Assembly: GCF_041200145.1 (NCBI RefSeq)
Contig: NZ_CP165734.1
Coordinates: 7,049,001 to 7,113,000 of the forward strand
DNA length: 64,000 bases
From: Bradyrhizobium sp. LLZ17
GTDB lineage: Bacteria > Pseudomonadota > Alphaproteobacteria > Rhizobiales > Xanthobacteraceae
Reading direction: 5' to 3'
The notes beneath the pieces are model-generated. The model was not told the DNA's origin. It searched no databases and saw only the letters and a program-made list of their open reading frames with translations. The translations under genes were made by a program, and so were the position numbers. This document shows, one piece after another, positions 1-64,000 of this stretch (positions are counted from its first letter, which is position 1; the number at the start of each line of letters is the position of its first letter).

Positions 1-174
1 CACGTCGTCACAACCATCGCGCAAGGCGAGGCAGGAACGCCGATCCGCGTCGTGTCTGTTCTTGCGCCGGGCCAGCGTGTGGTTCTTTCGACAGCGGATC
101 GGGCGAGCAGGCTGGAAATCAGCCGGCAAGGCGACAGCGTCCTCGTCCGCAAGGCTAACGCAGCCGTGGACTGA
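1..174 (+). CDS. small secreted protein, C-terminal 57 residues
   Basis: The window opens inside this gene; only the last 57 codons and the stop are present. The fragment aligns almost residue for residue with the C-terminal half of the 108-aa exported protein at 14458-14784; both share VSVLAPGQRVV and end in GDSVLVR(K/R)ANAA. By that comparison the missing N-terminus probably carries a signal peptide. It is followed after 44 bp by an SRPBCC-like gene, the same order as in the second copy. Function unknown. Confidence 0.75.
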   Translation, partial: HVVTTIAQGEAGTPIRVVSVLAPGQRVVLSTADRASRLEISRQGDSVLVRKANAAVD

Positions 175-218
175 GTCTTGGCCTCACATAATGTAGCTAC
201 GGAATAAGGAAGCCAAGC

Positions 219-665
219 ATGTCGACGATCCGACTCCATCGAACGACCACTTTGACACCCGAACAGTATATCGCCGGGCTCACCGACTTCGGGCCCGGCC
301 GCGCGAAGCTCTTCGGCAATAGCGCCGACGAGTACCTCAAGGTGCATCACAAGGGACGTTCGCACGCCGACGTCACAGAAGGCTCATCCGGCATCTGGGA
401 ACGCCTGACCTACGACTGGTCCGATCCCCACCGCGTTGTACTCACGACCACCGATTCCAACGTATGGGGAGGCGCGTCAGGGCACACATACAGTTTCACG
501 CGCCGTCCAGACGGCACGACCGACATTGACGCCGCTGTCGTACGCGAGGGCAAGGATTTCAAGGGATGGATCCTCGGTCTGGTGCTCAAGACCATCGGCA
601 AGCGCGTTTTGAAAAGAGCGTTTGAAAAGTCCGTCGACGCCATTGAGATCGGAACGCCTCTTTGA
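219..665 (+). CDS. SRPBCC-like (START/polyketide-cyclase fold) protein, copy 1
   Basis: 148 aa, no signal peptide or membrane segment. The pattern of beta strands followed by a long C-terminal helix, with the central motif TTTDSNVWGGASGHTY, suggests a small ligand-binding SRPBCC protein; this is a fold-level inference and no ligand can be named. ATG preceded by an AGGAA-type ribosome site. A close paralogue lies at 14837-15319, again directly after the small secreted protein. It converges on the LysR gene 724-1623. Confidence 0.7.
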   Translation: MSTIRLHRTTTLTPEQYIAGLTDFGPGRAKLFGNSADEYLKVHHKGRSHADVTEGSSGIWERLTYDWSDPHRVVLTTTDSNVWGGASGHTYSFTRRPDGTTDIDAAVVREGKDFKGWILGLVLKTIGKRVLKRAFEKSVDAIEIGTPL

Positions 666-723
666 AGAATCGCGAGGTTGTTGTCGGGCTGCGGCCAACC
701 AAAGCTCCCTAGCGACCCCGCCG

Positions 724-1623
724 TTAACTGGCGAGCACTCGTTTCAACCGCGGCGCCGCGAAATCCAGGAAAGCGCGTATTTTGATCGGCAGGAATCGGT
801 TGGCGGCGTATACAAGAGACACCGGCAGCGGTACCGGCTGGAAATCATCGAGCACGGTCGTCAAAGGTCCACCCTCGTTTAGGGGTTCCTGAAGCTGGTA
901 GGAAAGAGCGGCCGCAATTCCGATCCGGGCACGAGCTGCGGCGAAGGCGGCCTCAGCATTTCCGACGACGAGCCGCGTCTGTACCGGGACTGCAGTCGTC
1001 GCCTTGTCTTTGACGAAGGTCCAGACATCGCCTGACGCAAAGCCGGCATAGGTTATGCAATCATGCCCTGCCAATTCTTCCGGCGTACGCGGCGTTCCGC
1101 GAACCGAAAGATAGGCGGGACTGGCGCAGGCCAGGCGACGCACTTCGCCGACCCGTATCGCCATCAGGCCGCTATCCGGCAGCGCGCCAATGCGCACCCC
1201 AACATCGATTTGCTCCTGAACCAGACTCAGCACGCGATCTGTGGGGATCATTCTGACCTTGATATCCGGATACGCCTTGAGGAAATCGGCCATGATCGGA
1301 ATGAGGATGGTTCGCCCAAGACCGAGCGGCGTTGTCACAGATAGCTCGCCTGTCGGCGCGATATATTCACCCGACGCCGAACGCTCCGCTTCGATCACGT
1401 CCGCAAGAATGCGCTTGCATGCGGCCAGGTAGGAGCTGCCCGCATCGGTGAGCACCAGTTGGCGGCTCGACCGACTGAACAGCTTGGTCCGCAAATGTGA
1501 CTCAAGCTCGGAGACCTTACGGCTGACCGTTGCGAGCGGCGTCTTCAATCGACGCGCCGCAGCCGACAGGCTGCCGGCCTCGACCACGGCGAGGAAGGTC
1601 GACATCGCTTCCAACCGATCCAT
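724..1623 (-). CDS. LysR-family transcriptional regulator, copy 1
   Basis: 299 aa from the ATG at 1623. The frame is open further upstream, but homology with the paralogue at 13064-13960 begins exactly at MDRLEAMSTFLAVVE. N-terminal winged HTH (about 1-60, SLSAAARRLKTPLATVSRKV) and a LysR substrate-binding domain (about 90-295). This subgroup usually controls neighbouring oxidoreductase or efflux genes. The start is preceded within 26 bp by a perfect CTTCC-N7-GGAAG palindrome (1633-1649) and a half-site near 1674-1690; the other LysR gene has the same arrangement, so autoregulation is likely. Divergent from the SDR/epoxide hydrolase genes. Confidence 0.92.
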   Translation of the reverse strand: MDRLEAMSTFLAVVEAGSLSAAARRLKTPLATVSRKVSELESHLRTKLFSRSSRQLVLTDAGSSYLAACKRILADVIEAERSASGEYIAPTGELSVTTPLGLGRTILIPIMADFLKAYPDIKVRMIPTDRVLSLVQEQIDVGVRIGALPDSGLMAIRVGEVRRLACASPAYLSVRGTPRTPEELAGHDCITYAGFASGDVWTFVKDKATTAVPVQTRLVVGNAEAAFAAARARIGIAAALSYQLQEPLNEGGPLTTVLDDFQPVPLPVSLVYAANRFLPIKIRAFLDFAAPRLKRVLAS

Positions 1624-1632
1624 TCGAATCCT

Positions 1633-1649
1633 CTTCCAAAATCCGGAAG
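1633..1649. promoter_or_regulatory. putative LysR operator CTTCC-N7-GGAAG (site 1)
   Basis: CTTCC at 1633-1637 and GGAAG at 1645-1649 form a dyad with a T-N11-A core typical of LysR boxes. It lies just upstream of the LysR start at 1623. A second half-site, CTTCCGAAATTT on the minus strand, lies at 1674-1690. Four matching sites occur at 2046, 13037, 14110 and 17135. Confidence 0.6.
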
Positions 1650-2045
1650 GACAGCTCTCGACTTTGCCACGCCGCCGCAAATTTCGGAAGATACAGGGTG
1701 CTAGATACCTCGTTGAATTGGTCTGCCAAGGGCGCGGACGGCCGTTACGGGCGACGGGAGGCCGAAAGGCGACCTCTTTGATCCCGCGGATTTCGCTTGC
1801 CACACCGCCAGCCGTCGCGGTCACCTCAAGACGGTTTCTGTGGCTCTTGCGTTCACCCTCAAATCGCGCCACCGGAATCCGCTTCGCTGCGGGACGTGGC
1901 AATGACCGGCGTCGTCAGCACGATTGCGCGGCTCGGGCGACTGAAGAGCTTCATCTGTAGCGGTGCTTCCAGTTGGACATATTTCGGCTCGCAATTGCGA
2001 GTGTGTCTGCGCGGTGGCGGCAGGCTGCCATACGGTTCCTGTCTG
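1650..2045. other. intergenic region between divergent LysR and SDR genes
   Basis: Apart from the operator-like dyads at either end, no gene with a plausible start and family resemblance was seen here. Open frames exist on both strands but have no ribosome site or recognisable product. Confidence 0.5.
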
Positions 2046-2062
2046 CTTCCGTTTTTTGGAAG
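2046..2062. promoter_or_regulatory. putative LysR operator CTTCC-N7-GGAAG (site 2)
   Basis: A perfect dyad, CTTCC at 2046-2050 and GGAAG at 2058-2062 with a T-rich 7-bp spacer. It sits 94 bp upstream of the SDR start at 2156 and is a natural control point for the SDR-epoxide hydrolase-VOC gene string. Confidence 0.6.
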
Positions 2063-2155
2063 GATGCATCTCGGCTTTGTCTAATACCGAATAACTGAGC
2101 AGAGTTTATCTCCAGTCTCGACAACGTAGTCGCTTGGTGCGCACGGGAGACGGAC

Positions 2156-2977
2156 ATGAACACGACTGAAACAAAGGGCATTGCGCTCATTACCGGCGCA
2201 TCGAGCGGTATCGGAGCGGTCTACGCTGACCGGCTGGCAAAGCGCGGCCACGATCTCATTCTGGTTGCTCGCAACGTGGATCGGCTTGCATCGTTGGCGC
2301 GTCGTCTCACGAGCGACACCGGCCGGAACGTGGAGACGGTCCAAGCCGATCTCACCTCTCCGGCAGACCTGCGACGCGTCGAGGACATCTTGCGGACCAA
2401 CACCGGAATTTCCCTGCTGGTCAATAACGCCGGCTTTGGCGCCACCAAGCCGCTTCTTGCCTCCGATGTCGACCAAATGGAGGAGATGATCCGACTTAAT
2501 GTTAACGCACCGACCCGCCTGACCTATGCCGTGGTCCCTGGATTCGTCAGCCGCGGCCGCGGCACGATCATCAACATTTCGTCGATCGTTGCGATCGCGC
2601 CGGAGCGATTGAACGGCGTCTACGGCGGCACCAAGGCATTCGTGTTGGCGCTCAATCATTCTCTCGTCCACGAACTCGCTGACAAGGGCATCCGCGCTCA
2701 AGCGGTCCTTCCCGGCGCCACAGCGACCGAATTTTGGGACATTGCCGGCAAGCCGGTTCACCAACTGCCCGCGGAGATCGTGATGTCGGCTGACGACATG
2801 GTCGACGCCGCATTGGCAGGCCTCGATCTCGGCGAGACCGTGACAATTCCTTCGCTGCCCGACCAGGCGGAATGGGATCGCTATGAGATGGCTCGCCGCA
2901 CCATGAACGGCAAGCTTTCGAGTGCAATCCCGGCGCCTCGGTACGACGTGCGCCAACACAGCGGCCTGAGCATGTAA
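2156..2977 (+). CDS. short-chain dehydrogenase/reductase (SDR)
   Basis: 273 aa classical SDR: cofactor motif TGASSGIG (about 12-19), NNAG (about 90), catalytic Ser in NISSI and YGGTK (YxxxK, about 156-160). Predicted cytosolic NAD(P)-dependent oxidoreductase of unknown substrate. The sequence most resembles general SDRs of the DltE/YdfG type. First gene of a probable unit with the epoxide hydrolase (3033) and VOC protein (4395); the CTTCC-N7-GGAAG dyad upstream suggests LysR control. Confidence 0.9.
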   Translation: MNTTETKGIALITGASSGIGAVYADRLAKRGHDLILVARNVDRLASLARRLTSDTGRNVETVQADLTSPADLRRVEDILRTNTGISLLVNNAGFGATKPLLASDVDQMEEMIRLNVNAPTRLTYAVVPGFVSRGRGTIINISSIVAIAPERLNGVYGGTKAFVLALNHSLVHELADKGIRAQAVLPGATATEFWDIAGKPVHQLPAEIVMSADDMVDAALAGLDLGETVTIPSLPDQAEWDRYEMARRTMNGKLSSAIPAPRYDVRQHSGLSM

Positions 2978-3032
2978 CGGCACTTGCCGCGTAGTCGTAC
3001 CAAATGCTGCAATTGAAATCAGGGAGAGCGTC

Positions 3033-4358
3033 ATGAAGACCAACATCATTACCGAGGTTATCGATCAAGATCGACGCAAATTTCTGGGTGCGGCTGCCAT
3101 GGGTATCGCGGTAGCCGGTGCCGCAAGCCTGCTTCCGTCGCCTTTGGCGGCTGCGCCCGCCAACGCTATCCGTCCCTTCCACGTCAATGTGCCGGAAGAG
3201 CAACTCTCCGATCTCCGCCGACGCGTCCTGGCGACGCGATGGCCGGATCGGGAGACGGTTGGTGATGCATCGCAAGGCGTTCAGCTTGTAACGACAGAAA
3301 AGCTCGCGCGCTATTGGTCCACGGAATACGACTGGCGCAAGGTGGAGGCGCGGCTCAACGCCCTGCCGCAATTCATCACCGAGATCGACGGCCTTGATAT
3401 CCATTTCATACATGTTCGATCCAAGCATGAAGACGCGCTGCCGCTCATCGTCACGCATGGTTGGCCCGGCTCGATGATCGAGCAGTTGAAGATCATCGAA
3501 CCACTGATCAATCCCACCGCTCACGGCGGTAGCGCCGCCGACGCCTTCCACGTCGTGATTCCGTCCTTGCCCGGCCATGGCTTCTCGGGCAAGCCGAAGG
3601 CGCCCGGCTGGACTCCCGTCACCATTGCCCGCGCTTGGGCGACGCTGATGCAGCGCCTCGGTTACGCGAAGTATGTCGCACAGGGCGGCGACTGGGGGAA
3701 CGCTGTTTCGGAGGTGATGGCCCTGCAGCGGCCAGCAGGACTGCTTGGCATCCACACCAACATGGCAGCGACGGTTCCGCCTAACATCTCAAAGGCGCTT
3801 GCGTTCCACGAGACGCCGCCCGCCGATCTCACCACGGAGGAACGCAAGGCGTGGGACCAACTGGCCGATTTCTACGGAAAGGGGCTTGCATACGCCCTGG
3901 AGATGTCAAACCGCCCGCAAACCCTGTACGGCATCGCGGATTCGCCGGTTGGGCTCGCCGCGTGGATGATCGATCACGACATCCGCAGCTACAAGCTTAT
4001 CGCGCGGGTTTTCGACGGAGCAACTGAGGGCCTGACGCGTGATGACATCCTCGACAACGTCACGCTTTACTGGCTGACGAACACTGCGGTCTCTTCTGCA
4101 CGCCTCTATTGGGACACCACGCAGATCTCGACCGGGGGAGGCTTCTTTGATGTTCGGGGCGTCAGGATTCCGGTTGCGGTAAGCGCTTTTCCCGATGAGA
4201 TTTACCAAGCTCCGCGGAGCTGGGCAGAGCGGGCTTACCCTAACCTGATCCACTACAACAAGCTTGAAAAGGGTGGCCACTTTGCGGCTTGGGAGCAACC
4301 GCAAATCTTCTCGGCTGAGCTGCGGACTGCATTCAGGTCCCTGCGGGAAACCCAATAA
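3033..4358 (+). CDS. epoxide hydrolase with Tat signal
   Basis: 441 aa. The N-terminus has DRRKFLGAAAMG followed by a hydrophobic stretch ending in an Ala-rich cleavage region, so export by the Tat pathway is predicted. Then comes the epoxide-hydrolase N-terminal domain (from about 46) and an alpha/beta-hydrolase fold: oxyanion motif HGWPGS (about 142), nucleophile Asp in GGDWGN (about 217), and catalytic His in GGHFAAWE (about 414). Homologues open epoxides to diols by an alkyl-enzyme ester. The Tat signal on this normally cytosolic fold is notable. Spaced 55 bp after the SDR and probably cotranscribed. Confidence 0.92.
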   Translation: MKTNIITEVIDQDRRKFLGAAAMGIAVAGAASLLPSPLAAAPANAIRPFHVNVPEEQLSDLRRRVLATRWPDRETVGDASQGVQLVTTEKLARYWSTEYDWRKVEARLNALPQFITEIDGLDIHFIHVRSKHEDALPLIVTHGWPGSMIEQLKIIEPLINPTAHGGSAADAFHVVIPSLPGHGFSGKPKAPGWTPVTIARAWATLMQRLGYAKYVAQGGDWGNAVSEVMALQRPAGLLGIHTNMAATVPPNISKALAFHETPPADLTTEERKAWDQLADFYGKGLAYALEMSNRPQTLYGIADSPVGLAAWMIDHDIRSYKLIARVFDGATEGLTRDDILDNVTLYWLTNTAVSSARLYWDTTQISTGGGFFDVRGVRIPVAVSAFPDEIYQAPRSWAERAYPNLIHYNKLEKGGHFAAWEQPQIFSAELRTAFRSLRETQ

Positions 4359-4394
4359 ATAGGCCGTCCTAACCGAACAGCATAGGAGTTGCAC

Positions 4395-5051
4395 ATGAGC
4401 GTGAGTCAGGAGCAGAGCGGATCTGCGATCAAGCCTCCCCGAGCAGCTAAAATCCATTTGAAGCTCGAGGCTGTCGTTCTCCCGGTCTCGGACGTCGATC
4501 GCGCAAAATCCTTCTATGGCAAGCTGGGCTGGCGGCTGGACGCAGACTTTGTCGCTGGCGAGTCGTTCCGCGTGGTACAGTTCACGCCTCCAGGCTCACC
4601 GGCCTCAATCCATTTCGGCAAGGGATTGACGTCGGCCGCTCCCGGAGCAGCCCAGAACCTTTATCTGGTCGTCTCGGACATCGAGGCTGCACGCGCCGAA
4701 CTGGTCGAACGCGGTGCCAAGGTAGGCGACGTGTTCCACCGCGCCGGTCCAGGACAGCCACCCATCAATGGACGAGATCCCGCGGGGCGCAGTTACGTCT
4801 CGTTCGCCTCATTCAGTGATCCAGACGGAAACACCTGGCTGCTCCAGGAGATCACCACGCGATTGGCTGGACGCGTTGACGCGGAAGAAACAGTGTTCTC
4901 CTCGCCGGCCGAACTTGCGGGTGCGCTTCGTCGCGCTGCGGCCGCGCACGGTGAGCACGAGAAAAGGATCGGTGCTCCGGATGCAAACTGGCCGGACTGG
5001 TACGCCGACTACATGGCGGCCGAATTGTCTGGCCGTGAGCTGCCGACATAG
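4395..5051 (+). CDS. VOC/glyoxalase-superfamily protein
   Basis: 218 aa from the ATG at 4395, chosen because AGGAG lies 7 bp upstream. Residues about 20-155 form a VOC domain (VLPVSDVDRAKSFYGKLGW, later FSDPDGNTWLLQE with the usual metal-ligand Glu). The C-terminal 60 residues form an extra helical tail containing PDWYADYMAAE, common in actinobacterial and rhizobial VOC proteins. Substrate unknown. Last gene of the SDR-epoxide hydrolase group. Confidence 0.85.
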   Translation: MSVSQEQSGSAIKPPRAAKIHLKLEAVVLPVSDVDRAKSFYGKLGWRLDADFVAGESFRVVQFTPPGSPASIHFGKGLTSAAPGAAQNLYLVVSDIEAARAELVERGAKVGDVFHRAGPGQPPINGRDPAGRSYVSFASFSDPDGNTWLLQEITTRLAGRVDAEETVFSSPAELAGALRRAAAAHGEHEKRIGAPDANWPDWYADYMAAELSGRELPT

Positions 5052-5300
5052 GCTGCGTCGCAGTCTTCCTGACCTGGGCGGCACTCGCCCGGCCTAGGGA
5101 ATCTTGTTTTATTCAGGAAACCGAGGAAACGCGGGCGTGCGGCAGTGCCCTGCCTTGCTGTTGCAGGCAGCGAAGCAACGTACGACGTGCCTGCGAGCCG
5201 TTCCCGGCCACGTTTGGCTTGACCGGCCGTTTCACGATCGACTGATCGTTATCAGCCGGGTTGGTCCGGGAGCGGCCAGGCCGCGCCCGGAATGCATGTG

Positions 5301-6899
5301 TTAGAACGCGAACTGGGTGCGCATCGCGACTGCATTAAATTTCGAGCCGACGTCCGCCGTCGAGACCGGCGATGCCTGCTTCGATACGTTGCCATGTAGG
5401 TAGTCGAGCATGAAGCGGACATTGCCGTTGACATACCAGTTCAGGGCGAGCGTGTAGACCGTCTGCCGACCGCCTGCGATACCGTTGGCGCTCGCGAGCT
5501 GATCGTTGAGGTCGATGGTCGAGAAGCGCCCCGCGACCTCCCACGCGCCCAAGCCGCCGCCCTCAAGCGAGAACGGATGGGCCGGCTTGACGCCGCCATA
5601 GGAGGCCGACGCCGGATTGTAGGCATGGCTCTCGCCGGTCAGAACGTAACCCGCTTGCGCATACCCGCCCTGGAACTTCAAGCTCGGCGCACCGAAGGGC
5701 GGCAAACCTGTGTTAGCGGTGCGATCGACGTTGTACCAGAAATACTCGCCCTGAAGGATCAGCGGTCCATACGTCGCGGCGGCTTCAATGCTGTAGACCT
5801 GTGCGCCCGAAACGTTGGCAATCGCGCCTGTCGAAACCAGCGTCGTCGGGTCGAGACGCAACTCCGGTCGATCGCTGAGCGTAACGGTCTGCGTGTTGGC
5901 AATGAGATTGCGCGGGGGTTGAATCAGCCATTGCGCATCGGCACCGAGATGGACCGAATAGTCCTTGCCGTTAATGGGATTGCCCGCAATGCGCGCCACG
6001 GCGCCGTATTGCTCGGTCGTGCCCGCCGGTGCAACGCTCGAGGCGGAATGGATCGCGCCGGTCGCCGGTCCTGTGACGTAGCCGCCAACCCAGAGCTGGT
6101 CATTGTACCAGCGTGTTCCGACCGCGGAGCGGAAGTCGCCGGCGGCAATGTTGGTGGCGATGACGCCGGACGAGGCGCGCTCCATGAACAGGATATCGTT
6201 CGAGCTGGTGGCCTCGTCCAAGGTGTAGGGCAGGTCCATGATGCCGGCCTCGATCGCCATCCGACCGCCGAACGGCTTCAGCCCGGTGTAGCTGAGGAAC
6301 GCGTTTTCCACGCCGGATACGCCGCCGCCTGGCAGGGATCCTGGCGCGGCGCCGCCGAATCCGTCGGAGGTGCCGCCGAAGTCGTAGACCAGGGCGAAAT
6401 TCCAGTCGTTGAAGAACTTGCCGGCAAGGCCAATGCGTGCGCGCCGGAGATTTTCGCCGCTATCGAGTCTCTGCGGCAAGGTCGCCGCCGTGTTGGGCCT
6501 ATAGTCGTAGCCGCCGACATCCCAATGCACGCGCCCGGTGATGGCGACGCAGTTCGCCTCGTCGGCGGTGCAGATCGTCGGCCGGTTGTTCGGCATCGTC
6601 ACCACGACCGCCGCTGCCGCCGCCGGACCTTTGACCGGGATGGCGGCACTGGCGTTTGCGACCGCGGCCTTTGCCTCGGACCGTGCCTCGAGCTTCGCCT
6701 CCGCCTTCGCGCTTGCCGCAGCCACTGTGTTTGCCGCGGTCTGCTTCTGGAGCTTGTCGAGCTTCTGCTCCAGGAGCCTCAATTGCTGCTTTAACAGCGC
6801 AATTTCCTGATCACTGCTTGCCGACTGTGCATGAGCTTGCGATGCCGCGAGCGCACCGGCGAGGCCCAGCGCTGCGGTTGCGAATGTTTTCCTGAGCAC
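5301..6899 (-). CDS. OprO/OprP-like outer-membrane porin
   Basis: 532 aa beginning at GTG 6899 after an AGGGGGA ribosome site. Signal peptide (about 1-25, ending AHA-Q), then a coiled-coil segment (EIALLKQQLRLLEQKLDKL) and an Ala/Lys-rich linker, then a beta-barrel domain of the phosphate-selective porin family starting near AITGRVHWDVGGYDY. The last residues QFAF end in Phe, as expected for Bam recognition. Likely forms an anion or small-solute channel; the actual solute cannot be read from sequence. Monocistronic in appearance. Confidence 0.88.
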   Translation of the reverse strand: MLRKTFATAALGLAGALAASQAHAQSASSDQEIALLKQQLRLLEQKLDKLQKQTAANTVAAASAKAEAKLEARSEAKAAVANASAAIPVKGPAAAAAVVVTMPNNRPTICTADEANCVAITGRVHWDVGGYDYRPNTAATLPQRLDSGENLRRARIGLAGKFFNDWNFALVYDFGGTSDGFGGAAPGSLPGGGVSGVENAFLSYTGLKPFGGRMAIEAGIMDLPYTLDEATSSNDILFMERASSGVIATNIAAGDFRSAVGTRWYNDQLWVGGYVTGPATGAIHSASSVAPAGTTEQYGAVARIAGNPINGKDYSVHLGADAQWLIQPPRNLIANTQTVTLSDRPELRLDPTTLVSTGAIANVSGAQVYSIEAAATYGPLILQGEYFWYNVDRTANTGLPPFGAPSLKFQGGYAQAGYVLTGESHAYNPASASYGGVKPAHPFSLEGGGLGAWEVAGRFSTIDLNDQLASANGIAGGRQTVYTLALNWYVNGNVRFMLDYLHGNVSKQASPVSTADVGSKFNAVAMRTQFAF

Positions 6900-7285
6900 G
6901 TCACATCCCCCTGTTTTGATGAAGTTTCCCTATGGCCCTGGAAGCCTTGCAAGGGCGATTGAGTTTGGCATTGCTGCTGCAGGTTCCAGTTGATGCATTT
7001 GTGCAACGTTCATTCGGTCTTAAGGCTCGTCCGAGAGCGTAGCCATGCGGCCGGCGCGAGACAGACTCGCCGCGGGGCCGACGGGAACACGATCGATCAC
7101 CACCAACGTAAACGACCGGCTCCTCCCAGGAGTCGGCCTCGCGAACAATCCGTTTCGCCCGATGGACAGCAGTCACTCTTCAGATAATGCGCGGCTTGAC
7201 TCAGCGGATCTAGAGGCCAAAGCTGTCGCATCCCGTCGATGGTCCGCGGTCGTGACGTTTCGTCCGACTTCACCGACTTGTTCGC
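6900..7285. other. intergenic region upstream of the porin
   Basis: 386 bp. It must hold the porin promoter on the minus strand. An open frame on the plus strand from about 7045 (containing NNPFRPMDSSH) could be the front part of the coding-like stretch at 7286-7431 if a frameshift joins them, but it has no recognisable family. Confidence 0.35.
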
Positions 7286-7431
7286 GTTAATGAGCCGGAA
7301 ACGGCGCGTATCGATCGGCTGGAATACAACAACATCGATCGCGCCGAATTTTACGCCAAAATGCTGGAATCTGTCCCGATCGGGAATCCGGCCTCGCAGT
7401 GGGGCAGCAGACTTGTCACGCAGCAGGCATA
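7286..7431 (+). other. coding-like fragment without a clear start
   Basis: An open frame ending in TAG at 7429-7431 reads like real protein (segments DRLEYNNIDRAEFYAKMLES and VPIGNPASQWG), with codon use like the neighbours. It lacks a start codon with a ribosome site. It may be the 3' remnant of a lost gene or the end of a frameshifted one beginning near 7045. Family not recognised. Confidence 0.35.
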
Positions 7432-7463
7432 GGACTCATCAACCCGCGAAGGAGCCATTTATC

Positions 7464-7865
7464 ATGCATGCAATCCGAAAACTTCGTGAGTCAGGCCACG
7501 CCACCACAGCTGACTACGAAACAATGCTCGCTGAGAATGTTGTTTTTCACAGTCCAGTGTTGATACGGACCATCGAAGGTCGTGCGGCGGTTGCACAGAT
7601 CTTTGCGGCCTCGACCACTCTACGAGAAGGGGCCTATACAGGTGAGTGGAAGCTAGACGACCGCAGAACCTTACTCAGATGGAAGGGGAAGATTCAGGGT
7701 CACGAGCTAGAAAGTTTCGACCTTATCGAGGAAAACGATGAGGGACTCATCGTCGATCGGACAGTTGCGTTTCGTCCAATGCCCGCAGCGAAACTTTTTC
7801 GGGACGCCATGCGGGCTGCTCTCGGAAGCTCTGTTCCAGACGATTTCTGGGAATATTCAAATTAG
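7464..7865 (+). CDS. SnoaL/NTF2-like protein
   Basis: 133 aa from the ATG at 7464, which has GGAG 9 bp upstream; the frame is open upstream but without a better start. The pattern MLAENVVFHSPVL, then GRAAVAQIFAA and a beta-rich C-terminal half is typical of SnoaL-like NTF2-fold proteins. No catalytic role can be assigned. Separated by 98 bp from the next gene on the same strand. Confidence 0.75.
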   Translation: MHAIRKLRESGHATTADYETMLAENVVFHSPVLIRTIEGRAAVAQIFAASTTLREGAYTGEWKLDDRRTLLRWKGKIQGHELESFDLIEENDEGLIVDRTVAFRPMPAAKLFRDAMRAALGSSVPDDFWEYSN

Positions 7866-7963
7866 ATTTCAGCTGCTCGCGCTCATGGCGCGTGGCTTTC
7901 ATGGCCCCGGCGGCTCGCAAGTAGATCGCCACCGGGTCGCCATCGTGAAGACATGAGGTATCC

Positions 7964-8269
7964 ATGGACACGTTGCTCGCTCAGATCCTCGAAGCGCACG
8001 GCGGTCTAGACCGTTGGCGGCAACACAGCAAAGTTGAGGCCACCATCGTCACCGGTGGCGGCCTCTTTCCGCTGAAAGGCCTGATACAGGACCGCAACCC
8101 GCGGCGGATGACTGTGTGGCTGCACGAGGAGCGCTCTTCCATCACACCTTTCGGGGCTCCCGATCAACGCACGATGTTCACACCGGACCGGATCGCAATC
8201 GAGAAGCTCGACGGTACGCTGGTCGGCGAGCGGACGGTAAACCGGCAGTCACACGCAATTGGTGCGTAA
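7964..8269 (+). CDS. conserved hypothetical protein, probably truncated
   Basis: 101 aa beginning MDTLLAQILEAHGGLDRW, then VEATIVTGGGLFPLKGL and FTPDRIAIEKLDGTLVGER. As I recall, relatives of this family are more than twice this length and continue after the (V/T)(V/A)xER segment; here the frame becomes unrelated and stops within about 13 residues. The following 317 bp do not clearly continue it. Probably a 3'-truncated gene. Function unknown. Confidence 0.55.
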   Translation: MDTLLAQILEAHGGLDRWRQHSKVEATIVTGGGLFPLKGLIQDRNPRRMTVWLHEERSSITPFGAPDQRTMFTPDRIAIEKLDGTLVGERTVNRQSHAIGA

Positions 8270-8586
8270 GCGAAATTTGTGGATGCTCCGAGTGCGCGAA
8301 CGCGTCGGCGCCGCCGCCGGGCATGGTTGCGGGTATAAGTCGCCGTGCGTGTGCTTGAAGGTGGCCCCGGTGAGGGCGCTGATTTTGCCGGCCGGTGCAC
8401 CCGGCCGGAACTCAACGGCGTGGTGGCCCGCGCAAAGCGCGTCCCGCATTTGAGCGCAAAGGATGCCAGCACTCAGCGATGCCAACAATGCTACTAGCAT
8501 CGTCCAGAACGAAGTGGTCTGATGAAAAGTCAGACGTACGAGTGACAATCCGGCCACGTACGGCATCAGGGGTGGCTTGCCCGTGG
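8270..8586. other. intergenic region, no convincing gene
   Basis: 317 bp between the truncated gene and the AaeA-like gene. It contains a self-complementary GC-rich stretch near 8386-8410 (GCCGGCCGG-type repeats) that could act as a bidirectional terminator for the converging genes. No gene was supported. Confidence 0.35.
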
Positions 8587-9483
8587 CTATCTTTCGGCCT
8601 GCTGGCGCAGAGCCGGTCCGAGCACTTCGACAGTCGCCGTGGCACCGGCGACGAGTTCGTTGCGCTCGGCGGGCCGGTCGAGCGCGATCCGGACCGGCAC
8701 ACGCTGAGCCAATCGCACCCAATTGAACGTCGGATTGACATTGGCGAGAAGGCTGGCGCCCGCGCTCCGATCCCGGTCTTCGATGCCGGCCGCGACGCTT
8801 TCGACCCGTCCACGCAGCGCATGGTCGCTGCCCATCAGCCGCACATTCACGGAATCGTCGATATGGATGCGCGGCAGCTTGGTCTCCTCGAAATAGCCCT
8901 GGACGTGCAGCGTGTCGGAGTCGAGCAGCGCCATCACACCCTTGCCGGGCGTGAGATAGGTGCCCGGACGCAACTCCATGTTGGTGACTACACCATTGAC
9001 CGAGGCTCGCACCTCGCTGCGCTCCAGGTTGAGCCTAGCGAGAGAAAGGTCCGCGGCGGCTTGGTCATGGGCAGCCTGGGCCGAACCCTGGGTGGCGATG
9101 ACCTGATCCATCTTCTGCTTGGAGACGACGACGCCGGGCGTCAGTGCGCTGTAGCGCGTCAGGTCGGCGTTGGCCTGCTCGAGCGTGGCGCCTCTGCCCA
9201 GCAACACCGCCTCGGCTTGCTTCAACGCTATCTCATACCGCGCGCGATCGATCCGGAACAACACGTCGCCGCGCTTCACCTGTTGGTTGTCCTTGACGAG
9301 GACTTCAGTGACGAAGCCGGAGACATCGGGAGCAATCGGAACCACATCGGCGCGAACGTGACCATCACGGGTCCAAGGCGCTTCAAAATAGTAGTCCCAC
9401 AGCTTGTAGCTGGCCAAGACTGCGGCGAGCACCATGACGCCGGTCAGCGAGAAGCGGCTTAGGGAATTCAGAAGGGATTTCAC
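8587..9483 (-). CDS. HlyD-family membrane-fusion protein, AaeA-like
   Basis: 298 aa. One N-terminal membrane anchor (about 12-30), followed by the barrel-sandwich hybrid motif (DVSGFVTEVLVKDNQQVKRG), an alpha-helical hairpin (about 85-165) and a beta-barrel domain. It would bridge an inner-membrane FUSC pump to the periplasm and outer membrane; AaeA/EmrA relatives export aromatic acids. Last gene of a four-gene minus-strand operon, overlapping the DUF983 gene by 4 bp (ATGA), so translation is coupled. Confidence 0.88.
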   Translation of the reverse strand: MKSLLNSLSRFSLTGVMVLAAVLASYKLWDYYFEAPWTRDGHVRADVVPIAPDVSGFVTEVLVKDNQQVKRGDVLFRIDRARYEIALKQAEAVLLGRGATLEQANADLTRYSALTPGVVVSKQKMDQVIATQGSAQAAHDQAAADLSLARLNLERSEVRASVNGVVTNMELRPGTYLTPGKGVMALLDSDTLHVQGYFEETKLPRIHIDDSVNVRLMGSDHALRGRVESVAAGIEDRDRSAGASLLANVNPTFNWVRLAQRVPVRIALDRPAERNELVAGATATVEVLGPALRQQAER

Positions 9484-9923
9484 GACACCAACTCCTTGGA
9501 GACGAGGTTCGGTAGAGGAGCGACACCATCGCGGATCTCTCGATCCCGGCGGCGCTTAGCAGCTTCGAAGTCGTGCATGCCGGTTTGCCATTGCAGGCCA
9601 ACAATTGTCCCCTTCACAGGCTGCAGCAAGAAGAATGCCGCAACCCCGGTAACTGGTAGCCAGATCAGCAATTGAAGCCAAACGGGAGGCGAATAGGTTA
9701 TCTCGACGGCAAGAAGCGCCGGCACGACAAGGTGGCCAACGATAGCGATCACAAGATAAGCCGGAAGGTCGTCTGCGCGCTGCGGCGTGTAATCCTCGCC
9801 GCAGATCTCGCACTTGTCGACTACCTTCAGAAAGTGATTGAACAGATGGCCCTGACCGCAGTTCGGGCACTTCATCGTGAACCCGCGCCACAAGGCTTTC
9901 GAGAACGAAACAGGGACTTTCAT
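9480..9923 (-). CDS. DUF983 membrane protein
   Basis: 147 aa. A zinc-ribbon-like N-terminus (MKCPNCGQGHLF then CEICGEDYTP: two CxxC pairs) precedes two hydrophobic segments, the DUF983 layout. Biochemical role unknown. Here it is embedded between the AaeX-like and AaeA-like genes with 4-bp overlaps on both sides, so it is probably an accessory of this efflux system, which is not part of the classical aae operon. Confidence 0.88.
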   Translation of the reverse strand: MKVPVSFSKALWRGFTMKCPNCGQGHLFNHFLKVVDKCEICGEDYTPQRADDLPAYLVIAIVGHLVVPALLAVEITYSPPVWLQLLIWLPVTGVAAFFLLQPVKGTIVGLQWQTGMHDFEAAKRRRDREIRDGVAPLPNLVSKELVS

Positions 9924-10129
9924 GACAAGAACTCCTTGGAAGCAAAGGCGAGGCTGGTGACGATGCAGACATAAAGCGCGAAATCGAACAGCGCGGGATG
10001 CCAGACATGGCGATAGAGGCCGTTTCTCCCCATCACCTTGCTCACTGCCCGGGCGAGGACATAGGCAAGCACGCTCCAGAACAGGAGGCTCGGAACGATG
10101 ACGCCAAATAGATCAAGTTCGTATTTCAT
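9920..10129 (-). CDS. DUF1656 (AaeX-like) small membrane protein
   Basis: 69 aa with two predicted transmembrane segments and the N-terminal motif ELDLFGVIVPSLL characteristic of DUF1656/AaeX. Proteins of this family accompany AaeA/AaeB aromatic-acid efflux pumps. It overlaps the pump gene upstream and the DUF983 gene downstream by 4 bp each. Confidence 0.88.
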   Translation of the reverse strand: MKYELDLFGVIVPSLLFWSVLAYVLARAVSKVMGRNGLYRHVWHPALFDFALYVCIVTSLAFASKEFLS

Positions 10130-12179
10130 GCGGCAATTGTCCTGTGTTCGATTTCTCGTGGTTGATAGGCGGGCGATCCCGGGAAGAGGCCTGAGCGAAC
10201 GCCGACGAGGCCCATGAGCACCTGATCGCGAGCTTCGCCGGAGGGCTCCTGCAATGTAGATGCGATCGTGTCGTCGAGTTGTCCCACCAAGTCTTCGGGA
10301 AGTGGGCCGGCCGTGTGGTTCCTACATATCGGGGCAAGACGGGCGAAGAATGCTTCGATTGCCGCCCTCATGCGTCGGGGCAGGCCAGCGCCGGCCTGCC
10401 TGACGTCGAGAATGTTTAGCGCCGTTCGAAGCTGGCGAAGGTTGGCGGCGTCGCTCCTTGCCTCGGCAGGAACGATCGTGATCCGCGCCGCAAGCAGCGC
10501 CAAGCGATGCTGCATGAGACTTGCAAGCGCAAAACGATCCTGATCCGACCTACGTTCGGCGACCGCAGCGAGCGTTGTCCAGTTGCTTTGGAGCAGTCGG
10601 CTTGCGATCCAGTCAGCCCCGAGGAGGCGAACGATGCCGCAGATGACGCCGGTAAGCGCGACCCCAAACATCAGTGCTACGCTGGAATTGGCATAAGACG
10701 AGAAATCGGCGGAGTAAGTCTCAGTCAACGCCAATTGCACCGAGAAATAGATAGCAAGCATTGAACCGACGCGCGCGGTCGCGGGTCGCGCGGCCATCCA
10801 GCCAAACAGCACGAAGACCGGCATCAGCGCGGCAATCAACATCTCAAAGGCCGTGATACGTGGCAGCACGCCAAACAGGTAGATTCCGTGCACCGCGATG
10901 ACGATGAGGAATAGTCCGTAGAAATTGCGGAATGTCGGGAGGGGTCATCCACGCCGGCGAGCAGGCTGCCGACGACCGCGGCGAACAGCGGAGCGGCCAC
11001 GCCGTCAGACCACCCGGCCGCGATCGCGAAGCCCCAGCAGCCCAGCACCGCAAGGGCGACGGACGCAGCCGCCAGGAGCGCGGATCCGTGGTCCCGATGC
11101 GGAACGAATATGATCGACGTGTCAGGTCTGAAGACGAGCGGAAGCTGCTCAGGATCGCGGCCATCGGCGATCGCCTCACGCAGAAGCCGGCAATCGTGCA
11201 TGACGTCGACAAGATTGCGCAGCCGAATGACGAGGCCGGCGACCGTGATCTCGGTCCAACCGGCATACATGTTCAGCGCCGGCTGGACTTCATCAAGCGC
11301 TACGCGCAATGCACGGACTTCCTGTCCATCGCGACCGCCCTCTTCGAGCCACCGCGCTATCCGTACGCAAATTGCGCCAAGGCGTGCTGACGCTTCTCCG
11401 TCCGGGTTGAGTGCGAGCTTGCGGTCCTCTATCGATCCGAGCAGGGGAAGTAGCGACAGCATGTGTTGACGCAGACGCTGCAATCCTTGCGCGATATTCG
11501 TGGAAGCGGCCACCTCATAGCCGAGATGCCGTCCAAGCTGGTCGATTTCGGAAGCCGCGGCCGCAAGTCGAATGCGTTCGTTGTCACTATCCTGATCGCT
11601 ACCATCGCCGGTGAGGACATCCACGCCAAGCCGGCGTGCGGCGGCGAGCCAGGCATCCGCTTGCGCAGTTACCGCAGAGGCGACGCTCCGTGGCAGGACG
11701 GCCTTAGCAACGACGCTGGCGCAGACAATTCCCAGCGTGATTTCCTCCAGGCGGGCGACCACGATGTCGAAGGCCGACTGAGGCACCGAGACGATCGGAA
11801 ACCCGAGCAGCGCCACGGTGTAACCGGCCAACATGAAGACGTAGCTGCGCGGTGTTCCGTCGATCAGCGAGAGGTAGAGGCAAATGCCGACCCACAGCGC
11901 GATTGCGACGCCGAGCAATTCCGGCGCATTGACGAGGTTCGGGACCAGGACGATCGTCGCCGCCGCACCGATCACCGTACCCAGAATGCGATAGACGGCT
12001 TTCGAGTAGGTTGCCCCAGAGAGCAGGTTTGCGGTGATATAAACTGAAGCCATCGCCCAGTAAGGACGGGGCATATCCAGCAGAAGCGCAGTCGAAAATG
12101 CCAGCATGGCCGCGGCAAACGTCTTCAGCGAAAAGACGAGGGCAGCGTGTCGATTCCAGAATGAGGAAGAATGGGTCAT
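10126..12179 (-). pseudogene. FUSC-family (AaeB-like) efflux pump, frameshifted
   Basis: The gene is split into two frames. The first (from ATG 12179) covers the N-terminal membrane domain, starting MTHSSSFWNRHAALVFSLK, and runs to AGVDDPS. The second resumes at TFRNFYGLFLIVIAVHGIY and runs to 10126. Adding one C to the run on the minus strand opposite 10938-10945 restores one 684-codon frame, close to the 655 aa of E. coli AaeB. FUSC proteins have two six-helix membrane halves joined by a cytosolic domain and export aromatic carboxylates. The homopolymer position suggests a sequencing indel, so the pump may be functional. Confidence 0.82.
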
Positions 12180-12207
12180 GACGATTGTGGCATCCCCGGA
12201 ATGTTTT

Positions 12208-12438
12208 TCACCAATGGGCTACTCTCGGACGTGCAATGCATGACTTGGCGCCGGCTTGCGGCGCTGCAAAGACGTTCACGTCGCATTCCTGCATTCCCGA
12301 ACGCTCCATCCTGCGGTCGGCGGATATTGTTGACGTCCAGGCGGCGCCGATGCTGCCCTCGGGCTTAAGGATGGTCACAAACACCATGAGACACAGCACC
12401 TTGCCAACGAAGGCGGCGACGCAAAGAATATCTTTCAT
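12208..12438 (-). CDS. small membrane or exported protein
   Basis: 76 aa with an excellent ribosome site (CAGGAGCTGAC before ATG 12438). The N-terminus (DILCVAAFVGKVLCLMVFVT) is one hydrophobic segment; the rest is unstructured and Arg/Gly-rich with no family. The first 30 residues look real, and the tail could be out of frame. Located just upstream of the FUSC gene on the same strand (29 bp), so possibly its leader cistron. Confidence 0.45.
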   Translation of the reverse strand: MKDILCVAAFVGKVLCLMVFVTILKPEGSIGAAWTSTISADRRMERSGMQECDVNVFAAPQAGAKSCIARPRVAHW

Positions 12439-12693
12439 GTCAGCTCCTGATCAGTCGGGATGGACTGCGCTGGTCATACGAGGTCCGAGTGCACGCGGCT
12501 TTGCCCGGATTCCCGGTGCTTTGTCATTTGTTGCTGTCGACGTGGCTTGAGCCGTTTCCATCGCTGCGAACGCGTCGAGTCGAGTACAATGTAGTGGGCT
12601 TCGAGCAAATGTCCTCGAAGTTGGAGAGTCGAGATTGGCTGACACGATCTTGGCCGAAAGATCGACGGGCGATGCAGCGCGGCTGGCCTGCAC

Positions 12694-12834
12694 TTACTGG
12701 CCCGCTGGATCCGGAATCATCCACATAGAGATCGTTTGCCACACGCCGTCGCCTGAATTGCGCTGATAGGTGACGAAGTCGGCGTCATCGCCATGCTGAA
12801 TTTCGTAGCGATAGGGCTCGATATGTCTTGTCAT
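12694..12834 (-). CDS. 46-aa hypothetical protein
   Basis: A short gene starting MTRHIEPYRYEIQHGDDADF and ending MIPDPAGQ, preceded by GGAGAG 6 bp upstream of the ATG at 12834. Composition is acidic/aromatic without a membrane segment. It lies divergent to the LysR gene at 13064. Function unknown. Confidence 0.55.
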   Translation of the reverse strand: MTRHIEPYRYEIQHGDDADFVTYQRNSGDGVWQTISMWMIPDPAGQ

Positions 12835-13036
12835 TCAACTCTCCTTGTCAGTGTTTGAGGACAGGCCTCATGCCTTCCTTCCAAGGAGATCAATCGGGCG
12901 TCCGGCTTTAGAAAGGGGGCGTATGCGGAAAGGGTGCTTCCGAGCAGCGGAAGGCCGCGCCACACGGCGACCCCCCTGCGCGCAGACGATGCCGTCTTCC
13001 GAAATCTGAGGCGATATGGCAAAATCGAAAGATATT

Positions 13037-13053
13037 CTTCCGAACTGTGGAAA
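13037..13053. promoter_or_regulatory. putative LysR operator CTTCC-N7-GGAAA (site 3)
   Basis: CTTCC 13037-13041 and GGAAA 13049-13053, one mismatch from the dyad, immediately upstream of the LysR start at 13064. A half-site CTTCCGAAATCT is at 12996-13012. The promoter aligns with that of the LysR paralogue at 1623 over about 60 bp, including the TGGCAAA block between the two sites. Confidence 0.55.
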
Positions 13054-13063
13054 GGGGGATAGG

Positions 13064-13960
13064 ATGGATCGGCTCGAAGCGATGTCAACCTTTCTGGCCG
13101 TGGTCGAGCAGGGGAGCTTATCCGCAGCGGCGCGACGATTGAAAACGCCGCTCACAACGATCAGCCGCAACGTATCCGAGCTTGAGTCTCACCTGCGGAC
13201 GAAGCTCTTCAACCGATCGAGCCGGCAGCTGGTGCTAACGGATGCAGGAGCTTCCTACGTTGCGGCCTGCAGGCGCATTCTCACAGATGTGACCGAAGCG
13301 GAGCGTACGGCATCCGGTGAGTATATCACCCCGACTGGCGAGCTGGCTGTGACGACCCCGTTGGGTCTTGGGCGTGTCATCCTCATGCCGATCATCGCGG
13401 ACTTCCTCAAGACCTATCCGGATATCAAGGTTAGAATGATCCCAACCGATCAAAAGCTGAGTCTGGCTCAGGAGCAAATCGATGTCGCGGTGCGGATCGG
13501 CGAATTACCGGATTCGAGCCTGGTCGCGCTACGGGTCGGCAGGACGCGCCGAGTCGTTTGCGCCAGTCCCGCCTATCTGGCGGCTCGCGGAACGCCACGC
13601 ACGCCGGAAGATCTGGTCGGGCATGATTGCATCAGTTATCCCGGCTTCTCGCCACCCGATGCTTGGACATTCGTCAGAGACAAGGCGACCGTAGCGGCGC
13701 CGGTACATACGCGGCTCACGGTCGGCAGCGCTGAAGCAGCGTGTGCCGCAGCCCGTGCCGGCATGGGAATTTCAATCGCCTTTGCTTATCAAATCGAGGC
13801 TGGTCCGGAGGAAGGAGCATTGACAACCGTGCTGGATGAATTCCAGCCGCCGTCACTGCCGGTCAATCTGGTGTACACCGCCAACCGGTTTCTGCCGATC
13901 AAAGTACGCGCTTTCCTGGACTTTGCCGCGCCGCGGTTGAAGCGAGTCTTCGCGGAGTAG
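13064..13960 (+). CDS. LysR-family transcriptional regulator, copy 2
   Basis: 298 aa from ATG 13064, the start that matches the paralogue at 724-1623; the upstream in-frame ATG at 13016 would place the operator inside the gene. N-terminal HTH (SLSAAARRLKTPLTTISRNV) and substrate-binding domain. The two LysR proteins are very similar throughout. Followed by three small same-strand genes that mirror the other cassette. Confidence 0.92.
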   Translation: MDRLEAMSTFLAVVEQGSLSAAARRLKTPLTTISRNVSELESHLRTKLFNRSSRQLVLTDAGASYVAACRRILTDVTEAERTASGEYITPTGELAVTTPLGLGRVILMPIIADFLKTYPDIKVRMIPTDQKLSLAQEQIDVAVRIGELPDSSLVALRVGRTRRVVCASPAYLAARGTPRTPEDLVGHDCISYPGFSPPDAWTFVRDKATVAAPVHTRLTVGSAEAACAAARAGMGISIAFAYQIEAGPEEGALTTVLDEFQPPSLPVNLVYTANRFLPIKVRAFLDFAAPRLKRVFAE

Positions 13961-14109
13961 GCGGGCATCGGCGCGACGCTGAGAGCCCCGCCCGAAAGAT
14001 GGGGGCGCCTTTGGGCTCCAAAGGCGGACCACGTCTGCACACGACCTCTGCCCCGGTTTGCTCGTGCGCACCTTCAGCCTGACTGAGATGGTCAGCACTC
14101 GGCCCTGAC

Positions 14110-14126
14110 TTTCCAGAATTTGGAAG
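14110..14126. promoter_or_regulatory. putative LysR operator TTTCC-N7-GGAAG (site 4)
   Basis: TTTCC 14110-14114 and GGAAG 14122-14126 with a half-site CTTCC at 14132-14136. It lies about 95 bp upstream of the start at 14222, the same distance as site 2 from its gene. Confidence 0.55.
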
Positions 14127-14221
14127 GATCTCTTCCGGTTTCTCCGGCTGTTGACCCGGGCTCTTCGCACCATCTGCCAACCAGGACCTGCCGGCACACG
14201 GCGTTACAGATGGAGGCGAGT

Positions 14222-14410
14222 ATGGGTGAGATTGTCCAATTTATCTCGAAAGCCGAGCGTGAACGACTCCGCCTGATACGACAAGCCCGCGCGAACTACG
14301 ACAGCGTTTTCCCGCCGGCGGATTCCGTCAACAAGCAGCCCGACAATGCACCAATGGTCCATCCGATCAGCGGAACCTGGATTCATCAGGGCGGCGACTT
14401 CTTGTCGTGA
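14222..14410 (+). CDS. 62-aa hypothetical protein
   Basis: ATG 14222 directly follows a strong GGAGGCGAG ribosome site. The product starts MGEIVQFISKAERERLRLIR and ends WIHQGGDFLS, a small soluble charged protein. Similar short proteins occur in Bradyrhizobium without known function. First gene after LysR-box site 4, upstream of the secreted protein and SRPBCC genes. Confidence 0.65.
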   Translation: MGEIVQFISKAERERLRLIRQARANYDSVFPPADSVNKQPDNAPMVHPISGTWIHQGGDFLS

Positions 14411-14457
14411 TCAACGACCAAGCCGTGCCCGATCGTCGACCAACAGGGGAAATCGCC

Positions 14458-14784
14458 ATGTCAATTCGCAGCATGCTTTTCGCCGCCGTATTCGGTATCG
14501 CCTCGCTGGCGGCCGCCCGTGCAGATGGTCTGCGCCCGATGGAGGGCCACAGCATCGATCTCGGCGGGATATCGGGGGTCGCCTATTACACCGTCGAACG
14601 TGATGAGTTTCACGTCGTGGCCACCCTCGCTCAGGGGCAGGCAGGAAAGCCGATCCGTATCGTATCTGTTCTTGCACCTGGCCAGCGCGTGGTTCCGTCA
14701 ACACCGCAGCAAGCCGGCGCGATCGAGATCAGCCGGACGGGTGACAGCGTTCTCGTTCGCAGGGCGAACGCTGCCACGAACTGA
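14458..14784 (+). CDS. small secreted protein (full-length copy)
   Basis: 108 aa with a signal peptide (SMLFAAVFGIASLAAARA, cleavage about residue 22). The mature part is beta-rich with the conserved block VSVLAPGQRVV. Paralogue of the truncated gene at 1-174. No family function recognised. Precedes the SRPBCC-like gene by 52 bp. Confidence 0.75.
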   Translation: MSIRSMLFAAVFGIASLAAARADGLRPMEGHSIDLGGISGVAYYTVERDEFHVVATLAQGQAGKPIRIVSVLAPGQRVVPSTPQQAGAIEISRTGDSVLVRRANAATN

Positions 14785-14836
14785 ACTTCGACCCAGCCCA
14801 GAGCAGACGTTTGGCGGAACTACAAGGAAACCGCAC

Positions 14837-15319
14837 ATGTCCACCATCCACCTTCATCGCACAACCACCGCGACGCCCGAGCAGTACGTCGCCGGACTTA
14901 CCGATTTTGGGCCGGGCCGCTCGACGCTCTTTGGCAACAGTGCCGATGCATACCTCAAGGTGCACCACCACGGCGGCTGGCAGGCCGATGTCACGGAAGG
15001 CTCGGGTGGGATCTGGGAGCGCCTGCACTACAACTGGTCCGATCCCAACCGCCTCGTCCTCACGACGACCGACTCCAATGTGTGGGGCGGCGCGTCGGGC
15101 CACACCTACACCTTCACCCGTCAGCCAAACGGCACGACCGACATTGATGTGGTTGTCACACGCGACGGCAAAAATCTTTCGGGGGGGCTGCTCGGCTTCG
15201 TGCTCGGGACCATCGGCAGGCGGGTTTTGGAAAGGGCGTTTGAAAACTCAGTCAAGGCTATCGAGGCCCGGAACAAGACTGAGCGACTGGTCGCAGGAAA
15301 TTCCAGCATCGCCGCCTGA
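14837..15319 (+). CDS. SRPBCC-like protein, copy 2
   Basis: 160 aa from ATG 14837, matching the start of the paralogue at 219. Shared blocks include TDFGPGR, LFGNSAD, YLKVHH and TTTDSNVWGGASGHTYTF. The C-terminal helix is followed by a 12-residue tail absent from copy 1. Ligand unknown. Same gene order as the first cassette. Confidence 0.72.
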   Translation: MSTIHLHRTTTATPEQYVAGLTDFGPGRSTLFGNSADAYLKVHHHGGWQADVTEGSGGIWERLHYNWSDPNRLVLTTTDSNVWGGASGHTYTFTRQPNGTTDIDVVVTRDGKNLSGGLLGFVLGTIGRRVLERAFENSVKAIEARNKTERLVAGNSSIAA

Positions 15320-15386
15320 GCAGTCGGGTAGCGCGCGAAGCCAGCCCGAAATGACCGTCACCAACGTCAGACCTGAGGAGACAGAC

Positions 15387-15882
15387 ATGAGCATGGTTCA
15401 AGTAAACAGCGAGGCTGCAACTACAGCCCGGTCGGGCCAATTGTATCTTAACGATCTTCATGTCGGTCAACGCTTTACCAGCGGATCGCATAGGCTTGAC
15501 GAAGCGCAGATCAAGGCATTCGCGATTCAATTCGATCCGCAGCCCTTTCACACGGACAGAAAAAGCCGCCGAGCAAACGTATTTCAAGGGCTTGGCGGCG
15601 AGCGGTTGGCACACCGCCGCAATTACGATGCGTCTAAATGTCGAGACTGGTCCGCCGCTCGCCGGCGGCTTCGTCGGCGCCGGGGGAGAGCTGAGTTGGC
15701 CGGCGCCGACCCGTCCCGGAGACATCCTCCATGTGGAGAGCGAAGTCGTTGAAGTTACGCCATCGCGCTCTCGACCTGATCGCGGCACGATAGTTCTGCT
15801 AAGCCGGACAATAAACCAGCGCGGCGACGTTGTTATGATTCAAAAGGCCAAGCTTGTTCTTCTGCGCAAAATCGTTGCGTGA
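15387..15882 (+). pseudogene. MaoC-like dehydratase (hot-dog fold), frameshifted
   Basis: Starts at ATG 15387 after GAGGAG. The first frame gives the hot-dog start (LYLNDLHVGQRFTSGS, then FDPQPFHTD, which carries the MaoC catalytic Asp/His). It then shifts; the rest (EKAAEQTYFKGLAASGWHTA to LLRKIVA) is one frame over. Removing one A near 15557-15564 restores a 164-aa enoyl-CoA-hydratase-like protein. Probably a sequencing or recent indel rather than decay, since both parts are well conserved. Confidence 0.8.
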
Positions 15883-15932
15883 GCAACATTTGGTTTGCAA
15901 AACCGTTGAGGCCAATTCTGTAGGGGCGTGTC

Positions 15933-16911
15933 GTGGAAATCCATGATCAACCGACCACCGTGAGCCGATATGGCTTGGAGCAATATGGTTTCGAGGCGAT
16001 ACTGTCATCTTCGGCCGATCGCTTGGTCTGGCCTGTCGGCTCAGCTGTGTACCAGCGTTCGCAAAGCGGTGATCCCATGGAGGACCCCACCATCCGAAAT
16101 CAGGATTTGCTTCGATATCCATGGCAATGAATCGCTGGTTACGCGGCGCGCCCCAGGCGTCGAAAGCCGGATACTCACAAGGCGAGGTACAGTTTGGCTC
16201 TCTCCTCCTGGTTTGCAGGAAGGTTCGGTTGATATCGCCGAAGACCTGACGAAGATTTTGCATATTTATCTTCCTGTCCGCCACTTCTCGCGGAGCAATG
16301 TCGAAGTCAACGTCGACCCATCCGCAATCACTGCGCTGAGCTACGAAAGGGCATTCGAAGATCTGCTTCTGGCCGAGATCGGATTTGCGATTGCATCGGA
16401 GCTACAGAGTGAAACCTCCGCCGGCGGTTTGCTCATTGGAGCCCTCGCATCCACTCTGGCGGCGAGGCTGGTTCAAAAGTATGTCACCGTATTTCCCGCT
16501 CAATCCTTTCCTCGCCACACACTTCGGGGGCTCGATCGGCGCAGACTTGTGCGTGTGCTGGACTACATAGAAGCGAACCTGGAAGGCGATCTCAGCATAG
16601 ACCGCATGGCAGCGATTGCGTGCCTGAGCCGATACCATTTTTCACGGTCCTTCCGGCTGGCAGTGGGACAATCTCCTCATCGCTACGTCAGTGCCAAGCG
16701 CCTCGAGCGCGCGAAGGCCTTGTTGATGCACGGCGATCGGCCATTGGTGGATATCGCGCTGGCGCTTAGTTTTTCCAGCCAAGCCAATTTCACAACGGCA
16801 TTCAGGCAAGCAACGGGTCAGGCGCCCGGTCAGTTTCGTCAGCGACTTGGATCGCGACTGCCGGAACCGGCACGGACAGATGGAAGGCGAGCTCTTTCTG
16901 TTTTGGTCTAA
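15933..16911 (+). pseudogene. AraC-family regulator, probably frameshifted near the N-terminus
   Basis: The C-terminal double HTH (about 220-315; MAAIACLSRYHFSRSF, then PLVDIALALSFSSQANFTTAF) is intact in the frame ending at 16911. The N-terminal part reads best from GTG 15933 (SRYGLEQYGFEAILSSSADR) and must shift by +1 near 16020-16027 to join WSGLSAQL. If real, the shortened protein could start at 15970 and lack about 25 residues. It may regulate the MaoC gene or the genes downstream. Confidence 0.75.
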
Positions 16912-17134
16912 ATCTGCAGATCGCAATCGCGTCGGCCTTCAAGACTGGTGGCTTCGTACGGCTGCTCTCAACAGCAACAAGTGGCAGAGCCTCGCTCCCG
17001 CAAGTCGGAGTGCGAAAGTCTTGCTTGCTCAGTCAAGCCGTCCTTTTAGGCGACATCTCGCTCGCCGCATAACCACCAGACCTTCTCCTTTGGGGCACCA
17101 CGGGTGGTCCATGCACTAAGCCATCGCACGTATC
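16912..17134. other. intergenic region after the AraC gene
   Basis: Within the 320-bp gap to the next start (17232), only the LysR-type dyad at 17135-17151 was recognised. No gene supported. Confidence 0.4.
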
Positions 17135-17151
17135 CTTCCATCGTTTGGAAG
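17135..17151. promoter_or_regulatory. putative LysR operator CTTCC-N7-GGAAG (site 5)
   Basis: A perfect dyad, 81 bp upstream of the start at 17232. The bases following it (GACAGCTCCCGACTT) match those following site 1 on the plus strand (GACAGCTCTCGACTT), extending the similarity beyond the dyad. Confidence 0.6.
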
Positions 17152-17231
17152 GACAGCTCCCGACTTGTTCGTATTGCGGCAAAGCCGTCTAGCGTCGATA
17201 TCGGACAGCAAGACGACTGAGGAGTTCAGTG

Positions 17232-17504
17232 ATGAGAACCGTAGATGGAAGTACGTTGTCAGGTTTTGCTCGCAAGACGGCTGAGTCAGCATCGGACTTC
17301 GCCAGCCTCCTCCACAACCTGATCCTCGACGTGCGCGACAGCTACCGACCCGACCTGCATTACATGCGCGGCCCCGTCCCGAAATTGCGGACCAAACATC
17401 AAGCCTGGCAAAACTTCGGTTCTGAGACCGTACAGCGGGCAGGGCACCACCAGCTATCGCCGGTGTATGCGCGCCGTCGCGATGCGGCTAAGCCAACCCG
17501 ATAG
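17232..17504 (+). CDS. hypothetical protein, 90 aa
   Basis: ATG 17232 with GAGGAG upstream; an in-frame GTG precedes it. Soluble and basic, with the central segment SLLHNLILDVRDSYRPDLHY. No recognised domain. It lies behind LysR-box site 5 and 20 bp before the secreted ClpP-like gene, so the two are probably cotranscribed. Confidence 0.6.
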   Translation: MRTVDGSTLSGFARKTAESASDFASLLHNLILDVRDSYRPDLHYMRGPVPKLRTKHQAWQNFGSETVQRAGHHQLSPVYARRRDAAKPTR

Positions 17505-17524
17505 CCGGTCGAGGTTACGTCATC

Positions 17525-18526
17525 ATGTTCGTGATACCAGTGTTCCTGCTTGCCGTTTCGCTCTCGATCGGTTTGGCGACAGTGTTGAGGACCAAATCCT
17601 CGGAGCGGGCCCGCATCTCCGATCGAGCTTCTAGTCGCGCTCGGTGGGCGGAAATCCGAGGTTGGATGCTGCTCGTTGGTGCCGGCCTCTACATCGCGTT
17701 GGTGGCTATGCTGAGCGGTCCAGTGCATGCCGGCGTCACCCTCGAAGCACGCAAACTGCCGATGAAATTCACCTGGATCGATTGCCAGCCGAATTGCCGG
17801 GGCTGGGTCAGCGCGGCCGGCATCGTGACTGCCGATAGTCCAACGGATTTCGATGAGTTTGCCCGCGGACGGCGGCTCGGCGGCGCGACCATCGTGCTGG
17901 ACTCCAGCGGCGGTTCGGTCAACGCCTCGATCGCGCTTGGACGGCGATTCCGCCAGCTCGGGGCACTGACCACCGTCGGCACCAGCGTCCAGACCGGTAC
18001 TACCCAGAGCGCGCCTGCCAACATGGCGCCGGTGGCGTATTGTGAGTCGATGTGCGTGTTCCTTCTCCTGTCGGGCACGACACGTTACGTGCCCGACACG
18101 GCCCATGTCCGGGTGCATCAGATCTGGCTCGGCGACCGCGCCAATGACGCCAAGGCCGCGACCTACAGCGCAGATGATCTAACGATCGTGGAACGCGATA
18201 TCGGGCGTCTCGCCAAATACACCTTCGACATGGGCGGCGCGGGTGATTTGTTGGCCCTGGCTCTGAACGTACCGCCGTGGGAAGATCTGCACGAACTATC
18301 TCGGGAAGAATTGCGACTGACCAATCTCGTCACCACCGATATGGTTGTGCAAGCGGGCAGTCCCGATGCAGCGGTGGTCGCGCTGGCGCCCAAACCGGTG
18401 CAGGGTCGCTTCGTAAGCAGCGCGGGTGCGACCTCTCCGGGGCCGGCGAAACTTGTCAAGTCGGCTGAAGCCATGAGCCGCTCGGGCGACGCAAGGGCGG
18501 TGATGAACCCGCCTGGGCAACAGTAG
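17525..18526 (+). CDS. secreted/membrane-anchored ClpP-like protein
   Basis: 333 aa. Two hydrophobic segments (about 1-20 and 47-68, the latter ending PVHA-G) place it in the membrane or periplasm. Residues about 90-230 have the ClpP/crotonase-like layout of periplasmic proteins related to COG3904: strand GGATIVLDSSGGSVNASIAL, then CESMCVFLLLSGTTRYV with a Ser in the usual nucleophile region, and VRVHQIWLGD. Activity is uncertain. Probably controlled with the LysR group through site 5. Confidence 0.7.
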   Translation: MFVIPVFLLAVSLSIGLATVLRTKSSERARISDRASSRARWAEIRGWMLLVGAGLYIALVAMLSGPVHAGVTLEARKLPMKFTWIDCQPNCRGWVSAAGIVTADSPTDFDEFARGRRLGGATIVLDSSGGSVNASIALGRRFRQLGALTTVGTSVQTGTTQSAPANMAPVAYCESMCVFLLLSGTTRYVPDTAHVRVHQIWLGDRANDAKAATYSADDLTIVERDIGRLAKYTFDMGGAGDLLALALNVPPWEDLHELSREELRLTNLVTTDMVVQAGSPDAAVVALAPKPVQGRFVSSAGATSPGPAKLVKSAEAMSRSGDARAVMNPPGQQ

Positions 18527-18589
18527 CAGGTAACCCTATCTGAAGAACTACACAAAGCTTCGCATTCCGTTGCCATACGCGCATCGCCA

Positions 18590-18645
18590 GTGGCTTTGTC
18601 ACCCGCTCCTGTCAAAATTACGCCGCGCACGTCCGGATCGTTCTG
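18590..18645 (-). pseudogene. enoyl-CoA hydratase fragment
   Basis: About 18 codons read DPDVRGVILTGAGDKA, the strand-loop typical of crotonases just before the FCAGAD oxyanion motif. The motif itself is missing and the frame before it is unrelated. Interpreted as a leftover of a deleted acyl-CoA metabolism gene. Confidence 0.5.
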
Positions 18646-18729
18646 CCCCGCGATATCGCTGTCAGAGAGGTCATTTGGTTGCGGTCGGCTGACGCAACGC
18701 ATTGCGCTCGTTCACGGTTGCGCTAACGG

Positions 18730-18960
18730 CTATTTGCCATGCCGCGCGCTTTCGAGGAGAGTCATGCAAGCATCGAGACAGGCTGCAGCGATCGTGCGGC
18801 CGAGCGGACTCGGCTTCTTGTTCAATAGCCGATGCATGACCACGCCATGCAGCATCATCATGACTGGATAGGCAACGTGCGCGGCCCTGCTTTCATCGAC
18901 GCCAGCGCGCACCAGATCATTGGCCTTCTTACCTCGCGATGCATCTTTGTTAGGTCGGCA
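18730..18960 (-). pseudogene. TetR-family regulator, C-terminal remnant
   Basis: The segment from about AAHVAYPVMMMLHGVVMHRLL to LLESARHGK and stop at 18730 reads like the last helices of a TetR ligand domain. No HTH-encoding region lies upstream; the sequence loses similarity by about 18960. Adjacent to the enoyl-CoA hydratase scrap, consistent with a degraded fatty-acid-type locus. Confidence 0.45.
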
Positions 18961-19221
18961 CTCCGCTGCGGCCGCGATCAGAACGTAGGCAGATTAGTGA
19001 AACCGATCGACTAAAATCGCTGTTCAAACACTAAATCTGAATTCATAGTCCGGTCGGTGCGAATGCCATTGGCAGAGTGTAGCGGCCTTCTATGCTTCGG
19101 CTCCTGAGCTCATGTCACCTGCTCAAGATGCGGCGCATCGCCCGTTCGACGCGGCAAGCAGGGGCGGCGCTTTGCAACAGCCGCACCCCGCACGATGCCT
19201 TGCCTAGGTGTCGGGCGAGCG

Positions 19222-19464
19222 TTAGCGATGCCGAGGCCGCACATAAATGTTGCCTCCGGCGAACACGGGAGCCGCACCGCCGGCTCGCTCCAGGCCCATT
19301 CTGCCTGCAGATGTCAAGGCCCCGCCATTCAGCACATCCCGGTTGGGATACATCGATGCGAAGGCCGCAGGCTCTTGATCCGCGAAGGACCATGCTGCAT
19401 AGGCAGATGGAATTGTCGCCATCGAGATCAGGGCCGCAGCGGTCAGAATCTTGAAAACAGTCAT
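19222..19464 (-). CDS. small secreted protein, 80 aa
   Basis: ATG 19464 with GGAGA upstream. Signal peptide (FKILTAAALISMATIPSAYA). The mature part includes YPNRDVLNGG and GLERAGGAA, a composition seen in small Gly/Ala-rich exported proteins of Bradyrhizobium. No known function. Confidence 0.65.
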   Translation of the reverse strand: MTVFKILTAAALISMATIPSAYAAWSFADQEPAAFASMYPNRDVLNGGALTSAGRMGLERAGGAAPVFAGGNIYVRPRHR

Positions 19465-19781
19465 ACTCGTCTCCGTTGTCTCACTCGTGCGGAGAGATCG
19501 CGGCTTGCGATGACGGCTGCTCTGTCAGTGCGTTTCCTTGGAAGTTTCTACGCGATTGATGTAGGCATTCCTCGCAAGAACCCGGCGTTGTTGCGGATCA
19601 CTCTTCCGAGAAGATGAAATCAAGTCGGGGCTGCTACGCCATTTGTCGACTTATGTTTGCTGTGCGCAGATGCGGGAATCTGCATTTGTAGTCGTGATCC
19701 ATTCACGCGGTCGTGCCCTGCCGCAGCGCATTTGGCGCCTAGATTCAAGAGCAGATCACCTCAGCACGTGGAGCACAAATC

Positions 19782-19993
19782 ATGAGGCCGCTTCCGTTCT
19801 TTGCATCACAGCTCGTCTTCTCTGGAGCCTCGGCATTTGTCTGCGCGGCATGGGATCGCACATCTCGACTGCTAGCGCCCTCGATACGAGCGCCGGTTCG
19901 GCAGGAGCGAATTCCTTCACGGCACTCCCGGCATCCGGGACCGGTGGTCATGCCATGAAAGGTCCGCTGCTCGGCGGGAACAGCGATCGATGA
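19782..19993 (+). pseudogene. small secreted protein related to 27046-27330, frameshifted
   Basis: ATG 19782 (GGAG upstream) gives a signal peptide, PFFASQLVFSGASAFVCA, then a frame change near 19845-19850 leads to GMGSHIS and TALPASGTGGHAMKGPLLGG, ending at 19993. The second part resembles the mature region of the 94-aa protein at 27046-27330 (GGMGLHQ, then SNGHRMNGPLLGTN). Single-base indel or decayed copy. Confidence 0.5.
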
Positions 19994-20570
19994 GAACGCG
20001 CCCTAAGAAATGCTGCAAGGATTGATCGGTCGCCGGCTGATTAAAGATACGCACGCGCCGTTGAAGAGCGCGCAGCAGTTGCAGGAAGTTCGATGCGTTA
20101 CGGCGTAGCTTTGGGTGTGCCGATGAGCCTGTTCAGTTCTCCGATCGCGTCGCAACATTGCGAAGGTCCAGCTGTCAGCGAACCTTTATCCGACGCGCCG
20201 GGCAATATGTCTTGTCTCGATCTGACGTAGTCATTCGCCCCACCATGGTCAGGCCTAAGAGCGCCGGCTGATAGATTCGACGGTCGCATGATGAGGGCCC
20301 AGCCTGAAACGCGCCGAGCTTTCCCGGTCGGTAGTCACGTTTCGGTCGGAGGCACTGTTAGAGGAGCAAGCGCCCGCAGCCGCGCGCAAAGCAGGAGCGC
20401 CTGCAGGCTCTGTGGATCATGCGAGCTACGACGTAGGCTGCCTGCGTCAATACGAGAAGGAGAATGGTCGTAAGCGGGGCTTGATGTAGTGGCGTGGCCG
20501 GTTTGCCGCCTGCGCAGGCGCCCTTCCGGCGACCGCCGTGGACTGCCAGGATGTCCGTCGCGACAACATG
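19994..20570. other. intergenic region without a supported gene
   Basis: 577 bp. A 63-codon minus-strand frame (20098-20289) is open but lacks a ribosome site and family. No RNA gene or repeat was recognised. Confidence 0.4.
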
Positions 20571-21189
20571 TTACGCTTCCGAACAAAAATCGGCTGGATT
20601 GCCCTGAATTGTCAACACCGATTGTTTGTCGTCTAGCACCGGGACGTCAAAGCCGTTTAAGGTGACCGAAACTAGGCAGTACAGGCCCACGAGGTAGATG
20701 AGTTCTGCGGCACCCTCCTCGCCGAAAACCCCACGGCTCGCCGGTGAACGATCTCTGCAAGAACGCCACCAGAGACGAGGGCGGAAGCAACTTCATATGC
20801 GACGGCCTCCTCATCCGTGAGATTTCCTGGGCGCTGCCCGGCCGCGATTGCCGCGATCTAGTCTTCTGATAGCCCGGCCGCTTCCGCGATAGAGCCATGG
20901 GCGTAAAGCTCGTACGCCGAACGAAAATGCGCGCCGGTGACAAGGATTGCCACTTCGCGCACCAAACCTGGCAGCGTCGGCGAGAAGGACAGAACTTTGA
21001 CAAGCTCCCAAATTGGTCCGCCGAACTTTCAGTAACGCAGCCACTGATTCCACGGGCCGATCAATATGCCCTGACGATTGATGGCTTCAAATCCCTTGAA
21101 TTTTGTTTCGATTCCGCTGCGCATGTCGCGATAGAGCGTTTTCTGTTCAGGAGTGAACTCTGAGGTTGAGAGAAGGGCTAGGCGCATGC
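20571..21189 (-). pseudogene. carboxymuconolactone decarboxylase/AhpD-like protein, disrupted
   Basis: From ATG 21189 the reading LALLSTSEFTPEQKTLYRDM followed by GPWNQWLRY is a typical carboxymuconolactone-decarboxylase start. An in-frame TGA follows, then the same frame continues KFGGPIWELVKVLS and VREVAILVTGAHFRSAYELY to an in-frame TAG. A frameshift near the G run at 20736-20739 leads to FGEEGAAELIYLVGLYC and the natural end at 20571. Two nonsense codons, both explainable by C-to-T changes, plus a frameshift mean this copy is probably dead. Confidence 0.75.
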
Positions 21190-21322
21190 GAATTTCCTTT
21201 CTTGTTAGCAGCGGGATAGTACGATCGCGATGACAGCGAGCACATTGTTCAATTTAGCCGTGTAGCAAGCGTGCCGCTCTGTCGGAACGGCTAGGCAATG
21301 CCTTCGGTACGCAGTGAGAGCT

Positions 21323-21862
21323 TCAATTGTGCGGGACATCGTTAGCATTTGGATCCAATGGGGAAGTCCTGCTCGGTAGGCGGATTTCGACGACGCCGTG
21401 GTTAAGAGCCTGATGGCACGAATTGCATGCGTCGGTCAGGCCGGCGTAGGTCTTGGCGAATGCCGTGCCATCCTTGGCTTGGATCGCACCGTTGAGCTCC
21501 CTGAACGGCTGTTCCATGACGGAGGCAATCATCTGCGGAAGAGAGGTCTGCTGGTCGGTTGGATGGGACCGCCCGAGCCGATCGAATGCGCCACGGAGCG
21601 CTCGAAGTTCGTAGGCCGCAAAATCCCAGTTTCCCTCCTGCTCGGCTCGCCAAAGTCGTTCGTGCCGCGGCTGGATCGTCTCGATCATCAGATCGCTGAT
21701 GCTCGGCAGATATGGGATAGCAGCAGGCGAGGGCGCTCCAGGCCCGGCGGCGACGCTGCGCGAGCTCACAAGAGCGATCGCCAAGAAGGCGGCCAGGGCA
21801 ATTGCGACCATGGCAACCAAGATCTGGCGGCGCCGGATGTGTGCTGCTCCTGGATCTATCAT
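21323..21862 (-). CDS. c-type cytochrome, membrane-anchored
   Basis: 179 aa with an N-terminal hydrophobic segment (ILVAMVAIALAAFLAIALV) serving as signal or anchor, and one haem-binding CNSCH motif (about residue 150). The central region is helical. Likely a small periplasmic electron carrier or sensor. Overlaps the cupin gene by 4 bp (ATGA), so the two are translated together. Near the bd-type oxidase genes. Confidence 0.8.
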   Translation of the reverse strand: MIDPGAAHIRRRQILVAMVAIALAAFLAIALVSSRSVAAGPGAPSPAAIPYLPSISDLMIETIQPRHERLWRAEQEGNWDFAAYELRALRGAFDRLGRSHPTDQQTSLPQMIASVMEQPFRELNGAIQAKDGTAFAKTYAGLTDACNSCHQALNHGVVEIRLPSRTSPLDPNANDVPHN

Positions 21863-22281
21863 GAGCGCACCGGAAGTGTGGGCCAGGCCTCGTCAGGGAG
21901 GTTAATAACAACGGGCGTCGCGGTGCTGCGCACGAGGACCCATCGAAACGGTTCCTGCTTCGAAGGATTGATCTCCATGTGCAGCAGGAAGGCGGGCACA
22001 TGAATGAAATCGCCGGCCCTCGCCTTCGCGAAAGTTTCGCCTCTCTCGCCCCAGCGGATCTCGCAGATGCCCGAAAGGACGTAGGCAATCGTCTCTTGCT
22101 CTCCGTGATGATGAACACCGGTTTGTGATCCCGGTCCCACTTCAAACAGTCCACCCCAGATGGCCGAAGCGATATTGAGCTCCGGTGCGATCGCGGCGCG
22201 ACGCTCGCATCCTGGAGTCTGCGCCGTTCCCTGATCGAATTGAGAGGGGCTGACGATGTTGACTGTCGCAGAAGTACTCAT
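21859..22281 (-). CDS. cupin-domain protein
   Basis: 140 aa single cupin: HHHGEQETIAYVLSG (metal-binding His cluster, about 57-71) and the second motif around AGDFIHVPAFLLHME. Substrate unknown; similar proteins are quercetinase- or pirin-like or bind small acids. Overlaps the downstream cytochrome gene. A TAAA-N6-TTTA dyad lies 63 bp upstream. Confidence 0.85.
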   Translation of the reverse strand: MSTSATVNIVSPSQFDQGTAQTPGCERRAAIAPELNIASAIWGGLFEVGPGSQTGVHHHGEQETIAYVLSGICEIRWGERGETFAKARAGDFIHVPAFLLHMEINPSKQEPFRWVLVRSTATPVVINLPDEAWPTLPVRS

Positions 22282-22343
22282 GGCGTCCCGAATTGATTTT
22301 GATGCTCACTTGGTGAGTTAGGGCGCCTCGACTAGAGAACCAC

Positions 22344-22357
22344 TAAATTCCAGTTTA
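22344..22357. promoter_or_regulatory. TAAA-N6-TTTA dyad (cupin/cytochrome promoter)
   Basis: TAAATTCCAGTTTA, in an otherwise GC-rich intergenic region, upstream of the cupin gene. Same pattern as the sites at 26725, 26746, 30486, 38381, 40669 and 43675. Confidence 0.55.
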
Positions 22358-22467
22358 ATGATCTGGCTGGTAGTGGCATACGCAGCTGGTGTGCCAAGCT
22401 GGTCAACTCCCCAGTGCCGGTCGCCGCCGAACCCGCGCCGAGCTCTTTGAGCATGCCAACTCTCGCT

Positions 22468-23454
22468 TTAGTAATGCTCGGCTGTCGAACTGATCTTGCC
22501 GCGAAATACGAAGTAGTTGATCGCCGTGTAGAGCAGCATCAGCGGGAAGACGAACAGGCCAGCGCCCCAGAACATGAAGGCGAGGCTCGCGTGAGGCGCG
22601 GCGGCCTCATCGATGGTGATGGCGAACGGGATCATGTAGGGCCAGAACGAGATCGCAAGCGTGCCGAACGCGGACACGAAGATGAGTGCCACCATCGGAA
22701 ACGGCAGTGTATCCTGACGAAGTCGGACACTTGTAGCGAGCATGATGGCAGCCAGTGCGCCGGCTATCGGGAAGACAAACAAGGAAGGTCGGTCGAGCCA
22801 GCGCGTCATTACCGGAAGGTCCTCCGCCAAGGCGTAGCCAAATACGATGGCCAGGAAGGCGAGCAGGGCGACCGACAAATAGGGAATGAAACGATAAGAC
22901 GCGTCGCGAACGTCGGCCTCACATTTCCGTACCAGCCAGCAGGCGCCGAGCAGTGCGTACCCAAGACAGAGCCCAACGCCGCACAGCACCGAAAACGGAC
23001 TTAGCCAGCCGGAGGCTCCACCGACATAGCGCGCGCCGACCATCGGAAGACCCTCAACCAGCGCGCCCACCATCAGGCCCTGCATGAATGCCGCGGCCAA
23101 GGAGCCGCCCGCGAATGCAGCGTTCCAGATCCACCGCGTCCGTGCTGCCTTACTACGAAACTCGAACGCGACGCCGCGCAGGATCAGTCCGGCCAGCATC
23201 AGCAAGACCGGCAAATAGAACGCCGAAATCAGTGTCGCATACGCAAGCGGGAACGCTCCCCACAACACGACGCCGGCGCTCACCAGCCAAGTCTCGTTGC
23301 CGTCCCAGATCGGCGCGACCGCGCTCACCATCGCGCGCCGTGGCGCCTCACCAGGGGTGATGCCGAACAGAATGCCGACGCCGAGATCAAAGCCGTCCAG
23401 CAATACGTAAAGCAGGATGCTGATCGCCAATACCGCGACCCAGAACATCACCAT
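22468..23454 (-). CDS. cydB: cytochrome bd-type oxidase subunit II (CydB/CioB)
   Basis: 328 aa, eight or nine transmembrane helices. Family hallmarks are YVLLDGFDLGVGIL near the N-terminus and PIWDGNETWLV. Partner of the haem-bearing subunit encoded directly upstream (2-bp gap). Together they form a quinol oxidase with high oxygen affinity or cyanide resistance; no proton pumping. Confidence 0.95.
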   Translation of the reverse strand: MVMFWVAVLAISILLYVLLDGFDLGVGILFGITPGEAPRRAMVSAVAPIWDGNETWLVSAGVVLWGAFPLAYATLISAFYLPVLLMLAGLILRGVAFEFRSKAARTRWIWNAAFAGGSLAAAFMQGLMVGALVEGLPMVGARYVGGASGWLSPFSVLCGVGLCLGYALLGACWLVRKCEADVRDASYRFIPYLSVALLAFLAIVFGYALAEDLPVMTRWLDRPSLFVFPIAGALAAIMLATSVRLRQDTLPFPMVALIFVSAFGTLAISFWPYMIPFAITIDEAAAPHASLAFMFWGAGLFVFPLMLLYTAINYFVFRGKISSTAEHY

Positions 23455-23456
23455 CG

Positions 23457-24863
23457 CTATTCTCCTGCGGTGAGCGGAAGGGCGGGGTTGCCTTGAAGGT
23501 CGGCGGCCGACATCGGGCGATTGGGAATGCCGGAGGTCGCCATCACGAGGCTGCCTGCAGGGCCTGTCCGCAGCAGGCGGTAGATGTAGAAAATCCCGAA
23601 CACGAAGATGAAGGTATAAAGAGCGCAGTACACCACGAGCGAAATCGCCGCCGTACGAGTTGTCAAAAAGGGTGTCATTGCATCAGCGGTCCGAAGCAGC
23701 CCGTAGATGGTCCAGGGCTGGCGTCCGACCTCCGCCGTGAACCAGCCGCTCAGCGTCGCGATGAAAGGCAGTGGAAAGCTCAGAAATATCGACCAGAGCA
23801 GGAGCGGATTGCGGTGAATCCGGCGCTTCCAGCACCAGTAGGAGCCGAGCGCGGCGAGGGCCAACATCAAGAGGCCGCAGCCGACCATGATGCGGAAGGC
23901 GAAGAAGGGAATAAGCACCGGTGGCCGGTCCCGCGGCGGAAAGCTGGTCAGGCCGACTTCCCTGGCATCAAAGCTCATGCTGCCGATCACGCTGCCGAGA
24001 ATCGGAATCTTGATTTCGTACCGATTGGTCTGCGAGGCCGCGTCAGGCACAGCGAACAGAACCTCGCCCGCGGGCTGCTCGTCGTGCCAACGGCCCTCGA
24101 TCGCCGCGAACTTCGCCGGCTGGTCGTCATGCGCGTAATCGCCGACGAGATGGCCAAACAGCAGTTGAATGGGAAGCAGCACGGCAGCTAGATACAGGCC
24201 CATCCGAAGCATGATACGGGCTTCCGGGGTGTAGATCCGTCTCAGCACGTACCACGCTCCCGTGGCAGCCACGCAGAACGCGCCGGTGAGATAGGCGGCG
24301 AGCAACATGTGCGGGAAACGCACCCAAACAACCGGGCTGAAGATGATCTTGAACCAATCGACCGGAACAAAAGCGCCGTTTTGCATGGCGTAACCGACCG
24401 GCACCTGCATCCAGCTGTTGTTGACCATGATCCAGAAGGCTGAAAGCGTCGTGCCCAGAGCCACCATGGCGGTGGAGAAAAGATAAAACCACGGCGGAAC
24501 GCGTTTGCGGCCGAACAGCAGAATTCCAAAGAAGCTCGCTTCCAATGCGAACGCGGTAAAACTCTCGTAGGAGAGTAGCGGCCCCTGAATCGGCCCCGAG
24601 ATCCGGGATAGCTCGCTCCAGTTCGTGCCAAACTGAAACGCCATCACAATTCCGGAGACCACGCCGAGACCGAAGGCAACGCCAAAGATCTTGAGCCAGA
24701 ACTCGAAGAGCGCGCGGTAGGCGGGGCGTCCTGTCGCGATGGACAATGCCTCCAGAATCGTGAGCCACGCTGCAAGGCCGATCGTGAACGATGGAAAGAT
24801 GATGTGGAAGGAGATAGTGAAAGCGAACTGAAGGCGCGACAGAAGCAGCGCTGTGAATTCCAT
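23457..24863 (-). CDS. cydA: cytochrome bd-type oxidase subunit I (CydA/CioA)
   Basis: 468 aa from ATG 24863, preceded by GGGAGG; a further in-frame start 21 bp upstream would overlap poxB. Contains FTISFHIIFPSFTIG with an axial His, the GRW motif of the quinol loop (IEGRWHDEQP), and nine-helix topology. The quinol loop is short, as in cyanide-insensitive CioA-type enzymes. Lies 11 bp after poxB; poxB-cydA-cydB form one operon in which pyruvate electrons could pass through quinol to oxygen. Confidence 0.95.
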   Translation of the reverse strand: MEFTALLLSRLQFAFTISFHIIFPSFTIGLAAWLTILEALSIATGRPAYRALFEFWLKIFGVAFGLGVVSGIVMAFQFGTNWSELSRISGPIQGPLLSYESFTAFALEASFFGILLFGRKRVPPWFYLFSTAMVALGTTLSAFWIMVNNSWMQVPVGYAMQNGAFVPVDWFKIIFSPVVWVRFPHMLLAAYLTGAFCVAATGAWYVLRRIYTPEARIMLRMGLYLAAVLLPIQLLFGHLVGDYAHDDQPAKFAAIEGRWHDEQPAGEVLFAVPDAASQTNRYEIKIPILGSVIGSMSFDAREVGLTSFPPRDRPPVLIPFFAFRIMVGCGLLMLALAALGSYWCWKRRIHRNPLLLWSIFLSFPLPFIATLSGWFTAEVGRQPWTIYGLLRTADAMTPFLTTRTAAISLVVYCALYTFIFVFGIFYIYRLLRTGPAGSLVMATSGIPNRPMSAADLQGNPALPLTAGE

Positions 24864-24874
24864 TGCTGCCTCCC

Positions 24875-26614
24875 TCAGCGCCAAAGATTGGAGCGGGCGA
24901 GGTCCACGACCTCGTCGCCGCGTCCGCTGATCACGGCCTTGATCATGTAAAGCGTAAAGCCCTTCGCCATCTCCAGCGTAATCGAGGGCGGCATCGCGAG
25001 CTCGGTTCGGTTCACAACCGCATCGATGAGAACTGGCCCGTCGTGGGCGAGCGCCGCAGCGATTCCATTATCGACCTCGGCCGGGTCTTCGAGGCGAATG
25101 CCGCGAATCCCCGCGGCTTCGGCCATCGCTGCGAAATTCGGATTCTTGAGCTCGGTTCCATAATCAAGTATTCCGGTCGACTTCTGCTCGAGCTCGATGA
25201 AGCCCAACGCACTGTTGTTGAACACGACGACCTTCACCGGAAGGCGCTGCTGAACGAGGGTAAGGAAATCTCCCATCAGCATCGTGAAGCCGCCGTCGCC
25301 AGAGAGCGAGATCACTTGCCGACCCGGACACGCGGCTTGCGCACCGAGGGCTTGCGCCATGGCGTTGGCCATGGAACCGTGCCAGAATGATCCGAGTAGC
25401 CGGCGCTTGCCGTTCATCTCGAGATAGCGGGCGGCCCACACTGTCGGCAGACCGACATCGCAGGTGAATACCGCATCTTCAGCTGCCTGCTCGCTGATCG
25501 CTTTCGCGACTTGCTGAGGGTGGATCAATCCGCCGCCCGGCCTGCCGACGGCAAGCTCGTCAAGCCCCTTGCGCGCCTTGGCGTAGTGTCGCTGGGCTTG
25601 CACGAGATGCGCAGCGTCGGTCTTCTGCGTGAGCAATGGCAGCAACGCCGCAAGCGTCTCGCTCACGCCGCCAACGACTCCGACATCGACCGAGGCCCGG
25701 CGGCCGATATTCTCGGGCCGCAAATCCACCTGCGCAATGCGCGCACCACCCGCCTCCGGATAGAACTGCCTGTAAGGAAAATCGGTCCCCAGCATCAACA
25801 GGACATCGCAGTCGCGCATGGCGTAATAACCGGAAGAAAAGCCGATCAGCCCTGTCATGCCAACGTCATACGGATTGCTCCACTCAACGTGTTCCTTGCC
25901 GCGCAAGGCGTGCACCATCGGTGCTTGGAGCAATTCACCGAGGGCGAGCAGCTCGTCATGGGCGCCCGCGCATCCTGAGCCGCACAAGATCGTCACGCGG
26001 CTTGCGTCGTTGAGCAATTTCGCCAGCCGATCGAGATCGGCGGGAGCGGGTGTGACGACCGGAACAGGTGGTAGCAACATTGCGCGCTTCGGCGGTGGCG
26101 CCACTGCTGCGACCTGCAAGGCGACGTCCCCCGGAATGACGAGGACTGACGCGCCGCGCTTGCCGACCGCCTCCCGGATCGCGGTCTCCAAGGCGCGCGG
26201 CATCTGGTGGGATCCGGACACGAGCTCGCAGTAGTGGCTGCATTCCCGAAACAGCTCTTGCGGGTGCGTCTCCTGAAAGTACCCGCTGCCGATTTCCGGT
26301 GAGGGAATGTGTGCAGCGATCGCAAGAACGGGCACGCGCGAACGGTGGCAATCGAACAGTCCATTGATGAGGTGAAGATTGCCGGGTCCGCAACTGCCCG
26401 CGCACACAGCGAGTTCGCCCGTCAGATGCGCGTCGGCGCCGGCGGCAAAGGCCGCCACTTCCTCGTGCCTGACGTGAATCCAATCGATCTTCCCATGGCG
26501 GCGAATAGCGTCGGTGAGGCCGTTGAGGCTATCGCCGACCACGCCATAGATGCGTTTGATTCCCGCAGCCGCGAGGCTTTCCACGAACTGGTCGGCGACT
26601 GTTTTGGTCGGCAT
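24875..26614 (-). CDS. poxB: pyruvate dehydrogenase (quinone)/pyruvate oxidase-type TPP enzyme
   Basis: 579 aa, starting [20 protein letters not shown] after GGAGG. Three-domain ThDP enzyme: PYR domain with catalytic Glu in [10 protein letters not shown] (about 50), central FAD-binding domain, and PP domain with SGDGGF...NNSALGF (about 430-460). Bacterial PoxB converts pyruvate to acetate and CO2 with electrons to ubiquinone at the membrane. Operon with cydAB supports this quinone-linked role. Two TAAA-N6-TTTA dyads lie 111-145 bp upstream. A fragment of a second copy is at 29520-29690. Confidence 0.92.
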
Positions 26615-26724
26615 TAACGCCTCCTCTGGAAAAGTGAGGACGAACCTGGAGGGCAGCCACCGCTGCTCGCAGAATCGCCCAAAGTTCTGTCCAAGAAGGT
26701 AGCGAGGCTGGCGCGCGGAGTTAT

Positions 26725-26759
26725 TAAATTGGCTTTTAGGCCGACTAAATTCGAGTTTA
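26725..26759. promoter_or_regulatory. paired TAAA-N6-TTTA dyads (poxB-cydAB promoter)
   Basis: TAAATTGGCTTTTA at 26725-26738 and TAAATTCGAGTTTA at 26746-26759; starts are 21 bp apart, two helical turns, so two dimers could bind on one face. No supported gene lies in the remaining 26760-27045. Confidence 0.6.
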
Positions 26760-27045
26760 CAAGCTGTGCGGCGGCTTCAATTGGCTCGGCCACCACTGCC
26801 CAGAGGTTTGCGACTGTTGAGGCGTCGAGAGATTGCGCCGTTGTCCCCTGAGGCTTTGAACGCAGCGCGAAAGGCGTGGCGACGAGCTATGGCGCTATCC
26901 TGTGCAATGCGCGTTCGCAGCTGGCCACATTTTTGCAAGCCGACGCGCAGAACGTCGGCTGTGCAATGCTATCAGTGCTCGTTAAGCCTCTGCTCGCAGC
27001 ATCGAGTCAGTTGGTTCGGAAAAACCAGTCGGAGCTTCGCCGGAG

Positions 27046-27330
27046 TCAACAGCCCCGACAGATGGAATTAATCATCTTGTCGACCTTCGCCTCTTCACGG
27101 TCGATGGCGGGATTGGTCCCCAGCAAAGGGCCATTCATGCGATGGCCGTTGCTCACGGCGTCCGACGACAGCGCTGTACCCAACGAGTTGGTCCCGGGTG
27201 TAGCTGCGCTGGAGCCGAAGACGCCGCCTGTCCTGAGCGTCTGATGCAAGCCCATTCCCCCACGGGCGAATGTCGGGTTGGTTATAAGACCGAGAAAGGG
27301 GGCGACTAGGAGAACACAGATCTTCTTCAT
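27046..27330 (-). CDS. small secreted protein, 94 aa
   Basis: ATG 27330 preceded by GAAAGGAC. Signal peptide (KICVLLVAPFLGLITNPTFA) then a short mature region with GGMGLHQTLRTGG and NGPLLGTNPAIDRE. The GPLLG(T/G)N block is shared with the frameshifted protein at 19782-19993. Function unknown. Confidence 0.65.
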   Translation of the reverse strand: MKKICVLLVAPFLGLITNPTFARGGMGLHQTLRTGGVFGSSAATPGTNSLGTALSSDAVSNGHRMNGPLLGTNPAIDREEAKVDKMINSICRGC

Positions 27331-27557
27331 GACGAAAGTCCTTTCATACAGAGAAGTAGGAAAGGCGCCGCAAGCGCAGAGTAACGATTCGTTGTGTGTA
27401 GATTGACTGTCAACCGGGAGCTTGCTTCCCTTGGGCAGTAACTCACAGCGCGTTGAACGTCCGTGAGCGAATATTGCATTTCGAATCCCGGCATCGACTC
27501 CGACCTGTGTGGGTGAAAGCCAAATGGTTTGGCTTCACCCTTCATAGGAGTAGTTCG

Positions 27558-27784
27558 ATGACCAAAATCAAGCTGTTGTCGGCCGGACTGATCGCGACCG
27601 CCATGCTTGCGACGCCTGCCATGGCTCGCGAGCACTACGTAGCCCAACGGCATGTGGCGGCGGCTGCCTCCACTGCCGAGCGTGACGTTGACGGGCGTGT
27701 CTGCGTTCCGGCCCCCGCGTGGGCGCATTTGCGACGGCGCCGTGGACGGGCGACAATGTCCCTTGCGAGCCTCAGCCGTTTTGA
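27558..27784 (+). pseudogene. small secreted protein (MTKIKL family), frameshifted
   Basis: ATG 27558 follows GGAGTAGTTCG. Signal peptide MTKIKLLSAGLIATAMLAT to AMA-R, then REHYVAQRHVAAAA. The frame shifts in the C run near 27710-27714; one added C gives DGRVCVPAPRVGAF then TAPWTGDNVPCEPQPF and stop at 27784, about 75 aa. A paralogue with the same first half is at 56263-56502. The paired Cys suggest a disulphide in the periplasm. Function unknown. Confidence 0.6.
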
Positions 27785-28288
27785 GTCGATAAGCCGCGCG
27801 TGCCAACGTTGGCTTCCAAGCAGCATTGGGCTGATCCATCATTCGGTCAGCCCAATGCCGTCTCCCGACGAGAAATAGGACTGGCAGGAACATTCCAGAT
27901 CGGTCGTTCGATCGATTGCGACACGTTGGAGCAGACTTGCGGCCCGTCAGGCTGCGGGACCTTCTGCACAGGGTCGAGTCACCCGCACCCGATTGCTCAA
28001 GCCTCTCTTGACTCCGGGCGACTGCGCGGATCCGGACAACCGCGTGGAAACGTCATCATGATCCCTCCGTGGATCTCCGGCACGCGGTCATATTCCCGTC
28101 TCCAGAATGACATCCAGAACGCCGGAGAAATGAAGCGTCAGGCGATTGCCCCGCTCTCCAGCGTGCGATTACGAACGTCGCATTATCGGCCTCACTCGTG
28201 TTGCGTCCAAGGCGCTCCGGCGAGCTTTACGGTCCCGCGCGAGCCCGAACCGGCGGTGATAGGCCCGCCGCCGTTGTCGAAGAAAGCT
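27785..28288. other. intergenic region without a supported gene
   Basis: 504 bp between the small secreted gene and the 3' end of the sigma-factor gene. Open frames are present on the plus strand, but no ribosome site plus family similarity was found. Confidence 0.4.
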
Positions 28289-29242
28289 CTATGCCGCTTC
28301 CATCTGTTTATTGCGCTCCTCCGGCTCGGAATTCGATGCCGACCTGTCCGGCCTGAGGTTCCTCCTGGCGGCCCGCTTGACCTTTTCAAACGCGCAGGTT
28401 TCGATTTGCCGGACGCGCTCGCTAGAGATCGACAGTTCGCACGCCAGGACCTCGAGCGTGGCAGGGCGGTCGTTTAGCCGGCGCGCCTCAAACACGCGTC
28501 GTTCGCGTGACGTAAGAGTATCCACTGCGGCGCGCAGCGCGCGTGCTTGCTGCTCAGATTCGTCGTGTTCGGCCAGGAGCGCCTCCGCCGTCGGCGATGG
28601 GTCGACCAGCCTCGACTGCCAGTCCACCGTCTCGCTATCTTCGCTAACCAGCCTGTTCAGCGACAGGTCGCCATTCAGGCGGCTGTCCATCTCCAGAACG
28701 TCGCGAGGCGAAACCTCCAGCCGCTTAGCGATGGCATCGGCCACCTCCGGCGTGAGGCTGGACGTCTCGCTGGCAAGCTTCCTCATTTCGCGCCTGAGAC
28801 TGAAGAACAGCTTCTTCTGGGCAGCCGTCGTTCCGATCTTGACCAGTGACCAGGATCGAAGAATGTAGTCGTGGATCGTAGCCTTGATCCACCACAGCGC
28901 GTAGGTCGAGAAGCGCGAGCCTCGAGCCGGCTCGTATCGAGATGCGGCCATGACCAGACCGAGATTGGCTTCGGAGATGATGTCAGCGAGCGGGAGGCCA
29001 TATCCCCGATAGCGCTTCGCCACGCTCGCGGCGAGCCGAAGATGGCTGGTCACGAGGGCGTCAGCAGCTGTTTGATCGCCCAACTCTTGCCAGCGGCGCG
29101 CAAGCTGCTGCTCTTGCTCCTGTTCAAGCATCTCGAAACGGCGTATGGCGCCAGCGTACCGTCCAAACGGGGATGACTCCGTCCGATTGATCGCCGTGGT
29201 TTTCAAACTGGTTTGCGCGACGGCTACGTTGCAGTCCTGCAT
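28289..29242 (-). CDS. rpoH: RpoH-type (sigma-32 family) RNA polymerase sigma factor
   Basis: 317 aa. Region 2 (SHLRLAASVAKRYRGYGLPL, then STYALWWIKATIHDYILRSW), RpoH box (QKKLFFSLRREMRKL), region 3, and region 4 HTH (RPATLEVLACELSISSERVR). Length and motifs match alphaproteobacterial RpoH, of which these bacteria often have several; this may be a secondary stress copy. A degenerate TAAA dyad lies at 29326-29339 upstream. A scrambled partial copy of the gene is at 32767-33260. Confidence 0.9.
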   Translation of the reverse strand: MQDCNVAVAQTSLKTTAINRTESSPFGRYAGAIRRFEMLEQEQEQQLARRWQELGDQTAADALVTSHLRLAASVAKRYRGYGLPLADIISEANLGLVMAASRYEPARGSRFSTYALWWIKATIHDYILRSWSLVKIGTTAAQKKLFFSLRREMRKLASETSSLTPEVADAIAKRLEVSPRDVLEMDSRLNGDLSLNRLVSEDSETVDWQSRLVDPSPTAEALLAEHDESEQQARALRAAVDTLTSRERRVFEARRLNDRPATLEVLACELSISSERVRQIETCAFEKVKRAARRNLRPDRSASNSEPEERNKQMEAA

Positions 29243-29325
29243 GATGCAGCTCCGATGATTGAGCCCAGCATCTATGGATTAGGGAACGAGCTGCCGATGC
29301 GCTATTAAAAGGCAATTCCGGCGTT

Positions 29326-29512
29326 TAAATTCCCTGTTAGCTGAACGGGGGGCGCGACCGAGTGCGCGCTCGAGGCAGGTTGGTGGCGGGGATCTCAAGC
29401 GGCGGTGGAGCTTGACGCAGCTTCCTGCGCCGGCGCGGGCCGGTCGCGGAACGTTTGCTGCAGACGATCAAGATAGAGGTAGACCACAGGCGTCGTGGAC
29501 AGCGCCAGCAGC
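29326..29512 (-). pseudogene. 3' end fragment of an RND efflux transporter gene
   Basis: Closely matches 33271-33458, the last codons and downstream flank of the intact RND gene; the translation ends TTPVVYLYLDRLQQ then PAPAQEAASSSTAA and stop. The similarity starts in the shared spacer (CTGTTAGCTGAA) and stops sharply at 29512. It is evidence of a former second copy of the RND region next to the sigma-factor gene. Confidence 0.8.
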
Positions 29513-29519
29513 TACGCCA

Positions 29520-29690
29520 GCGTTTGCCGTTTCTCGCGAGATAGTGTGCGGCCCACCCGGTTGGCAGGGCGACATCGCAGGTGAAAGTCGATCCTCGGCC
29601 GCCTGGTCACTGGTCGTCTTGGCGATCTGCTGGACCTCTGCCGAGCCTACCCACGGCAGGCTCGTCAAGCCTCTCGCGCGCGGCGATTCT
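29520..29690 (-). pseudogene. poxB fragment
   Basis: About 170 bp align with poxB positions 25403-25580 (shared blocks CCGACATCGCAGGTGAA-like, CTGGTCACTGGTCGTC/CTGCTCGCTGATCGCT, GGCAAGCTCGTCAAGCC-like). Translation on the minus strand keeps the signature only in pieces. It adjoins the RND fragment, as if a deletion fused the ends of two former genes. Confidence 0.65.
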
Positions 29691-29720
29691 GCGACGAGCG
29701 TCGTCGCCGCATTGCGCTCG

Positions 29721-30416
29721 CTACGGGCCCAAATCTCGATCTAGATTGATGAGCATGGAACAAGCAACGCCCGCCGGCCCGAAGTGGAGTTGCACGTCGC
29801 CGTATTGGTCGAGAGCCTTCGTAATCAGGCGCGAACCAAAACCGCGGCGCTTGGGCTGCTGCACCTCCGGCCCGCCAGCCTCGTACCAGACAAGGGCGAG
29901 CTTACCGGCGGCTCCGAGTGTCTGCTGGACCTCCCAGGTTAGATTGACAGTCCCGCCTGTTGAACTCAGCGCCCCGTATTTCCTGGCGTTCGTGGCGAGC
30001 TCATGAACGACCAAGTGCAACCAAAGTGCCAGCTGCGATCCAAGTTCTACATCGGGTCCGCCCAAGACGACCTGACCGCTTCGTGCGCAACAGGAACGCA
30101 TCGTCTGCTCCAGCAATTCAGCGAGCCGGATTCTCCCTGTGTCCGATCGGTACATCACTTCATAAAAGTCGCTCAAGCCGGAAATTCGGGCGATCACCTT
30201 TTGGCGGTAATCGTGCACGGTCCGAGATTCCGTCTGTCCAAGAACCGCTTCGATCATGGCCAGCAGATTCCGAATCCGATGATTGACCTCCTGCAGCAAA
30301 AGAGGGAGGCCTTCGCCGTTCATTCGAGCGCGTGGACCTCTGTCGCCGGCCGTTCGGGGGACGCTCAGGATTCCGGAGGTACCGTCATGCTGATATCGAT
30401 CCATCTGATTTCCCAT
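29721..30416 (-). CDS. HWE-family sensor histidine kinase (soluble)
   Basis: 231 aa from ATG 30416 (TTG 30440 and ATG 30404 are alternatives; no start has a strong ribosome site). The phosphoacceptor motif EVNHRIRNLLAMIEAV is near the N-terminus, followed by the N-box VVHELATNARKYGAL and a W-x-E segment (VWYEAGGP), defining the HWE/HisKA_2 class typical of rhizobia, often linked to general stress signalling. No sensory or membrane domain, so it probably takes its input through a partner. A perfect TAAATTCGAATTTA palindrome lies 70 bp upstream. Confidence 0.85.
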   Translation of the reverse strand: MGNQMDRYQHDGTSGILSVPRTAGDRGPRARMNGEGLPLLLQEVNHRIRNLLAMIEAVLGQTESRTVHDYRQKVIARISGLSDFYEVMYRSDTGRIRLAELLEQTMRSCCARSGQVVLGGPDVELGSQLALWLHLVVHELATNARKYGALSSTGGTVNLTWEVQQTLGAAGKLALVWYEAGGPEVQQPKRRGFGSRLITKALDQYGDVQLHFGPAGVACSMLINLDRDLGP

Positions 30417-30485
30417 TGGCTTCTGAAGACAAGGGGACAATAGATCGTTGAAAAACTCAGGCCACTGAACTCGCGTTTCCTCAAT

Positions 30486-30499
30486 TAAATTCGAATTTA
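30486..30499. promoter_or_regulatory. perfect TAAATTCGAATTTA palindrome
   Basis: A 14-bp perfect palindrome between the ohrR-like gene and the HWE kinase gene. It is the best match to the recurring TAAA-N6-TTTA pattern of the 22-44 kb region and is placed to control the kinase. Confidence 0.6.
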
Positions 30500-30517
30500 G
30501 CGGCGGTTCGCTGATCG

Positions 30518-31027
30518 CTAGTCATCTATCGGAGAGACGGGATCGACTTTCCGCTGGTAGTCCAGCAGCCGGTCGCGGATGCCGGATACTTCGCGCTGGA
30601 CCCTGACGAGTTCGCCCTCGGACATCCCGAGGGCTTCTTCGGCACACGCTCCTATATTCGCGGCTTCGGGACGCAGCGCGAGGCCCCGATCCGTCAGGCG
30701 CACGCGAACCTGCCGCTCGTCTTCGGGATCACGCGTGCGGACGATGTGGCCGATGCCTTCGAGCCGCTTCAGGAGCGGGGTCAAAGTGTTCGACTCAAGG
30801 AAAAGCGCCTCGCCCAATTCTTTGACCGTACGGTCATCCCGCGCCCATAGCACCACCATCACCAGGTATTGAGGATACGTGAGTCTTATTCTGCTCAGCA
30901 GCGGGCGGTAAAACTGATTGAATGCATGCCCCGCCGAATAGATCGAGAAGCACAGCAATTCGTTCAACGCAGGACCGCGCTTCGTTTGGGTCGTTTGTCG
31001 GATCTGACGCTTCTTTCGGATCGCCAC
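30518..31027 (-). CDS. ohrR: OhrR-like MarR-family regulator
   Basis: 169 aa from GTG 31027 (GGAGGTTCCA upstream). The N-terminal segment LLCFSIYSAGHAFNQFYRPLL holds the conserved peroxide-sensing Cys of OhrR, followed by a MarR winged HTH (TVKELGEALFLESNTLTPLL, wing DERQVRVRLT). OhrR repressors leave DNA when the Cys is oxidised by organic hydroperoxides. No ohr gene is adjacent. A TATAC-N4-GTATA dyad (31044-31057) upstream suggests autoregulation. Confidence 0.85.
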   Translation of the reverse strand: MAIRKKRQIRQTTQTKRGPALNELLCFSIYSAGHAFNQFYRPLLSRIRLTYPQYLVMVVLWARDDRTVKELGEALFLESNTLTPLLKRLEGIGHIVRTRDPEDERQVRVRLTDRGLALRPEAANIGACAEEALGMSEGELVRVQREVSGIRDRLLDYQRKVDPVSPIDD

Positions 31028-31043
31028 TGGAACCTCCACAAAA

Positions 31044-31057
31044 TATACCTCAGTATA
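31044..31057. promoter_or_regulatory. TATAC-N4-GTATA dyad upstream of ohrR
   Basis: TATACCTCAGTATA, 17 bp upstream of the start codon of the ohrR-like gene; a candidate operator for its own product. The rest of the spacer to 31344 shows no gene. Confidence 0.45.
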
Positions 31058-31344
31058 GATCGCGCGCGATTGAATCGCCAGCGCTTGACAAGGAAAATCG
31101 AACAGGATAATCGAGCGTGCACGATCAAATCGTCCGCGCTTTACGTGCGGATTCCTCCGTGGAGGCTCAATGATGAGCTCGATGGTCTCAGGCGACTCTG
31201 CCAAGGGAGTCGCAGAAATCCTGTCAGAAATGCAGGCTGAAGTGGTGATGCCACGCGCGTCGCAGCTACGGACCAGCTAATGATGGCATCAATCGCGCGT
31301 GGGATTATGCCGCGGCCAGCGTATCGAAAGCTGCGCGTTGAGCC

Positions 31345-32718
31345 ATGCCAATGAGCCCGCATAAGCAACGGGCGTCGACGAGCTTCCGCTGGGCCGGTAT
31401 GTTTTCAGGCGTGTGCGCGATATGCTTGCTGCTGACATGGGGATTTTTGCATTGGTGGATCTCCAGCCAGGCGATCGCTGACATCGATCGGGCGATTGCC
31501 GATCTGGCCGATGCCTTTTCAACACTGCCAGCCCAGAGGTTGAATGAGGAGTTTCATCAGTTCCTCGAGCGGGATCTGCGCCGGGTGCAACTGATAGGGC
31601 TGTTCGCAGAGAATGGCAGCCGCCTCGCTGGCAATATCGAAACTCTGCCACTTGGGCTGGTCGCTAGCGAATTCGCTCGTGAATGTGTCATGATACGCGT
31701 TGACCCCTTGGGGCGCGAGGAAAAGGTAGCGCGCGCTGTTGTCCGTCGATTTGCCGATGGATCGAGGCTGGTCGTCGGTCGCAGCATCGACGAAGTAAGG
31801 CGGGCGGGAAGTGCGGTCGATGACGCTTTGGCCTTGAGTGTTGTCCCGGTCCTGTGCTTCGGATTGGCGGCCGGAGCCCTCATGAGCAGGAGGGCGCGCG
31901 CACGTATCGATGTGTTTGACCGATCGGTTCAGAAAATCCTGACAGGGGATTTGCGCGAGCGCGTGCCGCTGAGGGGCACGAACGATCCGTTGGATGAATT
32001 CGCGACATTGTTTAATGCGATGCTAGATGAGATCGAGGCTCTCATTCGCGGGCTTGCCGGCGTCGGAGATCAGATCGCACACGATCTGCGCACGCCACTG
32101 ACGTTCGTCAGGATGGTTCTTGAGCGCGGCCGCGACGACGCAACGCGCCTCGACGAGGTACAAATGGTGTTTGAGCAGGCCATTGGAGGGCTCGATCGAT
32201 CGCTTAACATCATCACGGCGTTGCTGCGTATCGCCGACATCGATCAGAACAAGCGCTTGGCGAGATTCTCCGATGTCTCACTAACGGAACTCGTGCGAGC
32301 AGCCGGAGAACTCTATGAGCCGCTCGCCGAGCAGAAAGGCGTCGCTCTGATCGTGGAGGCGAACGGCGAAATCATGGCCTGGGGCGACCGCGATCTGCTG
32401 CTCGAAGCTATTTCAAATCTGGTCGACAACGCCGTGAAATATACGCCGCAAGGCGGCCGGGTCGAACTGAAGCTATGCCGTACCGAAAACGAGGACTTCG
32501 TCCTTGTCACCGATAGTGGCCCTGGGATCCCTGAAGCGGAGCGAGATCTCGTCACCAGACGCTTTTACCGATCGGAGAGGACCCGTCGTGCGGCGCCCGG
32601 CCTTGGACTGGGGCTGAGCCTGGTTCACGCGATCATAAAGCTGCACGGTTTCCAATTTACGATCTTGCCCGGGCCGGGTTGCGTCGTGCAGATCTCGCTC
32701 GCTCGGGCTTCGTCGTGA
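31345..32718 (+). CDS. membrane sensor histidine kinase (orphan paralogue)
   Basis: 457 aa. Two transmembrane segments (about 17-38 and 160-178) flank a periplasmic domain of about 120 residues; then HAMP, H-box (IAHDLRTPLTFVRM, about 245), N-box (NLVDNAVKYTP), and G-boxes (DSGPGI, GLGLGLSLV). Very similar to the kinase at 38463-39857, but without an adjacent response regulator, so it is either orphan or feeds the regulator at 39844-40521. Confidence 0.9.
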   Translation: MPMSPHKQRASTSFRWAGMFSGVCAICLLLTWGFLHWWISSQAIADIDRAIADLADAFSTLPAQRLNEEFHQFLERDLRRVQLIGLFAENGSRLAGNIETLPLGLVASEFARECVMIRVDPLGREEKVARAVVRRFADGSRLVVGRSIDEVRRAGSAVDDALALSVVPVLCFGLAAGALMSRRARARIDVFDRSVQKILTGDLRERVPLRGTNDPLDEFATLFNAMLDEIEALIRGLAGVGDQIAHDLRTPLTFVRMVLERGRDDATRLDEVQMVFEQAIGGLDRSLNIITALLRIADIDQNKRLARFSDVSLTELVRAAGELYEPLAEQKGVALIVEANGEIMAWGDRDLLLEAISNLVDNAVKYTPQGGRVELKLCRTENEDFVLVTDSGPGIPEAERDLVTRRFYRSERTRRAAPGLGLGLSLVHAIIKLHGFQFTILPGPGCVVQISLARASS

Positions 32719-32766
32719 TGTTCAAGTTGGAAGCTGGCTTGATTGGTCGGCCCGCCAGTCGGCGAC

Positions 32767-33260
32767 GCCTATGCGGCTTCTTTTTTGAAGTTCGAATTCT
32801 GACGAACCGAGCTCCGCATCCGGCCTCAAATGCCTACCTGCGGTCCACTTGACCTTCACCAAAGGAGCGAGAAGTCTCCTATGCTCGATGAACTGGCGCG
32901 CGAACTCTGGATTTCCAGCGAGCGCATGCGGCAGTTAGAGACTAGCGAACGGAATTCTGGCGCACCTTAACGCGGCACTGGATGCGCTGACAACACGGGA
33001 GCCGCGACGTTCGAAGCAAGTTGGCCGCTTCGTCGTCCTCGGCCACGATCATCTCGGCAATGGGCGATAGGTCCACCAGCGACTCTCAGTCCACTGTCTC
33101 GCTGTTTTCGTTGACGGGCCTGTTCAGCGACAGGTCGCCATTCAGGCCGGGTCCATCTTCAGAACGTCGCGAGGCGAAACCTCCAGCCGCTTAGCTTTGA
33201 CATCGGCCACCTCCGGCGTGAGGCTGGACGCCTCGCTGGCAAGCTTGCGCATTTTCGCGC
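32767..33260. pseudogene. scrambled remnant of a second sigma-factor gene
   Basis: Pieces of an rpoH-like gene in mixed orientation. 32767-32875 on the minus strand resembles the end of the gene at 28289; 33030-33255 on the minus strand matches its region 3 codons closely. Between them, on the plus strand, are LDELARELWISSERMRQLE (32884-32943, region 4.2-like) and ALDALTTREPRR (about 32978-33013, region 4.1-like). Rearrangement and frameshifts rule out a functional product. Confidence 0.65.
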
Positions 33261-33335
33261 CTGCGGCGGATAAATTCTCTGTTAGCTGAATCGGGGGCGC
33301 AACCGAGCGCTCGGCGCAGTTTGGTGGCGGGAATC

Positions 33336-36300
33336 TCAAGCGGCGGTGGAGCTTGACGCAGCCTCCTGCGCCGGCGCGGGCTGGCCCCGGAACCTCTGCT
33401 GCAGGCGATCAAGATAGAGGTAGACCACAGGCGTGGTGAACAGCGTCAGCAGCTGCGAAAGTATCAGCCCACCGACGATCGTATACCCGAGCGGCTGTCG
33501 TATCTCGGATCCCGTGCCGGTGCCCAGCATCAGCGGCACCCCACCCAAAAGCGCTGCCATCGTCGTCATCAGAATAGGTCTGAAGCGGAGCACGCAGGCC
33601 TGATAGATCGATTGCTCGGATGTCAGCCCTTCATTGCGCTCCACCTCGAGGGCGAAGTCGACCAGCATGATGCCGTTCTTCTTGACGATGCCAATCAGCA
33701 GAATGATCCCAATGATCGCGATCACGCTAAGATCCATATGCACGACGATGAGGAGAAGCAACGCGCCGATGCCGGCGGAGGGCAGGGTGGAGAGGATGGT
33801 GATGGGATGAATGAAGCTTTCGTACAGCACGCCGAGGATGATGTAGATGACGATCAGCGCCGCGAGGACCAGCACTAGCTCGCCGGAAAGTGCCGCCTGG
33901 AATGCGTTCGCGTTGCCTTGGAAGGTGGTGGCGAGCGAGAGCGGCTTGCCGCTGCTGCGTTCGAACTGCTGGATCGCGGCAACCGCGGTGCCCAGTGCCG
34001 CCCCCGGTTTCAGGTTAAACGAAATCGTGGTCGAGGGGAACATTCCCTGATGGTTGATAACGATCGGCGCGGCGGTGACGGTGCTTTTGGTGAGTGTGCT
34101 CAGCGGGACTTGTTGTCCGTTGGAGGAGTTGAGATAGATCTGCTGCAGCACAGTTGGGCTGGTTTGGAAGCGCGGAAGGACTTCCAATACCACGTGATAC
34201 TGGTTGAGCGACGTGAAGATGGTGGAGACGATGCGCTGGCCAAAGGCGTCGTCGAGCGTATTGTCGATGGCCGAAGGGAGAATCCCGAAGCTTGACGCGA
34301 CCTCCCGGTTAACGGCAACATCAAGGCGCGGCCCGGCGTTCTCCTGGTCGGTCGTCACGTCGGCAATCTCTGGAATGCTCTTCAGCTTGTCCAGGAAGAT
34401 GGCCGACCAGTGATTGAGCTCGTTCTGGTCGGAATCGGTCAGCGTATATTGAAACTGGGTCTTGGCCAGCCGCGCACCGACCGTGATGTCCTGGGCGGCT
34501 TGCATGTAAAGCGTGATGCCCTCCACCGAGGCGAGCCTGGTTCGGAGCCGGTTGATCACTCCGTCTGCACTGGCGTCGCGCTGCTCGCGCGGCTTGAGCG
34601 TAATGAAGACGCGTCCCTGATTGACCGTGGCCACCCCGCCACCGGCGCCGATCGCGGAGCCCACGGACAGGACCGCGGGATCCTCGACCAGCTTGGCGAT
34701 GACGGCGTGCATGCGCTGGCTCATTGCGGGGTAGGAGATATCCTGTGCGGCTTCGGCGACCCCGACGATCAGGCCGGTGTCCTGCTGCGGAAAGAAGCCC
34801 TTTGGAATGACAACGTACAGATAGCCGGTTACGGCGATGGCCAGGAACATCGTCATCAGTGTGATGAGGCGGTGGCGTAGCGCCAGCTTCAGTCCACGTT
34901 CATAGAGCGCAAGCAGCCCGTCAAAGGCGCGTTCGGACTGCCGGTAGAGCCATCCATGATTGCCCGTGTCATGCTTGAGCAGGCGTGAGCACATCATCGG
35001 GGTCAGCGTCAGCGAGATCACGAGCGAGAGGATCAGCGACACGCTCACCGTGATCGCGAATTCCTGGAACAGCTTTCCAACGTAGCCGCCCATCAGGAAC
35101 AGCGGGATAAAGACTGCGATCAGCGACAGCGTGATCGAGATGATCGTGAAACCGATTTCGCGCGAACCCCTCAGGGCCGCCTCCATCGGACTCAATCCTG
35201 CTTCAAGATGGCGGACGATGTTCTCGATCACCACGACGGCGTCGTCCACCACAAAGCCGATCGCGATCGATAGTGCCATCAGCGAGAGATTGTCCAGGCT
35301 GTATCCGAGCGCATAGAGGGCGGCGAAGGTGCCGATCAGCGATAGCGGTACGGTGATGGCGGGTATTACCGTGGCCCAGAAATTGCGCAGGAAGACGAAA
35401 ATGACCATCACGACAAGTGCGACCGTCAAGAGCAGCGTGAACTGCACGTCGGAAACGGAGGCTCGAATCGTCTGGGTGCGGTCGGACAGAATATCGAGCT
35501 TGATGCCCGGCGGCAGCGCGGCCTGTAGCTGAGGCAGCTGGGACTTGATCAGGTCGACGGTCTGGATGACGTTGGCGCCGGGTTGGCGTTGAATGGCCAG
35601 GATGATCGCCGGTTGTTTGTTGACGAAAGCGCCGATCTGGTTGTTCTCGGATGCTTCGATGACACTGCCGATGTCGCTGACGTGCACCGGTGCGCCGTTG
35701 CGGTACGCGACGATCAGGTTCTTGTAGGCGTCCGGCTTGAGCAGCTGATCGTTGGTGCCCAGCGTAAAGGTCTGGTGCGGACTGTTCAGCGTGCCCTTCG
35801 GCTGATCAACATTGGCCTGCATCAGCACGTTGCGGACGTCTTCCAGGCCGATGCCGCGATTGGCAAGTGCCTGCGGATCGACCTGGACCCGGATCGCCGG
35901 CTTTTGCTGCCCGCCAATACCGATCAGGCCGACGCCCCCGATCTGCGAGAGTTTCGGCACCAGGATGTTTTCGGTAAAGGCGTCCACCGTCGTGAGCGGC
36001 AACGTGTCGGACGTCAAGCCGAGCACCAGGATCGGCGTGTCCGCAGGGTTTACCTTGCGGATGGTCGGAGGGTAGGGAATTCCTGTCGGCAAATATGGCG
36101 TCGCCGCATTGATCGCGGCGAGAACGTCGGTCGCCGCGCTGTCGATATCGCGGCTGAGATCAAATTGCACGGTAAGCTGGGTGTAGCCGAGTGCGTTCGC
36201 AGAGGTCAGCTGGGTCAAACCGGGGATCTGCGAAAATTGCTGCTCAAGGGGTGTCGCAACCGACGAGGCCATGGTCTGCGGATCGGCGCCAGGCAGCCGC

Positions 36301-36446
36301 GCGGTCACCGAGATCGTCGGGAAGTTGACGTTCGGCAGGGAGGCGACGGGAAGCAGGCGATAGCTGACCAGCCCGCCGAGCAACAGCCCGGCCATCAGCA
36401 GCACCGTGGCGATTGGCCGGTGAATGAACGTCGCGGATATGTTCAT
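33336..36446 (-). CDS. RND efflux transporter (HAE-1, MdtB/MdtC-like)
   Basis: 1036 aa from ATG 36446; the open frame upstream lies inside the fusion-protein gene. Begins NISATFIHRPIATVLLMAGL; twelve transmembrane helices with two large periplasmic loops; the proton-relay pair is in GFVVDDAVVVIENIV; LRFRPILMTTMAALLGGVPL lies near the end. Closest in style to MdtB/MdtC, which export bile salts, novobiocin and similar compounds by proton antiport. Overlaps the membrane-fusion gene by 4 bp. No outer-membrane channel gene adjoins. Confidence 0.95.
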   Translation of the reverse strand: MNISATFIHRPIATVLLMAGLLLGGLVSYRLLPVASLPNVNFPTISVTARLPGADPQTMASSVATPLEQQFSQIPGLTQLTSANALGYTQLTVQFDLSRDIDSAATDVLAAINAATPYLPTGIPYPPTIRKVNPADTPILVLGLTSDTLPLTTVDAFTENILVPKLSQIGGVGLIGIGGQQKPAIRVQVDPQALANRGIGLEDVRNVLMQANVDQPKGTLNSPHQTFTLGTNDQLLKPDAYKNLIVAYRNGAPVHVSDIGSVIEASENNQIGAFVNKQPAIILAIQRQPGANVIQTVDLIKSQLPQLQAALPPGIKLDILSDRTQTIRASVSDVQFTLLLTVALVVMVIFVFLRNFWATVIPAITVPLSLIGTFAALYALGYSLDNLSLMALSIAIGFVVDDAVVVIENIVRHLEAGLSPMEAALRGSREIGFTIISITLSLIAVFIPLFLMGGYVGKLFQEFAITVSVSLILSLVISLTLTPMMCSRLLKHDTGNHGWLYRQSERAFDGLLALYERGLKLALRHRLITLMTMFLAIAVTGYLYVVIPKGFFPQQDTGLIVGVAEAAQDISYPAMSQRMHAVIAKLVEDPAVLSVGSAIGAGGGVATVNQGRVFITLKPREQRDASADGVINRLRTRLASVEGITLYMQAAQDITVGARLAKTQFQYTLTDSDQNELNHWSAIFLDKLKSIPEIADVTTDQENAGPRLDVAVNREVASSFGILPSAIDNTLDDAFGQRIVSTIFTSLNQYHVVLEVLPRFQTSPTVLQQIYLNSSNGQQVPLSTLTKSTVTAAPIVINHQGMFPSTTISFNLKPGAALGTAVAAIQQFERSSGKPLSLATTFQGNANAFQAALSGELVLVLAALIVIYIILGVLYESFIHPITILSTLPSAGIGALLLLIVVHMDLSVIAIIGIILLIGIVKKNGIMLVDFALEVERNEGLTSEQSIYQACVLRFRPILMTTMAALLGGVPLMLGTGTGSEIRQPLGYTIVGGLILSQLLTLFTTPVVYLYLDRLQQRFRGQPAPAQEAASSSTAA

Positions 36447-37612
36447 GGGATTTCCTGCTCGACGGAGTTCTGGAGATCTGCTTCCTGCGCTGCGCTGCCC
36501 TGGAGCTCCTGCACGCGGGTACCAGGCTGAAGCCTGTATTGCCCATCGACCACAATCTTCTCGTTGGCCTGAAGCCCTGAATCGATCAGCGCGCTGCCAT
36601 CGCTGATCTCGGCAACCCTCACTGGCCGCGTCGTCACGGTTTCGTCTGCCCCAATCATCCAGACGAAGGGCCCGTGTGGTCCCTGCTGAATGGCTGAGGC
36701 GGCAATGGTCAACCCGTTGTGGCGGGTTTCGAGAAAGAGTCGCGCATTGATGAGTTCGCCCGGCCAAAGCATCCGTTTCGCATTGGGAAAGCTCGCCCGT
36801 AGCTTGATCGTGCCGGTGGTCTGGACGATCTGGTTGTCCACCAGATCAAGCTTGCCCTCGTCGAGCTGGGTCTTGTCATCCTGACTATAGGCGAGCACCT
36901 TCAGTGGTCCCTTGGCCATCTCCCGATTGATCTCCACAAAGTCGGTCTGGGGAAGCGAGAACAGCAATGAGATTGGCTGGATCTGGGTCACATCCACTAG
37001 GCCAGCTGTATCGGTCGGATGGATGATGTTGCCGATATCGACCTGGCGAAGGCCGGTCACGCCGTCGATTGGAGATGTCAGCTGCGTATAGCTCAAATTC
37101 GTCTTCGCTTGCTCGATGACGCCCTCATCGGACTTCACCATCGCCTGAAGCTGGGCCAATTGGGCCTTCGTGGTATCGACGAGCTGCGTGCTTGCCCAAC
37201 CGTTCTTGGCCAGCGGCACGTACCGGTTCAGATTGGCCTGTGCATTGTCGACTTGCGCCTGATCGCGATCGCGATTGGCGATCGCCTGATCGAGCTGCGC
37301 TTGATAAGGGCGCGGATCGATCTCGGCGAGGAGATCGCCTTTTTTGACGGTCTGTCCCTGCGTGAAGGCGATCTTGATGAGCTGGCCGGTGATCTGGCTG
37401 CGCACGATGACGTTGTTATAGGCAATCACCGTGCCTACGCCACGCCGGTAGATCGGCACGTCGTGACGAACCACCGTTCCCGCCACGACCGGCACCGAAT
37501 CCGGCGCAACGCCAACCATGTTCGGTTTGGGCGGGCGGATTTGCCGGGCGACCAATGCAGCTCCTCCGGCAACCACCACGCCAGCGAGAATAACGAGCCA
37601 TAGCTTGCGCAT
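36443..37612 (-). CDS. RND membrane-fusion protein (MdtA-like)
   Basis: 389 aa. N-terminal anchor (LWLVILAGVVVAGGAALVA), barrel-sandwich motif (RSQITGQLIKIAFTQGQTVK), helical hairpin (about 95-165), beta-barrel and membrane-proximal domains. Periplasmic adaptor for the RND pump encoded next, with a 4-bp overlap. The Ser-rich secreted protein gene precedes it by 19 bp. Confidence 0.93.
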   Translation of the reverse strand: MRKLWLVILAGVVVAGGAALVARQIRPPKPNMVGVAPDSVPVVAGTVVRHDVPIYRRGVGTVIAYNNVIVRSQITGQLIKIAFTQGQTVKKGDLLAEIDPRPYQAQLDQAIANRDRDQAQVDNAQANLNRYVPLAKNGWASTQLVDTTKAQLAQLQAMVKSDEGVIEQAKTNLSYTQLTSPIDGVTGLRQVDIGNIIHPTDTAGLVDVTQIQPISLLFSLPQTDFVEINREMAKGPLKVLAYSQDDKTQLDEGKLDLVDNQIVQTTGTIKLRASFPNAKRMLWPGELINARLFLETRHNGLTIAASAIQQGPHGPFVWMIGADETVTTRPVRVAEISDGSALIDSGLQANEKIVVDGQYRLQPGTRVQELQGSAAQEADLQNSVEQEIP

Positions 37613-37631
37613 GCAACGCTCCCTGAAGCAG

Positions 37632-38222
37632 TCAGCAGCCTGATGAGGATGAAAAATTGTTCGTGCCGGTAGCGCCGCTCATCGAGGAAGCGGAGGAGCC
37701 GGACGTGCATGGCGCCGTGGTGTACGCAGTGCCCGAAGTATTGGGTAGCGGTACCGCTGTCATCGGGCTTTCGCCGCTGGTATCGGCCTCCGTTGCACCC
37801 AGCGGGATCGTGCCGCCAACCACGCCCGCCGTCGAGGCCGCAGGCTGGCTTGAATAGGTTGTGCTGCTTGATGTCGTGGCGCAGCTTGAGCTCGGTGTCA
37901 TGCCGCCGCCATCGAAGGTCGATGACGAGGATGAAGAGCTGCTCGTTGCACCCGTAGAAGAGGTCGACGACGTACCCATTGCGCCCGTCGAGCCAGTCGC
38001 ATTGCAGGACGCGCTAACCGTCGGACCTAGACCGCCAGAATCGATTTCGGTTGCCCCAAGCGGGACGCCGGCGCCAGTAAAGCTGCTGCTCGTTCCGTTG
38101 GAGCCCAGTGTGCCCATCGGGGAAGTCGCACCCATTGCCGAGGGGCCGGCGGTTGTTTGCGCGTCGCTGGCTGCGCTGGCGCAAAGCAGCGCAAGCGCTG
38201 CCACGAACAATCGTCGCCGCAT
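37632..38222 (-). CDS. Ser/Thr/Gly-rich secreted protein
   Basis: 196 aa from ATG 38222, whose distance to AGGAG is optimal (ATG 38228 is immediately 5'). Signal peptide (LFVAALALLCASAASDA). The mature protein is low-complexity Ser/Thr/Gly with two PLGATE(I/A)D repeats and scattered Cys (C83, C122, last residue region). Similar Ser-rich exported proteins occur in Bradyrhizobium. Being first in the RND operon, it may be an envelope protein needed with the pump; function unknown. Confidence 0.7.
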   Translation of the reverse strand: MRRRLFVAALALLCASAASDAQTTAGPSAMGATSPMGTLGSNGTSSSFTGAGVPLGATEIDSGGLGPTVSASCNATGSTGAMGTSSTSSTGATSSSSSSSSTFDGGGMTPSSSCATTSSSTTYSSQPAASTAGVVGGTIPLGATEADTSGESPMTAVPLPNTSGTAYTTAPCTSGSSASSMSGATGTNNFSSSSGC

Positions 38223-38360
38223 CGGCATCTCCTGATCATCGATTTGCAAATCGCCCTCTGAACCAACGAGAGTTCCGTTGAACCGATAGGAGCGGTTCGA
38301 CGCGTCGGCTTCGAGGCGTTAGCTAGGAGTAGAGATACGCGGCCGGCGGATTGGGGCCAC

Positions 38361-38394
38361 TAAATTCTCACCGGCAAAGTTAAACTCGAATTTA
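38361..38394. promoter_or_regulatory. TAAA dyads upstream of the Ser-rich/RND operon
   Basis: A full site TAAACTCGAATTTA at 38381-38394 and a half-site TAAATTCTCA at 38361-38370, about 20 bp apart, the same paired spacing as at the poxB promoter. About 140 bp upstream of the start at 38222. Confidence 0.55.
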
Positions 38395-38462
38395 GGGTCA
38401 TCCTGCTTGTCTATCGCCGGGCGCCTGGGCAGATCTGCTCGTACAGACGCGTTGCGATGCTC

Positions 38463-39857
38463 TCAACTGACTTGCGGTGGACCGCGTTCGAACACGATCT
38501 CCGCAACGCAACCCCGTCCGGTTGGCGCTGGCGACAGCCCGAACTGAACTCCGTGCAATTTTGCGATCGCAACCACCAGGCTCAGACCCAATCCAAGCCC
38601 AGGCTCTCCGCGGCTTTTGTCGGATCGATAGAAGCGTCTCGTGACGAGGTCACGCTCGCTCGGCGCGATTCCGCGCCCGGTGTCGCTGACGTGCACGATG
38701 CTCTTTTCTCCGATGCGACAGAGCTTGAGCTCGATATGCCCGCATTCCGGCGTGAATTTCACGGCGTTGTCGACGAGATTTGCAATGGCCTCGAACAGCA
38801 GGTCGCGATCGCCCTGAACCACCATCTTCTCTTTGGCTTCTACGACTAGGGTTACGCCTTTGTCTTTGGCCATAGGCTCGTAGAGCTCTCCAACGTCGCG
38901 TACCAACTCCGCCAGGTCGACCTCACGGAACCCCTCCAAACGCCGACTATGCTCGATTTCGGTGATGCGGAGCAGGGCAGTGACCATCGTTAATGATTGG
39001 TCGAGCCCCCCGATGGCGCGATCGACAGCCTCCTTCAGCTCGTCAAGAGTCTTCGCTTTGTGCCGTCCGCTCTCCAGGGTCATCCGCACATTCGTGAGCG
39101 GCGTTCGCAGGTCGTGAGCGATGTCGTCGCCCACTCCGGCAACACTACGCAGAAGCTCCTCCATTTCATCCAGCATTGCATTGATAAGCCGCGCCAGCTC
39201 GGTGAAGGGAGCCCCACCTTGTTCCGGCAAGCGTTCGCGCAATTCGCCCGCCACGATGCGTTGGATCTGCCGGTTGTATTGGTCGAGCCGTTGTTGCGTC
39301 CTGATGCTCAGGAATGCTCCAAACAGCGAACCAAGGCACAGCGCCGGAATGAGCCCCCATGCGACTGCTCGCTCTATCGTGCTGCCGATTTCAGACAGCT
39401 CGTCGGTGTTCCGGCCGATGAGGAGGATCGCTCCATCATCAAGCTTGCGTGCGACGGCGCGTGCCAACTGTTGCTCGCGGCCGGCGGCATCGATCCGCAC
39501 CACTGAAAGCTGCTGTGGTGGGGTGTCTGGCTGTAGGTTGCGCGGCAGACTTTCAATGTTTCCGATCACACGGTTTCCGTGCGCGTCGAAGAGGCCGCCG
39601 AGCTTCACCCGCCGCGGATCCCCGTCGAGGTGTTGCTGGAGGGCTTGGAGCCGCTGCTGTGGAGGAAGGCTGGAGAACGTATTGGCGCGATCGATAATCA
39701 GTCGATCGACACTCGCGGTCACGTATCTGGAAGTCGGCCAGTAGATGAAGGCGATGATCAGGAAGACGCAGATCGCGAACGCGCCGATTGCGACCACGGT
39801 CCCGCGAAGAATGGTCGATCGGAAGGCTCTCGTTCGAATAATCTTAGGAAGGGGCAC
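38463..39857 (-). CDS. membrane sensor histidine kinase
   Basis: 464 aa from GTG 39857. Two transmembrane segments (about 15-36 and 168-190) around a periplasmic sensor region; HAMP; H-box IAHDLRTPLTNVRM; N-box NLVDNAVKFTP; DTGRGI and GLGLGLSLV. It overlaps the response-regulator gene by 14 bp and is its cognate kinase. Divergent in function from the RND operon, which it may control. Paralogue of 31345-32718. Confidence 0.92.
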   Translation of the reverse strand: MPLPKIIRTRAFRSTILRGTVVAIGAFAICVFLIIAFIYWPTSRYVTASVDRLIIDRANTFSSLPPQQRLQALQQHLDGDPRRVKLGGLFDAHGNRVIGNIESLPRNLQPDTPPQQLSVVRIDAAGREQQLARAVARKLDDGAILLIGRNTDELSEIGSTIERAVAWGLIPALCLGSLFGAFLSIRTQQRLDQYNRQIQRIVAGELRERLPEQGGAPFTELARLINAMLDEMEELLRSVAGVGDDIAHDLRTPLTNVRMTLESGRHKAKTLDELKEAVDRAIGGLDQSLTMVTALLRITEIEHSRRLEGFREVDLAELVRDVGELYEPMAKDKGVTLVVEAKEKMVVQGDRDLLFEAIANLVDNAVKFTPECGHIELKLCRIGEKSIVHVSDTGRGIAPSERDLVTRRFYRSDKSRGEPGLGLGLSLVVAIAKLHGVQFGLSPAPTGRGCVAEIVFERGPPQVS

Positions 39858-40521
39858 GCAACATAAATCCTTCTCCCCGGATATTGAGGATCATCGGCGG
39901 CTGGCCGGCCGGATCGACCTTGCGGCGGAGCCGACCCATATGCACATCGACGAGATTGCTCTGGGGCACGAACTTGTAGTTCCAGACTTCTTCAAACAGC
40001 ATCGCTCGCGTGAGCAGTTGGTCGACGCGGCGCATCATGTATTCGAGTAGCCGAAACTCGCGCGGCAAAAAGATCAAGCGGGCGACCCTCGCGCATAGCG
40101 GTGCGCTCCAGCAAATCGACTTCAAGTGGTCCGACCCGCAGCACGGTGTCCCGGCTTTCACCAGGCCTTCGCAGCAGGGCCTCAATCCTCGCAATCAGCT
40201 CCAGGATCGCAAATGGTTTGGTCAGATAGTCGTCACCGCCGGCCCGCAACCCACGAATTCTGTCATCCACCGCTCCGAGGGCGCTCAAGACCAGAACGGG
40301 GGTGCGCACCTGCTCCTGCCTGGCAACCTCGATGATGGTCAGGCCGTCGATCCGGGAAGCAGACGGTCGACGATCATGACATCGGCCCCGCCTGCGCGAG
40401 CTTTGTCGAGTCCCTCAATGCCCGTCGCCGCCCGGTCGACCTCGTATCCACGACCCGCGAGTTCAGCCGCGATCTGTTGGGCGGTCTCGTCGTGATCCTC
40501 GATCAGCAGCACCTTCGGCAT
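39844..40521 (-). pseudogene. OmpR-family response regulator, two frameshifts
   Basis: Receiver start MPKVLLIEDHDETAQQIAAE at ATG 40521 (AAGGAAG upstream), phosphoacceptor Asp in [11 protein letters not shown]; a frame change at 40351-40353 (one G short), then [20 protein letters not shown] and the receiver Lys in YLTKPF; a second change at the A5 run 40067-40071 (one base extra), then [14 protein letters not shown] and winged-HTH end VHMGRLRRKVD...GEGFMLRA. Correcting both gives a normal 225-aa regulator. Both events are in homopolymers, so sequencing error is the likely cause. TAAA dyads lie in its promoter. Confidence 0.85.
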
Positions 40522-40649
40522 TGCGACTTCCTTGGCACCACGGCCGCTCGCAGATGGCAGGAGCCTGCCCAATTGCCACCGACAAGGCTGACTGTCTGTT
40601 GCGAAATTGTACAATAACCACATAGCCCTAGCACGAAGCCGAGCTTCAT

Positions 40650-40682
40650 TAAATCCAGTTTAGTTTTGTAAATTCGACTTTA
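40650..40682. promoter_or_regulatory. paired TAAA dyads upstream of the two-component genes
   Basis: TAAATTCGACTTTA at 40669-40682 and a one-base-shorter TAAATCCAGTTTA at 40650-40662, 19 bp apart. They lie about 130-160 bp upstream of the response-regulator start, suggesting autoregulation or cross-regulation. Confidence 0.55.
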
Positions 40683-40795
40683 TGGCGCGCGCCTGCATGG
40701 ACGAGGCCGCTCGCGTCTCGCAGAGGGTTTCAGGTGAGGCTCGCCGCTCTGGTCAGGGCAGACGTTGGCGAACTCACAAGCGCGCAGTGGCCTGT

Positions 40796-42982
40796 TCAGC
40801 TGGCGCGAAGTGCCGCCAACACTTTTCGCGGCGTGAACGGCACCGAGCGCAGGCGTACGCCAGTAGCTTCGAACACGGCCCCGGCAATGGCCGAAGGGAC
40901 GACGGCGCAGGTAGGCTCCCCGCCGCCCCAGGGGACCTCTTGCGGGCGATCGATCAGATCGATAACGATCTCTGGGATCTCAGGGAAGCTTAGAATGGGA
41001 TAGCTCGCCCAATCAAGGCTCGTGACCATGGAGCGATCGAAGGTCACTTCCTCCTTCAGGATTCGGCTCACGGTTTGGACAACGCAGCCCTCGATCTGAT
41101 TGCGCAGTCCGTCAGGGTTGATGATCTGGCCGCAATCATGCGCCACGTAGAAGCGTTTCACCGCAAGGGCGCCAGTCTTGCGGTTGATTTCCACATCGGC
41201 GATGGCGCCGACATAGGTGCGCACCAGCTCGTATTTCACATAGGCAAGCCCGCGTCCCGTGACGACCTCGGCATTGCGATCCGGTTTTCGCCGCTCACGC
41301 CATTTGCTGAGCTTAGCCAGTCGCTCCAGCAGTTCCTTGCCGCGCGCGTCCTCGAGATGTTGAAGCCGGATGTCAAGCGGATCCGCGCCAACGCTCGCCG
41401 CAATCTCGTCAAGGAAGGATTCGTTGGCAAAGGTATTTTGCAGGCGCCCGGGCGAGCGGATCCAGGCAGGTCGCAAGGGTGTCGACTGCAATCGGTGGGC
41501 GGTGGTCGTGACGTTTGGGATATCATACGGAATCGAGAGATCGTTGAGCACACCGCCAGGGCTGAGCTTGCCAAGACTGTTAAGCCCGGCAAGGTCAGCG
41601 CCGGTGAGCGGCACAAAAGTCGCCGATCCGTCAGGCACGAACAGTTCGGATTCCCACGCCGCCAGATTTCCCTGCGGATCGACCCCGGCTTGCATGTCGA
41701 GTAGTGTCGGCGGTCCCTTGGGATCCCAGCCGTGCTCATCGGCGCGCATCCATTGCACCCGAACCGGCCTGCCCACCGCACGCGCCAGCAGCGCCGCATC
41801 GGCCGCGGCGTCTTCGTGCCCATTGCGGCCGTAGCAGCCCGCGCCCTCGACATAGACGCAGCGAACGTCCGCGTGGGATAGTGCCAGCATCGCAGCCAGT
41901 TGCTTGCGCAAATCGTGTGTCGCCTGCGAGGCGGTCCAGCAGGTGAGCTTGCCATCGATAAAGGTCGCCACGGCACAGGACGGGCCGATCGAGCCGTGGG
42001 TGTGGATCGCGAAATCATAGGTTGCCCGAAGCTTGCGTGGCGCGGCACCAAGGACCGCGCGCGAGCTGCCGAGACGGCTGGTGACATCGTCATGCACGAC
42101 GGGCGTATTGCGTACGTGCTCCCAGATTTTGCTCTGGTCCGGGAGGTCATTCCAGCTTGACCAGGTTACCTTCATCTGTTGGGCGGCCTTGATTGCGCTC
42201 CATTCGCTTTTGGCGACGACGCCAAGAAAGTTGCTGATGCGGACGATCTTCACTATTCCAGGTATGTCGGCGATTGAAGACTCGTCATAGGAGACGAGCG
42301 TCGCACCGAACCCCGATGGACGCACCACTCGGCCATGCAGCATGTCGGGAAGCTTGAAATCCTGCATGAAAGTGAAGCGGCCATCCACCTTGGCCGGAAT
42401 GTCCAGGCGGCGCACCGGCTTGCCGACGACGGTGTAATCGCCAGGCGCCTTCTGCGGCGCGTCCGTTTCGATGTCGAGAGCAAGGCTCGTTGGTTCAACG
42501 AGACTCCCAATCGGCAGCCGCTCGCCGCCTGCGGCAGTGACGACACCGTTTCGGATCGAAAGCGTGGAAATGTCGCGATCCATCTGCGCGGCCGCGCGGC
42601 GCAGAAGGGCTCGACGCGCCGTGGCCGCAGCGCGGCGCAGCTGCATGCCGCCGCTCTGAATCGAAAAGCTTCCGCTGGTCGTGCCCTGGTCTGGCGTGAG
42701 CGCGGTGTCGCCTTCGATGATCGTGATCTGGTTCATGGAGACGTCAAGCTCGTCCGCGACGATCTGGGTTAATGCGGTCCGCACCCCGGTGCCGAGATCG
42801 ACCTTTCCGGAATAGACCGTCACCCTTCCATCCTGTGCGACAGCAAGGAAGCCGTCGACCCGATCAGGCGACAGGGTTTTTTCGGCGGCGGCCGTCTCGG
42901 CGCGTGCCATCGGCAGGCTAAAGGCCACAATGAGCGCGCCACCTGCCTGCAACACCTTGCGCCGATTCATCATCTCGTCCAT
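40796..42982 (-). CDS. molybdopterin-binding subunit of a xanthine-oxidase-family hydroxylase (IorB/aldehyde oxidase-like)
   Basis: 728 aa from ATG 42982 (AAGGAG upstream). N-terminal Tat signal (NRRKVLQAGGALIVAFSLPMA). Duplicated Mo-cofactor-binding fold with glycine-rich GAGCYGRNGHEDAA (about 390). The two-subunit arrangement with a [2Fe-2S] partner and no FAD subunit resembles isoquinoline 1-oxidoreductase and membrane-associated aldehyde dehydrogenases that pass electrons to a cytochrome or quinone. Substrate not readable. Confidence 0.88.
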   Translation of the reverse strand: MDEMMNRRKVLQAGGALIVAFSLPMARAETAAAEKTLSPDRVDGFLAVAQDGRVTVYSGKVDLGTGVRTALTQIVADELDVSMNQITIIEGDTALTPDQGTTSGSFSIQSGGMQLRRAAATARRALLRRAAAQMDRDISTLSIRNGVVTAAGGERLPIGSLVEPTSLALDIETDAPQKAPGDYTVVGKPVRRLDIPAKVDGRFTFMQDFKLPDMLHGRVVRPSGFGATLVSYDESSIADIPGIVKIVRISNFLGVVAKSEWSAIKAAQQMKVTWSSWNDLPDQSKIWEHVRNTPVVHDDVTSRLGSSRAVLGAAPRKLRATYDFAIHTHGSIGPSCAVATFIDGKLTCWTASQATHDLRKQLAAMLALSHADVRCVYVEGAGCYGRNGHEDAAADAALLARAVGRPVRVQWMRADEHGWDPKGPPTLLDMQAGVDPQGNLAAWESELFVPDGSATFVPLTGADLAGLNSLGKLSPGGVLNDLSIPYDIPNVTTTAHRLQSTPLRPAWIRSPGRLQNTFANESFLDEIAASVGADPLDIRLQHLEDARGKELLERLAKLSKWRERRKPDRNAEVVTGRGLAYVKYELVRTYVGAIADVEINRKTGALAVKRFYVAHDCGQIINPDGLRNQIEGCVVQTVSRILKEEVTFDRSMVTSLDWASYPILSFPEIPEIVIDLIDRPQEVPWGGGEPTCAVVPSAIAGAVFEATGVRLRSVPFTPRKVLAALRAS

Positions 42983-42993
42983 GGCGCGTCTCC

Positions 42994-43455
42994 TTACGAG
43001 CTTGCCGCAGCGCGCATGACCGCACGCAGAATCCGCAGATGCGTTCCGCAACGGCAAAGATTGTTCGCCAGTTCTGTCTTAATGTCTTGCTCGCTCGGCT
43101 TCGGATTGCGCGCCAAAAGGTCCGCCGACTGCATGATCATGCCGTTGATGCAGTAGCCGCACTGGACTGCCTGCTCTTCGATGAACGCGCTTTGCAGCGG
43201 ATGGGGATTGCTGGTCGTGCCGAGGCCTTCGAGCGTCACGACGCGGCCGGACACTGCGGATAGCGGTGTAACGCAGGACCGAACTGCCGTTCCATCGACG
43301 TGGACGGTGCAGGCGCCGCATTGGCCGAGACCGCAACCGAAACGCGGTCCATGCAGACCAAGCTCATTTCTCAGCACGTAAAGCAGGGGAGTATCAGGAT
43401 CATCGACGGTTACTGAAGCGGCTTTACCGTTCACGTTCAAGGAAGTCGTTGCCAT
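42994..43455 (-). CDS. [2Fe-2S] subunit of xanthine-oxidase-family hydroxylase (IorA-like)
   Basis: 153 aa from ATG 43455. Plant-type [2Fe-2S] motif GCGLGQCGACTVHVDG with a further Cys near RSCVTPL, and the second cluster ligands CGYCINGMIM and CRCGTHLRI. Electron-transfer partner of the downstream Mo subunit (11-bp gap). The pair is probably exported together by Tat using the large subunit's signal. Confidence 0.92.
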   Translation of the reverse strand: MATTSLNVNGKAASVTVDDPDTPLLYVLRNELGLHGPRFGCGLGQCGACTVHVDGTAVRSCVTPLSAVSGRVVTLEGLGTTSNPHPLQSAFIEEQAVQCGYCINGMIMQSADLLARNPKPSEQDIKTELANNLCRCGTHLRILRAVMRAAASS

Positions 43456-43615
43456 CGTATAATTCCTGCCTTGCGCTCCGGTCGCCAAGCTCTTGCCAGG
43501 TTGGAGCGCGATGACGCCGCGATGAAAGAGCCGTAAGTGCCGCACATCGAGCGGGTTAATGACAGGAGCGAAGTAGGGAGGTGGCGCGCTCGCCCCAAAC
43601 AAAAAATCTTGAGTA

Positions 43616-43688
43616 TCAATTTGAATTGAGCGCTCGGTAGCTTTGCGTCCGACTGGAGTCCCGCTCATCAAGCCTAAATCCAAATTTA
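43616..43688. promoter_or_regulatory. TAAA dyads upstream of the hydroxylase operon
   Basis: TAAATCCAAATTTA at 43675-43688 and a related TCAATTTGAATTGA palindrome at 43616-43629. They lie 160-230 bp from the [2Fe-2S] gene and about 100 bp from the divergent DUF305 gene, so could control either. Confidence 0.5.
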
Positions 43689-43784
43689 ATTGAGCGCGCC
43701 ATCTGGTGCGCCGACTTCGAGAAATCGACAGCCTGGACATTTCGTCAATCCGGCTGGGCAACGGCTCATCCTTTGGAGGTCAAC

Positions 43785-44246
43785 ATGGCTTTTTCCTCGC
43801 GCACAATCGTGTTGTCCACGATGCTGCTAACGGCTGCAGCTTCACCGTCGTGGGCACAGAATTCAACGAGCGCGAACCCTGGTACAGGCAGCGCCGGCCG
43901 CAGCGAGCAGCAATTCATCGTCGACAATGATCTGGCGATGAGTGACATGACGAGAGCGATGCTCGTCAAACCAACCGGTGACGTGGACCATGACTTTGCT
44001 GCCATGATGATTCCTCACCATCGAGGCGCGATTGATATGGCGCGCGCCGAGCTGAAATACGGTCACAACGAAGACCTTCGGCGGCTGGCGCAGAACATCA
44101 TCGCGCAACAGCAGCAGGAGATATCAATCATGCGCCGCGCCACCGGGGAGGATTCTCAGGCAAGCGACAAGTCGTTGCCGCCATCGAGGCCAAAGCCGGA
44201 TGCTGCGAATCGTCCAAGCGCAATGAACGCGACGCACATGAAGTGA
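43785..44246 (+). CDS. DUF305 secreted protein
   Basis: 153 aa from ATG 43785, with GGAGGT upstream. Signal peptide (TIVLSTMLLTAAASPSWA). DUF305 core MMIPHHRGAIDMARAEL (about 75-91) with the paired His, then a helical C-terminus (LAQNIIAQQQQEISIMRR). DUF305 is a ferritin-like family often linked to metal or copper resistance; function here unknown. Divergent from the hydroxylase operon. Confidence 0.88.
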   Translation: MAFSSRTIVLSTMLLTAAASPSWAQNSTSANPGTGSAGRSEQQFIVDNDLAMSDMTRAMLVKPTGDVDHDFAAMMIPHHRGAIDMARAELKYGHNEDLRRLAQNIIAQQQQEISIMRRATGEDSQASDKSLPPSRPKPDAANRPSAMNATHMK

Positions 44247-44360
44247 ATTCGGGCAAATCCCTCTGTGTAACAAAGGCGAGCAGCCCGCACGAACGCGCCA
44301 CAAGGCGGTCGCCGGATCGGTAAACAACAGACATGACGGCTGAGCTAAAGGAGCTTTGCA

Positions 44361-45431
44361 ATGAGCGAAAATCCTCGCGATGAATTCCAACCCAACGGCA
44401 ATGGTGTGCGACGGCGCACGGTGCTGGTCGGCGCGGGGCTCGCAGCAACCGGGTTGGCGCTATCAGGCGGCGTTGCAGCAGCTGAGCCAGTAAAGCATGC
44501 ATCGGTAGCCGAGCCGGTCAGCGGGCCCTATCCGAAACCTCCTGCCGGAAGAACCGCCGGGCCGATCCTGCCAGGGCGCGGCTCGGCGCTGGTCGGCAAG
44601 ATCGCGGTGGTGACCGGTGCGGCCCGCGGAATTGGCCGTGCGATTGCCGTCGAATTCGCTGCCAACGGTGCTGATATCATTGCCCTCGACATTGCAGGAC
44701 CGGTCAGCCCGACTGCCGATGCAATTCCGGCCACGGAGGCTGAACTCGCCGGGACAGTATCGGAGATCGAGAAATATGGCCGGCGCGCCACCGCAGTCAA
44801 AGCGGACATTCGTGACATGAAGGCTTTGCGAGCAGTTGCCGAGAAAGTGGAGCGTGAACACGGAAAGATCGACATCGTTGTCGCCAATGCCGCCATTCAG
44901 GGGTGGAAACCGCTGATGGAAATGGACGACATGGACTGGCGCGACCAGATCGAGAATAATCTCAATGGGACTGCGAATACCGTTCGCGCCTTTGGACCCA
45001 AGCTGGTCGCCCGCAATCAGGGTCGCATCATTCTGCTCTCTTCGATGCAAGGCAGAATGGGCACGATGGATGGGGCAAGCTATTCCGCGTCAAAATGGGG
45101 CATTTTGGGGCTGATGAAATCGGCGGCCCTGGAGCTCGGTCGGCACAACGTCACCGTCAATGCAATCTTGCCGGGACTGGTCGGCACGCCTTTGACCTAC
45201 AATGAGCAGCGGTTCCGGGCGGCAATCGCACAGTCTAATCGCCAACCCCCGGCGCACCCGACCGCGCAGGAAACCTGGGACGCTCGTGCTCCGACTGTGC
45301 CGCTTCAGGTGGGATGGCTGCAGCCCGAAGACATCTCGCCGGTGGCGGTTTTCCTGGCATCCGACGCCGCTGCGCTGGTAACCGGCAGCGAATTTGCAGT
45401 CACCGGTGGAGACGCGGCCAAGGTCAGCTGA
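44361..45431 (+). CDS. short-chain dehydrogenase with Tat signal
   Basis: 356 aa. N-terminal RRRTVLVGAGLAATGLALSG is a Tat-type signal with cleavage near VAAAE. The SDR domain begins at about 78: TGAARGIGRA, acidic cofactor residue in IIALDIAG, NAAIQG, SSMQGR, YSASKWG (YxxxK). The insertion between beta-2 and alpha-2 resembles mycofactocin-type SDRs. Periplasmic location for an NAD(P)-type enzyme is unusual unless the cofactor is carried out with it in folded form. Function unknown. Confidence 0.85.
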   Translation: MSENPRDEFQPNGNGVRRRTVLVGAGLAATGLALSGGVAAAEPVKHASVAEPVSGPYPKPPAGRTAGPILPGRGSALVGKIAVVTGAARGIGRAIAVEFAANGADIIALDIAGPVSPTADAIPATEAELAGTVSEIEKYGRRATAVKADIRDMKALRAVAEKVEREHGKIDIVVANAAIQGWKPLMEMDDMDWRDQIENNLNGTANTVRAFGPKLVARNQGRIILLSSMQGRMGTMDGASYSASKWGILGLMKSAALELGRHNVTVNAILPGLVGTPLTYNEQRFRAAIAQSNRQPPAHPTAQETWDARAPTVPLQVGWLQPEDISPVAVFLASDAAALVTGSEFAVTGGDAAKVS

Positions 45432-45781
45432 TCGACACGCGCGAATACGCGTGCTGCTCGTGTGGTCGGGTGGCACGCGCCGAAGCGCTCCACAGTCTTC
45501 TGCACATCACCCGAATTTGTAACGCGGTCGCGGTGGCGCGAAACTACTGCCAACGTGCACGTGCGCATCGGCGCGTTTTCATTCGCCACCGAAAGCGGGG
45601 AAGCGCATCGAGCGCAGCAAATGCCGTTTCAACGCGTCCCAAGCTATGAAGGAAAGTTTAGTCACCTTAAGGTCTATTTAATGGTGCCGCCACGCGGTCT
45701 GCTTACCTCCGTTGCATCAATGATCGAGTGAAGTCTCCCCGCGGGAGAGTTGCTCATCCTGGCGACGAAAGGCGGACGATA
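45432..45781. other. intergenic region before the citrate-lyase operon
   Basis: 350 bp. It should hold the promoter of the cit genes; an AT-rich block with a CCTTAAGG palindrome at about 45663-45680 stands out. No gene supported. Confidence 0.4.
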
Positions 45782-46723
45782 ATGGCGAACATCGATGAAG
45801 TGAATTCCGGCTCCCGCATCGAAATACAGTCGGGGAATGGCGCCCGCCGGCCGACTGTTTCGCTCCGCAGCCGCCTTCGTGCATGCCGAAGTTTCCTGCT
45901 CACGCCAGGCTCCAGGCCCGAGCGTTTTGCCAGCACCCCGGCGTTCGGCGGCGATGCTATCATCGTCGATCTCGAGTCGACCGTCGCTCCTGACGACAAG
46001 CGCCACGCGCGAGACGCGGCGCTGGCCTTCTTTCGTGAACCGCCTGCAGCCGATTTCATGCGCATCCTTCGCGTCAACAGTCCGCGCTCTGCGAGCGGGC
46101 TGCGTGACCTGCTGGCCCTGCTCGAAGCCGGCAGCCAGCCCGATGCAGTCATACTTCCCAAGTGTCAATCGGCGGACGAAATCCGTGTCGTGGTCGATAT
46201 CCTGGATGGCTCCAGGATCGGCATCATCCCCATGGTCGAACTCGCCCGGGCGGTGTTCGTTGCCGAGCTTATGGCCGATGCCCATGAGCGTGTTTGCGGC
46301 CTGTTCCTGGGTGGCGGCGATCTCGCTGCCGACCTCGGCGTGGAAGGCACATGGGAAAACCTGCTGTATGCGCGATCCAAGTTCGTGGCGGCGGCGGCCA
46401 GCACCGGTCTTGCTGCTATCGACGTGCCCTACTTCAAAGCGGACGAGGCCGGGCTCAGACAGGAAGCGATGGCGAGCCGCAAACTCGGCATGACAGGAAA
46501 GGCAGCACTTCACGCCGAGCAACTCGCCGTCATTAACACCGTCTTCACGCCCTCGCCGGACGCCGTGAGCCACGCACGTTCTGTCGTCGCTGCCTGCAAC
46601 ACCGCCGGCCGTAGCGCGCCGGTTCTAGCCGGCCAGGTCTTGGAGCCGGCAATGTTACGCGAAGCCGAGCGCGTCCTGGCGATCGCGAGGAAGTCGCATG
46701 GCGTCTTGCAGAAACCTCACTGA
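45782..46723 (+). CDS. CitE-like aldolase/lyase (HpcH/HpaI family)
   Basis: 313 aa from ATG 45782 (AAGGCGG upstream). CitE/CLYBL fold: RSFLLTPGSRPERF (about 38), DAIIVDLES (metal/CoA region), RVNSP, LPK, and the C-terminal GMTGKAALHAEQL. It differs clearly from the true CitE at 49105, so probably acts as a stand-alone malyl- or citramalyl-CoA lyase-like enzyme or as a regulatory paralogue. First gene of the cit operon. Confidence 0.85.
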   Translation: MANIDEVNSGSRIEIQSGNGARRPTVSLRSRLRACRSFLLTPGSRPERFASTPAFGGDAIIVDLESTVAPDDKRHARDAALAFFREPPAADFMRILRVNSPRSASGLRDLLALLEAGSQPDAVILPKCQSADEIRVVVDILDGSRIGIIPMVELARAVFVAELMADAHERVCGLFLGGGDLAADLGVEGTWENLLYARSKFVAAAASTGLAAIDVPYFKADEAGLRQEAMASRKLGMTGKAALHAEQLAVINTVFTPSPDAVSHARSVVAACNTAGRSAPVLAGQVLEPAMLREAERVLAIARKSHGVLQKPH

Positions 46724-46799
46724 GATAGTTCGCGAGATCACGCCGAGAATACGCCGCGCAAGACGAATTCGATTTCAATCCGACTGGCGACATGAACCC

Positions 46800-47747
46800 A
46801 TGCTCAACACCATCGCAACGACTCTCGTGCCGGTCGCGTTCGTCATTTATCTCGGCTATCGCGCCGGAAGCCATGACGCCTTTGCGCGGACGGACCGAGC
46901 CCTGCTGACCCGGCTGGTTCTCACTTGGCTTTTGCCCCCATTGCTGCTTGCCGGAATTCTGCAGGCGCCGCGCACGGATCTGACCAACTACAGAATACCG
47001 CTGCTCTTCGTGGTGGGGCTTATGGTCCCATATCTCACGGTGCTACTCGGCTGCCGTTTCGTGCTGCGCTACGACCTGCGAACCTCCACGCTGAGGGCGA
47101 GCCTGCTCGCCTTCCCAGACATGGTGTTCATGGGAATTCCGATCCTCGGACAGTTGTTTGGACCCTCGAGCCTGTATCCTATTCTCATTGCCAATCTTGT
47201 CCCGTCCCTCCTCATTCTTCCCCTTACGACTGTGTTGCTCGAGGTTGGCTCGGAAAGGCAACAACGCGCCGGACCGCGAGCGTTCTTCAAAACGGTCGCC
47301 AAGGCATTACGCGAACCACGGGTCTGGGTGCCATTCATCGGCATTGTCCTCGTGCTTCTCGATCTGCGTATACCCGAATTCGTCATCAGCTCGCTGAATC
47401 TCGTCGGCAGCGCGACCACCGGGATTTCCCTGTTCGTCGCCGGTCTCATCATTGCCGAGGAAAGGGTTGAGCTGACGAGGGCGGTGGCCGTCGACGTTCT
47501 TATCAAGAATCTGGTGCATCCCGCCGCGATGCTGGCCGCCGTATTGGCCTTCGGAGTGAATGGCGTGCTCGCGCGGGAGGCTATCCTCCTGGCGGCGCTT
47601 CCTTCCGCCGTTATCACGACCATGTTTGCGGAAGAGCACGGTATTCTAGAGTCCGAGTCCTCCACCACAATCCTCGCGACGCGAGTGCTCGCCTTCGCCA
47701 CTATCCCGATCATGATTGCGGCAACGCATCATTTGGCGGACGTGTGA
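46800..47747 (+). CDS. AEC-family transporter (auxin efflux carrier/malate carrier type)
   Basis: 315 aa from ATG 46800, about ten transmembrane helices; the first half has LLTRLVLTWLLPPLLLAGIL and the second GISLFVAGLIIAEERVEL. AEC carriers move organic acids such as malonate and malate. Position between the CitE-like and citC genes suggests it carries citrate, malate or a related acid. Confidence 0.85.
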   Translation: MLNTIATTLVPVAFVIYLGYRAGSHDAFARTDRALLTRLVLTWLLPPLLLAGILQAPRTDLTNYRIPLLFVVGLMVPYLTVLLGCRFVLRYDLRTSTLRASLLAFPDMVFMGIPILGQLFGPSSLYPILIANLVPSLLILPLTTVLLEVGSERQQRAGPRAFFKTVAKALREPRVWVPFIGIVLVLLDLRIPEFVISSLNLVGSATTGISLFVAGLIIAEERVELTRAVAVDVLIKNLVHPAAMLAAVLAFGVNGVLAREAILLAALPSAVITTMFAEEHGILESESSTTILATRVLAFATIPIMIAATHHLADV

Positions 47748-47760
47748 AAACAGGTGCGTC

Positions 47761-48815
47761 ATGATTGTAGTTGATGAGTTCGCCACGATCCGTCCGGATG
47801 ACGCTTCCGACGAAATGGTCAAAGTCAGAAGCTTACTGGCTGCCAATCATCTCGGGCTGGATAGTCAGGTCGAGGCATTCGTTGTGTGCCGCCGTGACGG
47901 AAGGATCGTCGCGTGCGCCGGCCTAGATCACAACGTCATCAAGTGCGTCGCCGTGGCAGATGAGTTTCGCGGTGAGTCGCTCAGCCTGCGCCTCGGCAGC
48001 GAGGCGGTCAAACTGGCGGCCGAGTGCGGCCAGTTTCATCTGTTCTTGTACTCGCCCCCGCATAACCTGCCGTTTTTTCGCGGTTGGGGTTTCTATCCGT
48101 TGGTTGAGGTTCCCCAACTCGTGGTTCTGATGGAGAACAGCCCGATCGCGATCCAGGCCTACTGCGACAGGCTGCGTCAACAGCGGCGGCCGGGACGCAA
48201 GATCGGCGGCATTGTCCTGAATGCGAATCCTTTTACGCTCGGCCACCAATACTTGGTGGAGCGGGCCGCTCGCGTTTGCGATTGGCTCCATGTATTCGTG
48301 GTCAGGGAAGACGCGTCGTTGTTCTCGTACGCCGATCGCTTTCGGCTCGTGGAGGCAGGCGTAAAGCATCTCGAAAGAGTCAGCCTGCATCCAGGCTCCG
48401 AGTACATCATTTCGCGCGCGACATTTCCTGGCTATTTTCTGAAAGACCGGGCGCTTGTCGATCATAGCTGGGCCGCAATCGATCTGCTGCTGTTTCGCGA
48501 ATACATCGCGCCGGCGCTGGGCATCAGCCATCGCTACGTGGGTACAGAGCCGCTCGACACCGTTACCGAGACATACAACGCCGACATGAAGCATTGGCTG
48601 CAGTATGCAGCCTCCTCGGCCGCTTCAGTCACGGTGATCGAAATACCCCGGGCCTCCGTCCGCGATGTCCCCATTTCCGCATCCCAGGTCAGGCGATTGT
48701 TGGCGCGGGGGAGTTCCCCGCCATGCAGGACCTGGTCCCCGCACCGACTTTGCAATTTCTTGAGCGGACATTTTCCGCATCCCGCAACGTCACTAAGGAG
48801 ACCGAAAGACAATGA
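47761..48815 (+). pseudogene. citC: [citrate (pro-3S)-lyase] ligase, frameshifted at the 3' end
   Basis: Acetylates the citrate-lyase acyl carrier to its active form. N-terminal GNAT-like domain (CAGLDHNVIKCVAVADEFRG) and C-terminal nucleotidyl-transferase fold with GGIVLNANPFTLGHQYL (HxGH-like) and ISASQVRRLLARG. The frame shifts in the G5 run 48707-48711; one added G restores EFPAMQDLVPAPTLQFLE and a 351-aa protein, the usual CitC length. Its stop overlaps the citD ATG. Probably intact in the organism. Confidence 0.88.
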
Positions 48816-49108
48816 AAATCGTCAAGGAAGCTATTTCCGGCACTCTGGAATCCGGCGACGTGCTGGTCAGGGTTGCTCCAAGCGAAAACGGCACGCGCGA
48901 TATCGTGCTCAGGAGCGAGGTAATCAAGCAATTCGGCAAGCAGATCAGGCTTGTCGTCGCCGACACGCTTGACAAACTTTCCGTCAGCGCTGGCTCTATC
49001 GTCATCGAGGACAAGGGCGCACTTGACTGCGTGATCCGGGCGCGTGTCCAGGCGGCGGCGTTGCGCGGCTGCAGCGTGGAAGAGCTGGACTGGCGGAGGC
49101 TCGCATGA
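48812..49108 (+). CDS. citD: citrate lyase acyl carrier protein (gamma subunit)
   Basis: 98 aa. The N-terminal SGTLESGD motif holds Ser14, the attachment site of the phosphoribosyl-dephospho-CoA prosthetic group. Overlaps citC (ATGA) and citE by 4 bp. Carries the acetyl group during citrate cleavage to acetate and oxaloacetate. Confidence 0.93.
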
Positions 49109-49971
49109 AGCTGCGCCGCAGTATGCTCTTCGTCCCCGGTGACAACGCCGCAATGCTGAGCACATCCTTTGTCTACAGGCCGGATTCGATCATGTTCGAC
49201 TTGGAGGACGCCGTGTCGCCACGCGAGAAGGACTCGGCGCGGCTTTTGGTGTTTCAGGCGCTGCAGCATCCAGCTTATCGCGACATCGAGACTGTCGTGC
49301 GGGTCAATTCGCTCGAGACCGGGTTCGGACTGAAGGATCTGGAGGTCGCCGTTAGGGGCGGGGCCGACGTGGTGCGTCTCCCCAAGACGGAGAATGCTCA
49401 GGCGATTGGTGAACTCGAAGCGCACGTGGTGCGGATTGAGCAGGCGTGCGGCCGCGCGGTCGGCGATACCAAGATCATGGCCGCAATCGAGTCGGCGAGC
49501 GGTGTAGTCAATGCTGTGTCGATCGCGACGGCATCGCCTCGCATGATCGCAATCGCACTGGCGGGCTTCGATTACCTCGTCGACATGCACACCAAGCGCA
49601 GCAACGGGTGGCAGCCTGAGTTGTTCTACGCCCGAGCCGCGGTGCTCCATGCCGCCCGCGCTGCGCGGATCGATGCCTTCGATGTGGTCTACGGCAACGT
49701 CAGCGATGACGATGGCTTCCTCCGCGAGGTCAGGATCGCGAAGCGGCTCGGGTTCAACGGCAAGTCGCTGATCCACCCTAAGCAGGTCGACCTTCTGCAC
49801 AAGGCCTATGCGCCGACTACAGACGAAGTGAGCCGTGCGAAACGCGTCATCGCGGCGGCGGACGAGGCCCGCCGAAAAGGGCTTGGGGTCGTTTCGCTGG
49901 ACGGCAAGATGATCGATCCGCCCGTCATCGAAGAGGCCGAGATGACCTTGCAGCTTGCCGATGCATCCTGA
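49105..49971 (+). CDS. citE: citrate lyase beta subunit (citryl-ACP lyase)
   Basis: 288 aa. [15 protein letters not shown] at the start, [17 protein letters not shown] (metal-binding Glu/Asp), VRVNS, and [13 protein letters not shown] at the C-terminus, all standard for CitE. Cleaves citryl-ACP to oxaloacetate and acetyl-ACP. Overlaps citD by 4 bp; citF follows after 14 bp. Confidence 0.94.
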
Positions 49972-49985
49972 AGGAAACCACGATC

Positions 49986-51521
49986 ATGAAAGACGATGCT
50001 ATGACGACCGCCATCGCGTGCCTGGCAGCGCAGGAGTCCGCGTTACCCAAGCTGCAGCCGTTCACGAGCGCGAACGCCCAGACGCCGTTTCTCGCAACCA
50101 CGGATACCAAGTGGCACCGAAAGATCTGCGGATCGCTCGAGGAGGCTATCCAGCGGTCAGGACTGAAGGATGGGATGACCATTTCGTTTCACCATGCGTT
50201 CCGCGAAGGCGACAAGGTGGTCAACACGGTTATCGATACGCTCGCCCGGCTCGGCTTCAAGAACCTGACGCTCGCCTCGAGTTCGCTTCTGAACTGCCAC
50301 GATCCGCTGGTGGAGCACATCAAGACCGGAGTCATCACGCAGATCTATACCTCCGGCATGCGCGGCAAACTGGCCGAGGCCGTCTCGAACGGGTTGATGA
50401 GGAATCCAGTTCAGATCCATTCGCATGGTGGCAGGGTTCACCTCCTGCAAACCGGGGAGCTGAAGATTGACGTCGCATTCCTCGGCGTCGCCTGCTGTGA
50501 CGAGTTCGGCAACGCCAATGGATCGCATGGCAAGTTGAGTTGCGGCGCGCTCGGCTATGCCAAGGTCGACGCCGACTACGCGCGGCAGGTCGTGCTGCTG
50601 ACCGAAGAGCTGGTCGGTTTTCCGAACCGTCCCGTCAGCATCTCGCAGGATCGCGTCGACCTGATCGTCAAGCTCGACCATGTCGGTGACCCCTCGCTGA
50701 TCAGCGTCGGTGCTGCCCGCGTCACAAACAATCCGCGGGAGCTGCTGATCGCGCGTCGGGCAACGGATGTCATCGAGCATTCCGGGTATTTCATTGACGG
50801 TTTTTCGCTGCAGACCGGCTCCGGGGCGGCATCGACGGCCGCCACCCGCTTTCTCGAGGAGCGTATGAATTGCAAAGCCATCAAGGCGAGCTTCGCGCTC
50901 GGCGGCATCACGGGAGGCATCGCCGATCTTCATAAGAAGGGCCTGATCAAGGCTGTCGTCGACGTGCAGTCGTTCGACAAAGATGCGGCGGAATCGCTTC
51001 GTACCTCCAGCGCGCATCTTGAGATCTCGGCCAATGAATACGCCAATCCGACCTCCAAGGGGGCCTATGTGGATCGCGTCAATGTGGTGATCCTGAGCGC
51101 GTTGGAGATCGATGTCGACTTCAATGTCAACGTGATCACCGGCTCCGATGGCGTCATGCGCGGCGCTTCCGGCGGCCATTGCGACGTCGCTGCTGCCGCG
51201 GATTTGACCATCGTGGTGGCCCCCCTGGTGCGTAGCCGCATTCCAACGGTGGTCCGCCGTGTGACGACACGGCTCACACCCGGCGAGTCGATCGATGTCT
51301 TGGTCACGGATCATGGGATTGCGGTGAACCCGACGCGTCCGGAAGTCGAGAAGCGGCTACGGGATGCTCGCCTGCCGATCATGACGATCGATGAGTTGCG
51401 CGAGAAGGCTGTCGCACTGACCGGCGAGCCGGAGCCGCTTGAATTCACTGAGCGCATTGTCGGCATCGTCCGTTACCGGGACGGCAGCGTGATCGATGTG
51501 GTTCGGCAGGTGAAAGGCTGA
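49986..51521 (+). CDS. citF: citrate lyase alpha subunit (citrate:acetyl-ACP transferase)
   Basis: 511 aa from ATG 49986 (AAGGAAA upstream). CoA-transferase-like fold: SFHHAFREGDKVVN, IQIHSHGGRVHLLQ-like region (about 140-155), GASGGHCDVAAAADL near 400. Exchanges acetyl for citryl on the carrier. Complete length for CitF. Stop is 2 bp before citX. Confidence 0.94.
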   Translation: MKDDAMTTAIACLAAQESALPKLQPFTSANAQTPFLATTDTKWHRKICGSLEEAIQRSGLKDGMTISFHHAFREGDKVVNTVIDTLARLGFKNLTLASSSLLNCHDPLVEHIKTGVITQIYTSGMRGKLAEAVSNGLMRNPVQIHSHGGRVHLLQTGELKIDVAFLGVACCDEFGNANGSHGKLSCGALGYAKVDADYARQVVLLTEELVGFPNRPVSISQDRVDLIVKLDHVGDPSLISVGAARVTNNPRELLIARRATDVIEHSGYFIDGFSLQTGSGAASTAATRFLEERMNCKAIKASFALGGITGGIADLHKKGLIKAVVDVQSFDKDAAESLRTSSAHLEISANEYANPTSKGAYVDRVNVVILSALEIDVDFNVNVITGSDGVMRGASGGHCDVAAAADLTIVVAPLVRSRIPTVVRRVTTRLTPGESIDVLVTDHGIAVNPTRPEVEKRLRDARLPIMTIDELREKAVALTGEPEPLEFTERIVGIVRYRDGSVIDVVRQVKG

Positions 51522-51523
51522 CC

Positions 51524-52075
51524 ATGCGCGCGCAGGTCCGGACGGTCAACGCGGCCGAGGTTGGTCTCGAGGAGATGCTGGCGGCCAGAGAGCAGCGGGC
51601 AACTCGCCAGGCCGCCGCCCTGGCGCGGTTTGGCAAGCCACTGGTATCCATGACCATGGTGATGCCAGGGCCGGTCAAGGACGGCCCCTTGCCGCGGCGA
51701 GTGCTCGACCTCGCCGTTCAGGAGATGGAGGCGGCGTGTCGCGCGAGGGGCTGGCGCATCTTGTCCCGAAAGGCCTTGTGGCGAAAGACCGGCCCCGAGG
51801 CGCTCTCCGTCATCGATGCGGACGCGCTGTCCCTAAAATTGGCGATGATCGAGCTGGAAGACCATCACCCGCTGGGCCGGCTCTGGGATCTCGACGTGAT
51901 CGCGCCCGGACAAGCGCAGCTGTCGCGTCAAAGTTTGGGGGAGTCGCCGCGCCGGTGCCTGGCATGCGGCCGGCCGGCCCGCGTGTGCGGCCGCTCGCGC
52001 CGGCATCCGCTCGGGCAGCTCCTAACCACGATAGGTAGGATCGTTCATGAATATGATCTCCGCGCAGTCACTTAG
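51524..52075 (+). CDS. citX: holo-citrate lyase synthase (phosphoribosyl-dephospho-CoA transferase)
   Basis: 183 aa. Hallmarks HPLGRLWDLDV (about 113-123) and the Cys-rich CLACGRPARVCGRSRRH near the C-terminus. Transfers the prosthetic group to CitD Ser14. Overlaps citG by 29 bp. Confidence 0.93.
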   Translation: MRAQVRTVNAAEVGLEEMLAAREQRATRQAAALARFGKPLVSMTMVMPGPVKDGPLPRRVLDLAVQEMEAACRARGWRILSRKALWRKTGPEALSVIDADALSLKLAMIELEDHHPLGRLWDLDVIAPGQAQLSRQSLGESPRRCLACGRPARVCGRSRRHPLGQLLTTIGRIVHEYDLRAVT

Positions 52076-52952
52076 TGCACCCTCCTATTCGGGCCGGCGC
52101 GGACGTGAGGCGTGCATCGGCGATGCCATTGCCGAATATGCCGATCAGGCGCTGCTCACGGAGCTTATGCTCACGCCAAAGCCCGGTTTGGTTGATCGCC
52201 GCAATTCCGGTGCTCACCGTGACATGAATATCGACACATTCCTGGCCAGCGCACGGGCCATTGCTCCCTGGTGGTCGCGGTTCGTGGCGATAGGTTATTC
52301 GAGCGCGCATGTCAGCGCGGGCGCCGCGTTGCCTCTGGTGCGTCCCACGGGCGTGCTGTGCGAGCAAGCGATGTTTCGGGCAACGAGCGGAGTCAACACG
52401 CATAAGGGGGCGATCTTTTCGCTCGGCCTGCTCTGCTTTTCGGCCGGCCGTCTCCAAGCCCGCGGTACAGAAGTGACCAGAGAGCGCTTGTGCGGCGAGG
52501 TTGCGTATATCTGCGTCGGTTTGGTCGATCGAGAGCTCAACCGCACCGCTCCGACGCTGACGGCAGGCGAGCGTGTCTTCCGACGTTTTGGATTCGCAGG
52601 CGCCAGGGGTGAAGCGGCCTCCGGCTTTGACACGGTGCGCACGGCCGCACTGCCGGTCTATGACCGCGTGCGGGAGGACGGTGTCGACGAAGGCACCGCG
52701 CTTTTGCATGTGCTGCTGCATCTGCTCGCGGTCAACAATGACACCAATCTTATATCACGCGGAGGTCTCGCCGGCCTTGACTATGTCCAGGCTTACGCCA
52801 GACGGCTTCTGCGAGACGAAGGCGTTCTAGCGCCCGGCGGGGTGGAGAAGATGGCGCTATTTGATGATGCACTGATCGCGCGTCACCTCAGCCCGGGCGG
52901 GACCGCAGATCTGCTGGCTCTGACCTGGTTCCTGGCTCAATTCCCGAAATGA
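52047..52952 (+). CDS. citG: triphosphoribosyl-dephospho-CoA synthase
   Basis: 301 aa. Conserved LLTELMLTPKPGLVDRRNSG, GVNTHKGAIFSLGLL and NNDTNLISRGG. Makes the precursor of the citrate-lyase prosthetic group from dephospho-CoA and ATP. Completes a full citrate-lyase gene set, last gene of the operon. Confidence 0.94.
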   Translation: MNMISAQSLSAPSYSGRRGREACIGDAIAEYADQALLTELMLTPKPGLVDRRNSGAHRDMNIDTFLASARAIAPWWSRFVAIGYSSAHVSAGAALPLVRPTGVLCEQAMFRATSGVNTHKGAIFSLGLLCFSAGRLQARGTEVTRERLCGEVAYICVGLVDRELNRTAPTLTAGERVFRRFGFAGARGEAASGFDTVRTAALPVYDRVREDGVDEGTALLHVLLHLLAVNNDTNLISRGGLAGLDYVQAYARRLLRDEGVLAPGGVEKMALFDDALIARHLSPGGTADLLALTWFLAQFPK

Positions 52953-53092
52953 AGTAAATTATTGCGCGAGGCGCCAGCGCTCTCGCTCTCCACGGCCGCT
53001 CTCGACTGCGTGGGCCATATGAACGAGGCGGTTCCGTTGACGTGCAGCTAGGCGAGGGGCGTTGGATCGAGCGCGACGTCCCCCTTTGTCGG

Positions 53093-54088
53093 TTAGGCCG
53101 CCCTATTGCGGGCCGGCGGTGACATGAATTCGGGCCCGACTGGATCGCGGATGGTGGCTTCGAGGATGCGATTGATCTCCGCTTTCGCCGCGGCATCGAT
53201 ACGCCATCCGCTTATCTGGTTAACCGGTTGCAACTGGTCTGGATGGCGGGCGCCCCATAGTGAGCTCGTAATTCCCTCGTCAAGCATCCAGCGGATCGCC
53301 AGGTGGATGACACGCTTGCCGAACCGTTTTTGAGCGAGGTCGTCAAATTGTCCGACGGCGGCAAGATATTGTGCAAAACGAGGCTGCACGAATTTTGGAT
53401 CGCTGCCGCGAAGGTCATCGCCTGTAAACGCTACTTCAGCGCGCATGCGGCCGGACAGGAGGCCACGGCACAGCGCGCCATAACCGAAGGTCGCAATGTT
53501 GTTTTCGCGACAGTAGGGCAAGATTTCTGCCTCGATGCCGCGCTCGAAGAGATTGTAGGGTGGCTGCACGACATGCAGTGGCGCAACCCGACGGAAGCGC
53601 TCCATCTGCATCACCGAAAAATTGCTGACGCCGATTGCGCGGATCTTGCCCTGCCGCAGCAAACTGTCCATCGCCTCGGCAGTCTCTTCGATCTCCACAA
53701 GGGGATCCGGCCAGTGCACCTGGTAGACGTCGATATAATCGGTCCGAAGCCGTCGCAAGGAGTCGGCGACCTCCTTCAGGATGCGTGCTCGGGAGGCGTT
53801 GCGGAACACGCGACCCTGGCTCCACTCAAGACCGACCTTGGTTGCAATGACCACGCGCGTGCGCAGATTGCCTTCTGCGAGCGCCTGGCCGACGAGCTCC
53901 TCGGAGTGCCCAAATCCGTAGGCGGGAGCGGTGTCGATCAGGTTGATGCCGCGTTTGATGGCGGTCCGGATCGTTGCGATCGATTCGGTCTCGTCGGTCC
54001 CGCCCCACATCCAACCGCCGATCGCCCAGGTGCCAAGTGCTACGCGCGACACGTTGATGTTGGTGCCGGGAATGTTGATGTGTTCCAT
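53093..54088 (-). CDS. aldo/keto reductase
   Basis: 331 aa from ATG 54088 (AGGAG upstream, homology begins here). AKR barrel: LIDTAPAYGFGHSEELVG (catalytic Asp/Tyr), VVIATKVGLEW (Lys), YQVHWPDP (His), and cofactor loop near the C-terminus (GARHPDQLQPV). NADPH-dependent carbonyl reductase of unknown substrate. Downstream partner of the beta-hydroxyacid dehydrogenase gene (13-bp gap), convergent with citG. Confidence 0.92.
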   Translation of the reverse strand: MEHINIPGTNINVSRVALGTWAIGGWMWGGTDETESIATIRTAIKRGINLIDTAPAYGFGHSEELVGQALAEGNLRTRVVIATKVGLEWSQGRVFRNASRARILKEVADSLRRLRTDYIDVYQVHWPDPLVEIEETAEAMDSLLRQGKIRAIGVSNFSVMQMERFRRVAPLHVVQPPYNLFERGIEAEILPYCRENNIATFGYGALCRGLLSGRMRAEVAFTGDDLRGSDPKFVQPRFAQYLAAVGQFDDLAQKRFGKRVIHLAIRWMLDEGITSSLWGARHPDQLQPVNQISGWRIDAAAKAEINRILEATIRDPVGPEFMSPPARNRAA

Positions 54089-54101
54089 TTGCAGCTCACT
54101 C

Positions 54102-55130
54102 CTATAGGGTCGATCGAGCATGAAGCGGCTCCTGTTGTGTTGGGCTTTCGAGCTTTGCGGTTGGAAGAGATTTCCCGGGTGCGCCGCTCAGTCCGGCCTC
54201 CTCGGCGGCCAGCAGGCCAAGCGCAGACCAATCCAGCTCAGAATATCCGCGCGCTATCCCGGTGATGAAGCGATCGCGAACGACGTTGAGAGTTGGCATT
54301 GGCACGCCTGCCTGCTCCGCCTCCTGGAGCACCAGCCGCATGTCCTTGAGCGCGAGTGGGAAGACGAGGCCGCCGGTGCGGTATTGTTGTCCTGCGATCT
54401 TGCTGCCATAAATTTGATGGAAACGGCTTCCGAACATTGTGCCGGTCATAATGGCCAGCAGTTCCTCGGCATCGAGCCCGCGTTTGCGGACGAGCGCACA
54501 GATCTCCCCTAGGATTTCCAGATTGGCCGCGATCATGGCGTTGCCGGCCAGTTTGATCAAGTTGGCCGTCGCCGGAGTGCTGCCTACCGCAAACGTATGC
54601 TGGCCGAGCAGATCGAAGATCGGCTGGCAGCGCGCGAGTTCCGGCGGCGCGCCGGCGGCAATGACAAACAGCTGGCGGGCCTTCGCGGCATCAGGGTTTC
54701 CAAACACCGGGGCTGCAACATAGCTCTGGCCGTTTCGTGCGTGTTCGCTGGCCAGTTGGGACGCCGTTGTGGGGCTGATCGTGCTCATCGAGAGATGGAT
54801 TGCGCGCGGCATCAAGCCCATGAGCAGGCCGGCGATGCCGAGGTCCTTCCGACCGAACGCGATCTGTTGAACGGCTGCATCGTCAGGCAGCATGCTGATC
54901 ACCAGCTCGCACTCCAACAGGTCGCTAAAGGTTATCGTCGGCTCAAGACCGAGCGCGGCCAGGACTCGTTTTTGCTCTGGGCGCCGGACATAGGCGACCA
55001 CTTCTTGACCGGCAGCGGCGAGATTTGCCGCCATCGCAGTCCCCATTCGTCCGAGACCGATAAAACCGATCCGGCCTGCGTGCGGCGCGTGTTGCCGGCC
55101 GGTCCCCGAATTCGCCTCTGCGTTGGTCAT
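54102..55130 (-). CDS. beta-hydroxyacid dehydrogenase family (3-hydroxyisobutyrate/tartronate-semialdehyde reductase-like)
   Basis: 342 aa. Rossmann motif IGFIGLGRMGTAMA (about 20-33), substrate motif near APVFGNPDAAKA, catalytic Lys in NLIKLAGNAMIAAN (about 190). Cytosolic NAD(P)-dependent oxidoreductase of 2- or 3-hydroxyacids. Translated with the aldo/keto reductase; an overlap in carboxylic-acid metabolism with the cit operon is possible but not shown. Confidence 0.9.
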   Translation of the reverse strand: MTNAEANSGTGRQHAPHAGRIGFIGLGRMGTAMAANLAAAGQEVVAYVRRPEQKRVLAALGLEPTITFSDLLECELVISMLPDDAAVQQIAFGRKDLGIAGLLMGLMPRAIHLSMSTISPTTASQLASEHARNGQSYVAAPVFGNPDAAKARQLFVIAAGAPPELARCQPIFDLLGQHTFAVGSTPATANLIKLAGNAMIAANLEILGEICALVRKRGLDAEELLAIMTGTMFGSRFHQIYGSKIAGQQYRTGGLVFPLALKDMRLVLQEAEQAGVPMPTLNVVRDRFITGIARGYSELDWSALGLLAAEEAGLSGAPGKSLPTAKLESPTQQEPLHARSTL

Positions 55131-55142
55131 TGCCGCTCTTTC

Positions 55143-55250
55143 CTAATGTTTGTTCGTGGACCGGATCGCCACGCCGTCGAGCACATTCAGGGCCGACGTC
55201 CCGAACACCGAGTTGGTGGCGCCGGAGGCAAATCTGATGAAAAAGAGTTC
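55143..55250 (-). pseudogene. 3' remnant of an unidentified gene
   Basis: The last about 35 codons before the stop at 55143 (ELFFIRFASGATNSVFGTS then LDGVAIRSTNKH) look like a protein C-terminus, directly upstream of the dehydrogenase gene. Beyond about 55250 the frame becomes low quality. Possibly a gene truncated by deletion. Family not recognised. Confidence 0.35.
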
Positions 55251-55399
55251 AGGTGGCGGGAGGCCGTTTGATCCTGCCGAGGCCAAGGGCGGCTCCTTGT
55301 TCCTTGCTCTGCAGCGAGGAGCCTGCCACCGAGCGAGGCGGCAAGGGATCGGCACGGCAGCGGAAACTCTCTACCCGATACAGGGGCTCGTTCTCGCCG

Positions 55400-55744
55400 T
55401 CAGCCGCAGTAGGATGGCCAGAGATTGCGCGGACGACCATAGTAGAGATCGTAGCAGTCAAGGCCGTTGTCGAAGTTAGCACCGTATCTCGGCCAGTGCA
55501 TGGAATCGTGGTGTAAACTCGAACCATAGGCGCCCACATGATTACCCGGGCCGATGCGGCCGCCGCCGAAACCACCCATGTGGGTGCCACCGATTGCACC
55601 CACATGGACGCCTCCACCGAAACCGCCCATATGACTACCTCCAAAGCCGCCCATGTGGCCGCCACCACCACGTGCCTCTGCTGTCGCCGTAAGCAGGCTT
55701 GCCGCAAGTGCCGCCGCAGCCAGCATTGTCAATAGTCGTTTCAT
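55400..55744 (-). CDS. Gly/His-rich small secreted protein
   Basis: 114 aa from ATG 55744 (AAGGAAACGACGTG upstream). Signal peptide (LLTMLAAAALAASLLTATAEA). The mature part has repeated HMGGFGG units (three copies with variants) followed by a Cys-containing tail ending WPSYCG. Such Gly/His repeats suggest metal-binding or surface roles; no proof here. Confidence 0.75.
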   Translation of the reverse strand: MKRLLTMLAAAALAASLLTATAEARGGGGHMGGFGGSHMGGFGGGVHVGAIGGTHMGGFGGGRIGPGNHVGAYGSSLHHDSMHWPRYGANFDNGLDCYDLYYGRPRNLWPSYCG

Positions 55745-56262
55745 CACGTCGTTTCCTTAGTTGGGCAAAGCACCAGATTTTTGGCGTTTCGAGATCAGAT
55801 CGAATGTTCTCTCTCCGAAATCACCGGCGGTATTGGCTCTCTGTCAGCAAGTGCGAACCCCGGCAGGCCGTTCAAAGGAACATCTTCTCACGCCGCTTCA
55901 AAACGACGAGATGATCTCGATAGAACGAGGGATCACCGCACTTGTTAGCTTTCGGCTTTCTTAGCGCCGCACGCCTGCATGAGCGTCTGCCGATTTTCCC
56001 GTGGCGCACCCGACGCGATGTCGATCGGCCGACGCACAGCCGGTCTACGCAAGCAACCGGCTGACGAATCAGCGGCGCGCGTGGCCCAACGGTCGACAAG
56101 CCGTTTTGTCCCTCTGCCGATTGGGTGGATAGTCGTCGCGAGCGGCTCACAACGCGTTGAATGGTCGCGAGCAAGTGTGCGTTTAGAAGCTAGGTATCTG
56201 CTCGCATCTCGTCTGAAGCGGCTCAAACGTCTTGGGCCGCTTGCATCCAGAGGAGAAGTTCG
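55745..56262. other. intergenic region without a supported gene
   Basis: 518 bp between divergent small secreted genes. Overlapping frames on both strands (for example plus 55979-56266) lack a ribosome site or family. Presumably holds two promoters. Confidence 0.4.
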
Positions 56263-56502
56263 ATGACCAAAATCAAGCTAATGGCGGGTGCATTGATCGC
56301 TACCGCGATGCTCGCAACCCCCGGCGCGGCTCGCGAGAGCGACATTGCTCAGCGGCACGTCACGCGTGAAGCCAATCCAAGCGCTTTCAATGCCTTCCCA
56401 TGTATCGACAGCCGGGCCGGCATTCCAACGCACCACGTCGACGCACCTGAGAAAGCCCCCGGGGGCGTTTGCGACTTCGGCGATAACCCGATGATATGCT
56501 GA
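56263..56502 (+). CDS. small secreted protein (MTKIKL family)
   Basis: 79 aa, ATG 56263 after GGAGAAGTTCG. N-terminal half MTKIKLMAGALIATAMLATP matches the protein at 27558, including the ATPxxAREx(D/Y)xAQRHV block. The C-terminal half has two Cys and ends GDNPMIC, near the GDNVPC of its relative. Predicted periplasmic; function unknown. Confidence 0.65.
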   Translation: MTKIKLMAGALIATAMLATPGAARESDIAQRHVTREANPSAFNAFPCIDSRAGIPTHHVDAPEKAPGGVCDFGDNPMIC

Positions 56503-56645
56503 TGATGATATGCTGATATTGGCGTACTGCGGCATGGGGACGTCGGTTAGGAGGTCACCGTTACAACCGGACGCTCGTCGGACGAGTTGGTGAGAGGCGC
56601 CATCCAGCCAAACACGCATCGGATGCGTGCGCCGAGGAAGTGATC

Positions 56646-56990
56646 ATGACAATGTTGGCCAATGATGCAGCGGTCGAGAGTGTCGCTCCTGGTCATCGGG
56701 GCTGCGCACCGATCTCCGCCAGCACGCAATCGGCATTTCATCAAGTGCAATCAGCCAAAGGTGACGAGGCTCGTCAAGCTCAGCTGAATTTTCTGATTGC
56801 CGTGGCAAGCGAAGCTCTCGCCAAAGCAATCGGTTTATCGGCAACGAAGGACGTCGACGGTCCCTCTCGAAAAGGGCAGTTGCTGCAGCATAGCGAAACC
56901 CTACCAGATCGCAGGAACGTATCAGCTATCGCCGCAAGATGGGCACATTTCTCCGTTTTCCAGTTCCTTATCTGGAGCCAGTCACTGTGA
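56646..56990 (+). CDS. hypothetical protein, 114 aa
   Basis: ATG 56646 has GAGGAAG upstream. Product is soluble and helical in the middle (QLNFLIAVASEALAKAIGLS). Its TGA stop overlaps the GTG start of the next gene (GTGA), which supports both. No known family. Confidence 0.5.
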   Translation: MTMLANDAAVESVAPGHRGCAPISASTQSAFHQVQSAKGDEARQAQLNFLIAVASEALAKAIGLSATKDVDGPSRKGQLLQHSETLPDRRNVSAIAARWAHFSVFQFLIWSQSL

Positions 56991-57385
56991 AATCATTCCT
57001 TCTTTTGTCTGTCGCCCTCGCCGCGACGGCCTTGGTCTCGTCACCAGCGGTTGCGCGAACCATTTCCGATGAGCAAATGATGAAGCTGGATCTCGGGGCC
57101 CGCGTCGAACAACGCTGCAACAGGCGCGCAATGGGTCTTGTTGGACGCGAGCACCGCGGCTTCCACCCGGACGAACTCGTAGCCTACGCTTACGGCGATC
57201 CTCGAAGCTCAGGCGCCGTCGTTGATGCGTCAGGAGCGGCTGTCCGGAGCGGCAACGCCTGGTATCACCTCGCCTATTCGTGCCAGACTTCAGCCGATGG
57301 CCTCAAGATCGAACGGTTCAAATACTCGCTCGGCGGTGCCATCCCCAAAGGCGATTGGGCCGAACACTACCTCGTTGCGCCTTGA
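56987..57385 (+). CDS. DUF930-like secreted protein
   Basis: 132 aa from GTG 56987, chosen because it begins the signal peptide (KSFLLLSVALAATALVSSPAVA); the frame is open upstream to an ATG at 56939. The mature part (MKLDLGARVEQRCNRRAM, then YSCQTSADGLKIERFKY) matches DUF930 proteins of rhizobia. Function unknown. Confidence 0.75.
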   Translation: MKSFLLLSVALAATALVSSPAVARTISDEQMMKLDLGARVEQRCNRRAMGLVGREHRGFHPDELVAYAYGDPRSSGAVVDASGAAVRSGNAWYHLAYSCQTSADGLKIERFKYSLGGAIPKGDWAEHYLVAP

Positions 57386-57387
57386 GC

Positions 57388-57915
57388 CTACGTTGTGAAA
57401 CGCCGGCTGACGCGTTTCTCTTGGTTAAGGCCGGTCCTGTTCGGGCTGGCAGCGGCGTCGTGGCGCTGTTTGCGATTGATCTCGTGCTGCCGCTTACCAT
57501 GCGCAAGCATAGCCCTAGTCCGACGCATTCTGCCTACAGAACGTTCTGGGATGCCGCAGAGCGTCGGTCGTGGCTCGACGGCCGCTCGTGGGCAAGCAGG
57601 GTCGACATGAGCACATTCGAGTGGTACAAACACCAAATCTTCCGTTGAGTTAAAACGTTGATTTTGTTGAAGTTTGGTGGATTGATGTCCAGTCAGCGCG
57701 TAGGTACATCCGCCAATAAGACCGAGCCCGATCAGGGTCAGGACGATCGAGGACGTCCACTCCCCAGGTGGACGACGTGATGTTTTTCGTGGCGCCACCG
57801 GCGCTCCCTGGAGAGCTCCATCTTTCGCTTTGTTAGGAGAAGTTTCCGCAGCGCGATCAGCCTCTGTGGCTGGCGAAGTGCCGCCGTTCGTAGACGATGG
57901 ATCCGCGTCCGTCAT
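57388..57915 (-). CDS. hypothetical single-pass membrane protein
   Basis: 175 aa. N-terminal Ser/Thr/Ala-rich cytosolic stretch, one transmembrane segment (SSIVLTLIGLGLIGGCTYAL, about 55-74), then a Cys-containing tail. The part after about residue 90 looks less protein-like and may be out of frame. Convergent with the DUF930 gene. No family recognised. Confidence 0.4.
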   Translation of the reverse strand: MTDADPSSTNGGTSPATEADRAAETSPNKAKDGALQGAPVAPRKTSRRPPGEWTSSIVLTLIGLGLIGGCTYALTGHQSTKLQQNQRFNSTEDLVFVPLECAHVDPACPRAAVEPRPTLCGIPERSVGRMRRTRAMLAHGKRQHEINRKQRHDAAASPNRTGLNQEKRVSRRFTT

Positions 57916-58070
57916 GGTTACCTGCCCAACCCACGATGCTTTCGTCTAGGCTTGCTCCGCAACTATAAACGGTTCACGCGCGGGAGTAACCTGCGCAAGT
58001 CTACTATTGCGCCGCCTGGGCGATGACAGCCGAGTTGCTAGTGGCGTGATCCTCAAGGACGGCCACGATC

Positions 58071-58247
58071 CTAGCAAGGGTAGGGCCCGAAGTTTGTGAA
58101 GTCGATGCTCGCCTCGTTGAGTTGGATCACTTCTTCGGCGAACAAGACCCTTCCATACTCACCCGCAGCCCCGTGCTCCTTGTCAGGATTGAATAGTCTT
58201 CGCCAACAGGGTCGGATCCAAAAATTGTTCGATGTAAGATCGCGCAG
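58071..58247 (-). other. coding-like tail next to the HNH-like gene
   Basis: An open frame ending at TAG 58071 reads LNLRDLTSNNFWIRP then LFNPDKEHGAAGEYG and EEVIQLNEASIDFTNFGPYP, with normal codon use. It directly abuts the stop of the 349-aa protein in another frame. Either the C-terminus of that protein after a frameshift, or a separate remnant. Confidence 0.4.
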
Positions 58248-58249
58248 AT

Positions 58250-59299
58250 TTAAGCGACGTTTATAAACTCATGCCTATCGTAGTCCCACTGGTCGAAGTT
58301 CACGCCACCGAAGGTCAGACTGTTGGACGCTCTCTTCTCGATCAGGTTGGCGCTCGATTGCATCCGGTTCATCAACAGCGTGCGAATAATCGGCTTTTGT
58401 GTCTCCCACCAGTCGTTACTCACACACGTATTTTCGAGATATTCGAAGGCGGTCTGAATGGCTAATGCGCTGTACAGCGAAGAGCCTTGGGCAAGAAGCG
58501 AGTCGGCAAATTGCTTGCCGATCTTGGAGTGCTCCTTGGGCCAGAGGAATATAACGGTGGCGTGATCCGCCGCCGCGAGAATGTTGAAACAAACGATCTG
58601 AGCGATGGTTTCAAGATCATTGAGCACCTGAAGCGGCTTTCCTTCGTAGTCAAACTGGGCAAGGAAGCCTCCGACGGTCATGATCGAGGGAAGCTTCTTG
58701 AAGTGAACTACGAGGGCGCTCACCTGGTCGTGCTTTTCTGCAAACAGGTTCGTAGCGCAGGTCTCAAAGGCCGTTCCTGCATCGCGGACCCCTGCCAAAG
58801 TACCGACTGCATGCGCCATTAGGAAATCGATTGCTTCTTTGTTCTTTCGCTTGGTTTTTTGCTGTTGTTCGATCTGGTGCAGTATCGAATGATACGCCGT
58901 CGCCTTTCGATATAATTCAGATGCAAGCGTCCGATATTGAAGCAGCGTAAGCTGGTGACCGTCGAACACAAGGTTATCGTCTTCAATGTGAGAAAAGATC
59001 TTGTTGTCGTGGGTGGCACAGAAGCAATTCAGGATTGAAAAATTTCTGATGCCGTATTTCTTTGCCGTGAGCTGCCCATCGGTGCGGGCAAAATCGGCTG
59101 GAGTGCCGGCGACAGCATACACGTGGCCGTCTGGTGCCATCTTGGCAAGTTGGCTGCGCGGAATGGTATGGGCGGCGACGATTTTTCCCTGGCAGGGCTC
59201 GGGCGAGTGCGGCTTTGCCAGACATGTCTTCGTCTCGAAGATGCCTTTCATCACCTCCGCCGTGGTCCAGTAATCCGGAGGTATTTGTCGTTCGGCCAT
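58250..59299 (-). CDS. HNH-like zinc-finger protein, possible effector
   Basis: 349 aa starting MAERQIPPDYWTTAEVMKG. The N-terminal 110 residues have a treble-clef/HNH-like set: C26, C36, then AHTIPRSQL (H44), and CFCATHDNKIF (C94, H97). The rest is mostly helical with no membrane segment and a hydrophobic core (ETIAQIVCFNILAAADHATV). The start overlaps the PIN gene stop by one base (TGATG), so translation is coupled. Nuclease activity is inferred only from the motif pattern. The end may be truncated by a frameshift (see 58071-58247). Confidence 0.7.
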   Translation of the reverse strand: MAERQIPPDYWTTAEVMKGIFETKTCLAKPHSPEPCQGKIVAAHTIPRSQLAKMAPDGHVYAVAGTPADFARTDGQLTAKKYGIRNFSILNCFCATHDNKIFSHIEDDNLVFDGHQLTLLQYRTLASELYRKATAYHSILHQIEQQQKTKRKNKEAIDFLMAHAVGTLAGVRDAGTAFETCATNLFAEKHDQVSALVVHFKKLPSIMTVGGFLAQFDYEGKPLQVLNDLETIAQIVCFNILAAADHATVIFLWPKEHSKIGKQFADSLLAQGSSLYSALAIQTAFEYLENTCVSNDWWETQKPIIRTLLMNRMQSSANLIEKRASNSLTFGGVNFDQWDYDRHEFINVA

Positions 59300-59769
59300 C
59301 AGCCCAATACCCAGTCCTCTGCGTCGATCAACTGCATCAGGTTGATGCAGTCGACCTTCATGGCGTTACAGACGCCGGGAATCTTGCCGAGGCTGCCGAT
59401 GCCGGTCTCCTCGGTAATGATCGTGTAGCCTTGCACCTTGGCAAGCGCGATGACGAACGGGTCGGCTTGAAATTTCTCTTTGCCCGCCGACACTAGGCCT
59501 GTGTAGGTGTTGACGATATGGTCGACCTGCTGCTGCACCACTTCGTCAGGCGTGATGAACATGGTCTCACGCGGCTTTAGCCAACCGTGAAGCTCCTCAG
59601 ACCGTTGTTTGTTGCATTCCCGAAGGACCAGCGTCGAGGAAACCAGCCGGCCGTCGGTGACGAGCTGGTCCAGTTGCTCCCATAGCTTCGGAAAACGGTT
59701 CGGCTTGTAGCGTTCGTACCAGGCGGCAATCAGCGCGCTCGTATCGATGCAATAGGTCTTTTTGGCCAT
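59299..59769 (-). CDS. PIN-domain protein, DUF4411 family (toxin-like)
   Basis: 156 aa. PIN acidic residues D9 (YCIDTSALIAAWY), E51 (VLRECNKQ) and D103 (QADPFVIALAK), then ITEETGIG. DUF4411 PIN proteins are commonly paired with an XRE/ImmA-IrrE gene and are regarded as ribonuclease toxins. Here it sits 6 bp after that partner and overlaps the HNH-like gene. Confidence 0.88.
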   Translation of the reverse strand: MAKKTYCIDTSALIAAWYERYKPNRFPKLWEQLDQLVTDGRLVSSTLVLRECNKQRSEELHGWLKPRETMFITPDEVVQQQVDHIVNTYTGLVSAGKEKFQADPFVIALAKVQGYTIITEETGIGSLGKIPGVCNAMKVDCINLMQLIDAEDWVLG

Positions 59770-59775
59770 GCCGGC

Positions 59776-60948
59776 TTAGCCCGCCATGCCAAAGGCCGCT
59801 TTTTCCATCACAGGAACGGTCGTAACCTTCATATTCAAAAGACCTGCGACGTCGCGCAGCGTGAAATATCGATCGTGATACCCCTGGAAAATCAGCCGGG
59901 TAAAGGTGCGGCCGAGCTGGCTCAGCACCACATAGTGGTACTTCGGGCCGCCCTCGGACGCCTCCTTCTGCTCATCGAGCTGGGCGTAAATCTTCTGAAA
60001 TTCGACCCGCTTGCTGTCGTAGAAGGCCTGCGTCGTGCGACCAAGCGTCAGCAGACGGCGCAGGACCGCTTCTTGGCTGACGCCAAAACGCAGAGCTAGC
60101 GCTTCCAGCTCGTCGTCGCGCCAGCTCTTCTGGCTGCCCTTCTGCGTCACCAGCTTTTCGCTCAGCAGCCATTCGCGTGGCATCAGCGTCGCCGCCGCGA
60201 CGGCATTACAGAACTTCTCGACCTCGGGGTTCGGGGCATCGTTGCGGTCACCGCCCATGTTGCTGACGCCGCTCTGGCGTAGAGCCAGGTGACAGAACTC
60301 ATGCAGTAGTGTGAAGACGCGGCCGTTGCCGCGATCTTTCCCGTTGATGAGGATCACCGGCATCGTTTGCTCGGCCAGCGCGGTGCCGCGCATCTCGCGA
60401 ATTTTCAGGCGGGGCACGATAAAGACCAAAACGTCCTTGGCCTCGATCGCCAGACGCCAGCCGTCGAAGGCTTTGCGGCCGAAGCGCTGTTGCTGGGCCT
60501 CGGTCACACCCAGGTACTCACGAATTTCCTGGCTGAGCTTTTCGATGTCGGATTTAAGCGTGGCCGTCAGGTAGAAGGTCTGGACCTTATCGCCCAATTG
60601 GTCTCGAACGGTCAGCGCGATCTCGCGCCGCTCCCTGGCGAGCCGGATGGCGTAGGTCAGCGAAGGAGAGAAGCCTTCCTCGACCCCGGGAAGGCGGCGG
60701 AAGTCCTGGATCGGCTGCCAACCTTTGGGGGGCGTCTTGAGGTAGAAGAGACTGACCGGCCGCTTGTAGAGGTCGGCAATATCCAACAACTTGGCGAAGG
60801 TCGGCGTCTCGTCGCCCTTTTCGAGCGCGCCGAGGCGATCTTCGTCGATGTGAAGACGGCGCGCGGCCTCGTCCGGGCTGAACCCGGCCTGCTCCCGCGC
60901 CCATGCAAGCAGGGCCGGATTGATCAGGGCCTTTACACTCTTCGCCAT
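59776..60948 (-). CDS. XRE + ImmA/IrrE metallopeptidase fusion protein (antitoxin-like)
   Basis: 390 aa from ATG 60948 (GAGGAAACGG upstream). N-terminal Cro/C1-type HTH (about 12-65; FSPDEAARRLHIDEDRLGAL) and a C-terminal ImmA/IrrE domain with the zinc motif HEFCH (about 216-220). Likely represses the operon and may control the PIN partner by proteolysis. First of the three-gene unit. Confidence 0.9.
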   Translation of the reverse strand: MAKSVKALINPALLAWAREQAGFSPDEAARRLHIDEDRLGALEKGDETPTFAKLLDIADLYKRPVSLFYLKTPPKGWQPIQDFRRLPGVEEGFSPSLTYAIRLARERREIALTVRDQLGDKVQTFYLTATLKSDIEKLSQEIREYLGVTEAQQQRFGRKAFDGWRLAIEAKDVLVFIVPRLKIREMRGTALAEQTMPVILINGKDRGNGRVFTLLHEFCHLALRQSGVSNMGGDRNDAPNPEVEKFCNAVAAATLMPREWLLSEKLVTQKGSQKSWRDDELEALALRFGVSQEAVLRRLLTLGRTTQAFYDSKRVEFQKIYAQLDEQKEASEGGPKYHYVVLSQLGRTFTRLIFQGYHDRYFTLRDVAGLLNMKVTTVPVMEKAAFGMAG

Positions 60949-61293
60949 CTTCCGTTTCCTCGGCGGGTTTCTAACCTGACCGTCAAGGGCGTTACACAAC
61001 TTTCAGCAGCACCGGTCTAAAGAACCGTTTAGGGCGTGAGCAAGAAAGCACAGGGCCCCGATGTTTATCGAGACCCTGCGCCGATCGAGCATTCCCAATC
61101 CCATGTCGAAGATAAGCCTTCTGCGGGCCAGGTCAATGGAATGGCGTTTTCAGCGTCAGAAATAATTCAATATATTCAATAGCTTGATCTTCGTACGGCT
61201 GTCGCCGGCTGGTCCGATGTCGGTATGCTGTCGGCATTCTGACGTGTTTGGCTTGCAGAGGCGGGCCTATGCTTCGGGTCATAGGAGGACGAC
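60949..61293. promoter_or_regulatory. divergent promoter region of the XRE genes
   Basis: 345 bp between divergent HTH genes. It holds an AT-rich stretch with two ATTCAATA direct repeats (61165-61172 and 61174-61181) that could be an operator for either XRE protein. No gene seen. Confidence 0.35.
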
Positions 61294-61986
61294 ATGAATA
61301 CCACACTGCTTGACCCCAAGGTTCTCGGTTTCTGGGCCCGCTGCGTCCGCGAAACACAGCATCTGTCCCAGGAAGCCCTGGCTGCGAATGCGTCCGTCAA
61401 CATCAGGACGGTCCAGCGTTTCGAGGTCGGCCAGCCCATCAACGTGACCTCGCGGCGTGCTCTGGCGAAAGCGCTGGGATATGACAAGCCGGATATCTTC
61501 GATGATCCCAAGTTCATCGAAAGTGTACTCGGTTTCTTCGATGGTCTGAAAACCATGCAGCAGAAGAACCTAGACGACGAGCATCCCGACCATGTGCGGA
61601 TCGGGGCTCAGCCGGTGGCTTCAGGCCAGGAAGCTGCCAAGTTTGCCGACGTAATCAATGCGGTGTCGTTCTCAATCGACGAGGGCTTGCACGACAACAC
61701 GAAGGCGCTGGCCGCCAGCTTCTGTGACTACGTGCAGGACTTGATGGACCTGGACGACGTGCCGATGTCCAGCCGCCTCGGGTTCGCCAAGGAGCTGGAT
61801 GGCATCTTGCAGGACCTGCGAGAAAATGGCGCCAGCGTCTATTCAGCGACGCGTGACCGCAAGTTCCGCAATGACAGCTGGGGTGATGCGCCGGCTCTCG
61901 AGATGACGGTAGGCTATCTGGTTATCGTTCCCGCCGACCGGCAGCTCACCCAGCTCTACATCCCGCGCCGGGCGAGGCTCGGCTGA
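61294..61986 (+). CDS. XRE-family HTH protein
   Basis: 230 aa. N-terminal HTH (HLSQEALAANASVNIRTVQR), then an acidic helical middle (about 70-150) and a C-terminal beta-rich region (MTVGYLVIVPADRQLTQLYI) without a known domain. Divergent from the XRE-ImmA/PIN/HNH unit; probably a regulator of the same island. Confidence 0.82.
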   Translation: MNTTLLDPKVLGFWARCVRETQHLSQEALAANASVNIRTVQRFEVGQPINVTSRRALAKALGYDKPDIFDDPKFIESVLGFFDGLKTMQQKNLDDEHPDHVRIGAQPVASGQEAAKFADVINAVSFSIDEGLHDNTKALAASFCDYVQDLMDLDDVPMSSRLGFAKELDGILQDLRENGASVYSATRDRKFRNDSWGDAPALEMTVGYLVIVPADRQLTQLYIPRRARLG

Positions 61987-62091
61987 CGGGGCAGTGCAAA
62001 CGAAGCAATATGATCGTGCGACGAATGCCCATTTTCGGCCGGATAAGCCCAGTGGTGCGACCAGTAAGTCATTGATTGTTCTTGACCCGTC

Positions 62092-62141
62092 GCTGACTCT
62101 TAATCAGCGGGTCCCAGGTTCGAGCCCTGGTGCGCCCACCA
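62092..62141 (+). tRNA. 3' fragment of tRNA-Lys(CTT), probable attachment site
   Basis: 50 bases forming the anticodon stem-loop (GCTGA-CTCTTAA-TCAGC, anticodon CTT), variable loop GGGTC, T arm (CCAGG-TTCGAGC-CCTGG), acceptor strand TGCGCCC, A and CCA. The 5' half (acceptor 5' strand and D arm) is absent upstream. A tRNA 3'-end duplicate is the usual mark of the far end of an island integrated in a tRNA gene; orientation puts the island to the left. Confidence 0.8.
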
Positions 62142-62657
62142 TATCAATCACTTATCCAGAAAAACCGTTTGAGCGCCCGATTTTCAAACGGTGATTTTGC
62201 TCAGGTGGTGCCTCGCTGCAAAGTTGCTGTCAAAGATGGCTCGCGCGTTTTGAAACCGGCGAATACGATTTCTCCAATGATGGATTGGAGCGAGAGTTCA
62301 AATGTTTCAATCGGTTAGAGGGTGGCGTGTGCACAACGTGTGCACCGGGAGATCAAGAAAAATCTATTGAGCGCAAGTGGGGGCGGTCGTTGTTTGGAGT
62401 GATGTATGGCCCTAGCACGGTGGACGGCCTAGCAAAGTTGGGTCACCAGCAGAGTAGCTGAGCGTTGGTGGAGGTTCGTCGTGAAGCATGAGCGTCTTGA
62501 TCACGCTCATTGTCATTGCGTCCTCGCGGTTCGGTTCGGCCGGCTGATCCGGCCCAGCAACGGCGGTTAGTCAGGTCCGCCCAGGGGCGAGCATCGTATC
62601 CAACGTTGCGTGCGGCCGATGCGCCCGTCGCCACAGCTTCATACAATTGCCGCCGTG
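62142..62657. other. intergenic region after the tRNA fragment
   Basis: 516 bp. Apart from the hairpin at 62164-62197 no gene was supported; a 67-codon minus-strand frame (62443-62646) has no start context or family. Presumably old chromosomal sequence downstream of the tRNA gene. Confidence 0.35.
62164..62197 (+). terminator. hairpin terminator-like structure downstream of tRNA-Lys
   Basis: ACCGTTTGA (62164-62172) pairs perfectly with TCAAACGGT (62184-62192), 11-nt loop, followed by GATTTTG. Placed 22 bp after the CCA end, consistent with the tRNA gene's own terminator. Confidence 0.5.
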
Positions 62658-63584
62658 CTACTTTCCCGCGCCCGTGGTCAGGCCGCTAACAATGTAGCGC
62701 TCGAGGAAGATGCCGACCAAGACGAGCGGGGCGATTGCCGCCGTCGACAGCGCCGCCATCGACCACCAGTTGATGCCTTGCGAGCCGGTCTGGCTCGCCA
62801 CCATCACCGGCAGCGTCTTCGCGTCCGTGCTGGTGAGGAGAGCCGCGAAGAAATACTCGTTCCAGCACAGCACCAGCGACAGGATGAAAGCGGCCACCAT
62901 CCCGGGCACTGCAAGCGGCAGGATGATGCGCAGGAACGCGCCCCAGGTCGACAGTCCATCGACGAACGCGGCTTCATCTAGCTCGATCGGGATCGCGTTG
63001 AACTGGTCGCGCATGATCCAGATGACGATGGGCAGGACCGAAAGCGTATAGAGCAGGATCAGGCCGAAGCGGGTGTCGAGCAGTACGAGCGCCTTGTAGA
63101 GCACGAGGAAGGGCAGGGCGAGCACGACCGGTGGCAAGATCAGTTGCGACATAAAGAAGAACAGGATGTCGTCGTTGCGCATCCAGGCGAATTTGTAGCG
63201 GAAGCGGCTGAGGCCATAGGCGGCGAGCGACCCGAGGATCAACGCGAGCAGGGACGCGCCTGCCGAGGTGATGATGCTGTTGACGAACCGGCTCGTGAAC
63301 TCCGCGCGGGCGGTTGAGGTGCCGAACAGCGTGTCCGGCGACAGCCCGAGCGAGCGCCATCCCTTCCAATCTGGCTGGAAATCGACCCATGGGATTAGAT
63401 GCGCCTGCGTGACGTCGACTGCCGATTTGAACGACGTCGTCACCGTCCAGTAAATCGGGAACAGGCAAATGAACGTCCAGAACAGGAGCGCGGCATAGAT
63501 CAGCACGCGGCCAAGCACCCGCTTGGCGCGCGGTGCCGCGGGATGCCGCCGGACGGATTTCAATGCCGATGTCGATAGCGACAC
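62658..63584 (-). CDS. sugar ABC transporter permease (MalG/UgpE-like)
   Basis: 308 aa, six transmembrane helices. N-terminal FPIYWTVTTSFKSAVDV and the EAA loop DEAAFVDGLSTWGAFLRIILP (binds the ATPase). CUT1-family permease for carbohydrates or polyols; the ATPase and binding-protein genes are not in the window. Follows its partner permease on the same strand. Confidence 0.93.
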   Translation of the reverse strand: MSLSTSALKSVRRHPAAPRAKRVLGRVLIYAALLFWTFICLFPIYWTVTTSFKSAVDVTQAHLIPWVDFQPDWKGWRSLGLSPDTLFGTSTARAEFTSRFVNSIITSAGASLLALILGSLAAYGLSRFRYKFAWMRNDDILFFFMSQLILPPVVLALPFLVLYKALVLLDTRFGLILLYTLSVLPIVIWIMRDQFNAIPIELDEAAFVDGLSTWGAFLRIILPLAVPGMVAAFILSLVLCWNEYFFAALLTSTDAKTLPVMVASQTGSQGINWWSMAALSTAAIAPLVLVGIFLERYIVSGLTTGAGK

Positions 63585-63604
63585 GCGCGTGGACTCCTTG
63601 GTTC

Positions 63605-64000
63605 TAGACGACCCTCTGCGTCCAACGCTTGGACAGGCGGAGGAGCAGCGTCAGGAGGACGATGATCAGCACCAGATAGACCATAGCGAGTGCCGTGCCG
63701 TATCCGACATTGGAGCGGTCGCGGTACACGCGATAGATGAAGCTCGATACGGTGTCGGTCGCGCCCCCGGCCCGCCGGCCGTCACGTTGATTACGATGTC
63801 CGCAAGCTTCAGCTTGAAGATGATGCGGATGATGAGGACGGTGATGCTGACCGGCAGCATGATCGGAAAGGTGACGTGCCAGAACGACTGCCAGCCGTTG
63901 GCGCCATCGACCTTGGCAGCCTCCTGTACCTCCCGCGGCATGGCCTGGAGGCCGGCGAGCAGGATGATCATGATGAAGGGGATCGACACCCAGGCGTCCA
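63605..64000 (-). pseudogene. sugar ABC transporter permease (MalF/UgpA-like), partial and frameshifted
   Basis: The window ends inside the gene. The visible frame has the EAA loop (VQEAAKVDGANGWQSFWHVT) and runs to NVTAGGPG, then leaves frame in the C/G run near 63763-63775. One added base gives ATDTVSSFIYRVYRDRS and a proper end LLLRLSKRWTQRVV at 63605. Normal partner of the next permease; the frameshift is probably an assembly error. Confidence 0.88.

Follow-up and report, generated by a model that had tools for sequence, protein, structure and literature searches.

A clustered TAAA-N6-TTTA dyad as the candidate operator of an OmpR-family response regulator in Bradyrhizobium

The current analysis points to a clustered palindrome, TAAA-N6-TTTA, as the probable operator of an OmpR-family (AgrR/CopR/CusR-like) response regulator encoded within the same locus of Bradyrhizobium sp. 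LLZ17, and we assign this explanation as a whole a probability of roughly 0.8. The features that carry it, all read from the DNA itself, are the motif and its spacer, its rarity elsewhere in the LLZ17 genome, its promoter register in related loci, and its conservation before the regulator gene. According to the proposed mechanism, phosphorylation by the neighboring kinase would probably come first and a regulator dimer would bind the dyad head to head, with the promoter-proximal site abutting the -35 region and a second site often lying about 20 bp (two turns) further upstream. The regulator would presumably serve as a class II activator, rather than a repressor, of a housekeeping-type promoter, and its targets would include its own gene, a gene for an RpoH-like sigma factor, and operons for respiration, efflux, and redox stress.

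Within the window, i.e. the whole 64,000-nucleotide stretch that was analyzed, TAAA-N6-TTTA occurs 8 times vs. 0.08 expected (the mean of shuffled sequences, the largest of which held 2), and the perfect dyad TAAATTCGAATTTA has 9 matches at up to 3 mismatches vs. 0.70 expected. Seven of the exact dyads, starting at 22344, 26725, 26746, 30486, 38381, 40669, and 43675, had been listed in the initial annotation and were all recovered where it had placed them; the eighth, at 61018, has a center unrelated to the other seven. A genome scan, which had been named as a check, yielded 10 exact dyads in the single 7,803,520 bp contig, with 7 of these confined to the 21 kb between 22344 and 43688 and the remaining 3 having unrelated centers, while the reversed pattern (the motif read backwards) is found 29 times in the same genome. 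The spacer is equally distinctive, as N6 accounts for 8 dyads in the window vs. 2 in total for the other spacers in the 0-15 range, fifteen in all. When the window is combined with six related stretches (G019, G137, G031, G028, G015, and G158; 80-140 kb as fetched, which are not island borders), only N6 is enriched, with 114 dyads vs. 14 for the fifteen other spacers. A comparison of coding and intergenic frequencies, also foreseen earlier, likewise supports the motif: 104 of the 114 dyads fall outside the ORFs called by a simple composition rule, which assigns 74-81% of the sequence to coding regions, while 8 sit within an ORF and 2 at an edge. Among dyads located within 60 bp of one another, 20/24 partner distances are 19-21 bp, 14 of which are exactly 20, and a partner at 18-22 bp is present for 20 of the 114 exact dyads vs. 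about 0.3 expected by density, although pairs made up of two exact dyads, and likewise orthologous promoters, enter these counts repeatedly. Next to the 8 dyads of the window, the related stretches contain 20 of the 34 genome-wide dyads in G019, 18/27 in G137, 23/47 in G031, 15/44 in G028, 12/33 in G015, and 18/32 in G158. Since many dyads fall outside the fetched stretches, their confinement is looser in the relatives than in LLZ17.

Table 1. Dyads and genes of the locus (positions within the window; flanking sequences following the dyads were judged by eye)
Feature	Position	Strand	Remark
Cupin gene and CXXCH-bearing protein gene	21323..22281	-	latter without Pfam match
Exact dyad	22344..22357	-	upstream of cupin/heme-protein pair; then GTGG, CTA at +36
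cydB, cydA (bd oxidase), poxB-type pyruvate oxidase	22468..26614	-	profile matches
Exact dyad, promoter-proximal	26725..26738	-	upstream of poxB-cydA-cydB; then ATAA, CTA at +36
Exact dyad, distal	26746..26759	-	21 bp from 26725
RpoH-like sigma factor gene	28289..29242	-	TIGR02392, 330.8 bits (cut-off 323.1)
Weak dyad, one mismatch	29326..29339	-	upstream of rpoH-like gene
HWE histidine kinase	29721..30440	-	domain match
Perfect dyad	30486..30499	-	upstream of HWE kinase gene; then ATTG; 20 bp on, weak half with GTGG and in-register CTA
OhrR-like gene	30518..31204		adjoins perfect site 30486
Second sensor kinase, HK2	31345..32718	+	no regulator gene alongside
RND permease, adaptor, Ser-rich protein	33336..38249	-	profile matches
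Proximal half-site AATTTA	38361..38374	-	upstream of Ser-rich/RND operon; GTGG, GTATCT at +36
Exact dyad, distal	38381..38394	-	upstream of Ser-rich/RND operon; 20 bp from 38361
Sensor histidine kinase, HK1	38463..39857	-	adjoins regulator gene
OmpR-family response regulator	39844..40521	-	frame broken twice in assembly
Proximal N5 variant, 13 bp	40650..40662	-	before response regulator gene; ATGA, CTA at +38
Exact dyad, distal	40669..40682	-	upstream of response regulator gene; 19 bp from 40650
Mo hydroxylase large subunit and 2Fe-2S subunit (TTG-start ORF)	40796..43761	-	Pfam
Exact dyad	43675..43688	+	between Mo-hydroxylase FeS gene and DUF305 gene; then ATTG, no clear -10
DUF305 protein	43773..44246	+	Pfam

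The three pair distances proposed in the initial annotation were reproduced (Table 1), and its weaker sites require some qualification: 40650 is a dyad with a shortened spacer, whereas 38361 is only a half-site. Among its further weak candidates, 29326 precedes the rpoH-like gene, whereas 33271 is located 65 bp past the RND stop codon, has no neighboring gene start oriented toward it, and is therefore probably not a promoter site; each copy of a direct repeat, 198 columns long and 87% identical, holds one of the two. The sites had all been considered intergenic, which holds for 7/8 exact dyads of the window with respect to called ORFs. The exception, 43675, lies within the TTG-start extension of ORF 42994-43761, and because the first Pfam domain of this ORF begins only at residue 109, the site is probably intergenic as well. 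It had been attributed to the Mo hydroxylase and DUF305 genes together, and the orientation of its flank would favor DUF305 as the target, rather than the Mo hydroxylase.

The dyads also adjoin a promoter-like sequence in a fixed register. An alignment of 83 dyads, with the orientation fitted to the model, has an asymmetric flank, and of 56 dyad-bearing regulator promoters, 52 carry TGG at +15 and 42 carry CTA at +37. Read as -35 and -10 elements, these would place the dyad center 42-44 bp before the start, which is a class II position, and we take the -10-like CTA to fit a housekeeping-type promoter. A comparison of the window with loci L152 and L153 further indicates that the proximal half, AATTTA, and the -10-like element persist where the flanks diverge; at the L153 counterpart of 43675, the exact dyad is lost and the proximal half is kept. 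This promoter-like sequence had escaped the initial annotation, as had the broken frame of the regulator, the recurrent rpoH-like target, and the occurrence of the same motif across longer stretches in other species.

The same annotation had favored the OmpR-type regulator as the protein recognizing the dyads, and the sites do behave like operators of one regulator, for which the conservation of a dyad upstream of its own gene in relatives supports this protein as the best candidate. A scan using five orthologues as queries confirmed 112 relatives, and the 80 best of these were retained. The 400 bp preceding the regulator gene contain an exact dyad in 30 of the 32 loci having at least 86% identity, 7/42 at 79-85% (with TGAA-N6-TTTA or its mirror in a further 15 and neither in 20), 4/4 at 72-75%, and 0/2 below 70%. 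This amounts to 41/80 loci with an exact palindromic dyad before the regulator gene, an arrangement that would agree with the CopR/CusR/AgrR class, bearing in mind that loci of one genus are not independent, which limits all such counts of conserved dyads. The reversed motif is found upstream of the regulator in 0/80 loci, and 0/7 paralogues at 49-51% identity have an upstream dyad, vs. 2 exact dyads, 2 TGAA forms, and 1 without either among the five orthologues compared with them. Two of the four loci at 72-75% belong to Agrobacterium and Neorhizobium, and we regard this agreement at 72% as the strongest single point. Among G000, G019, G137, G031, and G028, each of the five stretches has a Trans_reg_C domain encoded within it or close by, that of G031 lying about 8 kb beyond the portion fetched initially. 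In LLZ17, the regulator piece scores 74.6 bits for Trans_reg_C (cut-off 26.2), as expected of an OmpR/PhoB-family winged helix, and 28.1 bits for the receiver (cut-off 30.2), covering half of that domain; the orthologues align with response regulators over their full length. The nearest curated models are CzcR/SilR/CopR for the regulator (TIGR01387; 212.1 bits for the G019 orthologue, cut-off 279.2) and CzcS/SilS/CopS for the kinases (TIGR01386; 173.1 and 168.8 bits, cut-off 292.55). As the layout is shared and the scores fall below the cut-offs, the system presumably works like the CopR/CusR/AgrR class, although by score it is not a member of the curated subfamilies.

Several other proteins could conceivably account for the dyads. 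Among 53 rpoH-like matches, which were filtered but not made unique (L077 repeats G028), 16 have an exact dyad upstream, 22 have an exact or TGAA-type dyad, and 31 have neither, with 0 in the control. In all six related stretches, a tandem pair separated by 20 bp, one site being of the TGAA type, precedes the rpoH-like gene, and that of the window has only the weak dyad 29326. The rpoH-like gene is a recurrent putative target. A very improbable alternative is that the sequence is mainly a promoter for this RpoH-like sigma factor, with the palindrome as a part of that promoter. The frequent company of the rpoH-like gene and the regulator, the dyads before it in the six stretches, and the conserved TGG and CTA would all suit such a promoter, but a perfect palindrome with a strict N6 spacer and 20-bp tandem copies is operator-like, Agrobacterium and Neorhizobium keep the regulator dyad with no rpoH-like gene having passed the filters there, and the CTA presumably reflects a housekeeping-type promoter. 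On the survey of upstream dyads, the RpoH promoter alone was rejected. Binding by a CRP/FNR-family activator is very improbable as well, even though this family typically recognizes 14-bp sites of 5-4-5 symmetry located near -42 at respiratory genes, a bd oxidase is among the putative targets, and Bradyrhizobium genomes have 24-35 HTH_Crp_2 matches each. Such regulators act genome-wide, in contrast to the 7/10 genome dyads found here in one 21-kb stretch, and the dyad tracks a single response regulator subfamily. HTH_Crp_2 (PF13545, the one such profile considered) is absent from the matches scored for the five stretches named above, scoring having been capped in four of the five genomes, and on this finding a Crp/Fnr regulon was rejected. 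Least credible of all is OhrR, which the initial annotation had offered as a second candidate and whose gene adjoins the perfect site 30486. MarR-type proteins do bind palindromes, but no OhrR homologue was detected in four related stretches at 1e-8 or by tblastn against the loci fetched by then, which gave empty output. An OhrR-type gene is present in 133/146 Bradyrhizobium genomes, with none inside the dyad stretches among the matches listed for G015, G019, G028, G031, and G137, while G053, having 57 dyads, has no match among the 20 of 36 candidates that were scored. In addition, the B. hipponense stretch lacks the segment that carries the gene but retains the other dyads, and the OhrR-like protein itself scores only 127.6 bits vs. 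the OhrR cut-off of 200. An OhrR regulon was thus rejected, as ohrR is not conserved with the sites.

A different question is raised by the state of the regulator in LLZ17, whose frame has two breaks that leave a partial receiver and Trans_reg_C on separate pieces, whereas the frame is open in relatives. The related B. hipponense stretch is 94-95.5% identical in long matches and its regulator is open over the 223 codons compared. Relative to it, the regulator of the window has two single-base indels in the long alignments, and the stretches counted as the FeS gene and cydA have one frame-changing indel each. These breaks could result from either sequencing error or real decay. We consider it possible, but rather unlikely, that the sites are operators as proposed and that the system is dead or decaying in LLZ17, with the regulator as a pseudogene and the sites as relics or now used by another regulator, a scenario that can coexist with the operator explanation in the relatives. 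Besides the two frame-changing indels, it would be favored by a dyad stretch shorter than in relatives and by the lack of any other regulator above 50% identity to the island type in the LLZ17 genome. Against this, the window sites are near-perfect, the 95% identical B. hipponense stretch has retained the regulator as well as the sites, sequencing errors can produce single-base indels of opposite sign, and the ORFs of cydA and the FeS gene are long here despite one frame-changing indel each.

When examining the distribution of the dyad, TAAANTCGANTTTA is found in 23/195 genomes of the genus, including that of LLZ17, and is often clustered. Genome-wide, there are 7-57 dyads in fourteen genomes picked from the 23 with this strict motif vs. 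1-8 in ten without it; the corresponding counts of the reversed pattern are 29-90 vs. 26-59, so motif-bearing genomes are somewhat richer in such words generally. Four clusters hold homologues of some of the cupin, heme-protein, cydAB, RND, rpoH-like, and kinase genes of the window, though not all of these are present in each. In G137, the ORFs adjoining dyads encode an FMN reductase, FdhD, a molybdopterin oxidoreductase, a cupin, an AraC regulator, an NAD-binding dehydrogenase, a di-heme peroxidase, DUF305, a ferritin-like protein, the rpoH-like protein, and a response regulator, while several further dyads have a neighboring ORF without a Pfam match or no ORF nearby. The theme of the target genes would seem to be redox, metal, or envelope stress. 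G083 carries TAAATTCGAATTTA and its stretch L073 has no DNA match to the part of the window compared. Plasmid p184_1 encodes an 81% identical regulator together with many of the same genes, yet 150 kb of it contain 3 exact dyads. On plasmids of Mesorhizobium, Methylorubrum CM4, and Beijerinckiaceae, the stretches fetched for regulators of 57-60% identity have no exact dyad; in CM4, TAAATTCGCGTTCA, with one mismatch, lies about 100 bp upstream of the regulator. Tentatively, some Bradyrhizobium may possess an accessory island with a private two-tier circuit, in which the island's two-component activator would recognize TAAA-N6-TTTA operators at many of its promoters and would also turn on its own RpoH-like sigma factor. 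Given that the operator word is rare in island-less genomes, such an island could move between species as a self-wired regulon.

In weighing the operator explanation, we counted against it the clade at 79-85% identity, the two dyad-less loci below 70%, the 31/53 dyad-less rpoH-like genes, plasmid p184_1, the broken LLZ17 regulator, the many dyads of relatives outside the fetched stretches, and the kinship of the loci. The analysis nevertheless provides a regulon defined by sequence, comprising an operator, a promoter register, and a candidate regulator, for gene-rich stretches of a major soil and nodule genus. It also suggests candidate control by a single sensor over bd oxidase, pyruvate oxidase, RND pumps, a di-heme peroxidase, a ferritin-like protein, Mo enzymes, and a sigma factor.

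A literature search, covering sources available in part, found no report of this dyad/regulator system, which is no proof of its absence. Boxes of FNR and FixK are 14-bp palindromes near -42 at respiratory genes, with a TTGAT half-site recognized by a Crp/Fnr protein; they resemble the dyad in palindrome length and position, and differ in that the dyad stretches have no HTH_Crp_2 among the matches listed. In the available portion of PMC7769827, RetPC57 of Rhizobium etli is likewise an OmpR-type regulator accompanied by kinase and RND pump genes, but it is described there as CpxR-like and no operator was found in that portion; no R. etli record was among our 13 plasmid matches at 1e-60, and RetPC57 was rejected as the same system. 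A closer parallel is AgrR of Cupriavidus metallidurans, which, from the text available (PMC7380067), recognizes the box ATKACA-N4-TGTMAT. AgrR and the putative dyad regulator are both of the OmpR family and share an inverted repeat (16 bp for AgrR), a better conserved proximal half, extra in-phase half-sites, and, presumably here, autoregulation and type II activation. The current system departs from AgrR in its TAAA-N6-TTTA sequence, in complete second dyads placed about 20 bp from the first, and in a much larger number of sites gathered in one stretch. CusR, CopR, and CzcR also bind palindromes (PMC11195947, as far as available), and the CusR/CopR/CzcR/PcoR group of copper and zinc regulators provides the nearest curated models, with palindromic operators, autoregulation, and RND pump targets (PMC11195947 and PMC8249747, in the portions seen), although the regulator and kinases described here fall below the curated cut-offs. 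According to the same portions, the CusR regulon is very restrictive (PMC11195947), although binding to over 10 targets is described for phosphorylated E. coli CusR (PMC8249747). If the operator explanation is correct, the Bradyrhizobium protein would be a CusR-like regulator with a wide set of locally clustered sites, in contrast to a close known relative whose regulon is described as very restrictive.

Between the two copies of a direct repeat lie an HWE kinase gene, an OhrR-like gene and HK2, the second sensor kinase of the window. In stretch L071 of B. hipponense nothing collinear with this segment is present, and the sequences on its two sides adjoin each other. HK2 is a paralogue of HK1, the sensor histidine kinase beside the OmpR-family response regulator; TIGR01386 is the top NCBIfam model for both, with scores below the cut-off, and no response regulator gene adjoins HK2. 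Within the OhrR-like ORF, approximately 75 residues precede the portion matching relatives, and its start codon is doubtful. No convincing gene was found in 19000-21300, 27000-28280 or 32720-33330.

Features of the window
Feature	Position	Remarks
Direct repeat	29319-29516 and 33264-33457	198 columns, 87% identity
OhrR-like ORF	30518-31204	
HK2	31345-32718	
Possible gene remnant	33029-33270	aligns with the RpoH-like sigma factor gene (rpoH) region of L071, 85%
Citrate-lyase-like ORFs	45728-51521	+ strand series; CitE-, CitC- and CitF-like assigned by eye alone
Eighth exact dyad	61018-61031	TAAAGAACCGTTTA; consensus centre absent

The exact dyad TAAA-N6-TTTA is the proposed operator of the regulator, and its eighth occurrence in the window is probably due to chance. 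Among the 42 regulator orthologue loci of the 79-85% identity clade (L108-L149), TGAA-N6-TTTA is the predicted operator upstream of the regulator in 15, mostly at -180, which could reflect a one-base shift in one half-site. Two regulator paralogues (L041:8609-9478 and L069:1183-2091, from Bradyrhizobium genomes G137 and G176) share the same DNA-binding part, and their N-terminal half, as read by eye, contains no recognisable receiver. Much of the gene set is also present on plasmid p184_1 (NZ_CP064696.1, 92001-242000; L054-L056), where the regulator, at 81% identity, has an open frame and the 150 kb contain just three exact dyads; two of these precede the rpoH and regulator genes.
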